From Anaerolinea sp. (GTDB lineage Bacteria > Chloroflexota > Anaerolineae > Anaerolineales > Villigracilaceae), in assembly GCA_020047815.1 (NCBI GenBank), contig JAIFNG010000175.1:1-64000 (forward strand): DNA of 64,000 bases, in the 5' to 3' direction. Shown here piece after piece: positions 1 through 64,000 of this stretch. The position numbers and the translations under genes are program-made. The notes under the pieces were generated by a model that worked only from the letters and a program-made list of their open reading frames with translations, was not told where the DNA came from and made no database searches. How positions within the stretch are numbered: the first letter of the stretch is position 1; each line of letters begins with the position of its first letter.

Positions 1-38
1 CCGCTAGGTTCTAGGTTCAAGTCCTAGGCCAGGAGCCA
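1..38 (+). tRNA. 3' end of a tRNA gene (5' part outside window)
   Basis: The first bases fold as the end of a tRNA. CCGCT fits the 3' side of the anticodon stem, AGGTT the five-base variable loop, CTAGG-TTCAAGT-CCTAG the T arm with a perfect 5-bp stem, and GCCAGGA the 3' acceptor strand. Discriminator G and an encoded CCA follow. The first acceptor pair would be U1-A72 with G73, a combination seen in tRNA-Gln, but the anticodon is outside the window, so identity is open. Confidence 0.8.
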
Positions 39-40
39 TC

Positions 41-80
41 AGACCTCCAGTTCTTTAAGAACTTGGAGGTCTTCTTTTTT
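41..80 (+). terminator. Intrinsic terminator after the tRNA
   Basis: AGACCTCCA pairs with TGGAGGTCT, with an inner GTTC/GAAC extension and one bulged base. A T-rich tract (TTCTTTTTT) follows on the plus strand. It would end the tRNA transcript and overlaps the stop of the minus-strand lipoprotein gene. Confidence 0.8.
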
Positions 81-858
81 ACCAGGGGGGAAAAGGAATG
101 TCAGCTGGTCCTGCAAAGCCGTGTTTCTCCTGGAAGAAGACCCGGCCATGAGAAGGGCTGTCGCAACCTGCTTCGTCTATAAAAGTCATTTCGGGGTAAT
201 TGGTTGCAAGCGGGTCGAAGATCATTTTTCCGCCTTCGCAGCGCCAGATTTCGACGATATAGATGAACATGTTCTCGTCTTCTTCATCACCAGCGCGCAG
301 CGAAATATCTGACCATTCAACTGAGACGGAATTGCCACTGCGTTTTGCACTCAGGACAATTGGCGCGGCGTAATACGGTGAAGTGGGTAGTTTGTATTCA
401 TTGGGATATGTGACATTCAAGGTCAGTAGATCACCTTTTGCCTCAATAAATTTGGCATTCAGCCAGCATAAATTTTTCCCTTTGACCATGACCCAGTTGT
501 TCCCATCTGTCCGCCCGATAAGTTCTATGTTTGCGCCTTTCTTCAAGCCGTATAAGTATAGGTATTCAGGTCCGGGTCCATAGCGGCAACTAAGCAAGTC
601 TGCTGTTACCGTGGCTTCCAGACTCTCGACAAATGGAATGACGGTTGATGTGCTGGTTACTTCGATTGTCGGGGATGGAATGGGGGTGAAGGTTACGGTA
701 GGTGATGCAAGCGTGGGGCTTGTGGTCTCTGTTGCCAGGGCTGTCGGCGGAAGAATGACGGTCGTTGCGGCTGGTGCAGGCGTATTGACGGGCAGGGTGC
801 ATCCTGAGAGCAGGAGAATCAGGATGAGGGATGTGGTGAAAGAAATTTTCATATCCAT
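79..858 (-). CDS. Lipoprotein with bacterial SH3-like domain
   Basis: A 259-residue exported protein. The N terminus is a lipoprotein signal ending in LLSGC, so it should be lipid-anchored on the outer face of the membrane. A Thr/Pro-rich linker runs to about residue 75. Residues 80-140 resemble a bacterial SH3 domain (SCRYGPGPEY, then WV.VKG and CWLN), a fold usually tied to cell-wall or protein binding. The last 100 residues are a beta-rich region I do not recognise. AAAGGTAA directly precedes the start codon. It is a single gene divergent from the VanW gene. Its exact role is unknown. Confidence 0.75.
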   Translation of the reverse strand: MDMKISFTTSLILILLLSGCTLPVNTPAPAATTVILPPTALATETTSPTLASPTVTFTPIPSPTIEVTSTSTVIPFVESLEATVTADLLSCRYGPGPEYLYLYGLKKGANIELIGRTDGNNWVMVKGKNLCWLNAKFIEAKGDLLTLNVTYPNEYKLPTSPYYAAPIVLSAKRSGNSVSVEWSDISLRAGDEEDENMFIYIVEIWRCEGGKMIFDPLATNYPEMTFIDEAGCDSPSHGRVFFQEKHGFAGPADIPFPPW

Positions 859-1099
859 TTACCTTTTATTTTGTTTCCAGCGGGGAGGGTGTTTTTTTTC
901 CTGTGTCTGCCCCATGTAAGATCTTGTTAAAAGGGGGCATTTTACTTTGTATATGTACGGTATGTTGATTCGTTGGTGTGGATGATCCTGAGATTTTTGT
1001 GCTAATATTCCCAGATGGTAATTTTTCGTTGCCAAGTATTATACCCATGTTACTCATCAAAAACTTATATAAACATTACAAACGAAACCATTTTTTCGT

Positions 1100-1105
1100 T
1101 ATAAT
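1100..1105 (+). promoter_or_regulatory. -10 box placed for a leaderless VanW transcript
   Basis: TATAAT ends 8 bases before the ATG at 1114, and TTACAA lies about 18 bases upstream as a weak -35. Transcription would begin at or next to the start codon. No purine-rich ribosome binding site is present. Confidence 0.5.
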
Positions 1106-1113
1106 CCCCTTCC

Positions 1114-2985
1114 ATGACATTTTCTCGTCGAAATCCCTTTAAGCAGTTTCTGGCCGCATTTATTGGCGGAGTAATACTCTTTCTCGGTCTGGTTTTTGTG
1201 TGGATCGTTGGCTATCAACTGGCTTTCGCAGGTCGCATCTTTCCTGGAATCTCTGTGGCAGGTGTGGATGTCTCTGGTCTTTCCCCAAATGATGCCGCAC
1301 TGAAATTGAATCAAACCCTCTCCTTTCCGATCACAGGGAAAATATTGTTCCGTGCCGCAGATACGGTTTGGGTCGCATCCCCTGTCGAATTGGGGATGGT
1401 GTTTGATCCATCTGCCAGCGCATTGGCGGCGTATCAATATGGGCGTTCAGGCGGGTTGTTTGGAGCGCTCGCCGGACAGATCGGGGCAGGCGGACTGGGG
1501 GCGGATGTTTCACCTGTTATCATCTTTGACCAGAGGGTGGCATATACTTACCTGCAAAATATCGCCTCGCAGATCGATCAACCTGTAAAAGAGGCAAGCC
1601 TGTATCTTGATGGTACAAACGTGGTGGCGCTGCCCGGTCAGGTTGGACGGTTACTCAGCCTTGATGCGACCCTGATCTATCTGGGATCGCAATTACAGTC
1701 CTTCCGTGATGGGGAAGTGCCGCTTGTTATTCAGGAGGCTGCCCCGAAACTATTGGATGTCTCTTCGCAGGCAGATGCCGCGCGGCGTATGCTCAGCCAG
1801 CCGCTGACTATTTCCATACCGAATAGCGGGGAAAGCGACCCTGGCCCCTGGACGTATGACATCCCGGTGATTGCAAACATGCTCACGGTCAATGTTGTGG
1901 AGAATAACGGAAGGGCGGAGATGCAGGTTGGGCTTGACCTCAATGCCCTGCGTCTATCTTTGATCGAACTCAAAACCTATGTGGATCGACTGCCTAAGAA
2001 TGCTCGTTTTATTTTCAACGATGAAACAGGACAAATTGAGCCCATCTCCGCTTCCAGCATTGGGCGTGTGATGGATGTTGATGCCAGCATCAAAGCCATT
2101 AATGAGGCGCTTTTACGCGGCGAGCATACCGTTGCCCTGGTTGTCGGGGAACAACAGCCAGCGGTTGCAGATACCGCTTCAGGCGCCGATCTGGGTATTA
2201 CACAGCCTATCATCTCGCATACAACCTACTTCTACGGCTCAAGCAGTGAACGTATTCAGAATATTGTCGCTGCGTCAAGTCCGTTTCATGGTGTGCTGGT
2301 TGCCCCAGGTGAGACTTTTTCGATGGGTAACACGCTCGGGGATGTAAGCCTTGAAAACGGCTTTGCTGAAGCACTCATCATTTACGGCGGGCGTACCATC
2401 AAAGGGGTGGGAGGCGGCGTGTGCCAGGTCAGTACCACGCTTTTTAGGACGGTATTTTTTGGGGGCTTTCCAGTCGTGGAAAGGTATTCCCATGCCTACC
2501 GCGTTTCATATTATGAAAAAACCATTAGTGGAGATATTGACCCAAGCCTTGCGGGTTTGGATGCAACCGTATATTTCCCGCTTGTTGATTTCAAATTTGT
2601 TAATGACACACCCTATTGGATGTTGATGGAAACCTATGTTAATGTGAGTGCGCGTACGTTGACCTGGAAAATATATTCCACACCCGATGGACGCAGTGTC
2701 ACATGGGAGACAACTGGTCCCACAAACGTTGTGCCTCCGCCTCCCCCGATCTTTGAAGAAAACCCGGAGTTGAAAGCCGAACAAATTAGCCAGATCGATT
2801 ATCCTGCCCAGGGTGCGGATGTGAACGTAACACGCACAATTTGGCGCGCGGGGCAGATCTATTTCTCGGACAACTTCGAAACCCATTACCAACCCTGGTC
2901 GGCGGTCTGTGAATATGGGACAGGTACGGAAGACCCCATCAAGGCGGCAAAACGAAAAGAATTATGCCTCTCGCCAGATACATAG
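1114..2985 (+). CDS. VanW family protein with peptidoglycan-binding-like repeats
   Basis: A 623-residue membrane-anchored protein. One transmembrane helix lies at about residues 12-35. Two regions like the PG-binding_4 (YoaR) domain follow up to about residue 340. A VanW domain at about 375-500 is marked by GETFSMG and GGGVCQVSTTLFR. The tail is Pro-rich and beta-rich. VanW proteins are linked to the cell envelope and glycopeptide resistance loci, but their biochemistry is not settled. A TATAAT box lies 8 bases before the ATG with no ribosome binding site, so the mRNA may be leaderless. It is probably a general wall protein here, since no van genes are nearby. Confidence 0.88.
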   Translation: MTFSRRNPFKQFLAAFIGGVILFLGLVFVWIVGYQLAFAGRIFPGISVAGVDVSGLSPNDAALKLNQTLSFPITGKILFRAADTVWVASPVELGMVFDPSASALAAYQYGRSGGLFGALAGQIGAGGLGADVSPVIIFDQRVAYTYLQNIASQIDQPVKEASLYLDGTNVVALPGQVGRLLSLDATLIYLGSQLQSFRDGEVPLVIQEAAPKLLDVSSQADAARRMLSQPLTISIPNSGESDPGPWTYDIPVIANMLTVNVVENNGRAEMQVGLDLNALRLSLIELKTYVDRLPKNARFIFNDETGQIEPISASSIGRVMDVDASIKAINEALLRGEHTVALVVGEQQPAVADTASGADLGITQPIISHTTYFYGSSSERIQNIVAASSPFHGVLVAPGETFSMGNTLGDVSLENGFAEALIIYGGRTIKGVGGGVCQVSTTLFRTVFFGGFPVVERYSHAYRVSYYEKTISGDIDPSLAGLDATVYFPLVDFKFVNDTPYWMLMETYVNVSARTLTWKIYSTPDGRSVTWETTGPTNVVPPPPPIFEENPELKAEQISQIDYPAQGADVNVTRTIWRAGQIYFSDNFETHYQPWSAVCEYGTGTEDPIKAAKRKELCLSPDT

Positions 2986-3107
2986 GTAAAGATATCCTGT
3001 GCAGCGCTGGTGAGTTCGAAGCGCCCGTTGGAAAAACGCTCAGGGGTTCCGGTCAGGAAGAATTCCAAAAATCAAATGGTACAATCTTTTGAAAAACAGG
3101 AGAATAC

Positions 3108-3326
3108 ATGGTCAGCTCAGAATTGCTTGAAATTTTACGATGCCCCAGCTGTGTGCGTGAAAAAGACGGGTTGCTGGTTTTACACAAGGATGCATGGCTT
3201 GTTTGCCAGGATTGCGGGCGTAAATACCCAATTGTGGATGATATCCCCGTGATGCTGATCGACGAAGGCGATAAGTGGGTCAATACCGCGCAGGATGCAC
3301 TCCCCATCCCGCCGCCATCCAAGTAA
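3108..3326 (+). CDS. Trm112-like zinc-binding small protein
   Basis: A 72-residue protein with two Cys pairs, CPSC and CQDC, and the sequence RKYPIVDDIPVML, the Trm112/UPF0434 pattern. In eukaryotes and archaea Trm112 activates methyltransferases. Bacterial versions are usually uncharacterised small zinc proteins. AGGAG lies 6 bases before the ATG, and TACAAT upstream can serve as a -10 box. The HEAT-repeat gene starts five bases after its stop, so the two are probably co-transcribed. The partner methyltransferase, if any, is not adjacent. Confidence 0.85.
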   Translation: MVSSELLEILRCPSCVREKDGLLVLHKDAWLVCQDCGRKYPIVDDIPVMLIDEGDKWVNTAQDALPIPPPSK

Positions 3327-3330
3327 AACT

Positions 3331-3894
3331 ATGCAAGACCTGCTGGCTGAATTAACCAGTGGTGATGATACACGCGCAGAAAATTCAATTTCCGCGATCG
3401 TCGCTATGGGGGCGCCGGTAATTCCGACATTGGTGGATCTAACCCGCGCCGACGATGCGGATTTACGCTGGTGGGCAGTACGTGCCCTTGCAGCATTTCC
3501 CACCACCCGACCCGATGACCTGATCCCGCTTCTTGAAGATTCCCAGCCGGAAGTACGGGCTGTTGCTGCGCTTGCTCTGTGTAGTCACCCGCATGAATGT
3601 GCGGTCAGTGCATTGATCAACGCTCTTGCAGACAGAGATCCCATAACGGCGGGTTTGGCGGCAAAAGCTCTCACGAAAATTGGCAGTCCATCAGTTCCCG
3701 ATCTTCTGGAGGTCATGGCGAACGCTCCAACAGGGGTCCGCATCAATGCTTTGCGGGCGCTCTCTGAGATCCGCGATCATCGAGCCATTCCAACGATGAT
3801 GAAATGTCTCAGTGAGGAATCTGCTGTGCTGCAATATTGGGCACAGGAAGGTTTGGACCGACTTGGGCTTAATATGGTATATGTTAAGCCTTGA
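3331..3894 (+). CDS. HEAT-repeat protein
   Basis: About 187 residues from the ATG at 3331. The longer reading frame from 3295 overlaps the upstream gene and its first 12 residues look non-coding. The protein is a string of roughly five HEAT/PBS-lyase-like helical repeats, each with patterns such as DLRWWAVRALAAF and EVRAVAALALCS. Such repeats form a curved surface for protein binding, so this is likely an adaptor rather than an enzyme. It sits between the Trm112-like gene and the LCP gene, only 13 bases from the latter, which suggests one operon. Its partner is unknown. Confidence 0.85.
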   Translation: MQDLLAELTSGDDTRAENSISAIVAMGAPVIPTLVDLTRADDADLRWWAVRALAAFPTTRPDDLIPLLEDSQPEVRAVAALALCSHPHECAVSALINALADRDPITAGLAAKALTKIGSPSVPDLLEVMANAPTGVRINALRALSEIRDHRAIPTMMKCLSEESAVLQYWAQEGLDRLGLNMVYVKP

Positions 3895-3907
3895 GGTGAT
3901 ATAGAGA

Positions 3908-5362
3908 ATGAATAAATTTGATTTTTTGAAGAAAATAAAAATCCCCCATTTTGGCATCCCATCGATCGGGAAGATACTTTTTTGGGGAGTAACATTGGTT
4001 CTTGCGGGTGTGGTGTTTTACTTTGCGCGTGATCTAACCAAATGTTGGAACTTAACGGGTTTGCCGGGTCTGGCGCCTGCCAGTTGCGGTGATTCGAATG
4101 CCTCCACCCAGTTCAATCCTGAGGGAACGCCGATTGCTCCGGATGCTTCCGTTGTACCTGCGCCGCCAGTATCTGCCCCGGAAGTCGAGCTGCCTCCCGC
4201 CTGGGATGGTGCCAGCCGGATCAATATTTTGTTTATTGGTCTGGATTATCGTGAGTGGCAGGAAAACGAAGGTCCGCCGCGTTCGGATACGATGATCCTG
4301 TTTACAATTGACCCGCTCACAAAAACTGCCGGAATGTTATCCATCCCGCGCGATCTATGGGTAAACATTCCTGGTTTTGGATATAGCCGCATCAATACCG
4401 CATATCCCAGTGGAGTGGGAGCCCAGATGCCCGGTGGTGGAGCAGGTCTGGCGATGAAGACCGTGGAACAATTACTGGGTGTGCCCGTCCATTATTACGC
4501 CCGAATCGATTTCAATACATTTGTTGATCTGGTTAATATGCTCGGGTGTATTACCGTTATTCCTGAAGAGACCCTGGTGCTTGACCCGGTTGGCAGCGGT
4601 CCAGATCATGTAAAGATTACGGCCGGTGGAGAACGTGAACTCTGCGGTTGGAAGGTTTTAGCATACGCGCGTACCCGCAAAACCGAGGGCGGCGACACAG
4701 ACCGCTCCCGGCGCCAGCAGCAAGTGATCTTTGCCCTTCAGCAAAAAATATTCGATCCCGAAACATTCCCATCGTTGATCAGGCAGGCGCCTGAGATGTA
4801 TTTTCAACTTCAAAATGGTATTCATACCAATATGCCGTTTGAGGATGCTGTCAAGCTGGCTGTGCTTGCCAAGGATATACCCCCTGAGAAAATTCAAACC
4901 GGAATTATCGACACCAGCATGGTGACATTTGATAATACAGTGCTTGCCGGACAAGCCGCCAGCATTATGAAGCCAATAGCGGATAAAGTTCGCGTTTTGC
5001 GGGATGAGATATTTACGTCAACCGGACCTCTCAGCCCCATCGCCCAGGGGGATGTCAATACCCTGATGCGCGCAGAAGAAGCGCGGGTGCGGATTGCCGA
5101 TGGAACATTCACTCCCGGACTTGACCAGCGCGCCGGGGTCTTCTTTCAGTCCCAGGGGATGAATGTGACAGAAGTTGGTGCGGCTGATGCGGTGTATAAC
5201 TCAACGGTCGTGATCGTGTATGGCCCCAAACTTTACACATTGCGTTATCTGCAAAGCACCTTTGGTATTTCTCACACGCAGATCAAATTCAGCCCTGACC
5301 CTGCCTCATCAGTGGAAATTGAAATACGTCTTGGCTCTGATCTGGCGGGAGTCATCCCATAG
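3908..5362 (+). CDS. LytR-CpsA-Psr (LCP) family cell-wall ligase
   Basis: A 484-residue membrane protein. A transmembrane helix lies at about residues 22-42, followed by a Pro-rich linker. The LCP catalytic domain at about 105-280 shows INILFIGLDYR, RSDTMILFTIDP, the SIPRDLWV motif and the TRKTEGGDTDRSRRQQQ arginine cluster. A LytR C-terminal domain fills the last 100 residues. LCP enzymes transfer undecaprenyl-linked glycopolymers to peptidoglycan on the outside of the membrane. AGGTGAT precedes the ATG. It follows the HEAT-repeat gene and ends at a strong bidirectional terminator. The polymer attached is unknown. Confidence 0.92.
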   Translation: MNKFDFLKKIKIPHFGIPSIGKILFWGVTLVLAGVVFYFARDLTKCWNLTGLPGLAPASCGDSNASTQFNPEGTPIAPDASVVPAPPVSAPEVELPPAWDGASRINILFIGLDYREWQENEGPPRSDTMILFTIDPLTKTAGMLSIPRDLWVNIPGFGYSRINTAYPSGVGAQMPGGGAGLAMKTVEQLLGVPVHYYARIDFNTFVDLVNMLGCITVIPEETLVLDPVGSGPDHVKITAGGERELCGWKVLAYARTRKTEGGDTDRSRRQQQVIFALQQKIFDPETFPSLIRQAPEMYFQLQNGIHTNMPFEDAVKLAVLAKDIPPEKIQTGIIDTSMVTFDNTVLAGQAASIMKPIADKVRVLRDEIFTSTGPLSPIAQGDVNTLMRAEEARVRIADGTFTPGLDQRAGVFFQSQGMNVTEVGAADAVYNSTVVIVYGPKLYTLRYLQSTFGISHTQIKFSPDPASSVEIEIRLGSDLAGVIP

Positions 5363-5378
5363 CCTGGTTGGAAAGTGT

Positions 5379-5415
5379 AAAAAACCCCATCTCTTTACAG
5401 CAGATGGGGTTTTTA
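5379..5415. terminator. Bidirectional terminator between convergent genes
   Basis: AAAAACCCCATCT pairs with AGATGGGGTTTTT around a short loop. The A and T tracts let it work in both directions, closing the LCP operon on the plus strand and the DUF4870 gene on the minus strand. Confidence 0.9.
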
Positions 5416-5424
5416 CTTTTAATA

Positions 5425-5859
5425 TTAGCCAGTCAATGTGCTTCGCGTCCAATTACCGACGAGCCAATATTTAAAATCCTGTCCTTGACTGGTTTGCAAG
5501 CCGCCATAAATTCCATAGCCCAAAGCCACCAACGGCATGGCGCTGAAGACACAGGCAATTGGAATGCACAGCAGACCGATCACAACGGTACTCAGAACGC
5601 CGGTAATTGTCCAGGTTATGCCAGCGAGAATGCCACCGCCGACCCACCAGATAAGCTGGAAAATCAATGCCTGTAAGGATTGATATGCGACATAACGTGA
5701 ACGGTCTTTATAGATCATATAGATGACAAGCGGCACAGCGGGACCTAATACACCTGAGATCAAATTTACCAGAACGCTCAAATGGGCGATCATTGCCCAC
5801 TGACGCTCTTCTTCAATGGTGAGGGAAGCAAGAGGGGGTTGTGGTATTTGTTCGTTCAT
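5425..5859 (-). CDS. DUF4870 membrane protein
   Basis: A 144-residue protein. After a soluble N terminus (EEERQWAMIAHLSVLVN) it has three to four predicted membrane segments and the YVAYQSLQALIFQ pattern of DUF4870/Tic20-like proteins. The function of this family is not established. AGGAG lies 7 bases before the ATG. It is the second of two DUF4870 genes in a row on the minus strand, separated by a perfect hairpin terminator, so each is probably transcribed alone. The two are diverged paralogs, and this one is longer by about 40 residues. Confidence 0.85.
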   Translation of the reverse strand: MNEQIPQPPLASLTIEEERQWAMIAHLSVLVNLISGVLGPAVPLVIYMIYKDRSRYVAYQSLQALIFQLIWWVGGGILAGITWTITGVLSTVVIGLLCIPIACVFSAMPLVALGYGIYGGLQTSQGQDFKYWLVGNWTRSTLTG

Positions 5860-5893
5860 CGTCTTCTCCTTTTGAGTTGAGGTGATAGCTAAT

Positions 5894-5927
5894 AAAAAAG
5901 ACTTGCGGTTGACCGCAAGTCTTTTTT
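5894..5927. terminator. Terminator between the two DUF4870 genes
   Basis: A perfect 16-bp stem, AAAAAAGACTTGCGGT with its complement, closes on a two-base spacer (in practice a slightly shorter stem). It is flanked by A and T runs and would end transcription of the 5942-6253 gene before the next one. Confidence 0.85.
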
Positions 5928-5941
5928 GAAGGCGAAAAAAA

Positions 5942-6253
5942 CTATGCCCAGCCTTGATTGCGAATAAAATCGCTGATCATCGGGATTTTCACATCCTGAC
6001 CTTGATACGCCTGATAAGCCCACCAGAGCATAGCGAGGAATAAAATCGAGCCGCAGCCCAGGGTAACGGTTGAAATGATCGTGAGTGCCACGGTCGCAAC
6101 AATTGACTGCACAGCGTGGAATTTTACGTAGGGGCGATTCTTTTTATCTTCCATAAGAAGCGCAACCACTGCAAGTAATGGAATGACATAACCTAACATT
6201 GCCCACAGTTTATCGTCACTGGAAATATCAGATGACATTGGTGCTTGAGACAT
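5942..6253 (-). CDS. DUF4870 membrane protein, short paralog
   Basis: A 103-residue protein with DDKLWAMLGYVIPLLAVVAL followed by YVKFHAVQSIV, the core DUF4870 pattern, and about three membrane segments. It is shorter than its neighbour at 5425-5859 and lacks that protein's central insertion. GGAGG lies upstream of the ATG as a strong ribosome binding site. It is divergent from fmt. The function of the family is unknown. Confidence 0.85.
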   Translation of the reverse strand: MSQAPMSSDISSDDKLWAMLGYVIPLLAVVALLMEDKKNRPYVKFHAVQSIVATVALTIISTVTLGCGSILFLAMLWWAYQAYQGQDVKIPMISDFIRNQGWA

Positions 6254-6357
6254 GATTTTTTTCCTCCGAATAAGTATGATGTTTTTAATTTAGGGTATTT
6301 TACAACCAATCCCACTAACATGCAACCAACCCGTTCACCCATGAGTACTGTATATGC

Positions 6358-6363
6358 TAAAAT
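6358..6363 (+). promoter_or_regulatory. -10 box placed for leaderless fmt mRNA
   Basis: TAAAAT ends 6 bases before the fmt ATG, with TTCACC as a possible -35 about 18 bases upstream. There is no room for a 5' leader or ribosome binding site. Confidence 0.5.
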
Positions 6364-6369
6364 GTACGC

Positions 6370-7293
6370 ATGTCCATTCGTGTTGTGTTCATGGGTTCTC
6401 CGGATTTTGCATTGCCAAGCCTTTCCGCGTTGGCGAAGAACCATCAGGTTGTTGGTGTGGTTACACAACCTGATCGCGGCTCGGGACGCGGGCGCGAATT
6501 AAAAGCCCCGCCTGTAAAAACCCTGGCGCTTGAGTTGAATATTCCTGTGATACAGCCTGAAAAATTGCGCGCACCCGGCGCAGCGGCTATGGATCAATTG
6601 CGGGCATGGGCCCCTGACCTCATCGTTGTCGCAGCCTTTGGGCAGATCCTTAAAAAAGATGTTCTGGAAATGCCGCGCCATGGTTGTATCAATGTCCATG
6701 CCTCCCTGCTTCCACGCTGGCGCGGTGCGGCGCCGATCAATGCCGCAATTTTGAATGGGGATGAAGAAACGGGCGTGACGATCATGCAGATGGACGCCGG
6801 TCTCGATACTGGGCCCATGCTTGCGCAGAAATCCATCCGGATCGGGCGTGGCGATACAGCTGGTTCTGTTCTTAAGGTATTGTCCACACTTGGAGCAGAT
6901 CTTCTCATGGAAACATTGCCTGAATATATTTTTGGTAATCTCAAACCTGTTCCACAGCCCGCAGAAGGCGTAACTTACGCACCCATGCTGAAGAAGGATG
7001 ACGGCTTGCTGGATTTTGCCTTCTCCGCAGTGGATCTGGAACGCCGTGTGCGGGCGATGAGCCCATGGCCTGGGGCATGGTTCGAGTGGAATGGCAGTCC
7101 GTTTAAAGTGATCTGTGCAACCACGGACAGTGGAGGCAAAGGCTTGACCTGTGGAAGCAGGTTCATGGTCAACGGAAAACCCGCAGTTCAAACTGCTGAA
7201 GGTGCGTTGGTTTTGGAGGAGGTTCAGCCCGCGGGCCGGAAATTTATGTCGGGCAAGTCTTTTTTGGCTGGTGCGCGGGATTGGTCAGCGTAG
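6370..7293 (+). CDS. fmt: Methionyl-tRNA formyltransferase
   Basis: A 307-residue enzyme that formylates initiator Met-tRNA using 10-formyltetrahydrofolate in the cytosol. The N-terminal formyltransferase domain shows VFMGSPDFALPSL, the catalytic segment NVHASLLPRWRGAAPI and the GVTIMQMDAGLDTGP motif. The C-terminal domain after about residue 205 shows the usual RRVRAMSPWPGAW. Length is normal for the family. The ATG at 6370 has no ribosome binding site but lies 6 bases after a -10-like TAAAAT. The aquaporin gene follows 51 bases downstream, so co-transcription is possible but unproven. Confidence 0.97.
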   Translation: MSIRVVFMGSPDFALPSLSALAKNHQVVGVVTQPDRGSGRGRELKAPPVKTLALELNIPVIQPEKLRAPGAAAMDQLRAWAPDLIVVAAFGQILKKDVLEMPRHGCINVHASLLPRWRGAAPINAAILNGDEETGVTIMQMDAGLDTGPMLAQKSIRIGRGDTAGSVLKVLSTLGADLLMETLPEYIFGNLKPVPQPAEGVTYAPMLKKDDGLLDFAFSAVDLERRVRAMSPWPGAWFEWNGSPFKVICATTDSGGKGLTCGSRFMVNGKPAVQTAEGALVLEEVQPAGRKFMSGKSFLAGARDWSA

Positions 7294-7344
7294 CGTATTC
7301 AGCCTGCAAGGGTTGTATTTTCAAATCAAATTTTTGGAGAAAAA

Positions 7345-8070
7345 ATGTTTAATTCAAAAGTGTTCCTTGCCGAATTCATCGGCACATTTGCGCTGGTATT
7401 TGTTGGTTTGAGCGCAGGTATTGTTAATTCCGATTTGATCGGTATTGCCATCGCGTACGGCCTCACGCTGGCAGTTTTTGTGTATGCCTATGGAAATATT
7501 TCCGGTGCGCATTTAAATCCTGCTGTGACATTTGGGCTTGCCCTCAATGGAACCGTGAAATGGATGCAGGCGATTTTTTATTGGCTTGCCCAGTTTGCGG
7601 GCGCGATTTTGGCGGTCTTCTTTTTGAAAACGCTTGTCGAATCGTTGGGCGCGGATATTAGCGGCATGGTGATGGCTGGCGCGTTGACCGAACCCCAGCC
7701 GATATTGGCGATGGTCGTAGAAGCGATTTTGACCTTTTTCCTTGTTAATACCATTTTGCACGCGCTGGTCGACGAGAAGGGCGCAGCATTCAGAGGGTGG
7801 GCAATTGGCGCGACGCTGGCTTTCGCGACCCTTGTTGGATTGCCGTTTACAGGCGCGGCGCTCAACCCTGCACGGACGCTTGCCACCGCCATATTTGTGG
7901 GTCCAAGTTTGACAAGTGTTTATACCTACGTGATCTATTTCTTTGGTCCGTTGCTTGGCTCAACCCTGGCTGTGATCGTATACAATTTTCTGAATGGCAT
8001 TGAGGATGAGGTTGAAGAAGAAGGCGAAGAAGATACCACGGTGGAAGAAGTGATACCTGCCGCGGAATAA
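7345..8070 (+). CDS. MIP family channel (aquaporin/glycerol facilitator-like)
   Basis: A 241-residue integral membrane channel with six helices. Both half-helix motifs are present: HLNPAVTF near residue 58 and LNPARTLATA near residue 173, the latter with the pore arginine. The residue after the second NPAR is Thr, not the Asp typical of GlpF, so water or another small neutral solute is as likely as glycerol. The C-terminal tail is strongly acidic and should be cytosolic. The glycerol genes glpK and glpD lie two genes away, which keeps glycerol possible. TTGGAG precedes the ATG. A strong terminator follows. Confidence 0.93.
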   Translation: MFNSKVFLAEFIGTFALVFVGLSAGIVNSDLIGIAIAYGLTLAVFVYAYGNISGAHLNPAVTFGLALNGTVKWMQAIFYWLAQFAGAILAVFFLKTLVESLGADISGMVMAGALTEPQPILAMVVEAILTFFLVNTILHALVDEKGAAFRGWAIGATLAFATLVGLPFTGAALNPARTLATAIFVGPSLTSVYTYVIYFFGPLLGSTLAVIVYNFLNGIEDEVEEEGEEDTTVEEVIPAAE

Positions 8071-8090
8071 TCTTCTGCGAATGTAAGTGC

Positions 8091-8128
8091 AAAAGCAGTC
8101 CCTGCCCAATTGGCGGGGACTGCTTTTT
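8091..8128 (+). terminator. Terminator after the aquaporin gene
   Basis: AAAAGCAGTCCCTGCC pairs with GGCGGGGACTGCTTTTT, including one G-T wobble, and runs into a T tract. Confidence 0.9.
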
Positions 8129-8242
8129 ATATTCAGGACTTAAGCTTTTACTGAGTATGACTTTGGTAAAAAATCTGGAATCATTCTCTCAATAAAAATC
8201 TATGCTAAAATTTACGCCCTTTGTAAGTTTTGGAGAAAAAAT

Positions 8243-9874
8243 ATGCAGGATGATATATCAACAATCGGTAATGTTCAAAATATCCCTTTAAGCGATGCAA
8301 TTGCCATGCGCCGCACCTTTGCTATTATTTCGCATCCCGATGCAGGCAAGACCACGCTGACTGAAAAACTGCTTTTATATGGCAATGCAATTGAGCTGGC
8401 AGGAAATGTTCGCGCCCGCCGCAATCAACGTTCGACCACCTCCGATTGGATGGAGATGGAGCGGGAGCGCGGGATTTCGATCACTTCCACGATTTTGCAA
8501 TTCCCGTACCAGGAGTACATTGTCAACCTCTTGGATACACCGGGACATCAGGATTTTTCCGAAGACACATACCGTACCCTGTCTGCGGTTGATAGTGCTG
8601 TGATGGTAATTGATGCCGCCAAGGGGATCGAGCCTCAAACCTTGAAATTATTTGATGTATGCCGCAAGCGTGGCATTCCCATTTTTACCTTTATCAATAA
8701 AATGGACAGACCAGCCCGTGATCCGCTGGATCTGCTGGATGAGATCAAAAAGGTTCTGGGTATGGAGCCGATCCCCATGAATTGGCCCATCGGAGATGGG
8801 CCAGACTTTCGGGGTGTTTATGACCGCGCTTCGCAGGGTGTTTATATTTTTGAGCGTACTGAACGGAATGAGCGCATGGCCCCGGAAATATTTATGTCTC
8901 TCGATGCCCTTGCTGAAAATAAAATTTTATCCCAGAGACGCTTTGACGAACTGGCGGAGAGTATAAATCTTTTGGATGAAGCGGGAGTGGTCTTTGACCA
9001 TGAGAGCGTGCTGAATGAAAAACAAACCCCTGTATTCTTCGGGAGTGCGGTCACAAACTTTGGCGTGCGTTTATTCCTTGATACGTTTGTGAAATATGCC
9101 CCGCCTCCACAACCTTATTTGAGTGACTCGGGAGAAATCCTTCCGAGTGAACCTGAATTTTCTGGATTTATTTTCAAGATCCAAGCCAACATGAATCCCA
9201 AGCACCGAGACAGCGTTGCCTTCCTGCGGATTTGCTCGGGACGCTTTGAGCGGGGGATGAATTTGATCCACGCTCAAAGCGGAAAGACCCTGCGGTTGTT
9301 GCGTCCGTACAAGCCTTTTGCAAATGAGCGGGAAATTTTGGATGAGGCTTTCCCCGGCGATGTGCTGGGTATACCAAACAACGGTGACTTTGCAATTGGG
9401 GATTCCCTGTGTTCAGGAACAACGATCCGTTTTGCATCCATTCCGCGTTTTCAGCCTGAACATTTTGCATTGTTACGCAATACCGATTTGAGCAAGCAAA
9501 AACAATTCGCAAAGGGCTTGCAGCAACTTGAAAGTGAAGGTGCTGTTCAAGTGCTTTACAACTTGAATGCTTTCAAGCGTGAACCAATTTTGGCGGTTGT
9601 GGGGCAGCTTCAATTTGACGTGGTGCAGGCCCGGCTAAAATCTGAATACAATGTACCAACCGATCTGGAAAGACTGCCGCACGTTCTCCTGCGCTGGATA
9701 AAAGGGACTGATGCTGATGTCGAAAACCTTCCCAACCGCAGTGAAGCCATGATCGCCCGCGACTCTCGAAATGATTGGGTGGCATTGTTCAGCACGCCAT
9801 TCTTTCTCAAACATTATTCCGAGAAACACCCTGAATTGCGATTTCTGGATATCACTGAAAACGAGGCATTTTAG
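8243..9874 (+). CDS. prfC: Peptide chain release factor 3
   Basis: A 543-residue translational GTPase that recycles RF1/RF2 from the ribosome. The G domain shows SHPDAGKTTLTE (G1), RGISITST (G2), DTPGHQDFSED (G3) and NKMDR (G4). The sequence is the RF3 subtype, for example RRNQRSTTSDWMEMERERG, rather than EF-G. RF3-type C-terminal domains end with RNDWVALFSTPFFL. TTGGAG lies 7 bases before the ATG. It stands between aquaporin and glpK, separated from the former by a terminator. Nothing is unusual in length or motifs. Confidence 0.97.
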   Translation: MQDDISTIGNVQNIPLSDAIAMRRTFAIISHPDAGKTTLTEKLLLYGNAIELAGNVRARRNQRSTTSDWMEMERERGISITSTILQFPYQEYIVNLLDTPGHQDFSEDTYRTLSAVDSAVMVIDAAKGIEPQTLKLFDVCRKRGIPIFTFINKMDRPARDPLDLLDEIKKVLGMEPIPMNWPIGDGPDFRGVYDRASQGVYIFERTERNERMAPEIFMSLDALAENKILSQRRFDELAESINLLDEAGVVFDHESVLNEKQTPVFFGSAVTNFGVRLFLDTFVKYAPPPQPYLSDSGEILPSEPEFSGFIFKIQANMNPKHRDSVAFLRICSGRFERGMNLIHAQSGKTLRLLRPYKPFANEREILDEAFPGDVLGIPNNGDFAIGDSLCSGTTIRFASIPRFQPEHFALLRNTDLSKQKQFAKGLQQLESEGAVQVLYNLNAFKREPILAVVGQLQFDVVQARLKSEYNVPTDLERLPHVLLRWIKGTDADVENLPNRSEAMIARDSRNDWVALFSTPFFLKHYSEKHPELRFLDITENEAF

Positions 9875-9954
9875 ACAGGTACGGCAGACCTCAACCGGGG
9901 TTTATTTTGAGGGTAAAATTGTGATTAAAGAAAAACATCACAAGGAAGGTATCC

Positions 9955-11448
9955 ATGCCACAATATATTGCCGCAATAGACCAGGGAACCACGAGTACCC
10001 GTTTTATCATTTTCGACCATGCAGGAAATATTGTTGCCGTTGACCAAAAGGAACATGAGCAGATTTTTCCCAAGCCAGGTTGGGTGGAGCATGACCCGCT
10101 GGAGATCTGGGTTCGGACCCAGGAGGTGATGAGAGGGGCGCTGGAGAAGCTGGTCAACAGTAAGAAATTGATGGTTAGTGATGTTGCCGCGATTGGAATC
10201 ACCAATCAACGTGAGACAGCGGTTGTATGGGAGAAATCCACTGGCAAGCCTGTCTATAACGCGATAGTCTGGCAGGATACACGTACGGATGTAATTTGCA
10301 ACGAACTGGCGAAAGACGGGGGACAGGATCGTCTGCGCGAAAAAACAGGGCTGCCGCTGGCCACTTATTTTTCCGGGCCAAAAATCAAATGGATCCTCGA
10401 TAATGTGGAAGGGGTACGCGCCAAAGCTGAAAAAGGGGAACTCGCATTCGGCAATATTGATACCTGGATCATTTGGAATTTAACAGGCGAGCATGTTACT
10501 GATGTGACCAACGCCTCACGCACTTTGCTGATGAACTTGCATACATTGGATTGGGATGACGACATTCTCAAACTGCTGGATATTCCGCGTGCGATGCTGC
10601 CTGAGATCAGATCCTCTTCGGAAATCTATGGGACGGCGAAAACCATTTTACAAGGGGTTCCAGTGTCGGGTGATTTGGGCGACCAGCAGGCGGCATTGTT
10701 TGGTCAAACCTGTTTTAGCGCTGGTGAAGCCAAGAATACCTATGGGACAGGTTGTTTCATGCTGATGAATATGGGCGAAATTCCTGTGCCTTCCAAATCC
10801 GGGTTGCTGACAACCCTTGGGTACAAGATCGGGAATCAAAAAGCTGTGTATGCGCTTGAAGGGTCGATTGCGGTTACCGGTGCATTGGTCCAATGGCTGC
10901 GGGACAACCTCGGAATTATTCAAAAATCCTCTGACGTTGAAACGTTAGCGAAAACCGTGGAAGACAGTGGCGGCATTTATTTTGTCCCTGCCTTTTCCGG
11001 TCTATACGCTCCGTATTGGAAATCCAATGCGCGTGGTGCAATTGTTGGGATGACCCGCTATGTGAACAAAGGTCACATAGCCCGCGCCGCTTTGGATGCG
11101 ACCGCCTATCAGACCCGGGAAGTGCTTGAAGCAATGGAGAGTGACTCTGGTGTTAAACTGACGGCATTGAAGGTGGATGGCGGCATGGTTTTTAACGAAT
11201 TGTTGATGCAGTTCCAATCCGATATCCTGGATGTGCCTGTTGTGCGTCCCAAAGTGGCAGAAACCACTGCTCTCGGCGCAGCATACGCGGCGGGACTTGC
11301 CGTTGGTTTCTGGAAGGATTACGATGAGCTGCGCAGCAACTGGGGCAAGGACAAAGAATGGAAGCCGAAGATGGACCCAACCCTGCGCGGTAGTTTATAC
11401 GCAGGCTGGAAGAAAGCCGTCACGCGCACATTTGACTGGGTCGAATAA
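9955..11448 (+). CDS. glpK: Glycerol kinase
   Basis: A 497-residue FGGY kinase that makes sn-glycerol 3-phosphate from glycerol and ATP in the cytosol. The N terminus [18 protein letters not shown] is the classic phosphate-binding segment. Also present are [22 protein letters not shown] and [15 protein letters not shown]. Length and motifs match GlpK closely. AAGGAAGG lies 5 bases before the ATG. It is followed after a 64-base gap by glpD, so product and consumer are made together. The gap contains a hairpin that could separate the two messages. Confidence 0.97.
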
Positions 11449-11453
11449 TGAAC

Positions 11454-11478
11454 ACTGCAGAAGTTCTGCTTCTGCAGT
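11454..11478 (+). promoter_or_regulatory. Hairpin in the glpK-glpD gap
   Basis: ACTGCAGAAG pairs perfectly with CTTCTGCAGT around a five-base loop. No T tract follows. It may act as an mRNA stability or processing element between glpK and glpD rather than a terminator. Confidence 0.5.
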
Positions 11479-11512
11479 TCAAAGGTATTGATCTTAACAA
11501 CAGATTTCAAAA

Positions 11513-13219
11513 TTGGATGAAAAAATGAATCGAAAAGAAATTCTCTCTTCCCTTAAGACAAATCCCGAAATTTCCGTGCTGATTGTTGGTGCGGGGATTA
11601 ACGGCATCGGTACTTTTCGTGACCTGACCCTGAATGGCATGGATACCTTGCTCATTGATCGCGGGGACTTTTGTTCGGGTGCCAGCGCCGCATCATCACA
11701 TATGGCGCATGGCGGGATCCGCTATTTGGAGAACGGCGAATTCCGTTTGGTGCGTGAGGCAGTACGAGAACGTAATCGCATGATCCAGAATGCGCCGCAC
11801 ATTGTCAGTCCACTGCCCACGACCATCCCCATGTTCAAATATTTTTCCGGCTTGTTCAATGCACCGCTCAAATTCCTGGGCTGGCTGACCAAGCCTTCGG
11901 AACGAGGTTCTGTCATCATTAAACTCGGCTTGATGATGTACGATGCCTACACAGGCAAGACCCGCACTGTACCACGCCACCAGTTTATGCTGCGGACTGA
12001 ATCGCTGAAACACTGGCCCCGGCTGAATCCTGGTATCGCCACGACCGCCACTTATTATGACGGTCTCATCTCCAATCCCGAACGTCTCGCGCTTGAAATT
12101 GCCCTGGATGCCGAAACTGACAGCTCCAACGCGCGAATGTTGAACTATGTCAGCCTGTCAGGCAGTGAAAAGGACTCAGTCACATTGCGAGATGAGTTGA
12201 CTGGCGAAACCTATGTCGTCCGCCCGAAATTGCTGATCAACGCGGCTGGACCCTGGATCGATGTGGCAAATGATAAGCTGGGTCTTTCCACCCGCTATAT
12301 CAGTGGTACCAAAGGCTCTCATGTGGTTGTAGACCATCCTGACCTGCGTGCTGCGATCGGATCCAACGAATTTTTCTTTGAAAATAAAGATGGACGGATC
12401 GTGCTCCTCTTTCCGATGGTTGACCGGGTATTGATCGGCACGTCAGATATTAAAATTGAAAATCCAGATGAAGTATATTGCACCGATGAGGAAGTGGAAT
12501 ATTTTCTTGAATTGGTCACGCGAGTTTTTCCATCCATCAAAGTTAGCAAGGAAAATATTGTTTTTCAATTTACTGGTGTTCGTCCATTGGGCAGCAGCGG
12601 CGAGGCGAAGACCACTGCCCAATACAGCCGTGACCATCATATTGAAGTGTTGGATGCCGGGCAGACAAAATTATCCTTCCCGGTCTATTCTCTGATCGGG
12701 GGCAAGTGGACCTCCTACCGTGCATTTTCAGAACAGGTAACGGATAAGGTCCTTGCATTTTTCGGCAAACCCCGCCAGAAAGACACCTCCAACCTGCCAA
12801 TAGGCGGTGGACGGGGTTATTCCACCGATTCCAGCGATCAGAAATACCAGATTGAGAAACTTGCTGCAGAAACAGGGGTCAGCAAAGAGCGGGCACAGGT
12901 ATTGTATCTTCGCTATGGTTCGCGCGCAGAAACCGTGATCCGTTTCATGAATTTAGAATTGGATACGCCGCTCAAATCCCTGCCCGACTACACCCGCCGT
13001 GAAATCATATTTCTCGTCGAGCAGGAAAAAGCCATGCGTCTTGATGACCTGCTTTTGCGGCGCACCATGTTGGCCATGCTTGGTTATCTCACAAAGGAAA
13101 TCGTGCAGGAATTTGGCGATGTGTTGGGTGATTGCATGGGGTGGGATGTTAAACAGAAAAATGCCGAAGTTGAGTACGTGCTCGGTTTGCTTCGAGAACG
13201 GCATGGGTCCAGGATTTGA
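11513..13219 (+). CDS. glpD: Glycerol-3-phosphate dehydrogenase (FAD)
   Basis: A 568-residue membrane-associated flavoenzyme that oxidises glycerol 3-phosphate to dihydroxyacetone phosphate and passes electrons to quinone. The FAD-binding motif is VLIVGAGINGIGTFRD near residue 25, followed by GASAASSHMAHGGIRYLE, a GlpD signature. The C-terminal DAO_C helical domain occupies the last 130 residues. The in-frame ATG at 11525 is an alternative start, four codons later. Neither start has a clear ribosome binding site. It forms a glycerol catabolic pair with glpK. Confidence 0.95.
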   Translation: MDEKMNRKEILSSLKTNPEISVLIVGAGINGIGTFRDLTLNGMDTLLIDRGDFCSGASAASSHMAHGGIRYLENGEFRLVREAVRERNRMIQNAPHIVSPLPTTIPMFKYFSGLFNAPLKFLGWLTKPSERGSVIIKLGLMMYDAYTGKTRTVPRHQFMLRTESLKHWPRLNPGIATTATYYDGLISNPERLALEIALDAETDSSNARMLNYVSLSGSEKDSVTLRDELTGETYVVRPKLLINAAGPWIDVANDKLGLSTRYISGTKGSHVVVDHPDLRAAIGSNEFFFENKDGRIVLLFPMVDRVLIGTSDIKIENPDEVYCTDEEVEYFLELVTRVFPSIKVSKENIVFQFTGVRPLGSSGEAKTTAQYSRDHHIEVLDAGQTKLSFPVYSLIGGKWTSYRAFSEQVTDKVLAFFGKPRQKDTSNLPIGGGRGYSTDSSDQKYQIEKLAAETGVSKERAQVLYLRYGSRAETVIRFMNLELDTPLKSLPDYTRREIIFLVEQEKAMRLDDLLLRRTMLAMLGYLTKEIVQEFGDVLGDCMGWDVKQKNAEVEYVLGLLRERHGSRI

Positions 13220-13228
13220 GGCGGGTGG

Positions 13229-13234
13229 TAAAAT
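13229..13234 (+). promoter_or_regulatory. -10 box placed for a leaderless glycosyltransferase mRNA
   Basis: TAAAAT ends 7 bases before the ATG at 13242 in the 22-base gap after glpD. No ribosome binding site is present. Transcription would start at the start codon. Confidence 0.4.
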
Positions 13235-13241
13235 CCTGTTG

Positions 13242-14189
13242 ATGAGTACAAAAAAAATAACTGTTGACCTTGTCATTCCCATCTTTAATGAAGAGGGAGT
13301 TGTTGAACACATTCACAAGCGGATCTGCAATGTGGTGGATTCGCTTGTGGATGATTTCCATTTTATTTATGTGGACGACGGTTCACGTGACGGGACAGTG
13401 GAAACCATCCGAAAAATTGCAGAGAGCGACCCGAGGGTAACGCTGCTGCGACTCAGCCGCAACTTCGGGCACCAGGCCGCTCTAACAGCCGGCATGGAAG
13501 CTTCAAATGCCGATGTGGTCATCACACTTGACGGTGATGGTCAGCATCCGCCTGAGATGATCCCGCAAATGCTGGATCTCATCGCCCAGGGGTATGATAT
13601 TGTGCAAACCCAGCGCATGGATGCGGCGCAACCTGTATCTTTTAAAAAATGGACTTCGGGTTTCTTTTATCGTTTGATCAATATCATTAGCGGTACATCA
13701 GTTTTGCAGGGCGCAGCGGATTTTCGTGCGCTTACCCGTCCTGCCGTAAATGCATTGAAAAGCATGCCTGAATATCACCGCTTTTTGCGCGGCATGGTTT
13801 CATGGATCGGCTATTCAATGGTGATCCTGCCTTACAAGCCCGAGGAACGCATTAGTGGTGTATCGAAATATTCATTAAGTAAGATGGTGAGCCTTGCAAT
13901 GGATGCGATTTTTTCATTCTCCCTCATGCCTCTTTATCTGGGGCTCAGTCTGGGCGGCATCCTGTTTTGTCTTGCGGCAGCAGAAATGATATATGTGCTT
14001 TCGTTCTGGGTCACGGGACGCACCTCCAATCTTGCGCCGGGTTGGAGTTCATTGATGTTTGTGATCCTGATCGTTGGCGGAATATTGATGGCGTTGCTTG
14101 GCTTCATTGGCGTATATGTCGGCTACATTTTTCAGGAAGTGAAACACAGACCTGTTTATTTAGTTAGAGGGGAGAAGAAGGATGAATGA
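13242..14189 (+). CDS. GT2 glycosyltransferase, DPM/GtrB-like membrane type
   Basis: About 315 residues from the ATG at 13242. The longer frame from 12999 overlaps glpD and its extra residues are a shadow. The GT2 domain shows VIPIFNEEGVVE, FIYVDDGSRDGT, RLSRNFGHQAAL and DGDGQHPPEMI, with the metal-binding DxD. Two transmembrane helices fill the C-terminal third. This layout fits polyprenyl-phosphate glucose or mannose transferases (GtrB/DPM-like) that make a lipid-linked sugar at the inner membrane face. The sugar is unknown. The phosphatase gene overlaps its end by 8 bases, so the two are translationally linked. Confidence 0.92.
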   Translation: MSTKKITVDLVIPIFNEEGVVEHIHKRICNVVDSLVDDFHFIYVDDGSRDGTVETIRKIAESDPRVTLLRLSRNFGHQAALTAGMEASNADVVITLDGDGQHPPEMIPQMLDLIAQGYDIVQTQRMDAAQPVSFKKWTSGFFYRLINIISGTSVLQGAADFRALTRPAVNALKSMPEYHRFLRGMVSWIGYSMVILPYKPEERISGVSKYSLSKMVSLAMDAIFSFSLMPLYLGLSLGGILFCLAAAEMIYVLSFWVTGRTSNLAPGWSSLMFVILIVGGILMALLGFIGVYVGYIFQEVKHRPVYLVRGEKKDE

Positions 14190-14826
14190 TCTCCGTTCAC
14201 AACCTTTTCATATTACATTGCTGCGCCATGGTGAATCGATCGGCAATGCAGAATCTCGCTGGCAGGGCCAATCTGACTTCCCCCTGACCGATACGGGACG
14301 CGCGCAGGCGCGGGCGCTGGCTGAGCGCTGGCAGAAGGAAAATGTGAAATTTGATTTTCTGATCACCAGCCCATTGTTACGCGCGAGAGAAACAGCGGAG
14401 ATCATTTCTTCTGCATTGGAACTAACTGTTGAACTTGACTCACTCTGGCTAGAGCGTGACAACGGTGATTTTGCCGGGCTTACTGCGCATGAAGTCCGCC
14501 AAAACTTCCAGCATCCGTCTTTTTCAACACCGTATGACCCTGTTGGCGGGGATGGGGAAGGTGATTGGGAATTGTTCCTGCGCGCCGGGCAGGCTTTGCA
14601 CAGTTTACTTAAACGTACACCCGCCCGATATTTGATCGTTTCGCATGGCGGATTGTTGAATCAGATCATGCATGCGGTAATGGGCATTGCTCCGCAGGCA
14701 AATAATGCCGGCACACGTTTTCGTTTTGGAAATACTGCATTTGCCCAGTTGATGTATTATCCGCATCAGCACCGCTGGGCGATCGATAAACTCAACGATC
14801 ACACACATTGGCTCGATACTGATTAA
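14182..14826 (+). CDS. Histidine phosphatase family protein
   Basis: A 214-residue enzyme of the phosphoglycerate mutase-like histidine phosphatase superfamily. The catalytic LLRHGESIGN lies near residue 13, SPLLRARETAE carries the second arginine, LERDNGDFAG the acid/base residue and VSHGGLLNQ the second histidine. Substrates of this family range from phosphoglycerate to nucleotides and cannot be told from sequence. Its start overlaps the end of the GT2 gene. A role in the same pathway, such as removing a sugar phosphate, is only an inference. Confidence 0.9.
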   Translation: MNDLRSQPFHITLLRHGESIGNAESRWQGQSDFPLTDTGRAQARALAERWQKENVKFDFLITSPLLRARETAEIISSALELTVELDSLWLERDNGDFAGLTAHEVRQNFQHPSFSTPYDPVGGDGEGDWELFLRAGQALHSLLKRTPARYLIVSHGGLLNQIMHAVMGIAPQANNAGTRFRFGNTAFAQLMYYPHQHRWAIDKLNDHTHWLDTD

Positions 14827-15039
14827 GGGTCAAGAGAAGGCAGTCATTATAATTATCCTTGTGATGTGTACCAGAGCGGTGTCTTGCTGCCAGGATGGTA
14901 CCTGGTCTTTTCGTAGAAACCAGATCTGATCATTATCAGGAAACTGCTTTGGCAGGAACAAGATCAACTCGCCGCTATCTTCATGTTCATAGAGGTTATT
15001 TTGCAATCATCCATATCACCTATAAAATCATCCGCGCGT

Positions 15040-16104
15040 TTGAAGTTCCTTGTTTTTGGCGCTGGTGCCATTGGAACCTATTTTGGCGGTTCGCTTGTGA
15101 TTGCGGGGCATGATGTTGTCTTTGTGGAACAACCGAAGATGGTCAAGGAATTGCGTGAGCATGGCTTGCGGCTTGATCTGACGATCGATAAAAGGAGAAA
15201 GACACAGGATGCATTTGTTGTAGAACCGCGTTCTTTCGTGGTTGCGCCCTCTTTGGAAGAAGCCTTGAAGTTTGGACCTTTTGATGTTGCTCTCTTTGCC
15301 CTGAAGTCCTTTGATACAGCTGCTGCTCTCGAAGGAATGAAGCCTTTCGCAGAAAAATTACCGCCGATCCTGTGCCTCTCAAATGGGGTTGAAAATGAGC
15401 AAGTTATTGCGGATGCATTTGGACCAGAGAAGGTCATTTATGGTACGGTAACCACGGCAATCGGCAGACGCGGAGCAGGTGATGTTGTGTTGGAAAAATT
15501 ACGTGGTATGGGTGTTGCGTCCGGGAATCTGCTCTCTGAGACGCTTGTTGCCGTGCTGGATGGCGCGTATTTAAACTGTCGTCTATATTCCGACCCGCAC
15601 AGCATGAAATGGTCGAAGATGTTGACCAATCTCATCTCCAACCCAACCTCGGCAATTTTGAACATGACCGCGGCGCAGGTTTTTGCAAATAAAAAATTAT
15701 ACAAACTTGAAATTGACATGCTAAAAGAATGTCTCCTGGTGATGAAAGCGCAAGGGTTGGAGGTGGTTAACCTGCCGGGCACACCTGTCAAAGCATTGGC
15801 TTTTGCAACCCGATTACCCCTCCCGCTTTCCAGACCTTTTCTATCCCGTGCCGCAGGCAGCGGGCGCGGTGCAAAGATGCCCTCATTTCATATTGACCTG
15901 TATTCGGGCCGCGGCAGAAGTGAAGTTGAATATTTACACGGCGCGGTCGTGCGCGAGGGGAAAAAACGGGGTATTTCCACACCAGTTAATGAGTTACTTA
16001 CAACCACACTTCTGGCATTGACCAACAAGGAAATTCCGTTGGATGAATATGCTGACCAGCCCGAGAAATTATTGTCCAGGGTAATTCACAAATCCATTGT
16101 CTAA
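15040..16104 (+). CDS. Ketopantoate reductase (ApbA/PanE) family protein
   Basis: About 354 residues if it starts at the TTG at 15040 (MKFLVFGAGAIGTYFGGSL). The ATG at 14983 gives 373 residues but puts 19 unmatched residues before the Rossmann motif. A promoter-like TTGCAA...TAAAAT lies inside that extension, favouring the later start. The N-terminal NAD(P)-binding domain shows GAGAIG and the C-terminal ApbA_C domain carries the helical half with KWSKMLTNLISNPTSA. True PanE reduces ketopantoate for coenzyme A, but many paralogs act on other 2-oxo acids. No pan genes are adjacent, so specificity is open. Confidence 0.85.
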   Translation: MKFLVFGAGAIGTYFGGSLVIAGHDVVFVEQPKMVKELREHGLRLDLTIDKRRKTQDAFVVEPRSFVVAPSLEEALKFGPFDVALFALKSFDTAAALEGMKPFAEKLPPILCLSNGVENEQVIADAFGPEKVIYGTVTTAIGRRGAGDVVLEKLRGMGVASGNLLSETLVAVLDGAYLNCRLYSDPHSMKWSKMLTNLISNPTSAILNMTAAQVFANKKLYKLEIDMLKECLLVMKAQGLEVVNLPGTPVKALAFATRLPLPLSRPFLSRAAGSGRGAKMPSFHIDLYSGRGRSEVEYLHGAVVREGKKRGISTPVNELLTTTLLALTNKEIPLDEYADQPEKLLSRVIHKSIV

Positions 16105-16154
16105 AGTCATTTGACCTTTTCCCTACCCTCATCCTGAATCGAACTGGAAAGATT

Positions 16155-17852
16155 ATGTCCATAAAATTTATTGAATCCAATAAAAATGTCGAACTTCACC
16201 TTCCGGATGGGAGGGTGCTTTCTGCTGCACGAGGGACGCAGGTGGGCGAGTTTCTTCGCATGGTGAAGGATGATTTTGGCGCACCCATCGTCGCTGCGAT
16301 CATCAATAATGAAATTCATGAACTCACCTATCCAGTTGAGATCGAGGCCCATTGCACCCCTGTTACCATGGATAGCGCTGATGGTGCCCGCATCTATCGC
16401 CGCTCACTCATCTTCCTGCTTGAACTTGCGTTCTCGGAACTTTTCCCCAATGCAAAACTTACCATTGACCATTCCGTTTCATCAGGAGGATACTATTGTC
16501 AGGTGACGGAACATGGCGATGCGTTGACGCAAATCGAACTTGATTCGCTCAAGGGGCACATGCTGAAACTTGTGGATGAAGACCACCTTTTTGGACGCAA
16601 ACAAGTTCCCATTCAGGAATCCATTCAATATTTCCAAAAGCTCGGCTACGAAGATAAAGTTCGTTTGTTTTCGCATCGCCAGAAGGATTATCTTACATTG
16701 TACAGCCTCGGCGAGCGCATGGATTATCTGCACGGATATATGGTTCCGTCCACGGGCTATCTGCGCTGGTTTGATCTCAATCTGATCAATGGAGGATTCA
16801 CACTTCAATTTCCACGCCGCCATGCGCCCACGCATCTTGAGCCGATGGGTGATTATCCAAAATTATTAAATACCTTTCGTCAATACGGTAACTGGTTGAC
16901 GCGCCTCGATATTGATAACGTTGGCGCGCTCAACGACGCCATCCAATCGGGACGCGCCGATGAGATCGTGTTGGTCTCAGAGGCACTTCATGAACAAAAC
17001 GTAGCTGACATAGCACAACAGATCGCGCAGAAAAATTCGCGCATCATATTAATTGCAGGTCCCTCTTCCTCGGGGAAAACAACAACCGCGCGCCGGCTTG
17101 CCATTCAATTACTTGCACGCGGTATTTCGCCCTTCCCGCTGGAACTGGATAATTATTTCATCGACCGCGCAAAGACTCCACTTGGCGAGGACGGCAAGCC
17201 GGATTTTGAAAGACTTGAAGCATTGGATATCACGCGTCTCGCACTGGATATTGAAAAGCTTCTCAGCGGGGAAAAAGTCCAATTGCCGCGCTATAACTTT
17301 AAGGCAGGGATGAGCGAAGTTGGAGACAGCATCCAATTAAAGGATGGACAACCACTGATCCTCGAAGGGATCCACGGAATGAATCCCCGTCTCATTTCTG
17401 AGCGTTGGACGGGTGCGGCGTTTCGTATTTATGTCTCTGCCTTAACCCAGCTTAATCTCGACCGCCATAACAGGGTTTCCACAACTGATACCCGTCTTAT
17501 CCGGCGCATCGTGCGCGACGCGCGTGAACGCGGATATTCTGCCGCGCAAACCATCGGCATTTGGGAGTCAGTGCGGCGCGGTGAGAAGCGGCATATTTTC
17601 CCATTTCAGGAAAATGCTGATGTGATGTTCAACTCGGCTCTGGTGTATGAACTGGCAGTGCTTAAGCCACTGGCAGAGCCGCTTCTGCGTCAGGTACAGC
17701 ACCGGGTTCCTGAATACATTGAAGCCCGCAGGCTGCTTGCCTTCCTCGATTGGTTTCTGCCGTTGGATGCGAGTTTGATCCCCGGAAATTCCATCATGCG
17801 TGAATTTTTAGGCGGGTCCAGTTTGAAGGAATTTAAGATCTGGCGTGGATAG
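16155..17852 (+). CDS. Uridine kinase-like nucleoside kinase with TGS and tRNA-synthetase editing-like domains
   Basis: A 565-residue three-part protein. Residues 1-65 resemble a TGS domain, about 70-230 resemble the second additional domain of threonyl-tRNA synthetase (RLFSHRQKDYLTLYSLGERM), and from about 300 there is a uridine kinase/phosphoribulokinase domain with P-loop GPSSSGKTT at 302-310 and LELDNYFIDR. This fusion is known in many bacteria and is generally annotated as a nucleoside kinase. The natural substrate and the purpose of the tRNA-synthetase-like part are unclear. GGAAAG lies before the ATG. A hairpin follows the gene. Confidence 0.93.
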   Translation: MSIKFIESNKNVELHLPDGRVLSAARGTQVGEFLRMVKDDFGAPIVAAIINNEIHELTYPVEIEAHCTPVTMDSADGARIYRRSLIFLLELAFSELFPNAKLTIDHSVSSGGYYCQVTEHGDALTQIELDSLKGHMLKLVDEDHLFGRKQVPIQESIQYFQKLGYEDKVRLFSHRQKDYLTLYSLGERMDYLHGYMVPSTGYLRWFDLNLINGGFTLQFPRRHAPTHLEPMGDYPKLLNTFRQYGNWLTRLDIDNVGALNDAIQSGRADEIVLVSEALHEQNVADIAQQIAQKNSRIILIAGPSSSGKTTTARRLAIQLLARGISPFPLELDNYFIDRAKTPLGEDGKPDFERLEALDITRLALDIEKLLSGEKVQLPRYNFKAGMSEVGDSIQLKDGQPLILEGIHGMNPRLISERWTGAAFRIYVSALTQLNLDRHNRVSTTDTRLIRRIVRDARERGYSAAQTIGIWESVRRGEKRHIFPFQENADVMFNSALVYELAVLKPLAEPLLRQVQHRVPEYIEARRLLAFLDWFLPLDASLIPGNSIMREFLGGSSLKEFKIWRG

Positions 17853-17863
17853 AATACAAAAGG

Positions 17864-17892
17864 AAGAGCGCCTCGGACGGGCTTGCTCTTTT
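17864..17892 (+). terminator. Probable terminator after the nucleoside kinase gene
   Basis: AAGAGC(GCC) pairs with (GGC)TTGCTCTT around a short loop, with a bulge, followed by TTTA. It is a moderate stem, weaker than the other terminators in this window. Confidence 0.5.
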
Positions 17893-17934
17893 ATCTCCTT
17901 TCCCTTTTATTCTTTTTAAGTTATCCTAACTCCA

Positions 17935-19182
17935 ATGCAGCCGACCCTCTTTTCCTCCATTCATTTAACTGTTTCCCAGCTCACGTTCCATATCCGCAAA
18001 CAACTGGAGAACGATCCAACCTTGCAGGACGTCTGGGTGGAAGGGGAGATTTCCAATCTTTCGCGCCCTGCCTCGGGTCACATCTATTTCACGCTTAAAG
18101 ACAAGAATGCCGCCCTGAAATGTATGATGTGGAAGCAGGATGCGGGGCGTTCGCGGGTCAATTTGCAGGATGGGATGGCAATTGAAGCGCATGGCAGGAT
18201 CACGGTTTATGAGCCGCAGGGGACATATCAGCTCGCAGTCAATCTTATTCAGCCAAAAGGCGAAGGCGCTTTATATCAGGAATTCCTGCGCCTGAAAGCC
18301 TTGCTTGAAGCCGAAGGCCTCTTTGAGATCGATCGAAAACGTCCCATTCCTGCTCAGCCGCGGGTGGTCGGAATTGTTACCTCTGGCACGGGTGCGGCTT
18401 TGCGCGACATGATCAACACTCTGCGCCGGCGGCTGCCGCTTGTGCAGGTACTCCTTGTGACTTCGCCCGTGCAAGGGGTGGAAGCGCCGCCCGCTCTGGT
18501 GAAGGCTTTGCAATCGCTCAACTCCCTACCCATGATCTCAGATCATCCGACCCCGGATGTCATCCTACTTGCGCGTGGAGGCGGCTCGATCGAGGACTTG
18601 TGGGCTTTCAACACTGAGCAGGTGGTGCGCGCCGTTGCAGATTCAAAAATACCCGTCATCTGTGGTGTGGGTCACGAAACAGACTTCACCCTTAGTGACT
18701 TTGCAGCAGACTTGCGCGCTCCCACGCCGACCGCTGCCGCCGAGCTTGCCACGCAAACAACTCTGGATGACCTGCGAGACCTGCTTACATCCTACTCGTC
18801 CCGTCTCGCCTCTTCAATTTTGGATCTGACTGCTGAACAAAAAGCATTTATCTTCGCGTTGAGATCACGCCTGAAATATGTCTCCCCTGAACGGCGCATC
18901 CAGTCTGAATATCAACAACTCGACGAATTCTTACGCCGCGCATTCTCTGCAATGGATCACCGCATCCAATTACAATCAAACTACGTAAATGGAATATCGA
19001 GACGCCTGTTCTCGTTAAGTCCGGAGGGCATCCTTTTACGAGGATATGCGATCGTTACCCGGATTGAAGATGGCGCGGTTGTCTCGAAGGTGGCGCAGGC
19101 ACGGGGTGAGATGAAAGTCCGCGTGAGTGACGGCGAGTTTGGAATAAAATGTGATGTGTCCAGCAAAAATTGTGAATCGTAA
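17935..19182 (+). CDS. xseA: Exodeoxyribonuclease VII large subunit
   Basis: A 415-residue nuclease subunit that degrades single-stranded DNA from both ends together with XseB. The N-terminal OB fold shows VWVEGEISNLSRPASGHIYFTLKD. The catalytic region shows RVVGIVTSGTGAALRDM, LARGGGSIEDLWAFN and GVGHETDFTLSDFAADLRAPTPTAAAE. A coiled-coil region follows at about 290-370. The ATG lies 7 bases after TATCCT, a possible -10, without a ribosome binding site. xseB follows within 18 bases, forming the usual xseAB pair. Confidence 0.97.
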   Translation: MQPTLFSSIHLTVSQLTFHIRKQLENDPTLQDVWVEGEISNLSRPASGHIYFTLKDKNAALKCMMWKQDAGRSRVNLQDGMAIEAHGRITVYEPQGTYQLAVNLIQPKGEGALYQEFLRLKALLEAEGLFEIDRKRPIPAQPRVVGIVTSGTGAALRDMINTLRRRLPLVQVLLVTSPVQGVEAPPALVKALQSLNSLPMISDHPTPDVILLARGGGSIEDLWAFNTEQVVRAVADSKIPVICGVGHETDFTLSDFAADLRAPTPTAAAELATQTTLDDLRDLLTSYSSRLASSILDLTAEQKAFIFALRSRLKYVSPERRIQSEYQQLDEFLRRAFSAMDHRIQLQSNYVNGISRRLFSLSPEGILLRGYAIVTRIEDGAVVSKVAQARGEMKVRVSDGEFGIKCDVSSKNCES

Positions 19183-19199
19183 AAGTGTTTGGAGAAGTC

Positions 19200-19445
19200 A
19201 TGGCAAAGTCTAAAATTGCAACAAAACCTATTGAAGAATTATCCTACGAAGAAGCGCTGACCGAACTTGAAAGTATTGTAGAATCTCTGGAAGGCGGACA
19301 GAACTCACTTGAAGATTCGATGAAACTCTTTGAACGGGGACAGGCGTTAGCCTCGTATTGCGGCGTTTTGCTTGAGTCTGCCCAACTCAAAGTGCAGAAA
19401 CTGGCTGGAGAGAATATCAGCGCCTTTGAGGAAGAATCCGAATGA
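19200..19445 (+). CDS. xseB: Exodeoxyribonuclease VII small subunit
   Basis: 81 residues from the ATG at 19200. The start at 19185 in the ORF list is rejected because GGAG lies 8 bases before 19200. The sequence SYEEALTELESIVESLEGGQNSLEDSMKLFERGQ is the standard XseB helical hairpin that binds the large subunit. Its stop overlaps the start of the DUF212 gene (ATGA), so all three genes are probably one operon. Confidence 0.95.
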   Translation: MAKSKIATKPIEELSYEEALTELESIVESLEGGQNSLEDSMKLFERGQALASYCGVLLESAQLKVQKLAGENISAFEEESE

Positions 19446-19894
19446 ATTTGCTCGCGATATTTCAAAATAAAGTCTTGGTTGCTGTGTTGATCGGCTGGCT
19501 CTTGGCACAGATATTAAAGATCCCCACCGAGTATCTGCGTTCGCGTCGTTTGATGTGGGCAATGTTCTTTGCTGCAGGCGGCATGCCTTCTTCACACTCT
19601 GCGTTGTTGGTGTCCGGGACTTTGGCCGTGGGCTTGTATCACGGATTTGACAACCCCTTGTTTGGCATTGCGGTTGCCATCACCATGATCGTCGTCCATG
19701 ACGCGGCGGGGGTCCGCAGACAGGCAGGTATGCACGCGGAGCGCATTAACCTGCTTTTTGAAGAATTATTAAAAGGTCATATCTGGGGAGAAAAAGAATT
19801 GAAGGAAGTGATCGGTCATACTCCGCTTGAAGTAGTCGGCGGGATCTTACTGGGTTTCTTTGTGGCGATCACGCAATGGTTGTTGTGGCCGTGA
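19442..19894 (+). CDS. DUF212 / divergent PAP2-like membrane protein
   Basis: A 150-residue membrane protein with about three to four hydrophobic segments. AGGMPSSHSALLVSG and VVHDAAGVRRQAGMHAE are the signature of DUF212, a family distantly related to acid phosphatase and vanadium haloperoxidase (PAP2). The SSHS and DAAGVRRQ segments resemble the phosphate-binding residues of PAP2 enzymes, so phosphatase activity is possible but unproven. The ATG overlaps the xseB stop, implying translational coupling. Confidence 0.9.
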   Translation: MNLLAIFQNKVLVAVLIGWLLAQILKIPTEYLRSRRLMWAMFFAAGGMPSSHSALLVSGTLAVGLYHGFDNPLFGIAVAITMIVVHDAAGVRRQAGMHAERINLLFEELLKGHIWGEKELKEVIGHTPLEVVGGILLGFFVAITQWLLWP

Positions 19895-19935
19895 TGAAAA
19901 CCCTTTGAGTCGATTAAGGCACCCGCAGGGTCTTT

Positions 19936-21522
19936 TTAACTTTTTTTCAGTCTTCTGATGACCCCATTTACCATATATTGCAACTCAGGCACCCGCTGGA
20001 ACCACAACGCGGCAAAATAAACCCCACCCCCGATGAGCACACCAACAGGCGTGATGATCCACACACTGAGATTTTGCCCAAGGTACAGCCAACCATAAAT
20101 AATGAATGACATTGCCAGCGCGCCGAACATAGAGGGGATCATTCCGCGCATAATATATTTTCCCTCAATTCCATTTAATCGTTTTCGCATCACACCAAAT
20201 AAGACCGTTGCTTCGAGCGCTGTTGCAAGTGAATTTGCCAGTGCAAGTCCACCATGCGGCATCCAGCCGATAAATTCAAATACTCTTATGAACACAAGAC
20301 TAAAGACAACATTTAATCCCATCGCAACCATGCCGATGATGACCGGTGTTTTTGTGTCGTGCTGGGCGTAAAAGGCGCGTGTCAAAATTTCCATGATCGA
20401 ATGTCCAACCATGCCCGCCGCATACCAGAGTAAAGCCCACGCCACAATAGCAACGGCGCGTTCGTCAAATTCTCCGCGCTGATACAACAGCGAAATTAAC
20501 GGTTGACGAAGCAGGATCAACCCCAGACTGGCAGGCAGAGCCAGCAGGATCACAGAGCGTAAAGTCGCTGCGAGAGAGGAGCGCATCTCATCCTGTTGAC
20601 CGAGGGCATGTTGCGCAGAAAAAGTGGGCATCACTGCAATTGCCGCCGATTGCGCAATGACAGCCTGCGCCATCAACATCAGTGAAAAACCATAATATAA
20701 GCCAGTGACACTGCCGCTGACCATCTGCGAGGCGAGCCAGGTATTGACCCAGAAATTCAATTGCACAATTGCCACGCCCAGCAGGCGCGGTCCCATGAGG
20801 GTGAGGACCTGACGGACGTTTGAATCTTTCAGACCCAATGAAAAGGGGGAAGTGAGAAGTGAGAAATCGGGTAATTTGGCCAGCGAGGGAATTTGTATCA
20901 GCAGGTATAAAAATGCACCCACGACGACGCCCCATGCCAAACCATAAATACCCATGGAAGGCGCAAGCACAAGCGCGCCAAAGATGATACCCAATTGGTA
21001 CAATGCCGGGGTGAGCGCAGGCACAAGAAATATTTGATGCGCGTTGAGAATGCCAACGAATAATCCGCCCAAGCCGAAGACAACGGCTGAGATCAATTGA
21101 ATGCGTAATAATGAAATGGTCAATAAAAAGATGTGCGGGTCGTTGGAGAGGCCCGGGGCAAGTGCGTAGCGTACCACTTGAGGGGCAAACAAGGCAACGA
21201 GCGCGGCAAGCAGGCTGAGTGTGAGTGTGACCGAATTTGCGATCGCGGCGGCGAGTTTCCAGGCCGGGTCCTTCTCATTCCGTGCAAGTAATCCGGTGAA
21301 AGTTGGAATAAATGCAGAGCCGAGCGCACCGCCTGCCACCAGGAGAAATAAAGTCTCGCTCACGCGATTGGCAGCGAAGAACGCATCTAGTTCAGGCGAG
21401 GCGCCAAATGTGCGCGCCACGATCATGCCGCGCACCAGCCCGGTGATCTGCCCCAAAAAAATGGCGATCATTACCGTGCCAGTTGCACGCGCAATTTGTT
21501 TGTTTGCCGTTGATCCTGTCAT
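19936..21522 (-). CDS. murJ: Lipid II flippase MurJ
   Basis: A 528-residue polytopic protein with about 14 membrane helices, which flips lipid II to the outside for peptidoglycan synthesis. The MurJ/MVF pattern is clear: ATGTVMIAIFLGQITGLVRG at the N terminus, then FGASPELDAFFAANRVSETLF and GALGSAFIPTF. Length is normal. It is convergent with the DUF212 gene. TATAAT on the minus strand ends 11 bases before the ATG without a ribosome binding site, another possible leaderless message. It fits with the other wall genes (LCP, VanW) and shows the organism builds a murein wall. Confidence 0.95.
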   Translation of the reverse strand: MTGSTANKQIARATGTVMIAIFLGQITGLVRGMIVARTFGASPELDAFFAANRVSETLFLLVAGGALGSAFIPTFTGLLARNEKDPAWKLAAAIANSVTLTLSLLAALVALFAPQVVRYALAPGLSNDPHIFLLTISLLRIQLISAVVFGLGGLFVGILNAHQIFLVPALTPALYQLGIIFGALVLAPSMGIYGLAWGVVVGAFLYLLIQIPSLAKLPDFSLLTSPFSLGLKDSNVRQVLTLMGPRLLGVAIVQLNFWVNTWLASQMVSGSVTGLYYGFSLMLMAQAVIAQSAAIAVMPTFSAQHALGQQDEMRSSLAATLRSVILLALPASLGLILLRQPLISLLYQRGEFDERAVAIVAWALLWYAAGMVGHSIMEILTRAFYAQHDTKTPVIIGMVAMGLNVVFSLVFIRVFEFIGWMPHGGLALANSLATALEATVLFGVMRKRLNGIEGKYIMRGMIPSMFGALAMSFIIYGWLYLGQNLSVWIITPVGVLIGGGVYFAALWFQRVPELQYMVNGVIRRLKKS

Positions 21523-21563
21523 AGGGTGGCAGGATTATAACATTGACGAAAATCGCCCCTAAA

Positions 21564-21645
21564 GGTCTGCAAATGATTAACTTTCCCGCAAATTCATTCT
21601 TCCTTCGCAGGTCAGGGAACTAATATTTTCACGAACCCATAAAGG
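21564..21645 (+). repeat. Direct repeat R3, copy A
   Basis: Matches copy B at 22528-22607 in the same orientation. Shared blocks are GGTCTG-AAAT-ATT, TCCCGCA, GGGAACT-ATATTTT-ACGA and TAAAGG, with small indels in between. Copy A lies between the murJ start and the REP-like cluster. Confidence 0.7.
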
Positions 21646-21705
21646 TTTTCTTTGCCGACAACCGTCATGACGGCAGGACTTATTTGCATGTTTCGCCTGT
21701 GGTTT

Positions 21706-21733
21706 AAGGTTTCTCCCTCCGGTCGAAAAGACA
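21706..21733 (+). repeat. REP-like repeat, copy 1 (half element)
   Basis: AAGGTTTCTCCCTCCGGTCG followed by AAAAGACA. It matches copy 2 except for one base. The left arm of the palindrome is missing here. It continues into a GACAGGTGCTCGACGAGCGC segment that also recurs after copy 2. Confidence 0.75.
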
Positions 21734-21830
21734 GCTGCTCACTTCGCCGAGACAGGTGCTCGACGAGCGCGCTCTCTCTTTGTCGTTCCCGGAAGAAAAC
21801 CGGGACAGGTGTTCGACGAGCGCTCTCCGA

Positions 21831-21884
21831 GGAGAAACCTTCACACCAGTCAAGCAAGGTTTCTCCCTCCGGTCGAAACGACAG
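21831..21884 (+). repeat. REP-like palindromic repeat, copy 2
   Basis: GGAGAAACCTT and AAGGTTTCTCC form a perfect 11-bp inverted repeat around CACACCAGTCAAGC, followed by CTCCGGTCGAAACGACA. This is the most complete copy and defines the element. Confidence 0.8.
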
Positions 21885-21947
21885 TTACTCACTACACCGG
21901 GACAAGTGCTCGACGAGTGCCCTTTCCTTGTCATCTCGACGAGCGCC

Positions 21948-22000
21948 CTTCGAGGAGAGATCTTGCACCGCAGTCAAGCAAGGTTCTGCCAGAAACGACA
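21948..22000 (+). repeat. REP-like repeat, copy 3 (degenerate)
   Basis: GAGGAGAGATCTTGCACCGC then AGTCAAGCAAGGTTCTGCC and AGAAACGACA. It is the same element as copy 2 with a short internal loss around the CTCCGGTCG segment. Confidence 0.65.
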
Positions 22001-22064
22001 AACAGGGTACAAAAGGTAAGGGTCAGCAAGATACAACCTCCAGTTTTTTTTCAGGGTTTGGTTG

Positions 22065-22110
22065 GTTGTATCTTGTACCCCTTTCTTAAGAAAGGGGTAC
22101 AAGATACAAC
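22065..22110. repeat. Perfect 46-bp palindrome
   Basis: The half GTTGTATCTTGTACCCC followed by TTTCTT meets its exact complement AAGAAAGGGG then TACAAGATACAAC with no spacer and no mismatch. The arm end GTACAAGATACAAC occurs again at 22151-22164, and CAAGATACAAC at 22027-22037. Confidence 0.9.
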
Positions 22111-22150
22111 TACAACCACGACCCCAAAAACAAGAAACAATACAACCCAG

Positions 22151-22164
22151 GTACAAGATACAAC
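22151..22164 (+). repeat. Extra copy of the palindrome arm
   Basis: GTACAAGATACAAC is identical to the right end of the 46-bp palindrome (22097-22110). A shorter copy, CAAGATACAAC, lies at 22027-22037. Confidence 0.75.
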
Positions 22165-22512
22165 TGTTCTAAAAAGCCAACCGCTGCCAGGCGATATGCG
22201 GCTTTATGAACGAAATGATCCTGTTCGAAAACTTCCTGCCCATATAAACAGGCAGCCAAAACCGGACGCGCGTGTCTTGCGTGCCTTGGAGGGCGGTACT
22301 TTGTTGAACCGCATTCCCCCTGACTTCGCCAAAGAACCTGTGGATGCTGCCGGCTGAGGTCCACGGGATGGGGGCTGGGGCTGTAATGCGTCACGGGCAA
22401 AGCCTGGTCTGTGCCGCGCGCTGCAGTCCGTGCAGGATGATAGGCTAAATGATAAGACCTGCCTATTAGCAAACTATTGATACCTCGTCAGCAAAGTGTG
22501 ATTTCCTTTCTC

Positions 22513-22531
22513 GACCCCTGAGCCAGGGGTC
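22513..22531. repeat. Small perfect hairpin
   Basis: GACCCCTG pairs with CAGGGGTC around AGC. Its right arm runs into the start of direct repeat copy B. No T tract follows. Confidence 0.5.
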
Positions 22532-22607
22532 TGTAAATCATTCACCTCCCGCAGTGACATCATTTCGTTGGGAGAGAGGGAACTTATATTTTTACGAGCC
22601 CTAAAGG
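22528..22607 (+). repeat. Direct repeat R3, copy B
   Basis: Second copy of the 80-bp repeat at 21564-21645, in the same orientation and ending about 75 bases before the phospholipase D-like gene. The best-conserved segment is GGGAACTTATATTTTTACGA. Confidence 0.7.
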
Positions 22608-22681
22608 GGTTGCGAAGTCCCTGATGGGGATAAACCTTTCAGGTGTTCCGATGAAGTTATAATTTCAGCTGGAGATCTTTT

Positions 22682-23809
22682 ATGAAGAAGAACCTGACAT
22701 ACATTCTTGCCCTAATGATTTTAATGACCGCATGTAAATCTGCCACGCCGACACAAGCATCAGAGCCCTCGGCCCCAAAAACCCCTGACGCTGCGACAGA
22801 AACCCCAATATCACTGACAGAGATCCCCCTTGGCGCAGGCTATGGGATGGACGGCGGCTGGTATGAACTATATTTTACCGATCCTGAAAGTCCGCTTGCG
22901 TCACAAGAAACAGGCGGGGTTGATGCACCTCTGGCTGCTGCCATTGACTCAGCCCGCCTGACGGTGGACGTTGCCATTTACAGTCTGAGCTTGAACAGCA
23001 TTCGGGACGTATTGATCGATGCTCATAAACGGGGGGTGCAGGTCCGGATGGTCATGGAGAGTGAAAATCTTGACCGCACTGACCCGCAAAAAATTAAGGA
23101 TGCAGGCATTCCCATATTGGGCGACCGGCGCGAAGGATTGATGCACGATAAATTCGTGGTTATTGATAACTCCGAGGTCTGGCTGGGTTCCATGAATTTC
23201 ACTGATTCTGGCGGATACACAGATAACAACAATCTCATGCGAATCCGATCGGTGAAGGTGGCTGAGAATTTCACCAGGGAATTTGAAGAGATGTTCCTGG
23301 ATGATAAATTCGGTGTTGATGTGGTGCCTGAGACGCCAAATCCGCGGGTGACGATCGATGGCACACCGATCGATGTGTACTTCTCTCCTGATGACGGTGT
23401 GCAAGCCAGCTTTATTGATCTGGTAAATAATGCAAAACAAAGCATTCACTTTATGGCTTTCTCGTTCACAGCCGATGAGATCGGGGAAGCCGTAAGAAAC
23501 CGTGCACAGGAAGGTGTGGTGGTGAGAGGGGTAATGGATGATGAACAGGTCAACTCAAACCTGGGTACGGAATTCGATCCGTTCAGGCAGGCGGACCTGG
23601 ATGTCCTGCGCGACGGCAACGATGGTCAAATGCATCATAAAGTCATGATCATCGATGAGAATACGGTGATCCTCGGTTCTTATAACTTCACTCAAAGTGC
23701 CGAGACAAAAAATGACGAGACCCTGATCGTGATTTACAACGAAGAAATTGCAGCACAATTCATGGCTGAATTTGAAAGGGTGTATTCACAGGCACAAGCG
23801 GTGAAGTAA
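22682..23809 (+). CDS. Phospholipase D-like lipoprotein
   Basis: A 375-residue exported lipoprotein with signal and lipobox LMTAC. It has two phospholipase D domains. The first HKD motif is MHDKFVVID with His155 and Lys157 and SMNF downstream. The second is MHHKVMIID with His318 and Lys320, followed by GSYNFTQSAE. Two HKD motifs in one chain make a complete active site. Such proteins cleave or form phosphodiester bonds in lipids or nucleic acids, and the target here is unknown. TATAAT and GGAG precede the ATG. The next gene starts three bases after its stop. Confidence 0.9.
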   Translation: MKKNLTYILALMILMTACKSATPTQASEPSAPKTPDAATETPISLTEIPLGAGYGMDGGWYELYFTDPESPLASQETGGVDAPLAAAIDSARLTVDVAIYSLSLNSIRDVLIDAHKRGVQVRMVMESENLDRTDPQKIKDAGIPILGDRREGLMHDKFVVIDNSEVWLGSMNFTDSGGYTDNNNLMRIRSVKVAENFTREFEEMFLDDKFGVDVVPETPNPRVTIDGTPIDVYFSPDDGVQASFIDLVNNAKQSIHFMAFSFTADEIGEAVRNRAQEGVVVRGVMDDEQVNSNLGTEFDPFRQADLDVLRDGNDGQMHHKVMIIDENTVILGSYNFTQSAETKNDETLIVIYNEEIAAQFMAEFERVYSQAQAVK

Positions 23810-23812
23810 GAT

Positions 23813-24226
23813 ATGCGTACCTGGTTTGCCCGCCTCTTGATCGGTGTGGTCACTGCATGGAACCTGCAGGCTGCGTTCGTCTTCATTCTTTCTCCCGGTG
23901 ACATTGTCCATGTCTACGAACTTTCAGGCGCAGCAGGTGAAGCTGCCATTCGCGGATTTGGTGTCCTGTTCCTGATGTGGAATGTGCCTTATCTGTTCGC
24001 TGTGAAAGACCCGATCCGCCATCAACTTGCATTGACCTTTGCCCTTCTTATGCAAGGTATCGGCTTGCTAGGGGAAAGTTATATCTTCTCCACATTGACC
24101 GCAGAGCACATCCAACTAAGAAATTCCATTTTGCGTTTTATTATTTTTGATGGAATAGGGCTGGTATTGTTGTTCATCGCATACTGGATCGGGAGGACAC
24201 ACCTTGCGCATGGCGATCGTGTGTAA
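23813..24226 (+). CDS. Hypothetical four-helix membrane protein
   Basis: A 137-residue protein with about four predicted membrane helices and no domain I recognise. The sequence GAAGEAAIRGFGVLFLMWNV between helices 1 and 2 is the most distinctive part. The ATG is three bases after the stop of the phospholipase D-like gene, so the two are almost certainly co-transcribed. A functional link, such as a membrane partner of the lipoprotein, is only suggested by the position. Confidence 0.75.
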   Translation: MRTWFARLLIGVVTAWNLQAAFVFILSPGDIVHVYELSGAAGEAAIRGFGVLFLMWNVPYLFAVKDPIRHQLALTFALLMQGIGLLGESYIFSTLTAEHIQLRNSILRFIIFDGIGLVLLFIAYWIGRTHLAHGDRV

Positions 24227-24357
24227 ATTTACGCAGAAAGACAGATCATTCAACTCAGGCGCGGGATCAGGAATCCAAATACTTCCTGCGGCATTGCCAT
24301 TTCGGCTAAAATAGATTAAATTAAACTTGTCTAGCACGTACGTTCTAAACCAGATTT

Positions 24358-24378
24358 CGGAAGTCTTAAAGACTTCCG
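24358..24378. promoter_or_regulatory. Hairpin in the leader of the HerA-like gene
   Basis: CGGAAGTCT pairs perfectly with AGACTTCCG around TAA, 24 bases before the ATG at 24403. No T tract follows. It could be an operator, an mRNA 5' stabiliser or the end of an upstream message. Confidence 0.5.
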
Positions 24379-24402
24379 ATGTCAAACTCAGGAGAGACTT
24401 AC

Positions 24403-26958
24403 ATGACCGACTCAAATTTTTACCTCGGACGTTTGGTGGATGCAAAAACTGCAAAACCCACTAACACCCGTGTTGAATACGACCCCGCAGACCTGACCAC
24501 CCATGCTGTTGTGACAGGTATGACAGGCTCGGGCAAGACAGGTTTATGTGTTGCCCTACTTGAAGAGGCTGCGCTGCAAAATGTGCCGGCCATCATCATT
24601 GACCCCAAAGGGGACCTGACCAACCTGCTTCTGCATTTCCCCGACCTGCTTCCGTCAGATTTCCAGCCATGGATCGATCCTGAAATGGAACGCCGCACGG
24701 GTAAGTCGATGGAGGAAATTGCAAAAGAGGCTGCCAATTCGTGGCGGACCGGACTCAAAGAATGGGGCATTGAGCCGGCGCGTTTGCGCGCTTTGCAGAA
24801 CGCCGCGAGGTTTGCCATCTACACTCCGGGTTCTGATTCAGGCATTCCGGTCAGTGTGCTTTCATCGCTCGCTGCGCCGGACCTGGATTGGGAGAGCAAC
24901 CGCGAAGTTTTGCGCGAACGCATCTCCAGCACCGTCACAGCCTTGCTGGGTCTGGTCGGCATGAATGACATTGACCCCATTCGCTCGCGCGAACACATCC
25001 TGCTTTCCAATATTTTTGAATTCCACTGGAGCGCAGGCAACGACCTCGACCTGACCGAGTTGATCCTGCAAACGCAAACTCCGCCGTTCCCCAACCTCGG
25101 CGCTTTCCCGGTTGACACTTTCTTCCCGGCCAAAGATCGCATGGAATTGGCGATGGTCCTGAATAACATCCTTGCGGCGCCTGCCTTTGAAACCTGGCGT
25201 GAAGGTGAAACACTCGACGTTCAATCCATGCTTTTTATGCCGGATGGCACACCACGCCACAGTATTTTCTACCTCGCGCACCTCTCTGATGGAGAGCGCA
25301 TGTTCTTTGTCACACTTCTCCTTTCTGCTGTCGAGACCTGGATGCGCACCCAAAAAGGTTCTACCGCTTTGCGCGCCCTGCTTTACATGGACGAAATTTA
25401 CGGCTATCTTCCGCCCACGGCGGTGCCGCCCTCAAAAGGTCCGCTGCTTCGAATGCTTAAACAAGCCCGCGCCTTTGGGTTGGGATTGCTGCTCGCCACC
25501 CAAAACCCGGTTGATATTGATTACAAAGCCCTCTCCAACACCGGCACATGGTTCATTGGCAAACTTCAAACCGAGCGCGATAAGAACCGCCTGCTCGACG
25601 GGCTGGAAAGCGCAGCGGGGGGCGGCATCCCCCGCGCCCAAATGGATAAACTGATTTCTTCACTCGGCAAACGCATCTTTGTCATGCACAACGTTCACGA
25701 AAAAATGCCGGTCTTAATTCAATCCCGTTGGGCGATGAATTTTCTGGCGGGACCCATGACCCGCGCCCAGATCCCTGACCTTAATCGTCTGGTAGGCGCT
25801 GGAAAAACGTCCGCGCCTGTTGCTGCTGAAGGAAAGGTATCTCCGCCTCAGCCATCCGTCGAAGCCCTGCAGCCCGTAGTGCTTCCATCCGCCTCACAAC
25901 CAGCCAACGTTCAACCGGCAGTCAATCGTCAATCGCAGACTGCAAATCCAAAAACGGATGGCTCACTGACCAAGCCGACCCTGCCGGCAGGTATCCGCGA
26001 ATACTTTCTCCCGCAGAATTACAGCCTGCCCGAAGCCTTCCGGTCTGCGCAGCGCGCCATGCCATCGCAAGCCATGATCCAAGGTGTCGTCTATCGCCCG
26101 TCACTGCTGGCCGCCGCTCAGGTCAGGCTGCTTGACCGCAAATACGGTGTGGACTCAGAGATCACTAAAACTGCCCTTGTTGATTCTTTGGATCGCCGCG
26201 GCATTGTCCGCTGGGAGGAATTCCCTTACGCCGGACCTGCGCTTGATAAAGTGGAAACCACAGCTGTTTCAGGCGCGCGCTTCGGCACAATCGACGCGCC
26301 ATTGAATGACTCCAAATCGATGACCGCCCTCCAAAAAGATTTCACCGATTGGGTCTTCCGCAATGCAGAAGTGACCGCGCGCGCCAACACCAAACTGAAA
26401 GTCTTTGGTGGTCCGGATGTCAGCCAGGCAGAATTTATGAAGGCTTGTTCTGACGCAGCCCGTGATGCGCGGGATACGGAAATTGCAAAAAAGACCGCTG
26501 TCATTGAAAAGAAGATCAATACTTTGGAAGACAAACTTGCCGGGGAGGAACGCGAACTCCGTGAAGATAGATCTGACCTGAATAATCGCAACCTGGAATC
26601 AGGCGCGAACCTGCTCGAATTAGGCGCCAGTGTATTGGGTTTTGGACGTAAGAAGAGTGTCTCCACTCAATTCACAAAACACCGCCTCGCTCAGAACGCC
26701 AAAGCCGAAGTTGAAGAATCAGAGGACACCATAGCTCAATACAAAAAGGACCTGTCTGCTCTGGTGCGTGAGCGCGATGACTTGACGACTGAGATCAATA
26801 ACCAATGGAGTAGTCTGGTAAACGAGATCAGCGAAGTGAGCATCAAACCCAAGAAGACCGATATTTATGTCAACCTCTTTGGCGTGGCATGGAAACCGTA
26901 TTACCTTGTACAGTCTGGTGCAGACACGTTCGAACTTCCTGCCTTTGGCGCGGAGTAG
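24403..26958 (+). CDS. HerA/FtsK-like ATPase with C-terminal coiled coil (DUF87 type)
   Basis: An 851-residue protein starting at ATG 24403, because AGGAGAG lies 8 bases before it. The start at 24379 is rejected. The N-terminal ATPase shows Walker A GMTGSGKTG at residues 39-47, IIIDPKGDLTNLL, Walker B LLYMDEIYGYLP near residue 330 and LLATQNPVDIDYK. These place it in the HerA/DUF87 branch of hexameric translocases. After a Pro-rich linker at about 470-530 comes an unrecognised region, then a charged coiled coil at about 690-800. No NurA nuclease or defence gene is adjacent, so whether it moves DNA is unproven. Confidence 0.88.
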   Translation: MTDSNFYLGRLVDAKTAKPTNTRVEYDPADLTTHAVVTGMTGSGKTGLCVALLEEAALQNVPAIIIDPKGDLTNLLLHFPDLLPSDFQPWIDPEMERRTGKSMEEIAKEAANSWRTGLKEWGIEPARLRALQNAARFAIYTPGSDSGIPVSVLSSLAAPDLDWESNREVLRERISSTVTALLGLVGMNDIDPIRSREHILLSNIFEFHWSAGNDLDLTELILQTQTPPFPNLGAFPVDTFFPAKDRMELAMVLNNILAAPAFETWREGETLDVQSMLFMPDGTPRHSIFYLAHLSDGERMFFVTLLLSAVETWMRTQKGSTALRALLYMDEIYGYLPPTAVPPSKGPLLRMLKQARAFGLGLLLATQNPVDIDYKALSNTGTWFIGKLQTERDKNRLLDGLESAAGGGIPRAQMDKLISSLGKRIFVMHNVHEKMPVLIQSRWAMNFLAGPMTRAQIPDLNRLVGAGKTSAPVAAEGKVSPPQPSVEALQPVVLPSASQPANVQPAVNRQSQTANPKTDGSLTKPTLPAGIREYFLPQNYSLPEAFRSAQRAMPSQAMIQGVVYRPSLLAAAQVRLLDRKYGVDSEITKTALVDSLDRRGIVRWEEFPYAGPALDKVETTAVSGARFGTIDAPLNDSKSMTALQKDFTDWVFRNAEVTARANTKLKVFGGPDVSQAEFMKACSDAARDARDTEIAKKTAVIEKKINTLEDKLAGEERELREDRSDLNNRNLESGANLLELGASVLGFGRKKSVSTQFTKHRLAQNAKAEVEESEDTIAQYKKDLSALVRERDDLTTEINNQWSSLVNEISEVSIKPKKTDIYVNLFGVAWKPYYLVQSGADTFELPAFGAE

Positions 26959-27028
26959 CGCGGAAGTTTCACTACGAATTTTCGCGAATTTAAAAAAATT
27001 CGTTGTTTTCAGAATACCAATGTAAGGT

Positions 27029-27051
27029 AGTGACGACCTCAGGTCGTCACT
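27029..27051. promoter_or_regulatory. Hairpin before the NnrU/ICMT-like gene
   Basis: AGTGACGACC pairs perfectly with GGTCGTCACT around TCA, 70 bases after the HerA-like gene and 21 before the next ATG. No T tract follows. Confidence 0.5.
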
Positions 27052-27072
27052 ATTCATTAAAGGACTAATTCC

Positions 27073-27654
27073 ATGAGCATCTTTCTACTTCTACTCGCAT
27101 TGGCAATTTGGGGTGTTGTACATTCCTTCCTTGCTTCTCATCTGGCAAAAGACCTGTTCCGCCTGAAAATTGGCAGCATGGATTTTTATCGTTTGGCTTA
27201 TAACGTTTTTGCGGGAATCAGTTTTCTTCCCATTCTGTATTTGATGGCTGTCCTTCCCGATCAAGTGGTGTACAAGGTCCCATTCCCCTGGAATCTGGTC
27301 ATGTTCGGCGGACAGACATTGTCTGTCATTTTGCTTGCGGTTGCCTTTTTGCAAACAGATTCGCTTTCCTTTATTGGCTTGCGCCAGTTGTACCAGGAGG
27401 AAAGATCAGGCGCGCTCGTGATTCATGGACTGTATAAAATTGTGCGGCATCCGCTGTACACGTTCAGCCTGCTCTTCCTCTGGCTCACACCGACTGTTTC
27501 GCAAAACTCGCTGACGGTCTATATCGGCTCCACGCTTTATATTTTGATCGGCGCCTATTTTGAGGAGCGTAAGCTCCTGCGCGAATTTGGCGAGGCGTAT
27601 GCAAATTATCAAAGATCCACCTCGATGCTGATCCCTGGGTTGGGCAGGAGATAA
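27073..27654 (+). CDS. Membrane methyltransferase-like protein (NnrU/ICMT family)
   Basis: A 193-residue protein with five to six membrane helices. The C-terminal half carries GLYKIVRHPLYTFSLLFLW and then EERKLLREFGEAYANYQRS, the pattern of isoprenylcysteine carboxyl methyltransferase, phospholipid methyltransferase and NnrU-type proteins. The RHP and E-R-L-EFG-Y residues bind S-adenosylmethionine in characterised relatives. The substrate cannot be predicted. AGG lies 9 bases before the ATG. Confidence 0.85.
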   Translation: MSIFLLLLALAIWGVVHSFLASHLAKDLFRLKIGSMDFYRLAYNVFAGISFLPILYLMAVLPDQVVYKVPFPWNLVMFGGQTLSVILLAVAFLQTDSLSFIGLRQLYQEERSGALVIHGLYKIVRHPLYTFSLLFLWLTPTVSQNSLTVYIGSTLYILIGAYFEERKLLREFGEAYANYQRSTSMLIPGLGRR

Positions 27655-27802
27655 AACAACCCAGGTTGCCGCCATGCCAGATACCATAAAACCCTTGCCG
27701 CAGATTTCACTCATTTGTACGGAAATTTTCTAAAATTCGTGTGACACCGGTCATCGTTGATCTGTCCGCCTGACGAATGCTGAATTCAGGATTGGGTAGG
27801 GG

Positions 27803-27808
27803 TATAAT
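27803..27808 (+). promoter_or_regulatory. -10 box ahead of the DUF6883 pseudogene
   Basis: TATAAT ends 10 bases before the ATG at 27819, with no ribosome binding site. This fits the leaderless pattern seen elsewhere in the window. Confidence 0.45.
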
Positions 27809-27818
27809 TTCTGAAAAC

Positions 27819-28154
27819 ATGGAACTCCCCAATAAACTCCACGCTTACGTGTCATTCAGCAAAATATCGGATTATTTGCTTTAAGAAACTCATGCCGTTG
27901 GAAAATCCAAAGCGAAATTTTTTCGATCATTGGGTTTCGACGAAACAAATATCAGCCAATTTGAAAAAGCGCTTGTTGATATTGCTCAAACGGAAACGGT
28001 TGTTGAAACCAGCGGGACAATGTATGGCAAAAAATACGTGGTGGATGGAGAGTTGAAAACGCCAAGTGGCGCCATGATGCACCTTCGAACAGTTTGGATC
28101 ATAGAATCTGGCGATGATGTTCCAAGATTGGTCACGGCTCACCCGCTGGATTAG
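27819..28154 (+). pseudogene. DUF6883-like gene interrupted by an in-frame stop
   Basis: Reading from ATG 27819 gives 21 codons (MELPNKLHAY...ISDYLL), then TAA at 27882, then an uninterrupted continuation in the same frame: KSKAKFFRSLGFDETN, YGKKYVVDGEL, LRTVWII and PRLVTAHPL. Together this matches the DUF6883 family over its whole length. The ORF track shows only the part after a TTG at 27930. A single change, for example TCA to TAA, explains it. Either it is dead or it restarts inside. DUF6883 has no known activity. It is followed 18 bases later by a DUF4926 gene. Confidence 0.75.
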
Positions 28155-28171
28155 CGTATAGGAGTAAAAAA

Positions 28172-28402
28172 ATGTTTAACGAACTTGATACTGTAGTTTT
28201 GGCGCACGACCTAAAAGACCGCAAACTCACGCGCGGCGACGTGGGGACGGTTGTCCATTGTTATACTGGCGGTAAGGCGTATGAAGTGGAATTTGTCACG
28301 GGCGAAGGGAAAACCATCGCAGATGTGACGCTGGAATTATTGGACATTCGTCCAATGCAGCGGCAGGAAATATTGCACGTCCGTATGTATGCAGCAGCAT
28401 AG
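28172..28402 (+). CDS. DUF4926 domain protein
   Basis: A 76-residue protein. The pattern VVLAHDLKDRKLTRGDVGTV, then YEVEFVTGEGKTIADVTLELLDIRP, is DUF4926, a small beta-barrel family of unknown function. GGAG lies 8 bases before the ATG. From memory, DUF4926 and DUF6883 genes are often neighbours, and the close spacing here supports a two-gene unit. Toxin-antitoxin-like behaviour has been speculated for such pairs but is not shown. The last 15 residues extend past the domain. It appears intact although its partner is broken. Confidence 0.85.
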   Translation: MFNELDTVVLAHDLKDRKLTRGDVGTVVHCYTGGKAYEVEFVTGEGKTIADVTLELLDIRPMQRQEILHVRMYAAA

Positions 28403-28418
28403 AATGCTGATAACACTT

Positions 28419-28450
28419 AAGCGGTGGAAGCAACACTCCTCCGCTTTTTT
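28419..28450 (+). terminator. Terminator after the DUF4926 gene
   Basis: AAGCGGTGGA pairs with TCCTCCGCTT (one T-T mismatch), followed by TTTT. Confidence 0.8.
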
Positions 28451-28521
28451 ATTACAATACAATATACACACGGGTGGCGTCCTGTAGAATACCCGCAGGG
28501 TAAAACAGAGCATTATTTTGG

Positions 28522-28573
28522 AGAAATCCTGCACAACAGTCGGGCAAGGTTTCTCGCTCCGGTCGAAACGACA
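28522..28573 (+). repeat. REP-like palindromic repeat, copy 4
   Basis: GAGAAATCCTGCACAACAGT then CGGGCAAGGTTTCTCGCTCC and GGTCGAAACGACA. It is the same element as in the 21.7-22.0 kb cluster, with arms GGAGAAATCCTGC and GCAAGGTTTCTC. It stands alone in the gap between the DUF4926 and acetyltransferase genes. Confidence 0.75.
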
Positions 28574-28699
28574 AATGGCATATAAAACCGAATTGAAAAA
28601 AAACTTGTGATGGACAGTGACACATACTGTGGGCTCTGTGTTCTCCAGTGATACAATCGCCACGCTTTTCAAACCATCCCACACCAGGGAGTTCCTTAC

Positions 28700-29581
28700 A
28701 TGCCGCCCCTTGACCCGAAAACCGCCGTCCAATTGATCCCGGTCAGCCAATTTACCGATGAACAACTCGCCGCGATCTACAACCGGACCCGCGTCGATTA
28801 CCTGATGCCGATGCAAATGGATGCCGCTCGCCTGGGGGAGTACATCAAGACCTATGATGTCAGCCGTGAACATTCCATGGTTGCCCGGACTTCTGGTGGG
28901 GAAATGCTGGGCGTCAACATGCTCGGGCTGCGCACAGGGCGGGCATGGCTTACACGGCTGGGCGTCATTCCCAATACGCGGCGGCATGGGGTGGGCAAAC
29001 TATTAATGGAAAGCCTGATGCAGCGGACGTTGGACCTGTCCATTTCCTTTTTCATGCTTGAAGTCATCAAAAATAACATCCCAGCCCATCAACTATTTTT
29101 AAATCTCGGTTTTTACGAAGTCGGCGAACTGCTCATTCTGCGCCGTTCCCCATTGACGCAGGTGGTTGACCCCATTCCGGCGGATGCCCTGTGGCTTGAC
29201 CACAGTGAGGCGCTTGTGCTGGCTGGGCTTGATCGCGGCACGCAGCCCTGGACGAATCAATCGGAAACATTGTCCAACACTTCCGAGTTGTCCGGTCTGC
29301 GGCTGACCCTGGCAGATGGCAGCCGCGGCTGGCTCGCGTATCAACGCCGGGACTCTATGCTCACCCGCTTTGCCTTCAAGACCGAAGCCGGCGACCCAGC
29401 CGCTGTAGCGTATGCCCTGCTTTTGCATGTGCACAGTCGATATCCCCACCTTGATACGCAGGTTGAAAATATTCGGCTCAATGACCCGCACCTGCCCGCT
29501 TTTTACAGGATGGGATATGTGGAAGCCTTCCGACGTATTGAAATGTGGCATGGGACTCCGCCGTCCGCCATGCAGAAATAA
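28700..29581 (+). CDS. GNAT acetyltransferase-like protein
   Basis: A 293-residue cytosolic protein. Residues 15-155 form a GNAT domain: LTRLGVIPNTRRHGVGKLLM carries the acetyl-CoA binding R-x-x-G-x-G/A loop and NIPAHQLFLNLGFYEVG the C-terminal strand. The second half has a weaker repeat of the fold ending in LPAFYRMGYVEAFRRIEMW, so it may be a tandem GNAT. GGGAG lies 9 bases before the ATG. The acceptor substrate is unknown. It is followed by the SGNH lipoprotein gene, 17 bases away. Confidence 0.85.
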   Translation: MPPLDPKTAVQLIPVSQFTDEQLAAIYNRTRVDYLMPMQMDAARLGEYIKTYDVSREHSMVARTSGGEMLGVNMLGLRTGRAWLTRLGVIPNTRRHGVGKLLMESLMQRTLDLSISFFMLEVIKNNIPAHQLFLNLGFYEVGELLILRRSPLTQVVDPIPADALWLDHSEALVLAGLDRGTQPWTNQSETLSNTSELSGLRLTLADGSRGWLAYQRRDSMLTRFAFKTEAGDPAAVAYALLLHVHSRYPHLDTQVENIRLNDPHLPAFYRMGYVEAFRRIEMWHGTPPSAMQK

Positions 29582-29598
29582 TCGATCCCCGTGAAAAA

Positions 29599-30411
29599 AT
29601 GAATCGAATACCTGTTCCCATCCTCCTGACTGTTTTGCTGACAGCCTGCGTCGCGGGCGTGACCAAGGCTCCGCTGGCGGCGCCCAGCCTGACGCCGAGT
29701 CCGACACCAAGCCCGACAGCTGCCGCAACGCTGGCGGTGCCGTCTGCCACAAGCATCCCTTCCCTGATGCCAGCCCCGACGGTTACCCCAGCCTGCGAGC
29801 CGATCAAGATCATGCCGCTCGGTGATTCCATTACCTATGGCGAGGGCATCGTCAGTTATGGCGGTTATCGAAATTTGCTGGGCGCGTTGCTGGAGAGTGA
29901 AGGCGTGCTGTTTGACTTTGTCGGCTCGCAGCGCAGTGGAGCGGAATCCATTGCCGACGCGGATAACGAAGGTCACTCCGGCTGGACAACTTCATATCTC
30001 CGCATGGGGATCGACACGCAGGGCTGGCTGGAAACGTATCAGCCACATCTCATCCTGCTGCACATCGGCACGAATGATCTGCGCGATGGACACCCGTTGT
30101 ATGCGGCGCGGGATCTCTCGGCGCTTTTGGATGACATCCTTACCCGCCTGCCTGATACGCAGGTCATCGTGGCGCGCATCATTCGCACGCGCTGGGGGAC
30201 TGATGCAAAGCATGTCGATTTCAACAACGCCATTCCCGAGCTGGTCACAGCCAAAGGCGCGCAGGTCTCCATGGTGGATATGCAGGATATCCTTTCCAAA
30301 GGCGATCTGATCTCTCTCTTTCATCCCAGCCCGAGAGGCTATGACAAGATGGCGCACGCCTGGATGACTGCAATTTTGGCGCTTGATCTGGGAAAGTGTG
30401 CTGGTCCGTAA
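29599..30411 (+). CDS. SGNH/GDSL hydrolase lipoprotein
   Basis: 270 residues from ATG 29599. The frame from 29545 overlaps the previous gene and hides the signal peptide. The lipobox is VLLTAC, then a Pro/Thr/Ser-rich linker to about residue 65. The hydrolase domain shows GDSITYG (Ser77), the block II Gly at about 109, IGTND (Asn159) and FHPSPRGY (His242). Known relatives are esterases, often on acetylated polysaccharides. The Asp normally three residues before the catalytic His is Ser239 here. Asp236 is the nearest alternative. It is convergent with the serine dehydratase gene, two bases apart. Confidence 0.88.
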   Translation: MNRIPVPILLTVLLTACVAGVTKAPLAAPSLTPSPTPSPTAAATLAVPSATSIPSLMPAPTVTPACEPIKIMPLGDSITYGEGIVSYGGYRNLLGALLESEGVLFDFVGSQRSGAESIADADNEGHSGWTTSYLRMGIDTQGWLETYQPHLILLHIGTNDLRDGHPLYAARDLSALLDDILTRLPDTQVIVARIIRTRWGTDAKHVDFNNAIPELVTAKGAQVSMVDMQDILSKGDLISLFHPSPRGYDKMAHAWMTAILALDLGKCAGP

Positions 30412-30412
30412 C

Positions 30413-31618
30413 TTAACGCTTGCGGCGACGATATGCCGCGGCAAGTCCGCCTGTTGAAGTCTCGCGGTAAAGGGATGGCAGCGCATGACCGGTTTCCCGC
30501 ATGACAGATACCACCTCGTCGTAGGAGATGCGGTGACCCCCGTCTGTGAACAAGGCGTAATCGGCGCAATTTATTGCCTGGTTGGCGGCGAAGGCATTCC
30601 GCTCGATGCAAGGGATTTGAACCAAACCTGCCACAGGGTCACAGGTCAATCCGAGGTTGTGTTCCAGTCCCATTTCTGCCGCGTATTCGATCTGGCGTGA
30701 AGTACCGCCAAGTAATTGGGTGGCCGCCCCTGCCGCCATTGCGCATGCGACGCCAACTTCCCCCTGACAGCCAACCTCAGCCCCCGAGATCGAAGCATTG
30801 TGCTTTGCCAGATTGCCGATCAACCCGGCGGTGGCGAGCGCTCGTAGTACTGCATCGTCCGTGCAGTTGAGGATGCCTTGAAGATATTTTAAAACTGCAG
30901 GTACTATTCCGCATGACCCGCAGGTGGGTGCCGTGACGATCTCTCCGCCGGATGCATTTTCCTCCGAGACAGCCAGGGCATAGGCTGAGACAACCCCAGC
31001 TCGTTGTAAAAGCGGTCCTGAAAGGCTGGCCTTTCGATGAAATGACCATGCCTTGCGCGCCAGCCCCAGGCCGCCTGGTAGAACGCCTTCTGCGTGTAGT
31101 CCACGCTCGATGGCTGCTTGCATCACCTTCCAGACTCTGCCCAAATGTTCCCAAATCTCAACGCCTTCGCAGACCTCAACATACTCCCAAAGCGATCGCC
31201 CACTTGTCTTGCATTGTTCCAGAATATCGCGCATGGTTACCAACTCATAAACTTTACGCGGCGCGGGCAGGCTTTCGGCATCACGTAATGCTCCGCCGCC
31301 TACGCTGTACACATCCCAGCGTGCGAGTGATCTGCCCTCCGCAGACAGGGCTTCGAAGCGCATCCCATTTGGATGCATTGGCAGCTGCTTCTCCGGCTTC
31401 CAGATAATTTCCAGGCTGACTGAGTGGAACACGTGTTTGATGGCGGCATCGGTCAAGTGTCCGCGGCCTGTGGCTGCGAGGCTTCCGTACAAGGTGGCGC
31501 GATAACCAGCCATGGACGGGTGGCGTTCACGAAATATTTCAGCAGCGAGACGTGGTCCCATGGTGTGGCTGCTGGATGGCCCAATGCCGATCCGAAAGAG
31601 TTCTGAAATTGATTCCAA
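30413..31618 (-). CDS. sdaA: L-serine ammonia-lyase, single-chain iron-sulfur type
   Basis: A 401-residue enzyme that converts L-serine to pyruvate and ammonia. The beta part comes first (SISELFRIGIGPSSSHTMGP), then the alpha part with APTCGSCGIVPA, GCQGEVGVACAMAAG and CDPVAGLVQIPCIERN, whose cysteines hold an oxygen-labile [4Fe-4S] cluster. The arrangement is the SdaA/SdaB single-chain form, somewhat shorter than the E. coli enzymes. The start codon is TTG with GGAG 7 bases upstream. It would feed pyruvate into fermentation and fits an anaerobe. Confidence 0.93.
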   Translation of the reverse strand: MESISELFRIGIGPSSSHTMGPRLAAEIFRERHPSMAGYRATLYGSLAATGRGHLTDAAIKHVFHSVSLEIIWKPEKQLPMHPNGMRFEALSAEGRSLARWDVYSVGGGALRDAESLPAPRKVYELVTMRDILEQCKTSGRSLWEYVEVCEGVEIWEHLGRVWKVMQAAIERGLHAEGVLPGGLGLARKAWSFHRKASLSGPLLQRAGVVSAYALAVSEENASGGEIVTAPTCGSCGIVPAVLKYLQGILNCTDDAVLRALATAGLIGNLAKHNASISGAEVGCQGEVGVACAMAAGAATQLLGGTSRQIEYAAEMGLEHNLGLTCDPVAGLVQIPCIERNAFAANQAINCADYALFTDGGHRISYDEVVSVMRETGHALPSLYRETSTGGLAAAYRRRKR

Positions 31619-31671
31619 GGAGTTCTCCGGGTAAAAAACTGGCGGTCGTTATAAATGGTCAGGATCTGATC

Positions 31672-32871
31672 TTAACATTCATCCCATTGACTGAGCATGG
31701 GGATCATATTTGGGAACAGCACAAGCCCCAATTGCAGGGCATCCCCGCTGCAAGTTAAATTTTCCTGAAAAATAATTTCGGAGGGTTCGTCCGAACCGAT
31801 GAGCAGACGTCCGATCCCTGCCCCGCCCTGGATGAAGTGGCCGGTTGCACAAGCTGCTGCCGGGTGGACATCTCCGTGTGCGATCTCGAGCACTGCTTTT
31901 TGTTCGCCTGTATCCAACAGCAAGTGCCCCTGCCAATCTGCCAAATGGGATCGATTCAAACGGGCCTTCAACAATGGGCGGATCTTTTCGAGGGTGGAAT
32001 GCAGGTTGACGATCCGCACGCGCCAGCCAGAGACGGAGAAATATCTGGTTTCCACAGTGCAGTTCCCCGTCCGGATCAATTGAAGCAGGGGATGTTGGGG
32101 CGGCAGGGTGAAAAACGTCATGGTTTTGTATTCACCCTGCTTGAATAGGTCGCTCATCACTGCCAGTGCCTGGCGCGGGTCACCGGCAACCTCAAGGCAT
32201 TGCAGGTTGTCTTTTTCATCCTCTGCTGGTTGTGCGCGAACATAACCGATCAATCCTTCTTCATTGAACCAACCATAGGCAGACATATCTTCGGCGGATT
32301 TTTTGCGATAGGTTGGGCGGACGGCTGTGCCACTGAATTCCTGATGGGTTGCGTTGTAAATCGAATCCATTGCTGCGATTTGTCCACCGGCAAGTTTTTG
32401 ATAAGGATGAATGAGCTGTGCAGCGGGGATTTCTTCGCGTTTCAAGCGATATGTGATGTAGTTCCAGGCGCGGGCATAGCCGTACTTAACATAGTGTTTG
32501 CCGCGCAGTATGCTCAGATCATAACCCTTGTCGTGCATCGCCTCCAATGAAGCAAGTGCCGCTTGCTGCATCAATCCACGCTGGCGGTATTCCGCTTTCG
32601 TGGTCACTGCGCCTACTCCCGCCACCTGAAGTTGAACCGACCCAAGCCGCATGGGGTAGCCCCACACTCCCCAGTGGTGAATTAACTGCTGCCCGTCCCA
32701 GATCAGACGGGTGACGTCCCAATCGTAATTGCAGTTCCTGATATAGGTTTGTGCGATCTCTTCGACACATTCTCCATGGGTGAAAGCGTCTGCGATGATC
32801 TTTGCGATCTGCATCAAGTTGCGGTCAGGGTCAGCAGCGGTGATAGAGAAGGGAGATAAGTGATTTTCCAT
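31672..32871 (-). CDS. Eis-like GNAT acetyltransferase with sterol-carrier-like C terminus
   Basis: A 399-residue protein with the Eis-type layout. An N-terminal GNAT domain shows LQVAGVGAVTTKAEYRQRGL and LSILRGKHYVKYGYARAWNY. A second GNAT-like domain lies at about 180-290, and the last 100 residues resemble the SCP2 sterol-carrier domain of Eis proteins. Eis enzymes acetylate amines, including aminoglycosides, but distant members like this one have unknown substrates. A purine-rich AAGGAATG precedes the ATG. It is 53 bases upstream of the serine dehydratase gene on the same strand. Confidence 0.85.
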   Translation of the reverse strand: MENHLSPFSITAADPDRNLMQIAKIIADAFTHGECVEEIAQTYIRNCNYDWDVTRLIWDGQQLIHHWGVWGYPMRLGSVQLQVAGVGAVTTKAEYRQRGLMQQAALASLEAMHDKGYDLSILRGKHYVKYGYARAWNYITYRLKREEIPAAQLIHPYQKLAGGQIAAMDSIYNATHQEFSGTAVRPTYRKKSAEDMSAYGWFNEEGLIGYVRAQPAEDEKDNLQCLEVAGDPRQALAVMSDLFKQGEYKTMTFFTLPPQHPLLQLIRTGNCTVETRYFSVSGWRVRIVNLHSTLEKIRPLLKARLNRSHLADWQGHLLLDTGEQKAVLEIAHGDVHPAAACATGHFIQGGAGIGRLLIGSDEPSEIIFQENLTCSGDALQLGLVLFPNMIPMLSQWDEC

Positions 32872-32996
32872 GAATGGTCATTCCTTGCTTATATGTTCCA
32901 TTATATTCCGGAGGTGCCATCCGGGGGAGCATGGGATGGCAAATGTCTCCTGTCCACCCGGGGTATGTTTCACGGACGCATTCCACCCGGATAATC

Positions 32997-33035
32997 AACA
33001 GTCTCTTCGTTCTTTTTCGGAACGAAGAGACTGTT
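32997..33035. repeat. Perfect 16-bp hairpin between convergent/tandem minus genes
   Basis: AACAGTCTCTTCGTTC pairs exactly with GAACGAAGAGACTGTT around TTTTTCG. It lies 30 bases after the stop of the RRM gene and could end that message on the minus strand, although no T tract follows the stem. Confidence 0.6.
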
Positions 33036-33065
33036 GGTGCGATGAGATATTTAATACTTTACTTG

Positions 33066-33317
33066 TTAGACACGCGGTTTGGCAATATTGACTTTGAGGG
33101 CGTTGTCAGCCAGTGAATAGGCATTGAACATGGTGATCGCCTTGTCTGCTTCTGCCTGTGTGGGCATGGCTACAAAAGCAAATCCTTTCGACAACCCGGA
33201 ACCTTTTTCTTTAACAAGTTCCACCGATGAAACGGTTCCAGCCTGTGCAAACAAGGTATTGATTTCGTCCTCGGTGGTCGACTTTGACAGGTTTCCTACG
33301 TATATTCGTATATCCAT
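33066..33317 (-). CDS. RRM RNA-binding protein (Rbp/cold-shock type)
   Basis: 83 residues from ATG 33317. The longer frame to 33389 is rejected because AAGGAAGG lies 5 bases before 33317. A single RNA recognition motif has RNP2 IYVGNL at the N terminus and RNP1 KGFAFVAM near residue 42. This is the compact bacterial RRM type, often induced by cold in cyanobacteria, and binds RNA in the cytosol. Its leader contains a terminator-like hairpin just upstream, suggesting attenuation. Confidence 0.93.
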   Translation of the reverse strand: MDIRIYVGNLSKSTTEDEINTLFAQAGTVSSVELVKEKGSGLSKGFAFVAMPTQAEADKAITMFNAYSLADNALKVNIAKPRV

Positions 33318-33350
33318 TATATACCTTCCTTCTCCGGCACGGCCGGAAAC

Positions 33351-33388
33351 AAAAAATGACCGCAACCCGATAAGAGGGTCGGCGGTCA
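33351..33388 (-). terminator. Terminator or attenuator before the RRM gene
   Basis: On the minus strand TGACCGC pairs with GCGGTCA, with an inner ACCC/GGGT, and six T follow at once. It ends 33 bases before the RRM start codon, on the coding strand of that gene. It would either stop read-through from pepA or act as a leader attenuator. Confidence 0.7.
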
Positions 33389-33639
33389 AGTTGGTACGAC
33401 AGAGATCCAGTTATTTCTTGCTAATTCAGTTTAACACATATTCCGTTTACAGACGTGGCAATAAAGTGTTCGGGTTTGGTTGTTCCGGCGGGATGAAATA
33501 ACCTGATCAATACAAAACGGCCAGACATCTTCGCATGCCGCTTCCCTCCAACAGTGGGTCGGGAATTAGAAAGATGATCGGGATGATCATTTACACCATC
33601 TCAAAAGCAGGATGGGTGAGGGCATGGAATCCTGGAAAT

Positions 33640-33676
33640 ATCATAGCGAGGATGGAATTCTCATCCTCGCTATGAT
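33640..33676. repeat. Perfect 15-bp hairpin after pepA
   Basis: ATCATAGCGAGGATG pairs exactly with CATCCTCGCTATGAT around GAATTCT, a few bases downstream of the pepA stop on the minus strand. It is probably the 3' end structure of the pepA message, without a T tract. Confidence 0.6.
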
Positions 33677-33683
33677 AAGGTAG

Positions 33684-35195
33684 TTAAGCCCAATTTCTTG
33701 CAAAACTCACCAAAGCTCTAACCCCAAATCCTGTTGCGCCACGTATGATGTGCGGGGGATGTGTCAACGGATAGTAGGCGGTGGGACCGGTCTTGTCCAG
33801 GACCATGCCGGCTATGTCCCAATGGGCCCATGGATAGGACGTGAACTCTTCGAGGAATACGGCACTACTGCCCACGCCACTCCCAATGCCGCCGCTGTTC
33901 TTCAGGTCGGCATAATCGGTTTTTATCTTGTCACGATATTCCGTATATAAAGGCAATCGCCATAATTTTTCACCGGATGCTCGGCTGGCTTCATCCACTT
34001 TTTGGGCGAGTGAGTCATTGTTTGCAAAATATCCTGCAGCGACGTTCTGTCCCAGCGCGGTCACACATGCCCCTGTCAATGTTGCCAGGTCGATCACGGC
34101 TTTGGGTTTAAATTCAGCCGCATAATCCAAAGCATCCGCCAGGGTCATTCGCCCCTCTGCGTCAGTGCTGATAATCTCTATCGTCCTGCCGTTGCGCGCA
34201 GTGACCACATCCGCTGGACGGTATGCGGTTCCACTGGGCATATTCTCACACGCAGCGATCAATCCGACGATGTGAATCGGGAGCTTCATTTTTGCGATTG
34301 CCTCGAATGCACCGATGACTGCAGCAGCGCCTCCCATGTCTGAGCGCATGTCTTCCATCCCATCCGCATTCTTTAGGCTGATGCCGCCTGAGTCAAAGGT
34401 GAGACCCTTGCCCACGAACACCAATGGCTCTGCGTCCGATCCTTTATATTCCAATACGATGAACTTCGGCGGGTATGCAGATCCCTGGGTCACAGATAGA
34501 AAAGCGGTCATCTTCTGTGCCTGGATCCAATCCAATTCATGGACCGTGCATTGTACGCCGGCTTCTATTGCCATATCCCGCGCAGCTTGCGCGAGTCCGC
34601 CGGGGTTCATGATGTTCGGTGATTGGTTGACAAGGTCACGGGCCCGGTACACGCCCGAAGCGACTGCCTGCCCCACGCTGGCGCCTGATTCAACCGCGCT
34701 AATTTTTCCCTTGTCCGATTCAACCAACAATAATGATTCAATATCCCCACGTTCTACAGGACTGGTGTGATTTTTGCGCCAGCGGTACGAACCGAGCAAT
34801 ACCCCTTCAATGGTTGCTTGTGCTGCGCTGGATATTTCCACCGCCTCCGCACCGAAAACGCTCGATGCAATCACCTTGCATCCCAGTTCGCGGGCTTTCT
34901 TTGCGCCGGTTGCAGATGTCTGTCGAATTCTCTCCAGGGAAAGCTCTTCAACCTTGCCGAGTCCAACAATGATCACGCGCGAGGCGGGGATGGCGCCGTG
35001 TGAATAGATCACCGCCGCCTCATTGAGTTCGCCGCGGAAGTCGTTGGCGCGGAGTAATTCGCTGATCGAGCCATTCAATGCCTTATCTGTTGCGCTGATC
35101 ACGGCTGGCGAAATTTCACCACCTTTAAACAGACCCACAAGAATGGCATCTGCGCTTGTTGTTTGAATTGTTGCGTTAATTACATTGATGTTCAT
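33684..35195 (-). CDS. pepA: Leucyl aminopeptidase (M17)
   Basis: A 503-residue cytosolic metallo-aminopeptidase with two metal ions that removes N-terminal residues from peptides. The M17 catalytic domain shows GKGLTFDSGGISLK, MRSDMGGAAAVIGAFEAI, ENMPSGTAYRPADV and STDAEGRMTLADAL, close to the family signature NTDAEGRL. The N-terminal macro-like domain occupies about 1-165. GGAG lies 5 bases before the ATG. It is divergent from the purine island with 150 bases between. Nothing suggests a link to purine metabolism. Confidence 0.95.
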   Translation of the reverse strand: MNINVINATIQTTSADAILVGLFKGGEISPAVISATDKALNGSISELLRANDFRGELNEAAVIYSHGAIPASRVIIVGLGKVEELSLERIRQTSATGAKKARELGCKVIASSVFGAEAVEISSAAQATIEGVLLGSYRWRKNHTSPVERGDIESLLLVESDKGKISAVESGASVGQAVASGVYRARDLVNQSPNIMNPGGLAQAARDMAIEAGVQCTVHELDWIQAQKMTAFLSVTQGSAYPPKFIVLEYKGSDAEPLVFVGKGLTFDSGGISLKNADGMEDMRSDMGGAAAVIGAFEAIAKMKLPIHIVGLIAACENMPSGTAYRPADVVTARNGRTIEIISTDAEGRMTLADALDYAAEFKPKAVIDLATLTGACVTALGQNVAAGYFANNDSLAQKVDEASRASGEKLWRLPLYTEYRDKIKTDYADLKNSGGIGSGVGSSAVFLEEFTSYPWAHWDIAGMVLDKTGPTAYYPLTHPPHIIRGATGFGVRALVSFARNWA

Positions 35196-35264
35196 GATCG
35201 CTCCATTTTAGGAAGATGTGACGGTGCAGGTTGGAGTATCTTATCATTGGATAAAAAAACTGTG

Positions 35265-35309
35265 TTGACATCCTTCCTCTTTTTTGCTACACTATAAGTT
35301 GTCAGACAA
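35265..35309 (+). promoter_or_regulatory. Promoter and operator of the purine island
   Basis: TTGACA and TACACT are spaced by exactly 17 bases, a near-consensus promoter. TTGTCAGACAA, a perfect 11-bp palindrome, begins five bases after the -10 and so covers the start of transcription. A repressor there would block initiation. GntR/HutC-type regulators bind similar GTC-GAC palindromes, and two such regulators are encoded in the island. Confidence 0.65.
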
Positions 35310-35345
35310 TTAAACCAACGGCAAATTGCTAAAGGCGAACAACTA

Positions 35346-36725
35346 ATGACAACTCTCCTTATAAAAAACGCATACATTGTCACAATGGACGACCACCAAC
35401 GGGAAATTGCCGAGGGCGGTCTTTTTATTCGGGATGGGGTTATCGAGCAGGTCGGGGTAACCCGCGATCTGCCATTGACTGCTGATGAAGTTCTGGACCT
35501 GACGGGTCATGTCGTCCTGCCGGGGCTGGTCAACACGCACCATCATTTTTACCAGACCCTCACACGCGCCGTACCTGCAGCGCAGGATGCAAATCTCTTC
35601 AACTGGTTGAAGACTTTATATCCCATTTGGGCGAAGTTACAGCCTGATGATATTTTCACTTCGACTCAAACTGCACTATCAGAACTGGCGCTTTCGGGAT
35701 GCACCACTGCATCGGACCATCTCTACCTCTTTCCGAATGGATCCAAATTGGATGATGAAATTGCCGCCGCCCTTGAAGTTGGGGTGCGGCTACAGGCTTC
35801 TCGCGGCTCGATGAGTCTCGGTGAATCCAAAGGCGGACTTCCCCCCGATTCAGTTGTGGATACCGAGGAAAATATTCTCAAGGATTCCCAGCGTCTGATC
35901 GAAAAATACCACGATGCCAAACCCGGCGCCATGACCCAGATCGTACTTGCACCTTGTTCGCCGTTCAGTGTCACATCTGATCTGATGAAACAGTCGGCAA
36001 AATTAGCTCGTGAATATGGTGTGCATTTACATACCCATCTGGCTGAAACCGAAGACGAAGAACAATTTTGCCAGCAGATGTTTGGACATCGACCGGTGGG
36101 CTATATGCAGGAAGTTGATTGGGTCGGCGGTGACGTCTGGTTCGCGCACGCAGTATGGGTGAACGACGAGGAAATTCAAGTTTTCGCCAAACACGATTGC
36201 GGCGTGGCACATTGCCCGACCTCCAATATGCGCCTTGCATCTGGTATTGCGCCGGTCAAGGAATACCGCGCCGCTGGTGTCAATGTCGGCCTGGGAGTGG
36301 ACGGCTCTGCTTCCAATGATGGCTCGAATTTGCTGGCGGAAGTCCGCAACGCGATGCTGGTCTCACGGGTGAAGGATGGGATGACTGGTTATTCCCTGTC
36401 CAATGATCCCAACCGCAAGTTAATGACCGCCCGTCAAGCCTTGCATCTTGGCACGCGCGGCGGCGCGGCGGTCCTGGGCCGCACTGATATCGGAAGCCTG
36501 GAAGCGGGAAAGTGTGCCGACTTTTTTGCTGTCAACTTGAATAAACTTGCTTATACGGGTATGCACGATCCTGTTTCGGCGATCGTATTTGGACAGTCGA
36601 TGAATGTCGATTACACCGTGGTGAATGGGAAGTATGTTGTCAGGCAAGGTCAACTGGCGACGGTGGACGAACACAAGTTGATTGAAAGGCATAACAAAGC
36701 TGCCAAACGATTGTTGACAGCCTAG
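35346..36725 (+). CDS. 8-oxoguanine deaminase-like amidohydrolase
   Basis: A 459-residue amidohydrolase of the ATZ/TRZ group. Metal ligands and catalytic residues are visible: NTHHHFYQTLTRAVP, HTHLAET, WFAHAVW and GLGVDGSASNDGSN. The segments SGCTTASDHLYLFPNG and RGSMSLGESKGGLPPDSVV match the family described as 8-oxoguanine deaminase, also annotated as hydroxydechloroatrazine ethylaminohydrolase. It would turn 8-oxoguanine into urate and ammonia. It is the first gene after the strong promoter with the palindromic operator, and its place among purine genes fits. Guanine or isocytosine-like substrates are alternatives. Confidence 0.88.
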   Translation: MTTLLIKNAYIVTMDDHQREIAEGGLFIRDGVIEQVGVTRDLPLTADEVLDLTGHVVLPGLVNTHHHFYQTLTRAVPAAQDANLFNWLKTLYPIWAKLQPDDIFTSTQTALSELALSGCTTASDHLYLFPNGSKLDDEIAAALEVGVRLQASRGSMSLGESKGGLPPDSVVDTEENILKDSQRLIEKYHDAKPGAMTQIVLAPCSPFSVTSDLMKQSAKLAREYGVHLHTHLAETEDEEQFCQQMFGHRPVGYMQEVDWVGGDVWFAHAVWVNDEEIQVFAKHDCGVAHCPTSNMRLASGIAPVKEYRAAGVNVGLGVDGSASNDGSNLLAEVRNAMLVSRVKDGMTGYSLSNDPNRKLMTARQALHLGTRGGAAVLGRTDIGSLEAGKCADFFAVNLNKLAYTGMHDPVSAIVFGQSMNVDYTVVNGKYVVRQGQLATVDEHKLIERHNKAAKRLLTA

Positions 36726-36735
36726 GAGGAATGTT

Positions 36736-37065
36736 ATGGACGTTGTAACTAATGTGTTGTTTTTGCTTTCGCACGGGATTCCAGGATTGGTCGTCGCAGG
36801 TGTGACGATGATCCTGATCCTGCTTGGATTAATTCGCAAAGAAGACGGCTTGGTGATCTTTGCCGCGTTTTTGTTCATTCCCTTCGCTTATACAATGGGT
36901 TCGTGGGAGGGTCTTCGTTTATTTGTGAGGTTAATGCCGTTGTTTTTATTGGCATCCGCTTTTGCCATTAGCAGGAATGAACCCTTGCTTGCCTGGGTTT
37001 TGCCCATTCCCCCTGCGGCGTACTTGATTTATATCCTCTTCAACATTATAGCCTCTGACCTATAG
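36736..37065 (+). CDS. Small three-helix membrane protein of unknown function
   Basis: A 109-residue protein with three to four hydrophobic helices and almost no soluble part. I recognise no family. TAGGAGG gives it an excellent ribosome binding site, and it lies 10 bases after the 8-oxoguanine deaminase gene and 44 before adenine deaminase, so it is certainly expressed with them. It could help in transport or anchoring, but nothing in the sequence says so. Confidence 0.75.
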   Translation: MDVVTNVLFLLSHGIPGLVVAGVTMILILLGLIRKEDGLVIFAAFLFIPFAYTMGSWEGLRLFVRLMPLFLLASAFAISRNEPLLAWVLPIPPAAYLIYILFNIIASDL

Positions 37066-37109
37066 ATTTTTTGGCTGCAAAACAGTCTCGCAGGAGTGAC
37101 AGAACCGAA

Positions 37110-38900
37110 ATGACAACATCCACCAAACTCACAGCCGCTCTTGTTAATGTGGCAATGGGGCGCGCCAAGGCTGATCTCGTGATCCGGGATGGCAGATGGG
37201 TCAGCGTGCAATCAGGCGAGATGGTTCCGCATACCGATATTGCCATAGTCAATGGCCACATTGCGTATGTTGGATCAGATGCCAGCCACACGATTGGAGA
37301 AAAAACAAAGGTCATTGAAGCCAAAGGGCGTTATCTTGTGCCAGGGCTGCTCGACGGCCACATGCACGTTGAATCGGGCATGGTGACAGTCACGGAATTT
37401 GTCCGCGCGGCGGCTGTGCGTGGTACCACGGGCATGTTCATTGACCCGCATGAGATCGCAAATGTCTTTGGCTTGAAAGGCGTCAAATTGATGGTGGATG
37501 AAGCCGCCAAACAACCCATTCATGTCTGGGTGCAGATGCCTTCGTGTGTGCCATCCTCCCCGGGATTTGAAACCCCTGGCGCTTCGATTGGTCCCAGGGA
37601 AGTTGCGGAAGCCATGACCTGGAAAGGGATCATCGGGCTTGGCGAGATGATGAATTTCCCCGGCGTTTTTATGAGCGATAAGAAAATGCTTGATGAAATG
37701 ACCGCGACCCATGCTGCTGGAAAGACCATTGGTGGGCATTATCCATCCCTTGACCTGGGGCTGCCATTCCATGGATATGTGGCCGGTGGGGCAGAGGATG
37801 ATCACGAAGGTACACGGGTTGAAGACGCCATCGAGCGTGTTCGGCAGGGAATGAAGGCCATGCTGCGTTACGGTTCAGCCTGGCATGATGTAGCTTCACA
37901 GGTCAAGGCAATCACTGAAAAGAAACTGGATTCACACAGGTTCATTCTTTGTACAGACGACTCACATGCCGCGACCCTTGCGCAGGAAGGTCATATGGAT
38001 CGGGTCCTGCGCCATGCAATAGGTGAGGGACTTAATCCAATGACAGCCCTTCAAATGATGACGATCAATACAGCGGAGCATTTTGGTCTGACAAAGGAAA
38101 TGGGCATGATCGCGCCCGGGCGGTGGGGAGATGTGCTGCTCGTGAATGATCTGATGAATTTTAAAGCAGATGTTGTGATCGCCAAAGGACAGGTGATCGC
38201 GGAAGCCGGTAAATTGCAGGTTGAATTGCCGTCAGTGAAATATCCCAAATGGGTCATAAGTTCCGTGCACTTGAAGAGAAATCTCAAGGCGGCGGATTTT
38301 GCCCTTCGGACGAGATCAGCAGACAGGTCTGAGGTTGATGCGCATGTCATCGGCGTGATCGAGAATCAAGCTCCCACACGTCATCTCCATATGAAAGTAA
38401 TAGCCGAGAATGGGGAAGTTAGATCAGATCTGAAACGCGACCTCGCGAAGATCGCGGTGGTGGAACGTCATCGTGCGACGGGCAAGGTCATGGTGGGTTT
38501 GGTGAGTGGATTTGAATTTACAAGGAAGTGTGCCATTGCCTCGACCGTGGTACATGACAGCCATAACATGATCGTGGTGGGGACGGACGATGAGGACATG
38601 GCGATCGCCGCGAATGAATTGGCCAAATGCGGCGGTGGTCAGGTGGTGGTGATCGATGGCGAAGTGGTCGGGCTGGTGGATCTACCGATAGCTGGCTTGA
38701 TGTCAAATGAGCACGCTGATATTGTGGCGCAGAAAGCCATCTCAGTGCTGGAAGGATTCAAGGCTTGTGGTTGTGAACTGAATAACCCGAACATGCAATT
38801 GAGTTTGCTCGGACTGGTGGTGATCCCTGAACTCCGTATCTCCGATATGGGTCTGGTGGATGTAACCAATTTTGATTTTATCTCTGTGTTGGATGATTGA
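37110..38900 (+). CDS. ade: Adenine deaminase
   Basis: About 596 residues from ATG 37110, with AGGAG 14 bases upstream. The TTG start at 37071 in the ORF list adds 13 unlikely residues. The amidohydrolase domain shows GLLDGHMHVESGMVT, IDPHEIANVFG and RFILCTDDSHAATLAQEGHMD. The C-terminal adenine deaminase domain shows HDSHNMIVVGTDDEDMAIAA. The enzyme converts adenine to hypoxanthine and ammonia using two metal ions. In this island it would supply hypoxanthine to the xanthine dehydrogenase at 57-60 kb. The GntR gene follows after six bases. Confidence 0.94.
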   Translation: MTTSTKLTAALVNVAMGRAKADLVIRDGRWVSVQSGEMVPHTDIAIVNGHIAYVGSDASHTIGEKTKVIEAKGRYLVPGLLDGHMHVESGMVTVTEFVRAAAVRGTTGMFIDPHEIANVFGLKGVKLMVDEAAKQPIHVWVQMPSCVPSSPGFETPGASIGPREVAEAMTWKGIIGLGEMMNFPGVFMSDKKMLDEMTATHAAGKTIGGHYPSLDLGLPFHGYVAGGAEDDHEGTRVEDAIERVRQGMKAMLRYGSAWHDVASQVKAITEKKLDSHRFILCTDDSHAATLAQEGHMDRVLRHAIGEGLNPMTALQMMTINTAEHFGLTKEMGMIAPGRWGDVLLVNDLMNFKADVVIAKGQVIAEAGKLQVELPSVKYPKWVISSVHLKRNLKAADFALRTRSADRSEVDAHVIGVIENQAPTRHLHMKVIAENGEVRSDLKRDLAKIAVVERHRATGKVMVGLVSGFEFTRKCAIASTVVHDSHNMIVVGTDDEDMAIAANELAKCGGGQVVVIDGEVVGLVDLPIAGLMSNEHADIVAQKAISVLEGFKACGCELNNPNMQLSLLGLVVIPELRISDMGLVDVTNFDFISVLDD

Positions 38901-38906
38901 GGTTTC

Positions 38907-39620
38907 ATGTCGAATTTTCCTTTTCAACGATTGCAGGCTGACCTGGCTGGGTTAATTGCCCGCACGCCTGCGGGCCAGCGCCTGCCCTCAGAGCCCGACC
39001 TTGCAAAACAACTGGGTGTTTCGCGCGCCACTTTGCGTGATGCCATGCGTACCTTTGAAACCCAGGGACTTGTTCGCCGCAGGCAGGGATCTGGTACATT
39101 TGTGGTGGGTAAGGTGCAGGCGCTGGATAGCGGCCTCGAAGTATTGGAAAGTCTTGAGACAATGGCGAAGCGTTTGGGTCTTGGGATTTCTGTAAGTAAT
39201 TTAAGTGTGGAGCAAATTATGGCGGATGAGACTACCGCTGAAAATTTGACCCTTGCTGTGGGGGCGCCTTTGCTGCGGGTCCGCCGTGTGATCTGCGCAG
39301 ATGAGCGTCCGGTTGCTTATCTTGTGGATATTCTGCCTGAAGAGGTGCTGCACCTGGATGATCTGCCCGCCGATTTTCACGGGTCTGTTCTTGATCATTT
39401 ATTGGGTCGTGGCGATTCTTTGAAAACCTCCCGAGCCAATATTAGCGCAATCGGTGCAACTGCCGAAGTTGCGAAAGCACTTCAAATTCAACGCGGCGAT
39501 GTATTGCTGCATTTCCATTCACAATTATTTGATGGGGGCGGGAGGATTGTGGATTATTCCATGAGCTATTTTATTCCGGGCTATTTCCACTTTCATGTCG
39601 TAAGACGAGTTGGTGGTTGA
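38907..39620 (+). CDS. GntR/HutC-type transcription regulator (UTRA domain)
   Basis: A 237-residue regulator. The winged helix-turn-helix at about 10-75 shows LPSEPDLAKQLGVSRATLRD and RRRQGSGTFV. A UTRA ligand-binding domain occupies about 90-235. UTRA proteins sense small molecules, often the substrate or an intermediate of the pathway they control. It sits in the purine operon between ade and the ygeY-like gene, six bases after ade, so it is likely a local repressor. It differs from the other UTRA regulator at 50343, so the two may sense different compounds. Confidence 0.92.
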   Translation: MSNFPFQRLQADLAGLIARTPAGQRLPSEPDLAKQLGVSRATLRDAMRTFETQGLVRRRQGSGTFVVGKVQALDSGLEVLESLETMAKRLGLGISVSNLSVEQIMADETTAENLTLAVGAPLLRVRRVICADERPVAYLVDILPEEVLHLDDLPADFHGSVLDHLLGRGDSLKTSRANISAIGATAEVAKALQIQRGDVLLHFHSQLFDGGGRIVDYSMSYFIPGYFHFHVVRRVGG

Positions 39621-39674
39621 GTTATGTAAAATATTTGGTATTTACCTTTCAATTTGTAAATTAAGGAGAAAAAA

Positions 39675-40874
39675 ATGACAGACAAAATAAAGGAACTTCA
39701 GAAGCTGGTGGAGGCATCCCGTGAGGATATCATCAAATTCATGCGTGATATTGTAGCCATTCCTTCCATGGAGTCAAAGATCGGACCTGTGGGCGAACGC
39801 ATTCAGGCGGAAATGAGGAAACTTGGCTATGACGAAGTGCGTTTCGACAAAATGGGCAACACCATCGGACGCATTGGTAACGGAAAAAAAGTGATCGTTT
39901 TTGATTCACACATCGATACTGTTGGCGTTGGAGACCCGGGCGAATGGGAATGGGATCCGTTTATAGGTAAAGTCGAAGACGGCGTTCTCTTTGCTCGCGG
40001 CGCGTGCGATGAAAAGAACAGTACACCGGGCATGGTGTACGGTCTTGCCTTTGCGCGCGACCTCGGTTTGCTCGATGGCTGGACAGCCTACTACTTTGGC
40101 AATATGGAAGAGTGGTGTGACGGCATTGCACCCAATACCTTCGTGGAAGTTGACCCGAAGATCAAGCCTGATTTTGTTGTCATCGGCGAGCCGACCAAAA
40201 TGAATGTGTATCGTGGTCACAAGGGTCGCCTTGAAATGAAGGTTACTTCCAAGGGTAAATCGGCACATGCTGCTTCCAATCATGTCGGTGATAACGCCAT
40301 TTACAAACTGCTGCCTGTGATTGCAGGTATCCGTGACCTCGAGCCCAAACTAGGCGATCATGAATTTTTGGGACACGGCAAGATCACCGTTTCTGATATG
40401 CATGTCCAGACCCCGTCCATTAATGCGGTGCCGGACGAAGCCATCATCTACATTGACCGCCGCATGACCTTTGGCGAGACCAAGGAGCAAGTCAAGAAAG
40501 AGGTCGAGGATCTGATCCCCGCTGAATTTAAGAGTACCGTCAAGGTTGAGGAACTCTTCTATGACGAACCCTCCTACACTGGTTTTGTCTTCCCTGTTGA
40601 TAAATACTTCCCCGCCTGGGCCCTTGAGGCGGAACATCCGCTGGTGAAGGCCGGACAGGAAGCCCGCGTACAGATCGGTTTAAAGGATGTTCCAAGCGGC
40701 AAGTGGAATTTTTCGACCAACGGCATCTACTGGGCTGGCAAGGCTGGCATCCCCTCCATCGGCTTCGGTCCTGGTGATGAAGAAACAGCTCACACCGTAC
40801 GCGATTCCGTTTCACTCGAAGATATGGTCAAATCGACGGAGTTTTATGCTGTAGTGGCGAGCCTGATCAAGTAA
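39675..40874 (+). CDS. ygeY: YgeY-type M20 family hydrolase
   Basis: A 399-residue M20 metallohydrolase. The motifs are FDSHIDTVGVGD near residue 78, RGACDEKNSTPG near 109 and NMEEW near 143, which supply metal ligands and the general base. The dimerisation domain carries KGKSAHAASN. The sequence matches the group named YgeY, first called selenium metabolism-linked and later tied to anaerobic purine breakdown, where it is thought to hydrolyse a ureido-acid intermediate. AAGGAG precedes the ATG. The carbamoyltransferase and carbamate kinase genes follow, which supports that role. Confidence 0.9.
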   Translation: MTDKIKELQKLVEASREDIIKFMRDIVAIPSMESKIGPVGERIQAEMRKLGYDEVRFDKMGNTIGRIGNGKKVIVFDSHIDTVGVGDPGEWEWDPFIGKVEDGVLFARGACDEKNSTPGMVYGLAFARDLGLLDGWTAYYFGNMEEWCDGIAPNTFVEVDPKIKPDFVVIGEPTKMNVYRGHKGRLEMKVTSKGKSAHAASNHVGDNAIYKLLPVIAGIRDLEPKLGDHEFLGHGKITVSDMHVQTPSINAVPDEAIIYIDRRMTFGETKEQVKKEVEDLIPAEFKSTVKVEELFYDEPSYTGFVFPVDKYFPAWALEAEHPLVKAGQEARVQIGLKDVPSGKWNFSTNGIYWAGKAGIPSIGFGPGDEETAHTVRDSVSLEDMVKSTEFYAVVASLIK

Positions 40875-40894
40875 GCAACGAAACATGTAAAACT

Positions 40895-40938
40895 GTACAC
40901 AGATGGACGCATGTTTAGTGACCCGTCCATCTGTGTAC
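40895..40938. promoter_or_regulatory. Perfect 15-bp hairpin between ygeY and the carbamoyltransferase gene
   Basis: GTACACAGATGGACG pairs exactly with CGTCCATCTGTGTAC around a 14-base loop. No T tract follows. It may adjust the ratio of the two messages. Confidence 0.6.
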
Positions 40939-40968
40939 TCGTACACCTAAACTAAGGAGACTAATATT

Positions 40969-41958
40969 ATGCAAACAAATTTTCGTGGTCGTGATTTCAT
41001 TGGAGACCTCGACTTCACAAAAGAAGAAGTCGAAACCGTTTTGGAAGTTGCCTGGGATTTGAAGCGCAAACGCGCCCTTGGTGAACCGCATCCCTATTTG
41101 CGCGACAAGGTGCTGGCAATGCTGTTCTTCTTCTCATCCACCCGCACCCGTGGCTCATTCGAAGCAGGCATGGCTCAATTGGGCGGGCATGGTGCCTTTA
41201 TCGACAGCAATACCACCCAGATTTCGCATGGTGATACCCCGGTTGAAATTGGCGAAATCTTTGGCCGGTATTTTGACGGCATTGCCATTCGTCATTGTGA
41301 CTATGGCGACGGTAACAAATACCTGAATGCGGTTGCAAAATCCAGCCGGGCGCCCGTTCTGAACATGCAATGTGATGTGTATCATCCCTTCCAATGTCTT
41401 GCCGACCTGATGACCATCATGGAAAAGAAGGGCAAGGATCTACGCAAGAAGAAGATCGTTGTTTCCTGGGCATATGCTGCCTCCTACCTCAAGCCGATTT
41501 CCGTGCCGCAGTCACTTATTCTCCAGATGCCGCGTTTTGGAATGGATGTTACCCTGGCTTATCCGCCCGAATTCCCCTTGATGCCTGAGATCGTAGCCCA
41601 GGCAAAGGAACAAGCCAAGATCGCAGGTACGAACTTTGAGATCATCGACACCAAAGACGGCATGACCGAGGCTTGCAAGGATGCTGATGTTATCTACGCA
41701 AAATCATGGGGTCCCCTTTTGACCACAACTGACAAGGTCGAAGGCAAGAAACTCCAGGATATGTATAAGAATTGGCTGATGGACGATGCCAAATTAAAAG
41801 TTGCAAAACCGGGCGCGATCTACATGCACCCACTGCCAGCCGACCGTGATGTTGAAGTCACCAGTAGTGTGCTGGATGGTCCCCAGTCCGTGGTATTTGA
41901 CGAAGCTGAGAACCGTCTGCACGCGCAAAAAGCCGTGATGGCTTTGACGATGGGCTAA
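40969..41958 (+). CDS. Carbamoyltransferase (ornithine/YgeW-like)
   Basis: A 329-residue enzyme of the aspartate/ornithine carbamoyltransferase family. The carbamoyl phosphate site is FFFSSTRTRGSFEAG (STRTR at 57-61) and VYHPFQCLADLMTI. Near the C terminus is HPLPADRDVEVTS followed by DEAENRLHAQKAV. Between ygeY and carbamate kinase the natural reading is a YgeW-like enzyme that phosphorolyses a ureido compound to carbamoyl phosphate. It is about 65 residues shorter than E. coli YgeW as I remember it. AAGGAG precedes the ATG. Ornithine carbamoyltransferase is the alternative, but no arginine genes are nearby. Confidence 0.88.
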   Translation: MQTNFRGRDFIGDLDFTKEEVETVLEVAWDLKRKRALGEPHPYLRDKVLAMLFFFSSTRTRGSFEAGMAQLGGHGAFIDSNTTQISHGDTPVEIGEIFGRYFDGIAIRHCDYGDGNKYLNAVAKSSRAPVLNMQCDVYHPFQCLADLMTIMEKKGKDLRKKKIVVSWAYAASYLKPISVPQSLILQMPRFGMDVTLAYPPEFPLMPEIVAQAKEQAKIAGTNFEIIDTKDGMTEACKDADVIYAKSWGPLLTTTDKVEGKKLQDMYKNWLMDDAKLKVAKPGAIYMHPLPADRDVEVTSSVLDGPQSVVFDEAENRLHAQKAVMALTMG

Positions 41959-41967
41959 GGCGAACTT

Positions 41968-42921
41968 ATGACAAACAAACTCGCTGTAATTGCCATCGGC
42001 GGCAACTCACTGATCAAAGATGATAAAAATGTGACCGTTGAAAGTCAGTACCAGGCCGCCAAAGAGACATGCATGCACATCGCAGACATGATCGAGCAGG
42101 GCTGGGACGTGGCAATTGGTCACGGAAATGGCCCCCAGGTCGGCTATATTTTGCGCCGTTCTGAAATTGCCGCCAAGACCGCTGGCATGCACGAAGTTCC
42201 GCTGGATGTATGCGGCGCGGATACCCAGGGCGCGATCGGCTACGCTCTTCAACAGAACCTGCAAAATATTCTGTATCAACGCGGCATCAAGAAGAAAGTG
42301 GTCACTGTAATCACCCAGGTGCTGGTGGATAGGGATGATCCCGCTTTTTCCAAACCCACCAAGCCAATCGGCAGTTTCATGGATCAGGCCGAATCAGAAC
42401 GCCGTCAGCGTGAGCAAGGCTGGACAGTGGTTGAAGATGCCGGGCGCGGCTTCCGCCGTGTGGTCGCTTCTCCATTGCCAAAGGAGATCGTTGAACTGGA
42501 AACCGTTCAGACTCTGCTCGAGAAAGGCATCATCACCATCACGGTGGGCGGCGGCGGCATTCCTGTGATCGACCCGGGTGACGGCAACTATGAAGGTATC
42601 GCCGCTGTGATCGATAAGGATTTTGCTTCATCCCTGCTGGCCCAGGAGATCAAGGCTGAATTGTTTGTCATCTCCACTGCGGTTGAAAAAGTGGCGATTT
42701 ATTTTGGCAAACCCGAGCAAAAATGGCTCGACAAAATGACGGTCACGGAAGCCAAAGCCTATCTGGCTGAAGGCATTCACTTTGCAAAAGGTTCCATGGC
42801 GCCAAAGATCCAGGCAGCAATTGTGTATCTTGAGAAAGGCGGCAAGGAAGCGCTCATTACCAATCCTGAAAATATCGGGCGCGCTCTCAAAGGCGAAACA
42901 GGTACAAGGATCGTTCCATAA
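41968..42921 (+). CDS. arcC: Carbamate kinase
   Basis: A 317-residue amino acid kinase family enzyme that makes ATP from carbamoyl phosphate and ADP in the cytosol. It shows AIGGNSLIKDD, GWDVAIGHGNGPQVG, TVGGGGIPVIDPGDGNYEGI and AVIDKDFASSLLAQEI, all typical of ArcC. The ATG lies nine bases after the carbamoyltransferase stop, so the two are made together. With the YgeY-like hydrolase they form a route from ureido compounds to ATP. A terminator-like hairpin follows. Confidence 0.96.
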   Translation: MTNKLAVIAIGGNSLIKDDKNVTVESQYQAAKETCMHIADMIEQGWDVAIGHGNGPQVGYILRRSEIAAKTAGMHEVPLDVCGADTQGAIGYALQQNLQNILYQRGIKKKVVTVITQVLVDRDDPAFSKPTKPIGSFMDQAESERRQREQGWTVVEDAGRGFRRVVASPLPKEIVELETVQTLLEKGIITITVGGGGIPVIDPGDGNYEGIAAVIDKDFASSLLAQEIKAELFVISTAVEKVAIYFGKPEQKWLDKMTVTEAKAYLAEGIHFAKGSMAPKIQAAIVYLEKGGKEALITNPENIGRALKGETGTRIVP

Positions 42922-42932
42922 ATGCGTAGTTT

Positions 42933-42975
42933 AAAGCTGGGTAGTTGCTTTTCTTAAGTGACTACCCAGCTTTAT
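42933..42975 (+). terminator. Terminator-like hairpin after arcC
   Basis: AAAGCTGGGTAGT pairs exactly with ACTACCCAGCTTT around a 15-base loop, with only a weak TTTATA after it. It marks the end of the first purine operon. Confidence 0.6.
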
Positions 42976-43006
42976 AAATACTGTAAACACGGATTACGCA
43001 TAAAAT

Positions 43007-44959
43007 ATGAAACGCCTTCACCCGGCACTTACCCTGCTCATCGCGACAGTCCTCGCTTATGGCTTGCTCATCCCGCAACTTGGTTTTTATTGGGATGATC
43101 TGCCAATGTCGTGGATTCGCTACCAATTGGGCGCGGATGCGATGACGCGGTACTTTTCCACCAATCGCCCGGTTTGGGCTCTGCTTTATCAAATTACCAC
43201 TCGTATTCTTCCGCATGAACCAATTTACTGGCAGGTCTTTGCCTTGTTTTGGCGCTGGCTCGGCGCAGTCACCTTGTGGGCAATTGCCGAAAAATTATTC
43301 CCTCAGCGGCAAAAGTTCGCGCTTGTATTGAGTTTGTTGTTCCTGCTGTACCCGGGGTTTAACCAACAGTGGGCAAGTTATCTGTATAGTCATTTTTTTA
43401 TTGTTCTCTTTTTCTTTCTTTTCTCCTTCCTTCTCATGCTGCGCGGCAAAACAATTCCAGCGCTGATATTTTCCGCACTTAATCTGTGGATGATGGAATA
43501 TTTCTTCGTCCTCGAACTGATTCGACCTTTTTTAATTTGGACTTCGCTTGAAGCGGAATCCCTGCCCGCCAGGAGACGCCTTACGCGTACCTTCAGCTTG
43601 TGGACGCCATACCTGGCTGTTTTTGCCCTGGCGGTTTTTTCTCGTTTCTTCATTTTTAATAATCAAATTTATGGTTTCAGCATCAAAAACGAACTTCTCA
43701 AAACCCCAATTGAAACCATTGCCCTTCTTTTCAAAAATATATTTTCCAGCCTATGGGTGGTGAGTGGTGCAGCGTGGGCGCTGGTTTTTCAATTTCCCGA
43801 TCCATTGGCGGATGGTCCGCGCATTACTTTGATCTACTTAATGGTGGTGATCGCTGTGTCGGCGTTAATCCTGCTGGGGTGGCGCAACCAGCCCTCAACC
43901 GGAGATGCTTTTCCAGGCTCAGCCCGATGGATCATTACCCTTGGTGTGATCATGTTATTGCTCGGCGGACCTCCTTTCTGGCTGGTAAATGTCCCTGTCT
44001 CCCTGGGATTTCCTGCCAATCGTGCCACTTTGTCTTTTTTGCTCGGCGTGAGTTTTATATTCGCCGGCTTGCTTGAATTGGTCCCATCAAAAATTAAATA
44101 TCCACTTGCGGTTGGCTTTATTGCCCTCGCTGCGGGACGTCAGTTCTTGTGGGCAAACGAGTTTCGCCGCGATTGGACGAATCACAAAAATTTATTCTGG
44201 CAGATGACCTGGCGTGCGCCGGGACTTGAAAAGAACACGGTGGTTTTGATCAACGAAGAACTGGAATATTACGCAGACAATTCATTAAGCGCGGTGTTGA
44301 ATTGGGTGTATGCGCCTGATAATCACACGGACATTGTTGATTATGTTTTGTTCTACCCCACCAACCGAACTGACCTGTCCCTGAGCCTGGACACACCTGT
44401 AAAATATGATTTTCTGGCGGGAAATTTTGCTGGCAATACTTCACAGGCGGTTGTTTTTTATTTTTCGCCGCCACGTTGCTTGCGTTTGCTCGATCCTGAA
44501 ATTGACAGCCAAAATCGCCTCATCCCTGAGGATTCCCTTTTAAGGAATGCTGCGCTCCTATCCTCCTCTGCGCCAATATTGAGACATTCCATTGCGCGTA
44601 TGCCCGAGGTGTACATGCCCGAACCCGCTCATGGCTGGTGCTATTATTTTGAGAAAGCCGACCTTGCGCGTCAACTGGGAGATTGGGAAACAGTGACCCA
44701 GCTGGGTGATGCGGCTTTTGCCCTGGATGATTATCCCAATGACCCGGTTGAACGATTTGTTTTCATCGAGGGATACGCTCACACAACAGATTGGGAAAAA
44801 GCGGTAGAATTGTCTCAGGCTTCTTATAAGGTTTCCAAAAATTATGTCGCCCCGCTCCTTTGCAAATTATGGGATCGCATTGAACGCGAAACAAAAAGTA
44901 CCCCGGAGCAGAAATCAACTCTGGTTAATGTACGAAGTATGTTTGGGTGTCTACCTTAG
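43007..44959 (+). CDS. Large membrane protein, GT-C glycosyltransferase-like
   Basis: A 650-residue protein with about ten membrane helices up to about residue 390, then a soluble extracytoplasmic part that ends in a helical, TPR-like region. The first loop has GFYWDDLPMSWIRY, an acidic pair placed as in GT-C glycosyltransferases that use lipid-linked sugars. I do not recognise the exact family. It lies between arcC and the first transporter inside the purine island but has no evident purine role. Hairpins on its left side suggest it is transcribed separately. Confidence 0.7.
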   Translation: MKRLHPALTLLIATVLAYGLLIPQLGFYWDDLPMSWIRYQLGADAMTRYFSTNRPVWALLYQITTRILPHEPIYWQVFALFWRWLGAVTLWAIAEKLFPQRQKFALVLSLLFLLYPGFNQQWASYLYSHFFIVLFFFLFSFLLMLRGKTIPALIFSALNLWMMEYFFVLELIRPFLIWTSLEAESLPARRRLTRTFSLWTPYLAVFALAVFSRFFIFNNQIYGFSIKNELLKTPIETIALLFKNIFSSLWVVSGAAWALVFQFPDPLADGPRITLIYLMVVIAVSALILLGWRNQPSTGDAFPGSARWIITLGVIMLLLGGPPFWLVNVPVSLGFPANRATLSFLLGVSFIFAGLLELVPSKIKYPLAVGFIALAAGRQFLWANEFRRDWTNHKNLFWQMTWRAPGLEKNTVVLINEELEYYADNSLSAVLNWVYAPDNHTDIVDYVLFYPTNRTDLSLSLDTPVKYDFLAGNFAGNTSQAVVFYFSPPRCLRLLDPEIDSQNRLIPEDSLLRNAALLSSSAPILRHSIARMPEVYMPEPAHGWCYYFEKADLARQLGDWETVTQLGDAAFALDDYPNDPVERFVFIEGYAHTTDWEKAVELSQASYKVSKNYVAPLLCKLWDRIERETKSTPEQKSTLVNVRSMFGCLP

Positions 44960-44977
44960 CGGTTCGAATTGATTTGG

Positions 44978-44994
44978 TAAAATTGTTTAGACAA
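44978..44994 (+). promoter_or_regulatory. Candidate -10 box and operator before transporter 1
   Basis: TAAAAT can serve as a -10, and TTGTTTAGACAA, an imperfect 12-bp palindrome, overlaps and follows it. This repeats the layout at 35288-35309. No good -35 is visible. Confidence 0.4.
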
Positions 44995-45075
44995 CTTGAA
45001 AGGAGGCATTAGCCAAATATTGTCCTTGCAAGTTTTGTTGTCGAAAAACTCAAATTTCATAAGGAGAAGAAAAGA

Positions 45076-46359
45076 ATGCGTAAGAATTTTGCTCGTCTTG
45101 CCATGTTTGCCATGGCACTCATGCTCGTCCTCTCGGCTTGCGGCGGTGCACCCGCAGAAGCCCCTGCTGCTGAGGCTCCCGCCGCAGAAGCGCCTGCTGC
45201 CACTGAAGCCCCCGCTGCCACCGAAGCCCCTGTTGTCGAAGATGCTGGTGGTTTCCAAATTCCTGAAACAGTAGAAGGTAAATTCAACATAGCCATGGTT
45301 TTGATCGGACCGCACGATGATGGCGGCTGGTCACAGGCTCATTACGAAGGTCTTGTGTACATTGAAGAGAATGTCGAAAATGTGCATACTGCCTATATTG
45401 AAAATGTCCCCGAAGGTGCAGATTCCGAACAGGTATTCCGCAGCTTGTCCCGCAAGGGCTTTGATCTGATCTTTGGTACATCCTTTGGCTTTGGCGACCC
45501 GATGGCTGCCGTGGCTGAGGAATTTCCCGATGTCATGTATATTCACCTCACCGGTATCGCCTCCAATGGTACCAACTTCGGCAACCTGATGGGCGCCATG
45601 GAAAACATGAAGTATTTGGCTGGTATGCTTGCTGGCGCACGCGCCAAGCAGGATGGCAATCCAAAACTTGGTTACATGGCAACCTTCCCGATCCCCGAAG
45701 AAATTCGCCTCGGTAATGCGATTGCGCTTGGTATGAAGAAGACCTGTCCCGAATGTACCCTGGATGTCCGCTGGCTCAATACCTGGCATGACCCGATCAT
45801 TGAAAAGGAAGCTGCTGCTTCCCTGTTTGATGCCGGTGCTCAGGTTGTTTTCACCGGTGCTGATACCCCCGCTGTCGCTGATGTTGCCCAGGAAAAGGGT
45901 AAGTGGGGCGTCACTTATGACTGGTATGGTTCCTGCAAAGTGGATGCCTGTTTAACCGCTCCTTACTGGGTCTGGGGTCCTGTTTATTCCGGGATCGCCG
46001 AAAAAGTCATTGCTGGCACTTATGAGCCAGGTTGGGATTATTTCGATGCCGAAACCGGTGCCTTGGGTCTCTATGGTTTCATGGAAGGACAGGAAATGCA
46101 GCCCGGCGTGAAGGATCTTGATCCTGAAGTGATCGCCATGGTTGAAGAAATCCTCGCCCAGATGATTGCCGGCGAATTCACCCGCTTTGATGTATTCACG
46201 GGTCCGATCAATGACAACAAAGGCAATGTAGTTCTGCCCGAAGGTCAAAGCCTGGAACAGGTTGATCTTGACGCCTTCCCTGAATATGGTCTGCCCTGCA
46301 CGGTTGACGTGTGTATGAAGTGGTGGGCTGAAGGCATTACCGCTGAACTTCCGCAATAA
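45076..46359 (+). CDS. BMP family nucleoside-binding lipoprotein, transporter 1
   Basis: A 427-residue substrate-binding lipoprotein. The signal ends in the lipobox LSACGG, followed by an Ala/Pro/Glu repeat linker (APAATEAP type) to about residue 60. The BMP/PnrA domain starts FNIAMVLIGPHDDGGWSQAH and includes TGADTPAVADVAQEKG. Members bind purine nucleosides or related compounds outside the membrane and hand them to an ABC permease. AAGGAG precedes the ATG. Its ATPase and two permeases follow. In a purine island, purines or their nucleosides are the likely cargo. Confidence 0.92.
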   Translation: MRKNFARLAMFAMALMLVLSACGGAPAEAPAAEAPAAEAPAATEAPAATEAPVVEDAGGFQIPETVEGKFNIAMVLIGPHDDGGWSQAHYEGLVYIEENVENVHTAYIENVPEGADSEQVFRSLSRKGFDLIFGTSFGFGDPMAAVAEEFPDVMYIHLTGIASNGTNFGNLMGAMENMKYLAGMLAGARAKQDGNPKLGYMATFPIPEEIRLGNAIALGMKKTCPECTLDVRWLNTWHDPIIEKEAAASLFDAGAQVVFTGADTPAVADVAQEKGKWGVTYDWYGSCKVDACLTAPYWVWGPVYSGIAEKVIAGTYEPGWDYFDAETGALGLYGFMEGQEMQPGVKDLDPEVIAMVEEILAQMIAGEFTRFDVFTGPINDNKGNVVLPEGQSLEQVDLDAFPEYGLPCTVDVCMKWWAEGITAELPQ

Positions 46360-46375
46360 GCGTATTTGGTATGAA

Positions 46376-46405
46376 GGACCAGAATTCTGCAAAGGGTTCT
46401 GGTCC
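46376..46405 (+). promoter_or_regulatory. Hairpin between BMP protein and ATPase genes, transporter 1
   Basis: GGACCAGAA pairs with TTCTGGTCC, followed by CTCTTTAT. It sits just after the BMP stop. It may protect or partly terminate the binding-protein message so that more of it is made than of the ATPase. Confidence 0.55.
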
Positions 46406-46463
46406 CTCTTTATGTTTTCAGCTTTTATTGAACTGAAATTGCATTAATGCAGGAGAGGCTCCA

Positions 46464-48053
46464 GTGACCCAAACAATACCTCCCACACCCGATGCACCAT
46501 TTGCCGTTGAAATGCGCGGCATTGTTAAACGATTTCCCGGCGTGCTTGCAAATGACCATGTGGATTTTGAATTGCGCGCAGGTGAGATCCATGCCTTACT
46601 TGGGGAAAATGGTGCTGGCAAAAGCACCCTAATGAATGTGCTTGCCGGTTTATATCGGCAGGAAGCAGGAATTATTAAAGTTAAGGGCAAGCCCGTAGAG
46701 TTTCACTCGCCACGGGATGCCATCAAATCAGGGATTGGCATGATCCATCAGCATTTTATGCTTGTCCCTTCACAGACCGTAACCGAGAACGTCCTTCTTG
46801 GGCTGGACGACCCTCGATTTTTCATGCGCTTGCCGGAATACGACGCCAAAGTGGCAGCAGTCGGTGAGCGTTTTGGTTTAAAGGTGGATCCACGGGCAAA
46901 GATCTGGCAGCTTTCCGTTGGGGAACAGCAGCGTGTTGAGCTTCTCAAGATGTTGTACCGCGGTGCGAACGTGCTGATCATGGACGAGCCGACAGCGGTC
47001 CTTGCGCCGACGGAAATTGAAGGTTTGTTTGATATTTTACGCTCAATGGTTGCGCAGGGGAAATCAGTCATCTTTATCAGCCATAAATTACAGGAAGTGA
47101 CTGCCATTGCAGACCGCGTGAGCGTTTTACGGCGTGGTGTTGCAACCGCCACGAGCGTGCCCTCCAGGGGAGCAACACGCCAGGAACTTGCACGCTTGAT
47201 GGTGGGACGTGATGTTGTTTTTGCACTGGAGAAAAAGCCCGGGAATCCTGGCAAAATTGTATTGGAAGTTAAAGATATCCATGCGGATAATGACAAGGGT
47301 CTGCCCGCCCTGCGTGGATTTTCCCTCAATGTGCGCGCAGGCGAAATTGTTGGTGTGGCCGGCGTGGCGGGGAACGGACAATCAGAACTATCACAGGTCA
47401 TTGCCAGCATGCGTAAATGCAAACAGGGTCAGGTAATTCTAAATAGTGAATCACTGACCAACCATAATACCCTGTTTGGGATACAGCACGGTATGGCATA
47501 TGTTCCTGAAGATCGAAACCACGTTGGGAGCGCTCCAAACCTGAGTGTGACCGACAATGTGATCATGAAAAAATACCGCCAGCCGCCGATCTCTCATGCG
47601 GGTATGCTGGATATGAGCGCAGCGGAAAAACTTGCCAGGGAACTTAAACAAGCGTATGACATTATTGTGCCAAATGTATCCACACCAGTCCGCCTGCTTT
47701 CGGGTGGAAATTTGCAGCGTGTGATTCTTGCGCGTGAAATTTCAGGCTTACCCAATTTTATGGTCGCAGTACAGCCCACGCGTGGGTTGGATGTTGGCGC
47801 GATCGAAGGTGTTCATCGTTTGTTGATGGCGCAGCGCGAATCGGGAGCAGGGGTTCTTCTCATCTCTGAAGAACTGGAAGAGTTGCTGTCGTTGAGTGAC
47901 CGTGTGTACGTGATTTACGAAGGTAAATCCATGGGTGAGGTCAAGGTTGGGGGAGTGGAGCCAGATGAAAGTCTTATTGAAACCATTGGCTTGATGATGA
48001 CAGGCACCCCATTGGATCAAATCCAAAAAGAAGGAGTCGGCGCAAATGGCTGA
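46464..48053 (+). CDS. Nucleoside ABC transporter ATPase (two nucleotide-binding domains), transporter 1
   Basis: A 529-residue protein with two ABC domains. The first has Walker A GENGAGKSTLMN, Q-loop MIHQHFML, signature LSVGEQQRVELLK and Walker B NVLIMDEPTAVLAP. The second has a degenerate Walker A (GVAGNGQSEL), and signature LSGGNLQRVILAREI with QPTRGLDVGA, as usual for the YufO/NupA/RbsA type. The start is GTG with AGGAG 8 bases upstream. It overlaps the next gene by eight bases. It powers import through the two permeases that follow. Confidence 0.94.
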   Translation: MTQTIPPTPDAPFAVEMRGIVKRFPGVLANDHVDFELRAGEIHALLGENGAGKSTLMNVLAGLYRQEAGIIKVKGKPVEFHSPRDAIKSGIGMIHQHFMLVPSQTVTENVLLGLDDPRFFMRLPEYDAKVAAVGERFGLKVDPRAKIWQLSVGEQQRVELLKMLYRGANVLIMDEPTAVLAPTEIEGLFDILRSMVAQGKSVIFISHKLQEVTAIADRVSVLRRGVATATSVPSRGATRQELARLMVGRDVVFALEKKPGNPGKIVLEVKDIHADNDKGLPALRGFSLNVRAGEIVGVAGVAGNGQSELSQVIASMRKCKQGQVILNSESLTNHNTLFGIQHGMAYVPEDRNHVGSAPNLSVTDNVIMKKYRQPPISHAGMLDMSAAEKLARELKQAYDIIVPNVSTPVRLLSGGNLQRVILAREISGLPNFMVAVQPTRGLDVGAIEGVHRLLMAQRESGAGVLLISEELEELLSLSDRVYVIYEGKSMGEVKVGGVEPDESLIETIGLMMTGTPLDQIQKEGVGANG

Positions 48054-49176
48054 GTCAACTTCCCTACAAAAAAAACGATCGGGCTATAAAATTCGTGTTG
48101 AACCGCGTTTGGACGTTCCTCCGGCATGGTACCCATTGCTGGTTTCACTTGGAGCGATCGTTTTTGCGCTGTTTTTGGGCGGGATTTTGATTTCATTTGC
48201 AGGCGGCGACCCGATACGTTCTTATCAACATATTGCAAAGGCTTCGTTCGGTGACATTGGTGTGTTGTCTGATACGATCGTGAAAGCCACACCTATCCTG
48301 TTGGTTGCCCTGGCATGTTCGGTGGCGTTTCGTATGAAACTGTGGAACATCGGCGCTGAAGGACAGTTCATCATGGGTGCATTTGGTGCAAGCGCAATTG
48401 TGCTTGCACCTGTGTTGTCCGAAGAGACTCCCCGTTGGTTGTACCTGACCGTGATGGCGTTGGCTGGCATGGGGATGGGCGCAATTTGGGGATTTATACC
48501 GGGTTATTTAAAAGCCAAGCTTAATGTAAATGAAATAATCAGCACATTGATGTTGAACTACATCGCGGTGGCATGGGTCAATTTTTGGATTTTCGGTGTT
48601 TGGTCTGAGGGCGGTTTCCAAATGTCCCCCAAATTTCCAAATGTCGCCTGGTTACCGCGCCTGGCCGAGTATGCAAAGGAGATCCCTATTTTTCGGGGGC
48701 TAACAACCCATGCAGGTTTGCTGATCGGGATCGTTGCGGCCATCATTTTGTGGTTGATCGTATATCGCAGCCGTTGGGGGTATGAGATCCGACTGATTGG
48801 CGATAATGCTCAAGCCGCCAAATATGCCGGCATCAATATTACCAGCAACATCATTTATGTCATGATGTTATCCGGTGCTCTGGCTGGGTTGGGCGGCATG
48901 AGTGAAGTATCCGGTGTGGTGCACCGCTTGCAGACTGCGCCAATCGCCGCCGGCTATGGTTTTACCGGCATCATTGTAGCCTGGCTGGCAAAACTTAATC
49001 CGCTGGTGATTGTTGTGGTTTCGGTTTTGTTTGGCGCGTTGATTTTGGCAGGGCGTGAAATCCAGCCGTCGGGTGTGCCTAAGATGATCCAGGGTATTAT
49101 CCTGGTCTCGCTCATTGCCAGTGACTTTTTACTGCGGTATCGTGTCCGCATCGTACGCGCAGACGCGGAGGAATAA
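48046..49176 (+). CDS. Nucleoside ABC transporter permease, transporter 1 (first)
   Basis: A 376-residue membrane protein of the BPD_transp_2 family with about nine to ten helices. ATPILLVALACSVAFRMKLWNIGAEGQFIMGAFGA and KAKLNVNEIISTLMLNYIA are the diagnostic segments of the YufP/NupB type. GGAG precedes the ATG, which overlaps the ATPase stop. It pairs with the shorter permease that follows to form the membrane channel. Confidence 0.93.
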   Translation: MAESTSLQKKRSGYKIRVEPRLDVPPAWYPLLVSLGAIVFALFLGGILISFAGGDPIRSYQHIAKASFGDIGVLSDTIVKATPILLVALACSVAFRMKLWNIGAEGQFIMGAFGASAIVLAPVLSEETPRWLYLTVMALAGMGMGAIWGFIPGYLKAKLNVNEIISTLMLNYIAVAWVNFWIFGVWSEGGFQMSPKFPNVAWLPRLAEYAKEIPIFRGLTTHAGLLIGIVAAIILWLIVYRSRWGYEIRLIGDNAQAAKYAGINITSNIIYVMMLSGALAGLGGMSEVSGVVHRLQTAPIAAGYGFTGIIVAWLAKLNPLVIVVVSVLFGALILAGREIQPSGVPKMIQGIILVSLIASDFLLRYRVRIVRADAEE

Positions 49177-49178
49177 AC

Positions 49179-50147
49179 ATGGATCCAATCATCATACTTC
49201 AGGCAGGCGTTGCCACTGGTACAGTGCTGTTATTTGCCACAATTGGTGAGATCTTGGCCGAGCGCTCTGGCGTATTGAATCTTGGGGTGGAAGGCATGAT
49301 GCTGATCGGCGCGATGACGGCGTTTAGCACGACCATTGCCACAGGAAATCCGTGGCTCGGTGTGCTTGCGGCAATGTTTGCAGCTGGGCTGATCAGCCAG
49401 ATCCATGCTTTCATAACCATTACATTGCAGGCAGACCAGGTGGTGAGCGGGCTTGCGCTTACCTTCCTTGGCACAGGCATCAGCCTGGTGTTGGGCGAAG
49501 GCTTGAGCAAAGCTGGCACCGTTTCCCTCCTGCCAAATTTTTCAATTCCTGTCCTGTCGCAAATCCCGATTCTTGGTCCAATATTGTTTACAAAACAAAG
49601 TGTACTGGTTTACATCGGCTACTTGTTTACGCCGCTCACCTGGTACTTTATTAACCATACACGCCCTGGGCTCAACTTGCGTTCAGTCGGTGAATATCCT
49701 TCTGCTGTGGATTCACTTGGCATCAGTGTGTTTGGCCTGCGATATTTCTATGTCTTTGTCGGCGGGATGTTAGCGGGCCTGGCAGGTGCGACCATCAGCC
49801 TTGCGGTTGCGCCAGGCTGGTTTAGTGAGTTGACCACCGCAGGTCAGGGGTGGATCGCGGTTGGGCTGGTTATTTTTGCTCAATGGGACCCTGTTCGCGC
49901 GATGTTTGGCTCGTACGCTTTTGGCGCACTCCGCCGCCTTATTTTGGATGTTCAAGGACCAACAATTATATTTGGGCTGAATAATCCGTTTTATTACAAT
50001 CCTTATTGGGGTTTCTTCCTGCAGATGTTGCCGTATGCATTCACGGTCATTGTGTTGGTGATCGGATCGAGAGAGGCCATGCGGAAACGACTGGGCGCAC
50101 CCGCTGCACTTGGCAATCCGTACATCCGAGGCGAACGCGGGAAATAA
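49179..50147 (+). CDS. Nucleoside ABC transporter permease, transporter 1 (second)
   Basis: A 322-residue permease of the YufQ/NupC type with about eight to nine helices. ATIGEILAERSGVLNLGVEGMMLIGA near the N terminus and LRSVGEYPSAVDSLGISVFGLR, the coupling loop to the ATPase, are typical. The ATG lies two bases after the stop of the first permease, behind GCGGAGG. A terminator follows, closing transporter 1. Confidence 0.93.
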   Translation: MDPIIILQAGVATGTVLLFATIGEILAERSGVLNLGVEGMMLIGAMTAFSTTIATGNPWLGVLAAMFAAGLISQIHAFITITLQADQVVSGLALTFLGTGISLVLGEGLSKAGTVSLLPNFSIPVLSQIPILGPILFTKQSVLVYIGYLFTPLTWYFINHTRPGLNLRSVGEYPSAVDSLGISVFGLRYFYVFVGGMLAGLAGATISLAVAPGWFSELTTAGQGWIAVGLVIFAQWDPVRAMFGSYAFGALRRLILDVQGPTIIFGLNNPFYYNPYWGFFLQMLPYAFTVIVLVIGSREAMRKRLGAPAALGNPYIRGERGK

Positions 50148-50161
50148 AAAATCATTGTGTT

Positions 50162-50205
50162 AATCCCATTGGGATAGGTTGTATACCACCCCAATGGGAT
50201 TTTTG
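50162..50205 (+). terminator. Terminator after transporter 1
   Basis: AATCCCATTGGG pairs with CCCAATGGGATT, followed by TTTT. A spacer of 16 bases forms the loop. Confidence 0.85.
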
Positions 50206-50239
50206 ATATTCCTACCTATAACTTTGGGAATGGAATATT

Positions 50240-50318
50240 ATGTCAGACAACTTTGTGGTGAAAATTGCCTCTTGAAAATCCATGTGAATTATGGTACAAA
50301 TGAACAAACGTCAGACGA
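50240..50318 (+). promoter_or_regulatory. Candidate promoter and operators before the second UTRA regulator
   Basis: ATGTCAGACAAC at about 50240 and ACGTCAGACGAC at about 50308 share the GTCAGAC core with the operator at 35299. Between them TTGAAA and TACAAA are spaced by 17 bases. The layout fits autoregulation by the GntR protein at 50343. Confidence 0.5.
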
Positions 50319-50342
50319 CTATCCTTTAATTTTTCACAACCC

Positions 50343-51074
50343 ATGCGAATACTTCAATCGAAGTCTATTGCTAATCAGGTAGATGAAATCCTCCTTGAGA
50401 GAATCCGGGATGGCATATATTTGCCGGGTAGTCGTATACCGTCTGAAAGTGAATTGTCTGATGAGTTGGGGGTAAGCCGAGCCACAGTGCGTACTGCACT
50501 TGCCAAACTGGCAGCCAATGGATTTATTCTTCGTAAACAAGGGAATGGTACCTACGTCAATGAACATGTAAATGAAACCAGTGCTCACTTTGGGAATTTG
50601 TGGGATCTGGCGGAGTTGATATCAGGGAATGGCTACAATCCTTCCATCCGTTTTCTTTCCATCGATCGCAGACCCGCCACTGAAAAAGAGGCGCTCGTTC
50701 TGGCGTTGGAGGAAGGGGAGGAATTGATCTGTCTGCAGCGGTTATTTTATGCTGATCAACAGCCTGTCATTTTGGCAGACAATGTGATCCCGTATTCCCT
50801 GCTTCGTGCGCCGATCGAGAACATCGACGGCAAACTTCATATCCGTGAAATTTTTGAACAATATTTTCATCAAAAGATCTCATTTGTTTTGACCGACATA
50901 CGCTCTACTTTGATGGCTGCTGATGCTCAGGAGTTTTTGAGTGGCAAAGCTGGCAGGGCAATTTTGCAATTGCAAACAATATTTTACGGAAAAAACAACA
51001 TGCCCCTTGCATTGGGTGTGAATGTTTTTGACGATTCGTTCCTGCATTTGAGTTTGGCGCAGGCGTGGAGTTGA
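50343..51074 (+). CDS. GntR/HutC-type transcription regulator (UTRA domain)
   Basis: A 243-residue regulator. The helix-turn-helix shows IPSESELSDELGVSRATVRTALAKL and LRKQGNGTYV, and the UTRA domain covers about 85-240. It sits exactly between the two transporter operons. Its own upstream region has two GTCAGAC sites like the one at the head of the island, so it is the better candidate for the island-wide repressor. The effector is probably a purine or a breakdown product, which is inference from position. No ribosome binding site is obvious before its ATG. Confidence 0.92.
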   Translation: MRILQSKSIANQVDEILLERIRDGIYLPGSRIPSESELSDELGVSRATVRTALAKLAANGFILRKQGNGTYVNEHVNETSAHFGNLWDLAELISGNGYNPSIRFLSIDRRPATEKEALVLALEEGEELICLQRLFYADQQPVILADNVIPYSLLRAPIENIDGKLHIREIFEQYFHQKISFVLTDIRSTLMAADAQEFLSGKAGRAILQLQTIFYGKNNMPLALGVNVFDDSFLHLSLAQAWS

Positions 51075-51128
51075 CGCGCTTGTTTTTTCTTGTGTCCCGA
51101 AATTCGACCCTGAGAGGATGATGTCCTG

Positions 51129-52277
51129 ATGCAACAAAAACTTGGTTCCCTTTTTGACGCCTTATTGCCGGTTATCGCCACGCTTGCCGCGCTTGCCGTA
51201 GGAGCAGTGATGCTCCTCTTTCTCAAAGTCAACCCTGTTGAGGCGTATGCCGCACTTTGGGATGGTGCCTTTGGAAGTTCCAATGCCTTTGCAGAAACAC
51301 TGGTCAAGGCAACCCCTTTGTTGTTGGTGGGGATCGGCATTTGCATCTCATTTCGCGGCGATGTGATTAACATTGGCGGTGAAGGACAAATGATCATTGG
51401 CGCAGTCCTCGCGACGTGGGTTGGCTTGAATTTCACCGGCCTTCCTGGCTGGTTGACGATCACTCTTTCCATGATGGCGGGTTTTTTGGGCGGGGCTATT
51501 TGGGGAGGAATTCCGGGGGTGCTCAAAGCCTATTTCAGTGTGAACGAAATCCTCAGCACAGTAATGATGAATGCCATAGCAGTCCAGCTGATGAACTTCC
51601 TTCTTCGCGGGCCGATGATCGATCCTGCACAGGCAGAGATGGCTTCACAAATTCCTCAAACTGCACGCCTGGAGGAAATTTTCCGCCTGCCGCGATTGGC
51701 GCCGACCCGTTTGCATCTTGGCGCATTGATCGCGGTGATCTTTGCCGTCCTTGTTTACATCCTTTTATGGCGTACTACACTTGGATATCGCATCCGCGCG
51801 GTGGGACAGAACCCGCATGCTTCACGTTATGCGGGCATTAAGGTTCAGCGTTATATGGTTCTTGCCTTGTTGCTGAGCGGCGCTTTTGCCGGACTGGCCG
51901 GGGCGACTCAGGTTTTTGGTGTGAATTACCGCATGATCACTGATGGATCATCATCCGGCTTTACAGGAAGCGCCGGGTTCAATGGGATTGTTGCTGCCTT
52001 ATTTGGCGGTTTGCATCCGATCCTGACCATCCCTGCATCGATCTTATTTGGTGCGCTTTTGGTGGGCGCTAACAAAATGCAAAGGGTGGTTCAGGTTCCT
52101 TCTGCATTGATCACTGCCTTAAATGGATTGGTGGTTGTATTTGTTGTCAGTAGTGAAATTATTCGCAAGAGACGACAACGAAGGCGGGAGGCGGTTGCCA
52201 AACGGGATGATGAAACTCCACCCCCTGCAGTTGAAGCAGGAAATAAAAAAATCCAGCAAGCGGAGGTGGGTTCATGA
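51129..52277 (+). CDS. Nucleoside ABC transporter permease, transporter 2 (first)
   Basis: A 382-residue BPD_transp_2 permease of the YufP/NupB type. VKATPLLLVGIGICISFRGDVINIGGEGQMIIGA and SVNEILSTVMMNAIAVQ match the equivalent parts of the transporter 1 protein, so the two are paralogs. The C-terminal 40 residues are charged and cytosolic. It starts 54 bases after the GntR gene and overlaps the next permease by four bases. Confidence 0.93.
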   Translation: MQQKLGSLFDALLPVIATLAALAVGAVMLLFLKVNPVEAYAALWDGAFGSSNAFAETLVKATPLLLVGIGICISFRGDVINIGGEGQMIIGAVLATWVGLNFTGLPGWLTITLSMMAGFLGGAIWGGIPGVLKAYFSVNEILSTVMMNAIAVQLMNFLLRGPMIDPAQAEMASQIPQTARLEEIFRLPRLAPTRLHLGALIAVIFAVLVYILLWRTTLGYRIRAVGQNPHASRYAGIKVQRYMVLALLLSGAFAGLAGATQVFGVNYRMITDGSSSGFTGSAGFNGIVAALFGGLHPILTIPASILFGALLVGANKMQRVVQVPSALITALNGLVVVFVVSSEIIRKRRQRRREAVAKRDDETPPPAVEAGNKKIQQAEVGS

Positions 52278-53206
52278 TATCTGATCTCTTTACTGTCACC
52301 GTGCTGATCGGCATTTTGGCATCTGGAATTCGCCTATCCACTCCATATTTATTTGCCGCAATTGGTGAAACCTTTGGACAAAAAAGCGGCGTGCTTAATC
52401 TGGGCGTTGAAGGACAAATGCTGTTAGGTGCTTTTGCCGCGTTTTATGTCGCGCTTACAACCGGGAATTTGTGGCTTGGTCTGTTTACTGCCATGATCGT
52501 TGGTGCGTTGATGGGGCTTGCCATGGCATATGTGACCGTCAATTTACATGCCGAACAGGGTATCAGCGGTATCGGTTTCTATCTCTTCGGCCTGGGCATG
52601 AGCGATTTGCTGTTCCAAAAGTTAATGGGTACAGTGGAAACAGTTAAAGGTTTTCCAGAAATTTATATCCCGGGTTTGAGCGATATTCCTGGAATCGGTA
52701 AAATTTTCTTTAGCCAGAATATTCTGGTCTATATCGCATATTTGCTTGTGCCTATTGCCTGGTTCGTATTGAATAAGACCACCCTGGGGTTGAAGATCCG
52801 TTCGGTGGGTGAAAACCCCGATGCGGCGGATTCACTCGGTGTAAGCGTGTCCCGTATTCGATATTTCACCATCATCCTTGGCGGAACGCTTTCCGGGATT
52901 GCCGGTGCATCCCTGTCCATCGCTTTACTGAATGTTTTCCAGCAGAATATGACCAGCGGACTTGGCTTTATTGCGGTGGCGTTGGTTTACTTTGGCGCAT
53001 GGCGCCCCATTGGCGTTTTAGGCGGCGCTTTATTGTTTAGTTTGATAAATTCCCTGCAATTGTGGGTGCAGGTATTGAGCATTCCCATTCCTTCTGATAT
53101 TGCGGTGATGATGCCGTATGTAGTGACGATTTTGGTGTTGGTAGCCACAGTATCGAAAGTTCGCGCCCCGTCAGCGTTGACGAAGCCCTTTGAGCGGGGC
53201 GATTAA
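52274..53206 (+). CDS. Nucleoside ABC transporter permease, transporter 2 (second)
   Basis: A 310-residue YufQ/NupC-type permease. AAIGETFGQKSGVLNLGVEGQMLLGAF and LKIRSVGENPDAADSLGVSVSRIR are the family marks. Start and stop overlap by ATGA with the gene before, behind GGAGGT. In this second operon the permeases come first and the binding protein and ATPase last, the reverse of transporter 1. Confidence 0.93.
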   Translation: MISDLFTVTVLIGILASGIRLSTPYLFAAIGETFGQKSGVLNLGVEGQMLLGAFAAFYVALTTGNLWLGLFTAMIVGALMGLAMAYVTVNLHAEQGISGIGFYLFGLGMSDLLFQKLMGTVETVKGFPEIYIPGLSDIPGIGKIFFSQNILVYIAYLLVPIAWFVLNKTTLGLKIRSVGENPDAADSLGVSVSRIRYFTIILGGTLSGIAGASLSIALLNVFQQNMTSGLGFIAVALVYFGAWRPIGVLGGALLFSLINSLQLWVQVLSIPIPSDIAVMMPYVVTILVLVATVSKVRAPSALTKPFERGD

Positions 53207-53314
53207 TCCATGACAAGGAGGTGGACCCTCAGCCTGACATGTTAATTTGAATTTCGAAACAGGATATTTGTCCCGTCGAAAGAAAAGTAATAAACACTAT
53301 CCAAGGAGAAGAAG

Positions 53315-54382
53315 ATGAAAAAAATTGTTTGGTTTTTACTCACCATGGCGCTTGTCTTAAGTGCCTGCGGCGCTCCCGCCGTTGCCACTGAAGCCCCCGC
53401 TGCTGAAGCGCCTGCTGCCACTGAGGCTCCCGCTGTTGCCACTGAAGCACCCGCTGCTACTGAAGCACCAGTCATGGCTGAACCGTTCCGCGTGGCCGTT
53501 GTAATGCCCAGTGCCACCACTGACCTGGCGTTTGGTCAATCCATGTACGATGCCCTCGTCCGCGTTCAGGAAGAGATGGGTGCAGATAAGTTCGAGTTCG
53601 TTTATTCTGAAGGCATGTTCGTTGTGGACGATGCCGCTGCCGCCATCCGTGATTATGCCACCCAGGGTTTCGATCTGATTATCGCCCATGGTTCACAGTA
53701 CGGTTCCTCTTTACAGGAAATTGCCCCCGACTTCCCCGAAACCAGTTTTGCCTGGGGTACAACAGTTGATACATTTGGTCTCCCCAATGTATTCGCCTAT
53801 GAAGCATTGTCCCAGGAAGGCGGCTATGTTAACGGCGTATTGGCAGCTTCCCTCAGCACCAGCAAAGTGATCGGTATTGTTGGACCGATTGAAACCGGTG
53901 ATGCCAAGTTGTATGTTGATGGTTTCAAAGCTGGTGTTGTTGCGACTGATCCCGCGATCCAGGTGAACGTTAATTATATTGGTTCCTTCTCGGATGTTGC
54001 TCTTGCCTCCGAAGCTGCCACCACCCACATTGCCGCTGGCGCCGATGTTTTGACCGGCTCTGCTCAGATGGTTGTCGGCGCGATCGGAAAGGCCGAGGAA
54101 GCCAATGCCTTGTGGTTCGGTACTCAATCCAATCAGGCGTCGCTTGCCCCATCGATTGTGGTAGCCAGCCAGGTGTATCACTGGGAAGTCATGCTCAATG
54201 AGATGATCGGTCTCATTCAGGAAGGCACCCTCGGTGGACAGTCCTTTGCTGCCAATCTTGCCAATGGCGGACAGGTGATCGAATTTAACGCAGATTACGC
54301 GCTGTCTGATGAAGCCAAAGCTTTGGCTGACGAGACCATCAAAGGTATCGTTGACGGCACGATTACAATTGCTCTGCCGTAG
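53315..54382 (+). CDS. BMP family nucleoside-binding lipoprotein, transporter 2
   Basis: A 355-residue lipoprotein with lipobox VLSACG and an Ala/Pro/Thr/Glu repeat linker to about residue 50. The BMP domain starts FRVAVVMPSATTDLAFGQSM and has GSQYGSSLQEIAPDFPET. It is clearly a different subgroup from the transporter 1 binding protein, so the two systems probably take up different compounds. AAGGAG precedes the ATG. The ATPase gene follows after a strong hairpin. Confidence 0.92.
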   Translation: MKKIVWFLLTMALVLSACGAPAVATEAPAAEAPAATEAPAVATEAPAATEAPVMAEPFRVAVVMPSATTDLAFGQSMYDALVRVQEEMGADKFEFVYSEGMFVVDDAAAAIRDYATQGFDLIIAHGSQYGSSLQEIAPDFPETSFAWGTTVDTFGLPNVFAYEALSQEGGYVNGVLAASLSTSKVIGIVGPIETGDAKLYVDGFKAGVVATDPAIQVNVNYIGSFSDVALASEAATTHIAAGADVLTGSAQMVVGAIGKAEEANALWFGTQSNQASLAPSIVVASQVYHWEVMLNEMIGLIQEGTLGGQSFAANLANGGQVIEFNADYALSDEAKALADETIKGIVDGTITIALP

Positions 54383-54396
54383 TCTCTTATAGAAAA

Positions 54397-54430
54397 AGAC
54401 CTGACAGGTTTTCCTAAACCTGTCAGGTCT
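54397..54430. promoter_or_regulatory. Perfect 15-bp hairpin between BMP protein and ATPase genes, transporter 2
   Basis: AGACCTGACAGGTTT pairs exactly with AAACCTGTCAGGTCT around TCCT. It occupies the same place as the weaker hairpin in transporter 1, so control of binding-protein message is a likely role. A weak T run (ATTTTT) lies 9 bases further on. Confidence 0.65.
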
Positions 54431-54454
54431 AATCCAATTTTTAGGATGGCACCC

Positions 54455-56014
54455 ATGAGCGAAACCGATAAACTCCCCTCTGGACGGGCTCGTATCAATA
54501 GCCTGGAAATGCGCGGCATTACCAAGAGATTCCCTGGTGTGCTTGCCAGTGATCATGTTGACTTCGATGTGAAATCTGGTGAAGTCCATGCCCTTTTGGG
54601 CGAAAATGGCGCGGGTAAAAGCACGTTGATGAAAATCCTGTATGGTTTATATCATCCTGACGAAGGCGAGGTATTGATCAACGGCAAGCCAGTCAGAATT
54701 TCTTCACCCACAGATTCGATCAATCTCGGCATTGGCATGATCCACCAGCATTTTATGCTGGTGCAGACCATGACCGTGGCTGAAAATGTTGCACTGGGAC
54801 TGCCATCCTCCCGTGGTGCGCTGACAGACCTTGACCGCGTTTCGAAACGGATCGTCGAACTGGCAGATATCTATGGTCTGAGAATTGACCCATCGGCCTA
54901 TATCTGGCAGTTATCTGTGGGGCAGCAGCAACGGGTGGAAATTATTAAAGCCCTGTATCGCGGGGCAGCCTTGCTTATCCTTGACGAGCCAACCGCTGTT
55001 CTCACCCCGCAGGAAGTGGATGAATTATTCGTCATTATGAATCAGATGGTCAGGGATGGGCACGGGCTTGTTTTTATTTCTCACAAACTGCATGAAGTGG
55101 TTGAAATCAGCCATCGCATTTCTGTTCTGCGTGATGGACGTATGATCGGTACGCGCCTCACGTCTGAAACCACCAAACAAGACCTTGCCAACTGGATGGT
55201 TGGACGTGAAGTCGGATTTACCCCGGATCGCGGACAAGTGGAGTGTGGTGGTCCCCGCTTGCAGCTCAAAGATGTATCCTGTGGCAGTGACCGTGGGACA
55301 CCAGGCTTGCGCGGCATCAGCATTGATGTTTGCTCGGGTGAAATTTTGGGTATTGCGGGAGTCTCTGGTAATGGTCAACGCGAGTTGGCGGAAACCATTA
55401 CAGGTTTGCGGAAAACAACAGGCGGACAGGTCTTTTTGGAAGGAAATGACATCACCGGGTTTTCCCCATCTGATGTCACAGACCGGATGCTTTCCTACAT
55501 CCCTGAAGAACGTATGCGCGATGGGATGATCAAGGATTTCACAGTTGCTGAAAATATGATCCTGCGTGAGCATGAAAAAATGCCTTACTCACGTTATGGA
55601 TTTCTCAACCTGCGCGAAATTTCCCAACATGCCGACCAATTGATCAAAAAATTTCATGTTAAGACTCCTTCGCGTGAAACCCATGCCAAAAATCTTTCCG
55701 GCGGTAATATTCAAAAGATCGTCCTGGCACGTGAAATTTTTCGCACCCCGCGTGTCATCATTGCTGCCCAACCCACCCGCGGACTGGATATTGGCGCGAC
55801 TGAGTACGTCCGTGAGCAATTGCTTGAACAACGAAAACAAGGCGTGGCGATCATGCTTATATCCGAAGACCTTGATGAGATCCTTGCACTTTCCGACCGC
55901 ATTGCTGTCATCTACGAAGGCCAGGTCATGGATATTGTTCCACGCGCTGAAGCCACTCCGGCAAAACTTGGCTTATTAATGGCAGGTGTTCATCCTGAAG
56001 AAACACCCGCATAA
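54455..56014 (+). CDS. Nucleoside ABC transporter ATPase (two nucleotide-binding domains), transporter 2
   Basis: About 519 residues from ATG 54455, which has AGG nine bases upstream. The ATG at 54446 leaves no spacing. It has two ABC domains: Walker A GENGAGKSTLMK, MIHQHFML, LSVGQQQRVEIIK and LLILDEPTAVLTP in the first, GVSGNGQREL and LSGGNIQKIVLAREI with QPTRGLDIGA in the second. It is a clear paralog of the transporter 1 ATPase. It is the last gene of the second transporter set and is followed by the xanthine dehydrogenase genes. Confidence 0.94.
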   Translation: MSETDKLPSGRARINSLEMRGITKRFPGVLASDHVDFDVKSGEVHALLGENGAGKSTLMKILYGLYHPDEGEVLINGKPVRISSPTDSINLGIGMIHQHFMLVQTMTVAENVALGLPSSRGALTDLDRVSKRIVELADIYGLRIDPSAYIWQLSVGQQQRVEIIKALYRGAALLILDEPTAVLTPQEVDELFVIMNQMVRDGHGLVFISHKLHEVVEISHRISVLRDGRMIGTRLTSETTKQDLANWMVGREVGFTPDRGQVECGGPRLQLKDVSCGSDRGTPGLRGISIDVCSGEILGIAGVSGNGQRELAETITGLRKTTGGQVFLEGNDITGFSPSDVTDRMLSYIPEERMRDGMIKDFTVAENMILREHEKMPYSRYGFLNLREISQHADQLIKKFHVKTPSRETHAKNLSGGNIQKIVLAREIFRTPRVIIAAQPTRGLDIGATEYVREQLLEQRKQGVAIMLISEDLDEILALSDRIAVIYEGQVMDIVPRAEATPAKLGLLMAGVHPEETPA

Positions 56015-56146
56015 TTTTTAATGTGCAGGAAAAGCAGTAAAATATAAATCATCGGTTCGGTGGTCGCTGTTTGCGAAGTGCATCAGCGGCGTTGGGTTAG
56101 ACCCCATCGAAAAGTGCCGCCGCTTAGCAAGAAAGAGGAAACCACT

Positions 56147-57019
56147 ATGAACCTTTGGCAGGAATACAAAAGACCCGCTTCGATTGCAGAAGCAATTCAA
56201 GCGCTAACATCTGCACCTGGCCCTGCAATGCCCATTGCAGGCGGTACAGACTTGATGCTTGACCTAAAACAAGGTCGTCATTCACCCGTCCATACTCTAA
56301 TTGATCTGACATTTATCAGGGAGATGACCGTCCTTGAGTTGAGGGGGGATGAACTTTTTATCGGCGCCTCCGTTGCAGTCAACCAGGTTGCGACAGATCC
56401 TTTAGTGGGTGACCACGCCCAGGCATTGGTCGAAGCCTGTAATTTGATCGCAGGACCACAAGTCCGTAACACCGCCACCATCGGGGGAAATGTGGCGCAC
56501 GCACTCCCCGCTGCAGATGGGACCATCGCCCTTACCGCCCTCGATGCGCAAGCTGAGGTTGCGAGTCCTGCAGGTGTCCGCCGAATGCCATTTACTTCGC
56601 TTTTCCTCGGGCCGGGAAAGTCTTCCATTAATAAAAGTGAAGAAATCATCGTTGGCTTTTACCTTCCCAAATTGAAAAAGGGACAAGCCTCCTGCTTCAA
56701 ACGCATCATGCGCCCGCAGGGAGTTGCGCTTCCCATTCTGAATTGCTCTGTCTGGCTTGAACGTGAAAAAGATACAGTAAAGGATATTCATATCGCTGTC
56801 GGTCCCGGCGGCTCGACTCCCTTCCGGGCTACAGAAGCAGAAGCTGCCTTGTGTGGACGATCTTTCAGTGAAGAGACTTTCAGCCATGCACTTGAGGCTC
56901 TGCTGGGTCAAGCCAAATTCCGCACCAGTGCCCGCCGTGCCAGCGCAGAATACCGCAAACATATTGTTGGCGGTTTATTTAGAGATGTATTTGAAGCAGC
57001 GTGGAAACGCGCAGAATAG
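56147..57019 (+). CDS. Xanthine dehydrogenase FAD-binding subunit
   Basis: About 290 residues from ATG 56147, with AGAGG upstream. The frame from 56060 adds an unlikely leader. It is a CoxM-type flavoprotein: PAMPIAGGTDLMLDLK binds FAD diphosphate, followed by GASVAVNQVATDPLV and QVRNTATIGGNVAHALPAAD. It would pass electrons from the iron-sulfur centres of the partner subunit to NAD or another acceptor. The gene for the iron-sulfur/molybdenum subunit follows after ten bases, so the two form one enzyme. Confidence 0.93.
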   Translation: MNLWQEYKRPASIAEAIQALTSAPGPAMPIAGGTDLMLDLKQGRHSPVHTLIDLTFIREMTVLELRGDELFIGASVAVNQVATDPLVGDHAQALVEACNLIAGPQVRNTATIGGNVAHALPAADGTIALTALDAQAEVASPAGVRRMPFTSLFLGPGKSSINKSEEIIVGFYLPKLKKGQASCFKRIMRPQGVALPILNCSVWLEREKDTVKDIHIAVGPGGSTPFRATEAEAALCGRSFSEETFSHALEALLGQAKFRTSARRASAEYRKHIVGGLFRDVFEAAWKRAE

Positions 57020-57029
57020 GATTAATGGT

Positions 57030-59825
57030 ATGTCAAACATAAATCTATCAGTCAATGGCAAACAATATTCACTTGCTCCCGTTGCGGGCGAGACTTTATC
57101 CACCCTCCTTCGACAAAGGCTTAACCTCACAGGTACAAAGATCGGCTGCGAGGAAGCTGAGTGCGGGGCATGCACTGTCCTTGTGAACGGTGAACCGACA
57201 ATGTCCTGTGTTTATCCCGCAGAGCGCGCGGATGGCAAGACCATTGTCACCATCGAGGGACTTGCCCAGCGTGTCCATGAAGAGATGAAGCTGCATCCAC
57301 TGCAGGAAGCTTTTGTGGAACATGGCGCAGTTCAATGCGGATTCTGCATCCCCGGTCAAATTATGACTGCTTATGCCCTGCTCAAACGCAACCCGGATCC
57401 CACCAGTGACGATGTTCGTTTTGCGTTAAAGGATACACTCTGTCGTTGCGCGGGTTATCCTTCCATCCAAAATGCCATCCTTGCCGCGGCGCAAGCTTTG
57501 CGTACCGGTGAGCCTGTTCAAAAGCCAGATCACATACCCGATTCTATTCACACGCACAAAACGGTTGGACATAAACACTTGCGCCCTGAAGCAGTTGAAA
57601 AGGTAACGGGCAAGGCTATCTATACTGATGACCTGACATTTGACGGCATGTTATTTGCAAAAGCCAAACGCGCCATGATCCCGCATGGGTTTCTAACGAA
57701 ACTGGATATTTCCAAGGCAAAAGCATTGAAGGGTGTCCTGGCGGTCTTAACCGCGGATGACATCCCCGGCGAACACAATCACGGGTTGGTCATCTATGAC
57801 TGGCCTGTCATGGTGGGTATTGGGGAGCGTGTTCGCTATGTGGGCGATGCGCTTGCCATTGTCGCCGCGGAAACCCAGGAGATCGCCGACCAGGCATCCG
57901 GGTTGATTGAAGCGGAGTTTGACCTGCAACCTATAATTACCAACCCTGTTCAGGCACGCCAGGATGGTGTGCCGCAGATCCATGAGAAAGGCAACCTGCT
58001 CAAGCACATTAAAGTCCGCAAAGGTGACATGGATGCGGGTTTTGCCAGTGCTGATGTGGTCCTCGAACACACCTTCCACACCCCAACCACCGACCATGCT
58101 TTCATCGAACCTGAGTGCAGCATTGGGGTGCCGCTAGAAAATGGGCGTATGGAAATTTATGTCGGCTCACAAATTCCATATCAGGATAAAACCCAGGTGG
58201 CGCGTGCATTAGGGTGGGATGAAGAACGGGTGCGCATTGTTGGGCAGTTGATGGGCGGCGGTTTTGGCGGCAAGGAAGACATCATGGGACAGATCCATGT
58301 TGCCCTGCTTGCCAACGTGACCCAGCGTCCTGTAAAATTGTTGTTTGACCGTCAGGAAAGTTTGCTTGTGCACCCCAAGCGCCATGCCACTCAAATCCGG
58401 GTTAAAGTTGGGGCAAAGAAAGATGGGCGCATTGTTGCCATGGATACCGAGTTATATGGTGACACAGGTGCGTATGCGTCGCTCGGCGAAAAAGTAATGA
58501 CCCGTGCCACCACGCATTCGGCAGGTCCCTACGATATTGAAAACGTCCGTGCTGATTGTTATGCCATGTACACCAACAACCCACCTTCGGGTGCATTCCG
58601 CGGATTTGGTGTAACGCAGTCCGCTTTTGCTGTTGAATCGATGATGGATATGCTTGCTGAAAAATTGAAGATGGATCGCGTGGAACTGCGCCGGATGAAT
58701 GCGCTGCATGTTGGAAGCATCACCAATACAGGACAGGTCCTGCGTGATTCGGTGGGTTTGACGGAATGTATCGATAAAGTGGAAGCGGAAATGCGGAGGG
58801 TCGATCCAAATCCATTCAGTCCGAAAGTTGATCCTGAGAACCCGAACCTGGTGCGTGCCTGGGGATATGCTTCTGCCTATAAAAACACGGGACTTGGCGG
58901 CGGTGCGCCTGATAAATCAGGTGCAGATGTCGAGCTGTACGAAGATGGTACTTTCCAGGTCCGCAGTTCAGCCGCTGAACTTGGGCAGGGACTCGTCACC
59001 GTTATGCGCCTGGTGGTTTCGGAAGAAATGTCAATTGCACCTGAGAAAGTCAGTGTCCTTGTCATGGATACCGACCTGACTCCGAATGGTGGGCCAACCA
59101 CGGCCTCCCGTCAGACCTTTGTTACAGGTAATGCGTCACGCTATGCTGCAAAGACCCTGCGTGAGCAAATCTCTGCCACGATGGCGGAGAAGTATGATGT
59201 GCGCCCCGAGCAGATACGCTTTGAAGATGGTATTGTCCATGTTAACGGACATTCAATGACCTACGCGGAAATCTATAAGGAAATGATGGGGATGGGACAG
59301 AAGCCGCTTGTCCGCTATGAATATGAAGCGCCCAAGACTAAACCACTTGGGGAAGGCGGTGACATGCATTTCGCATTCTCCTTTGCCACCCAAGCCGCCG
59401 AAGTGGAAGTGAACAAATTAACGGGTGAGGTGCGCGTGCTTAAGGTTATCTCTGCCAACGACGTGGGCATGGCGGTCAACCCTCTCGGCTTGCAGGGACA
59501 GGTCGAAGGCGGCGTGATGATGGGTCTAGGCAACTGCCTTACCGAAGAGTTTATTGTCGAGAACGGCAACGTGGTCACAGACCATCTCGCCCGTTACCGT
59601 GTGCCCGGCATCATGCTCACCCCTGAGATCACCTCCATCATCGTTGAGCATCCTGTGGAAGCAGGTCCTTATGGTGCGAAGGGCGTTGGCGAAGTATCCA
59701 GCATCCCCACCACACCCGCCATTACCAACGCCATTTATAACGCGGTGGGTGTAAGAATTTTCAAACTCCCTGTGGATCAGGAAATGATAGCAAAGGAGTT
59801 GTGGGAGCGGGAAAGTAATAAGTAG
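57030..59825 (+). CDS. Xanthine dehydrogenase, fused iron-sulfur and molybdenum subunit
   Basis: About 931 residues from ATG 57030. The frame from 56853 overlaps the FAD gene. Residues 1-155 carry two [2Fe-2S] clusters: GCEEAECGACTVLVNG, then VQCGFCIPGQIM and DTLCRCAGYPSIQ. The rest is the molybdopterin part, with QLMGGGFGGKEDI, GAFRGFGVTQSAFAVE and KGVGEVSSIPTTPAI, which contains the catalytic Glu. Xanthine dehydrogenases oxidise hypoxanthine and xanthine to urate. Related hydroxylases act on other N-heterocycles, so the substrate rests on context. No in-frame stop or selenocysteine is seen. A strong terminator follows. Confidence 0.93.
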   Translation: MSNINLSVNGKQYSLAPVAGETLSTLLRQRLNLTGTKIGCEEAECGACTVLVNGEPTMSCVYPAERADGKTIVTIEGLAQRVHEEMKLHPLQEAFVEHGAVQCGFCIPGQIMTAYALLKRNPDPTSDDVRFALKDTLCRCAGYPSIQNAILAAAQALRTGEPVQKPDHIPDSIHTHKTVGHKHLRPEAVEKVTGKAIYTDDLTFDGMLFAKAKRAMIPHGFLTKLDISKAKALKGVLAVLTADDIPGEHNHGLVIYDWPVMVGIGERVRYVGDALAIVAAETQEIADQASGLIEAEFDLQPIITNPVQARQDGVPQIHEKGNLLKHIKVRKGDMDAGFASADVVLEHTFHTPTTDHAFIEPECSIGVPLENGRMEIYVGSQIPYQDKTQVARALGWDEERVRIVGQLMGGGFGGKEDIMGQIHVALLANVTQRPVKLLFDRQESLLVHPKRHATQIRVKVGAKKDGRIVAMDTELYGDTGAYASLGEKVMTRATTHSAGPYDIENVRADCYAMYTNNPPSGAFRGFGVTQSAFAVESMMDMLAEKLKMDRVELRRMNALHVGSITNTGQVLRDSVGLTECIDKVEAEMRRVDPNPFSPKVDPENPNLVRAWGYASAYKNTGLGGGAPDKSGADVELYEDGTFQVRSSAAELGQGLVTVMRLVVSEEMSIAPEKVSVLVMDTDLTPNGGPTTASRQTFVTGNASRYAAKTLREQISATMAEKYDVRPEQIRFEDGIVHVNGHSMTYAEIYKEMMGMGQKPLVRYEYEAPKTKPLGEGGDMHFAFSFATQAAEVEVNKLTGEVRVLKVISANDVGMAVNPLGLQGQVEGGVMMGLGNCLTEEFIVENGNVVTDHLARYRVPGIMLTPEITSIIVEHPVEAGPYGAKGVGEVSSIPTTPAITNAIYNAVGVRIFKLPVDQEMIAKELWERESNK

Positions 59826-59846
59826 AAAGTGAAAAATTGACATTAA

Positions 59847-59886
59847 AAAAAGGGCTCTCAGGTCTAAAACCCTGAGAGCCCTTTTT
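59847..59886. terminator. Bidirectional terminator at the end of the purine island
   Basis: AAAAAGGGCTCTCAGG pairs exactly with CCTGAGAGCCCTTTTT around an eight-base loop. It closes the xanthine dehydrogenase operon and the convergent glycyl radical enzyme operon. Confidence 0.92.
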
Positions 59887-59942
59887 GCTTATCCATCCTT
59901 GAATCCTGGTTCCCAACCCAGTGACACTGAAAACAGGTGTTA

Positions 59943-62297
59943 TCAAAACCCTTCATGCTCTGTTCTTGCAATAATTTCATCCTGCAAGGTTTTACTCAGA
60001 TCACAGAAGTAATCGCTGTAACCAGCCACGCGGACAATTAATGAGCGGTACTCCCCGGGGTTGGCTTGCGCTGCTTTGAGTGTTTCTGCATCCACCACGT
60101 TAAATTGGATGTGGTGGCCATCCAGTTTGAAGTACCCGCGCACCAGGCTGACGAGTTTGTCAAGTCCCTCATCGTTTGCCAGTACCTGCGGTGTGAATTT
60201 TTGGTTGAGCAGGGTTCCGCCTGTGCGGGCATGATCCATTTTGGAAACTGAGCGTGCAGCTGCGGTTGGACCGTTTCTGTCCGCTCCCTGCACAGGGGAG
60301 ACGCCTTCGGATAGTGGTGTCCAGGCTTTACGTCCATCAGCCGTTGCCCCCGTTACCGAGCCGAAGTATATGTGACAGGTTGTTGGCAGCAGATTGATAT
60401 GGTATTCACCGCCGCGCATATTCCTGCGCCCATCCACTGCATTATAGTAAGCCTCAAAGACGCGCACCATCAAATTGTCAGCGGCGTCATCGTCGTTGCC
60501 GTATCGCGGAGTGCGATTCAACAGCATTTGACGTTCGCGCTCGAACCCGTTAAAGTCCGAGGCCAGGATCGAGAGCAAGGCTGACATGTCCATAACTTTG
60601 TCTTCAAAAATGTGCTTTTTGATTGCGGATAAAATATCGGTCATCGTTCCGACCCCAACGCCTTGAATGTAGGAGGTGTTATAACGTGCTCCCCCTGCGT
60701 GATAATCTTTGCCTCGGGCGATGCAGTCGTCAGTCAGCAGCGAAAGGAAGGGCGAGGGCATGTATTTTGCATACAGGTTTTCGATGACATTATTTCCCCG
60801 CACTTTGATATCAACAAAGTGCAGCACCTGCTGTTCAAAGGCGGCGAATAGTTCGTCGAATGAGGTGAACGTGCGCGGGTCACCGGTTTCAAGCCCCAGT
60901 TTGCGCCCGGTTCGCGGGTCGATTCCACTATGTAGCGTCAACTCCAACACCTTCGGTAGATTGAAATAGCCAGTCAAAATATAGGCTTCCTTGCCAAAGG
61001 CACCAACTTCCACGCAGCCGCTCGATCCGCCGCAGCGCGCATCAGTGACGTCTTTCCCCATCCGCACCAATTCCTGCACGATCAGATCGGCGTTGAAAAT
61101 GGATGGTTGTCCAAACCCGGTGCGAATGATCCTGGCGGCGCGCCGCACAAATTTATCGGGATTCTTCTTGCTGACCTGCACAGATGATGATGGCTGCAGC
61201 AGGCGCATTTCTTCGATCACATCCAACAGCAAGTATGAGACCTCGTTGACACCGTCCGATCCATCGGGACGCAGGCCACCTATGTTAATTTGGGCGAAGT
61301 CGGTATAAGTCCCGCTTTCGGCGGCAGTCACACCTACTTTGGGTGGAGCGGGTTGGTTGTTGAACTTGATCCAGAAAGAGTGCAGCAATTCCTCGTAATA
61401 CTCTCTTCCATGCTTGTTCAGGTCGTAGAACTGCAGCAAGTGCTGGTCAAGTTTTCCGGGGCAGAAAGCGTCCCAGGTGTTAAGTTCAGTGGTTACGCCC
61501 AGATGGACGAACCAATAGTATTGCAATGCTTCGTGGAAGTCTGATGGGGCGTGTGCAGGAACATGGCGGCAGACGGATGCGATTTTTTCAAGTTCCAGCC
61601 GCCTTAGCGGATCTGCCTCCGCCTCAGCTTGTTCCTCCGCCATTTGGGCATATCTCTCCCCGAAACGGATCAATGCCCCAGCAGCGATATGCATGGCACG
61701 CAGTTCCTCCTGCTTGTCGTAGGCTTCGGGGTCATTTAGAAAGTCTAAGGCTGAGAGACGGCGGTCAATCTCTGCCTGAAAATCGAGCATGCCTTTGTGG
61801 TAGATCTTGTCATCTAGTACGGTGTGGCCAGGTGCGCGCTGCTCCATAAACTCGGTAAAAATTCCGGCTTCATAGGCTGCTTTCCATTCTTCCGTCATTT
61901 CGTTCAGGATCAGTTCGCGCATGGATTTATTCTGCCAGAATGGGATGACCGTTTCCTGGTAGGCACGGCGGGTGGCAGGTTCAACGTGGAATGATGTTTT
62001 TTCCCGGCTGTTCAGGATGTCCAGGTCGCTGAGTGAGTGACAGCATAACTCTGGGAAGGTTGGTGCGGTTTTAGGCGCGGGACCTTTTTCGCCGACCATT
62101 AACTCGCCGGGATATATCTCGATGTGTTTGTGCTCCAGCAAATAGGCGAACGATTTTGCGCGCTTGACTGGTGTGGATAGCAAACCAGTCTCCTGCTGGT
62201 AGAAAGCGGTCAGCAATTCGGCGCGTTCGCTTGAAAGGGTCTCTTTGGCGTTCAGGCTTTTTTCACGCAGTGTTTTTATACGATCAGTAATTGGCAT
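59943..62297 (-). CDS. hypD: Glycyl radical enzyme, trans-4-hydroxy-L-proline dehydratase-like
   Basis: A 784-residue oxygen-sensitive enzyme. The catalytic thiyl Cys428 lies in GSSGCVEVGAFGKEAY, with Glu430 next to it. The glycyl radical Gly759 lies in RVAGYSDYF near the C terminus. TTELNTWDAFCPGKLDQH, AESGTYTDFAQINIGG and LLPTTCHIYFG resemble hydroxyproline dehydratase (HypD) as I remember it, and the spacing from Cys to Gly (331 residues) is the same. HypD eliminates water from hydroxyproline to give pyrroline-5-carboxylate. A GCVEV in place of GCVET is a small difference. Related lyases or an unknown substrate remain possible. The activase gene lies 50 bases upstream in the same operon. 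Confidence 0.85.
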   Translation of the reverse strand: MPITDRIKTLREKSLNAKETLSSERAELLTAFYQQETGLLSTPVKRAKSFAYLLEHKHIEIYPGELMVGEKGPAPKTAPTFPELCCHSLSDLDILNSREKTSFHVEPATRRAYQETVIPFWQNKSMRELILNEMTEEWKAAYEAGIFTEFMEQRAPGHTVLDDKIYHKGMLDFQAEIDRRLSALDFLNDPEAYDKQEELRAMHIAAGALIRFGERYAQMAEEQAEAEADPLRRLELEKIASVCRHVPAHAPSDFHEALQYYWFVHLGVTTELNTWDAFCPGKLDQHLLQFYDLNKHGREYYEELLHSFWIKFNNQPAPPKVGVTAAESGTYTDFAQINIGGLRPDGSDGVNEVSYLLLDVIEEMRLLQPSSSVQVSKKNPDKFVRRAARIIRTGFGQPSIFNADLIVQELVRMGKDVTDARCGGSSGCVEVGAFGKEAYILTGYFNLPKVLELTLHSGIDPRTGRKLGLETGDPRTFTSFDELFAAFEQQVLHFVDIKVRGNNVIENLYAKYMPSPFLSLLTDDCIARGKDYHAGGARYNTSYIQGVGVGTMTDILSAIKKHIFEDKVMDMSALLSILASDFNGFERERQMLLNRTPRYGNDDDAADNLMVRVFEAYYNAVDGRRNMRGGEYHINLLPTTCHIYFGSVTGATADGRKAWTPLSEGVSPVQGADRNGPTAAARSVSKMDHARTGGTLLNQKFTPQVLANDEGLDKLVSLVRGYFKLDGHHIQFNVVDAETLKAAQANPGEYRSLIVRVAGYSDYFCDLSKTLQDEIIARTEHEGF

Positions 62298-62347
62298 GGG
62301 AACCTCCGAAAGGGTGAGTGAATTGGTTCTAGATGTATGAAAAATGG

Positions 62348-63286
62348 CTATCTTAAGATAATTTTCAGGTTATAACTTTTAAGAAATTCTGCCGCCCGGA
62401 GCATGGCTTCTTCTGTTGGAGGTTTTGTACCAGCTAGTTTATAGTCACGTGAGAGGGCTTCATATTTTGCCTGGGCGATGTCATGGTATCCCATCAATTC
62501 GACACCTTCAAGCTTTGGCAGGCTGGCAAGGAATTTTGCGCTTTCCACAAGATTTTCCTCGTCATCATTAATGCCAGGAATCAGTGGAATACGGACCAGG
62601 ACTTTATGTTGATATTCGACCAGTTTTCGCAAATTCTCCAAAATCACCGGGTTGGGAACTCCCGTTACTTCTTTGTGACGTGCGTTGTCCATGAGTTTTA
62701 AATCGTAAAGGAATAAATCCACGTTCCTGCGAATTTTTTCGAAGACATTCCAATTTGAAAACCCGCTTGTATCCACTGCCGTATGAATTTCCTGTTCACG
62801 GCAGGCAACCAACAATTCAGATAGAAAACCCGGCTGTATCAGCGGTTCACCGCCTGAAAAAGTTACGCCGCCATCCGATTCTTCATAAAAAGGAATTTCC
62901 CGTTTTACCTGTTCCATTACCTCTTGAACAGTGACTTCACGACCCGAAAACTGCCGCGCACCGGAATAACAAGTTGCGATGCAGGTCTGACACCTGGTGC
63001 ATTTTTGTCTGTCTGTTAGCACGGCCCCGGGCACCATTGTGTTCTGACTTTCGGCTGTCCTCTCATTGGAGGTGTTGAAATCCAGTCTAATTGCTCCTTC
63101 GGGACACGCCTCCACACATGCTCCGCACATCAGGCACCGTCCCTGGCGATGGAGCAGTTGCGGCACAAAGGAGATACTCTCCGGGTTGTGACACCATAAG
63201 CAGGAGAGCGGGCATCCGCTAAAAAAGACGGTTGTCCGGATGCCAGGTCCATCGTTGATGGAATATTTCTTGATATCGAAAATCAT
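62348..63286 (-). CDS. Glycyl radical enzyme activating protein (radical SAM)
   Basis: 312 residues from ATG 63286. The longer frame to 63436 runs through the promoter. The radical SAM motif is GCPLSCLWCHNPES near residue 30, C-x3-C-x2-C. Between about 50 and 110 are two further cluster motifs, CLMCGACVEACPEGAI and CTRCQTCIATC, as in activases of non-pyruvate glycyl radical enzymes. GGVTFSGGEPL binds S-adenosylmethionine. It makes the glycyl radical on the enzyme encoded next. A TTGACA-17-TATATT promoter lies upstream, giving a leader of about 20 bases. Confidence 0.95.
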   Translation of the reverse strand: MIFDIKKYSINDGPGIRTTVFFSGCPLSCLWCHNPESISFVPQLLHRQGRCLMCGACVEACPEGAIRLDFNTSNERTAESQNTMVPGAVLTDRQKCTRCQTCIATCYSGARQFSGREVTVQEVMEQVKREIPFYEESDGGVTFSGGEPLIQPGFLSELLVACREQEIHTAVDTSGFSNWNVFEKIRRNVDLFLYDLKLMDNARHKEVTGVPNPVILENLRKLVEYQHKVLVRIPLIPGINDDEENLVESAKFLASLPKLEGVELMGYHDIAQAKYEALSRDYKLAGTKPPTEEAMLRAAEFLKSYNLKIILR

Positions 63287-63304
63287 TCCGCTTTGCACGG
63301 TAAA

Positions 63305-63333
63305 AATATACTCCCAGTAGGGCAAGCTGTCAA
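63305..63333 (-). promoter_or_regulatory. Promoter of the glycyl radical enzyme operon
   Basis: On the minus strand a consensus TTGACA is followed after exactly 17 bases by TATATT. It is placed to transcribe the activase and then the glycyl radical enzyme. Confidence 0.75.
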
Positions 63334-63348
63334 TAATAAATATCCAAC

Positions 63349-63378
63349 TTGTATATTTATTGTATACTGTTGTACAAT
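63349..63378. promoter_or_regulatory. Candidate operator between the activase and FCD regulator genes
   Basis: Three direct copies of TTGTAYA start at 63349, 63360 and 63370, spaced by 11 and 10 bases, one helical turn. The last two also form ATTGTA-8-TACAAT, a perfect inverted repeat at 63359-63378. TACAAT at 63373 may at the same time be the -10 of the regulator gene, whose ATG is seven bases further on. Confidence 0.6.
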
Positions 63379-63385
63379 ATTCATT

Positions 63386-64000
63386 ATGACAAAGGCAACC
63401 CATATTCAGAAACCTCGCGCCAGTGACCAGGTGCAAAACGAATTGCGCCGCTTAATTCTAACCCTCGAGTTGCAACCCGGTCTCGCAGTGAGCGAAGCCA
63501 TGTTGATGCAGCGCTATGGTTGGGGGCGGACTCCTTTGCGGGAGGCTTTCCAGCGCCTGGCAGAACAATCCCTGCTGCAGATGATTCCCCAACATGGGGC
63601 GGTCATTACTCCTCTGGCTGTGTTTGACTTTATCGAAGTGATGGATGCGATGAGCATGGTTATTGGCTCGGCTGCATCCCTGGCTTGTCGACGCCTGACC
63701 GATGAACAATTTGTCCGCCTGGATGAAATAGTCATGCTGGCTGAAACTGCTGCTGCAAAAAATGATTTCGCCAACCTGGCTGATCTGGACTATGATTTCC
63801 ACTGCATTTTGGCGGAAGCAACCGGGAATCGTTATCTTAGTCGATATTTGTTACATTTACATCAAGTGGCAACACGCTTCAATTATGCCGCCTGGCAAAG
63901 GGACGGTGGTGTGGGGGAGTCGATCGGTGAACACCGTCACATTGTGAATATTTTTCGTCAACGCGACCCTGCCCAGTCCAAGATTGCGATGCTGGAACAC
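63386..64000 (+). CDS. GntR/FCD family transcription regulator (3' end outside window)
   Basis: At least 205 residues, open to the window end and therefore missing from the ORF track. The winged helix-turn-helix shows VQNELRRLILTLELQPG, GWGRTPLREAFQRLAEQ and QHGAVITPL. The FCD ligand domain follows, with metal-site residues in LADLDYDFHCILAEATGN, EHRHIV and a final MLEH. FCD regulators sense small organic acids, often the substrate of the neighbouring operon. It is divergent from the activase-glycyl radical enzyme operon and probably controls it through the shared operator. No ribosome binding site is visible. Confidence 0.92.
   Translation, partial: MTKATHIQKPRASDQVQNELRRLILTLELQPGLAVSEAMLMQRYGWGRTPLREAFQRLAEQSLLQMIPQHGAVITPLAVFDFIEVMDAMSMVIGSAASLACRRLTDEQFVRLDEIVMLAETAAAKNDFANLADLDYDFHCILAEATGNRYLSRYLLHLHQVATRFNYAAWQRDGGVGESIGEHRHIVNIFRQRDPAQSKIAMLEH

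Follow-up and report, generated by a model that had tools for sequence, protein, structure and literature searches.

An island of purine genes in Anaerolinea sp. and its probable place in a scattered, partly F420-dependent pathway of anaerobic urate breakdown

Results and Discussion

In the genome of Anaerolinea sp. (a MAG, 88.8% complete), we found a purine gene island within a window of 64,000 nucleotides, i.e. the whole stretch of DNA that was analysed. This island probably represents both ends of an anaerobic pathway of reductive urate breakdown, namely purine entry and the tail that yields energy, and the middle of the pathway is encoded elsewhere in the genome. A preliminary description of the same DNA had proposed such a ureido-acid and carbamoyl-phosphate tail, and homology, linkage and co-occurrence now lend support to this reading.

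Organization of the island

All of the named genes are located on the plus strand between positions 35,346 and 59,825 (Table 1), as had been described before, and profile matches agree with the earlier gene names. A single promoter precedes them; position 35,265, given earlier as the start of the island, is exactly the -35 TTGACA of this promoter. The gene order 8OGD-Ade-GntR-YgeY-CT1-CK is repeated in the majority of 80 Chloroflexota loci, which rules out a chance neighbourhood. The 109-aa hydrophobic protein is present in about 8-10 of the 80 loci, and the 650-aa membrane protein, although it breaks up the string of purine genes, is retained behind CK in about 36. Clusters c20, c21, c27 and c28 are not conserved genes, being antisense shadow ORFs of CT1, CK and YgeY; they were dropped, and presence was recounted by tblastn. 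XDH1 is a two-gene molybdenum hydroxylase, composed of a FAD subunit and a large subunit, with an active site of the xanthine dehydrogenase type. Its likely ATG starts at 56,147 and 57,030 leave no overlap between the two genes, and the large subunit has no residue at the position of XdhD Glu606. In agreement with the preliminary description, neither ygeX, ygfK nor hyuA was found within the window.

Table 1. Features of the purine island (window positions; scores in bits against family cut-offs)
Feature	Position	Strand	Basis or remark
Promoter and operator	35265..35309	+	-35 TTGACA 35265-35270; 17-bp spacer; -10 TACACT 35288-35293; operator TTGTCAGACAA 35299-35309
8-oxoguanine-deaminase-family amidohydrolase, candidate guanine/8-oxoguanine deaminase (8OGD)	35346..36725	+	NF006055 676.7 > 532
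Hydrophobic protein, 109 aa	36736..37065	+	no Pfam/NCBIfam match
Adenine deaminase (Ade)	37110..38900 (open frame from TTG 37071)	+	TIGR01178 515.2 > 472.5
GntR/UTRA regulator 1 (GntR1)	38907..39620	+	PF07702, PF00392
YgeY-family M20 hydrolase, subtype occurring without CT2	39675..40874	+	TIGR03526 477.5 > 321.5
CT1, compact YgeW-like carbamoyltransferase, 329 aa	40969..41958	+	YgeW clade 100/99, AU test, motifs, model fold
Carbamate kinase (CK)	41968..42921	+	TIGR00746 380.4 > 358.25
Membrane protein, 650 aa, glycosyltransferase-like by appearance	43007..44959	+	no Pfam/NCBIfam match
PnrA/BMP-type substrate-binding lipoprotein 1	45076..46359	+	PF02608
ABC ATPase 1	46464..48053	+	profile matches
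ABC permease 1a	48046..49176	+	PF02653
ABC permease 1b	49179..50147	+	PF02653
Two operator-like copies upstream of GntR2: TGTCAGACAACT (50241), CGTCAGACGACT (50309)	50241..50320	+	argued from position; at that mismatch level no excess over chance window-wide
GntR/UTRA regulator 2 (GntR2)	50343..51074	+	profile matches
ABC permease 2a	51129..52277	+	profile matches
ABC permease 2b	52274..53206	+	profile matches
PnrA/BMP-type substrate-binding lipoprotein 2	53315..54382	+	PF02608
ABC ATPase 2	54446..56014	+	profile matches
XDH1 FAD subunit	56147..57019	+	NF043083 186 < 310; PF00941/PF03450 over cut-off
XDH1 large subunit, fused [2Fe-2S] domain	57030..59825	+	TIGR03311 785 < 830; GGKED and FRGFG motifs

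Of 48 loci, 45 have an operator-like GTCwGAC at most 150 bp before the 8OGD gene, versus 1.6% of random windows. The conserved motif is the 11-bp TTGTCWGACAA, and another guess, TTGTNTANACAA, was not enriched. Nine congeneric genomes contain 29 TTGTCWGACAA sites (five for the reversed control), eight of them before the island and six at the gene of the PLP enzyme PALPc17; the operator is common to the island and this unlinked gene in the genus of the window. In some congeners, it also precedes serine-biosynthesis (serA/serC), aminotransferase and SHMT-like genes; therefore, the regulon reaches beyond purines, and PALPc17 may have its role in serine/cysteine metabolism. None of 30 SsnA genes examined for the operator had it upstream.

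Phylogeny and features of CT1

Judging from its sequence, CT1 is a compact relative of YgeW, forming a sister subfamily, and no ornithine enzyme. CT1 and YgeW composed one clade with support of 100/99 in a tree taken without AOTC and SOTC sequences and containing long branches, while grouping of CT1 with OTC/PTC was rejected by the AU test (p-AU 0.0039). A placement among ornithine carbamoyltransferases, named in the preliminary description as refuting its reading, was thus tested by phylogeny and did not emerge. CT1 is 329 aa long versus 396 in YgeW, with 38% identity, and the YgeW insertions are absent from it in the alignment; the missing helices and the scores against YgeW models (PRK07200, 185.7 < 453; TIGR03316, 177.5 < 500) rule out a plain YgeW. 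The motifs STRT (89/89), HPFQ (83/89) and HPLP (85/89) of its homologues are of the SxRT, HPxQ and HxLP type, the proline of HPLP deviating from the H[AVC]LP given for YTCase (PMC4016543). A proline-rich loop and an extended 120's loop are the signature of knotted carbamoyltransferases (PMC4581275). CT1 homologues appear to carry this signature, with a WAYAASYLKPISVPQS-type proline-rich loop in 85 of 89 and a putative 240's loop beginning with the Lys of Y[AP]KSWGP, also in 85 of 89; by alignment, the 120's loop of CT1 would be five residues longer than that of OTC. An AF2 model (pLDDT 88; residues 172-174 and 249-251 below 50), built on an alignment restricted to locus sequences, has the carbamoyltransferase fold, and an earlier model from 30 close sequences (pLDDT 59) was discarded. 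Foldseek ranked OTC and AOTC alike for the model and did not separate knotted from unknotted relatives.

One might suppose that CT1 and carbamate kinase are an ornithine/arginine (citrulline) fermentation pair lying beside purine genes by chance, given that the top PDB sequence and fold matches of CT1 are ornithine carbamoyltransferases and that its best NCBIfam model is OTC. We regard this as highly improbable. CT1, a member of the OTCace family, stays under every curated cut-off (PRK00779, 248.8 < 306; TIGR00658, 230 < 281), DxxxSMG is missing in 89 of 89 homologues, and the island contains no arginine deiminase. Moreover, the genome encodes elsewhere a separate argF, an aspartate carbamoyltransferase (pyrB) and a putrescine carbamoyltransferase adjoining agmatine deiminase; it is because of these separate enzymes, the clade with YgeW and the rejected OTC/PTC grouping that we do not consider CT1 an ornithine enzyme.

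Candidate middle genes elsewhere in the genome

The preliminary description had supposed that the middle section might be different or encoded elsewhere, and both suppositions found support. Contig C80 carries SsnA, an XdhD-like reductase (XDH2) and an F420-dependent LLM-family reductase, contig C20 carries a hydantoinase and PALPc17, and contig C182 carries ThrC14. SsnA (531.7 > 444 and 497 > 455.5), NpdG (196 > 149.8) and the hydantoinase (517 > 393), which may serve pyrimidines, all exceed their cut-offs. The best model of XDH2 is the E. coli XdhD family (TIGR03313), at 694 below the cut-off of 1102; XDH2 shares 39% identity with XdhD and, at the position of XdhD Glu606, carries a Glu absent from XDH1 and XdhA. 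The whole-genome search for companions suggested earlier returned the hydantoinase, but neither ygeX nor ygfK: YgfK was not found in the genome, the F420 reductase being there instead, and YgeX, matched in 2 of 120 genomes of the class, had no match in this one. PALPc17 and ThrC14 are PLP fold-type-II enzymes.

Genomes of other families unite CT1, carbamate kinase and SsnA with two PLP lyase-like enzymes in a single cluster. In genome G071, one strand carries YgeY..CT1-CK-ThrC14-PALPc17-SsnA-NpdG-CofE-NTR-CofD-CofC-F420 reductase-FAD subunit. The distance from CT1 to SsnA is no more than 20 kb in six genomes, and that from CT1 to PALPc17 no more than 15 kb in 17. The F420 reductase occurs in 47 of 62 genomes with CT1 versus 8 of 58 without it (p = 2.9e-12; median p 2.7e-6 with one genome per family), and, taken per family, CT1 and SsnA are modestly associated (median p 0.009). 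Among 93 genomes with SsnA, 50 have the F420 reductase, 18 have YgfK and none has both (per-family median p 6e-4).

Proposed pathway

The gene content, the CT1 phylogeny, the linkage, the co-occurrence and the operator common to the island and PALPc17 are direct results of the analysis. The chemistry proposed here is supported by homology, linkage and co-occurrence; we infer all substrates and reaction directions, as well as which PLP enzyme is the lyase. BMP-type importers would bring in nucleosides or bases, and adenine and guanine would be converted to hypoxanthine, xanthine and urate by adenine deaminase, the 8OGD-family deaminase and XDH1. XDH2 with a small FAD subunit (C80) would reduce urate to 2,8-dioxopurine, which the F420-dependent LLM-family reductase, fed by NpdG (C80), would dearomatise; SsnA would then open the ring and the hydantoinase would yield 2,3-diureidopropionate. 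Phosphorolysis of one ureido group by CT1 would give carbamoyl phosphate, from which carbamate kinase would make ATP, and YgeY would hydrolyse the other ureido group. The resulting 2,3-diaminopropionate would probably be cleaved by PALPc17 or ThrC14, YgeX not being found. Observations that speak against the pathway are the sub-cut-off score of XDH2, the absence of HyuA from the CT1-SsnA clusters examined, a possible pyrimidine role of the hydantoinase, the lack of SsnA in 6 of 62 CT1 genomes, the modest CT1-SsnA association, the breadth of the regulon, the missing operator before SsnA (0 of 30) and the incompleteness of the MAG.

About 31 relatives possess a second, ATCase-like carbamoyltransferase (CT2), located between YgeY and CT1 in the purine cluster and travelling with a particular one of two YgeY subtypes; the island has the other, found without CT2. 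CT2 exceeds the TIGR00670 cut-off (252.8 > 237) though the ATCase motifs are absent, with RxQxER in 0 of 40 sequences and HSLP in place of HPLP in 40 of 40. It is tempting, if rather doubtful, to suppose a scheme in which F420H2 replaces NAD(P)H/ferredoxin at dearomatisation, CT1 cleaves one ureido group, the PALPc17 or ThrC14 family replaces YgeX, and CT2 in many relatives cleaves the second ureido group with phosphate; each urate would then yield two carbamoyl phosphates and two ATP versus one.

Alternative explanations

The island might instead serve purine/nucleoside salvage and nitrogen scavenging, CT1 and CK acting on another ureido compound (e.g., a pyrimidine-derived one, or allantoate of an oxidative pathway), with no reductive urate breakdown. 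The BMP importers and deaminases suit general salvage, and oxidative purine breakdown in Rubrobacter offers a precedent for carbamate kinase accompanied by an ATCase-like carbamoyltransferase (PMC4016543). The hydantoinase might act as a dihydropyrimidinase, and the CT1 genomes lacking SsnA point the same way. However, CT1 lies directly inside SsnA-F420 clusters of several families, its distribution follows that of the F420 reductase (p 3e-12), YgeY is over its family cut-off and CT1 groups with YgeW, all of which make salvage alone an unlikely explanation. Within the reductive urate pathway itself, a plausible variant, if somewhat less likely than not, is that PALPc17 is a serine/cysteine enzyme, with ThrC14 or an enzyme as yet unrecognised acting as diaminopropionate lyase. 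The best models of PALPc17 are cysteine synthases, far under cut-off, its operator is the one shared with serine-biosynthesis genes in some congeners, and ThrC14 also sits in CT1-SsnA clusters despite another thrC in the genome (286 > 167). Against this, PALPc17 directly adjoins SsnA in several families and co-occurs with it (per-family p 3e-6).

Comparison with known systems and significance

Most likely, we are dealing with a variant of the known reductive urate pathway, partly F420-dependent and with scattered genes. As in that pathway, the genome has YgeY, carbamate kinase and SsnA together with a YgeW-like carbamoyltransferase, an XdhD-like reductase and an XDH, and breakdown is predicted to end in carbamoyl phosphate, ATP and a C3 acid. 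Unlike there, neither YgfK nor YgeX turned up, CT1 falls about 65 residues short of YgeW (38% identity), the genes occupy at least three unlinked places, and nucleoside importers and deaminases head the tail operon. A luciferase-family F420 reductase in ssnA clusters of Chloroflexota was already reported (PMC12507026, Fig. 3c), and the C80 locus is this variant; the island, the separate operon, the optional CT2 and the PLP enzymes in the place of YgeX are not described in the main text there. The same paper states that Chloroflexota lack YgfK, which is qualified by our finding of YgfK over cut-off in 20 of 120 genomes of the Anaerolineae class, adjoining SsnA in several. The C. difficile variant with UacX and UacY (PMC12507026) likewise has its middle and ureido-cleaving enzymes replaced, whereas the lineage of the window uses F420 and a carbamoyltransferase. 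The clostridial xanthinase pathway is also an anaerobic purine breakdown beginning with XDH, but proceeds by hydrolytic steps to glycine. CT2 resembles pseudo-ATCase group 3 (PMC4016543) in its HSLP, V-x-Q-P and absent RxQxER, and Nocardioides JS614 is recorded as having a pseudo-ATCase next to a ygeW homologue; CT2 differs from pseudo-ATCases/UGTCase in its location in a purine cluster, flanked by YgeY and CT1.

Overall, the full candidate gene set is now named and located, and its departures from the gut pathway are set out. PALPc17 and ThrC14 are testable candidates for the replacement of YgeX, the compact CT1 could show which portions of YgeW are important with ureido acids, and relatives with CT1 only or with CT1 and CT2 offer a natural comparison of one versus two energy-conserving carbamoyltransferases. 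Anaerolineae abound in sediments, groundwater and digesters, where purines of dead cells are a source of nitrogen and carbon. In this reading, a major environmental lineage would have rebuilt a urate pathway that was recently discovered in gut bacteria.

The purine island

The window (contig C181) belongs to a MAG of the class Anaerolineae (G000; 4.06 Mb, 192 contigs, completeness 88.8%, contamination 1.8%); among public genomes, the closest relatives come from Anaerolineales and from elsewhere in Chloroflexota. The purine genes form a string on one strand (see table), preceded by a consensus-like promoter (TTGACA, 17 bp, TACACT); the preliminary description had begun the island exactly at its -35 element. 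The 11-bp palindrome TTGTCAGACAA lies at the expected transcription start.

Eighty loci with the island carbamoyltransferase (CT1) came from other genomes, labelled almost all as Chloroflexota or Anaerolineae, with CT1 identities of 78-99%. Most of them repeat the order 8-oxoguanine-deaminase-family gene (8OGD), adenine deaminase, GntR, YgeY, CT1, carbamate kinase, (membrane protein), importer, and CT1 is present in 62 of 120 genomes sampled evenly across the class. The membrane protein stays downstream of carbamate kinase in about 36 loci (identity ~42%). Several relatives encode short four-helix-bundle (S23-type) proteins between YgeY and CT1 or between CT1 and carbamate kinase.

Features of the window and of loci fetched from G000 and other genomes
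Feature	Position	Strand	Remark
Serine dehydratase (SDH alpha/beta)	30413-31618	-	near island
Purine island	35,346-59,825	+	rows below, in order
8OGD amidohydrolase, adenine deaminase, GntR/UTRA regulator, YgeY, CT1, carbamate kinase		+	front of island
650-aa membrane protein	43007-44959	+	matches neither Pfam nor NCBIfam
BMP-type ABC importer 1 (four genes), second GntR/UTRA regulator, importer 2 (four genes)		+
XDH1, two-gene molybdenum hydroxylase		+	end of island
trans-4-Hydroxy-L-proline dehydratase and apparent activating enzyme	59943-62297 and 62348-63436	-	NF043068, 1273.8 > 1100; pair convergent with island
FadR-type GntR gene	63293 onward		further out
S23-type proteins	L002 9582-9950; L003 7382-7771; others
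CT2	L001 7949-8902		between YgeY and CT1
YgfK	L182 2380-5658		
Agmatine-deiminase-like gene and putrescine carbamoyltransferase	L110 1-2211 (G000, contig C189)
MttB-like methyltransferase cluster	L116 2662-12130 (G000, contig C80)		named by eye
M16-type protease	L114 13920-16952 (G000); L201 6686-9595 (G111)		by eye

CT1 is a compact sister of YgeW

G000 encodes four carbamoyltransferases: argF, a putrescine carbamoyltransferase adjoining agmatine deiminase, and pyrB, all three named by sequence and context, and CT1. The agmatine-deiminase-like neighbour points to a possible second user of the island carbamate kinase.

CT1 shares 38% identity with E. coli YgeW vs ~31% with ArgF of G000. Its sequence contains two hallmarks of knotted carbamoyltransferases (PMC4581275), the proline-rich loop and the extended 120's loop, as well as a Lys opening the 240's loop; the ornithine SMG loop was not found in CT1 sequences. 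A structure model (pLDDT 88) has the carbamoyltransferase fold, with low confidence in both knot-diagnostic loops. Maximum-likelihood phylogeny unites CT1 and YgeW in a single clade (support 100/99), and a tree placing CT1 with ornithine and putrescine carbamoyltransferases was rejected (p-AU 0.0039); the preliminary description had named a firm ornithine placement as counting against its reading. Strict membership in YgeW was also rejected: CT1 scores far below the YgeW cut-off, lacks the extra helices of E. coli YgeW and has HPLP in place of HCLP. Overall, CT1 represents a compact sister subfamily of YgeW, and a YgeW-like function is likely.

Probable pathway steps outside the island

A whole-genome search for the companions missing from the island (ygeX, ygfK and hyuA) recovered a D-hydantoinase on contig C20 (517 > 393), while YgeX and YgfK were not found in G000. 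The hydantoinase gene is unlinked to other pathway genes, and its family suggests assignment to the hydantoinase step. YgfK was not found in the sampled congeners either, one of them single-contig, and YgeX occurs in only 2 of the 120 class genomes vs SsnA in 93.

In G000, contig C80 carries SsnA (531.7 > 444) and, after it, NpdG, an NADPH:F420 reductase (196 > 149.8), CofE, CofD, CofC and an F420-dependent LLM reductase. Farther along C80 are a small FAD subunit and a second molybdenum hydroxylase (XDH2); a large M16-type protease gene separates these two in both G000 and genome G111. C80 also holds a cluster in which a corrinoid protein and a methyltetrahydrofolate-type methyltransferase accompany three MttB-like methyltransferases. 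On contig C23, selD (L206) has one in-frame TGA, suggesting a selenocysteine-containing SelD.

Like ordinary xanthine dehydrogenases, XDH1 carries the motifs GGKED and FRGFG, which we take to be equivalents of bovine active-site residues. Among models, XDH2 matches that of the E. coli XdhD family best (694 bits, below the cut-off of 1102; 39% identity to XdhD). In the alignment, XDH2 has a glutamate at the position of XdhD Glu606, proposed to orient urate (PMC12507026), a position that is gapped in XDH1 and E. coli XdhA. On this evidence, XDH1 probably acts as the xanthine dehydrogenase and XDH2 as the urate reductase.

YgeX shares the PLP-enzyme family PF00291 with two proteins of G000, either of which could replace it, neither being preferred. 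PALPc17 (487 aa, C20) has no NCBIfam score close to a cut-off (best cysK, 96 < 351). ThrC14 (C182) is threonine-synthase-like (179 > 167), and a separate thrC of G000 scores higher (286 > 167).

The dispersed parts probably belong together

Linkage, co-occurrence, mutual exclusion of F420 reductase and YgfK, and a shared operator together indicate that the island, the SsnA-F420 locus and PALPc17 probably belong to one pathway. One strand of genome G071 carries YgeY, an ilvA-like gene, CT1, carbamate kinase, ThrC14, PALPc17, SsnA, NpdG, CofE, a nitroreductase, CofD, CofC, F420 reductase and a FAD subunit; parts of this string recur in G011, G030, G031, G039, G094 and G107. CT1 and SsnA are at most 20 kb apart in six genomes, and PALPc17 lies within 15 kb of CT1 in 17 and of SsnA in 11.

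Across the 120 genomes, F420 reductase occurs in 47/62 genomes with CT1 vs 8/58 others (p 2.9e-12; per-family median 2.7e-6), and SsnA in 56/62 vs 37/58 (p 4.7e-4; median 0.009). SsnA and PALPc17 also co-occur (p 2e-8; median 3e-6). Medians come from random draws of one genome per family, the only ancestry correction. YgfK exceeds its cut-off in 20 genomes, in several next to SsnA. Among the 93 SsnA genomes, 50 have F420 reductase, 18 YgfK and none both (per-family median p 6e-4), as would be expected if two alternative enzymes served a single step.

The motif TTGTCWGACAA has six sites in G000 (reversed control 0): at the island promoter, ~20 bp upstream of PALPc17, inside the cofD end upstream of cofC, upstream of an SHMT-like gene, and two more; none was found upstream of SsnA. 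Nine congeneric genomes have 29 sites (control 5), eight upstream of 8OGD and six at PALPc17, and in a separate set of four congeners, G000 included, the operator stands at -29 to -33 of PALPc17 in all four. In some congeners it also separates serA- from serC-like genes or precedes an aminotransferase or a pyrimidine-nucleoside-phosphorylase-like gene (these named by eye), or an SHMT-like gene (L208-L237); therefore, the regulon is wider than purines. The two UTRA proteins would be the obvious candidate binders. In congener G121 (L235), a serine-dehydratase-like gene diverges from the island, with the operator in between.

A travelling YgeY-CT2 cassette

In at least 31 loci, a second, ATCase-like carbamoyltransferase (CT2) sits between YgeY and CT1; the window has the form without it. 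CT2 carries HSLP in 40/40 sequences and lacks the aspartate motif RxQxER in 40/40, matching pseudo-ATCase group 3 (PMC4016543). YgeY of CT2 loci is a distinct subtype (54-72% identical to the window YgeY, vs mostly 76-91% without CT2), and 14 CT2 loci have no nearby YgeY. Because the CT2 label needs two changes on the YgeY tree (shuffled mean 17.4) vs 12 on the CT1 tree, we conclude that YgeY and CT2 are a travelling cassette, swapped repeatedly under almost identical CT1 genes. CT2 would phosphorolyse the ureido group otherwise hydrolysed by YgeY, doubling the ATP.

Relation to published work

The reductive urate pathway is on record for E. coli and Clostridia, and a putative F420 reductase in Chloroflexota ssnA clusters has been noted (PMC12507026). 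Within the literature searched, the following are apparently new: the dispersal of the pathway over a nucleoside-import/tail operon, an SsnA-F420 locus and a PLP gene of its own, with a common operator; CT1 as a compact sister subfamily of YgeW; the near-absence of YgeX, which either of two PLP enzymes could replace; the cassette of YgeY and CT2; and YgfK in a sixth (20/120) of class genomes. This last observation qualifies the published claim that Chloroflexota lack YgfK (PMC12507026).
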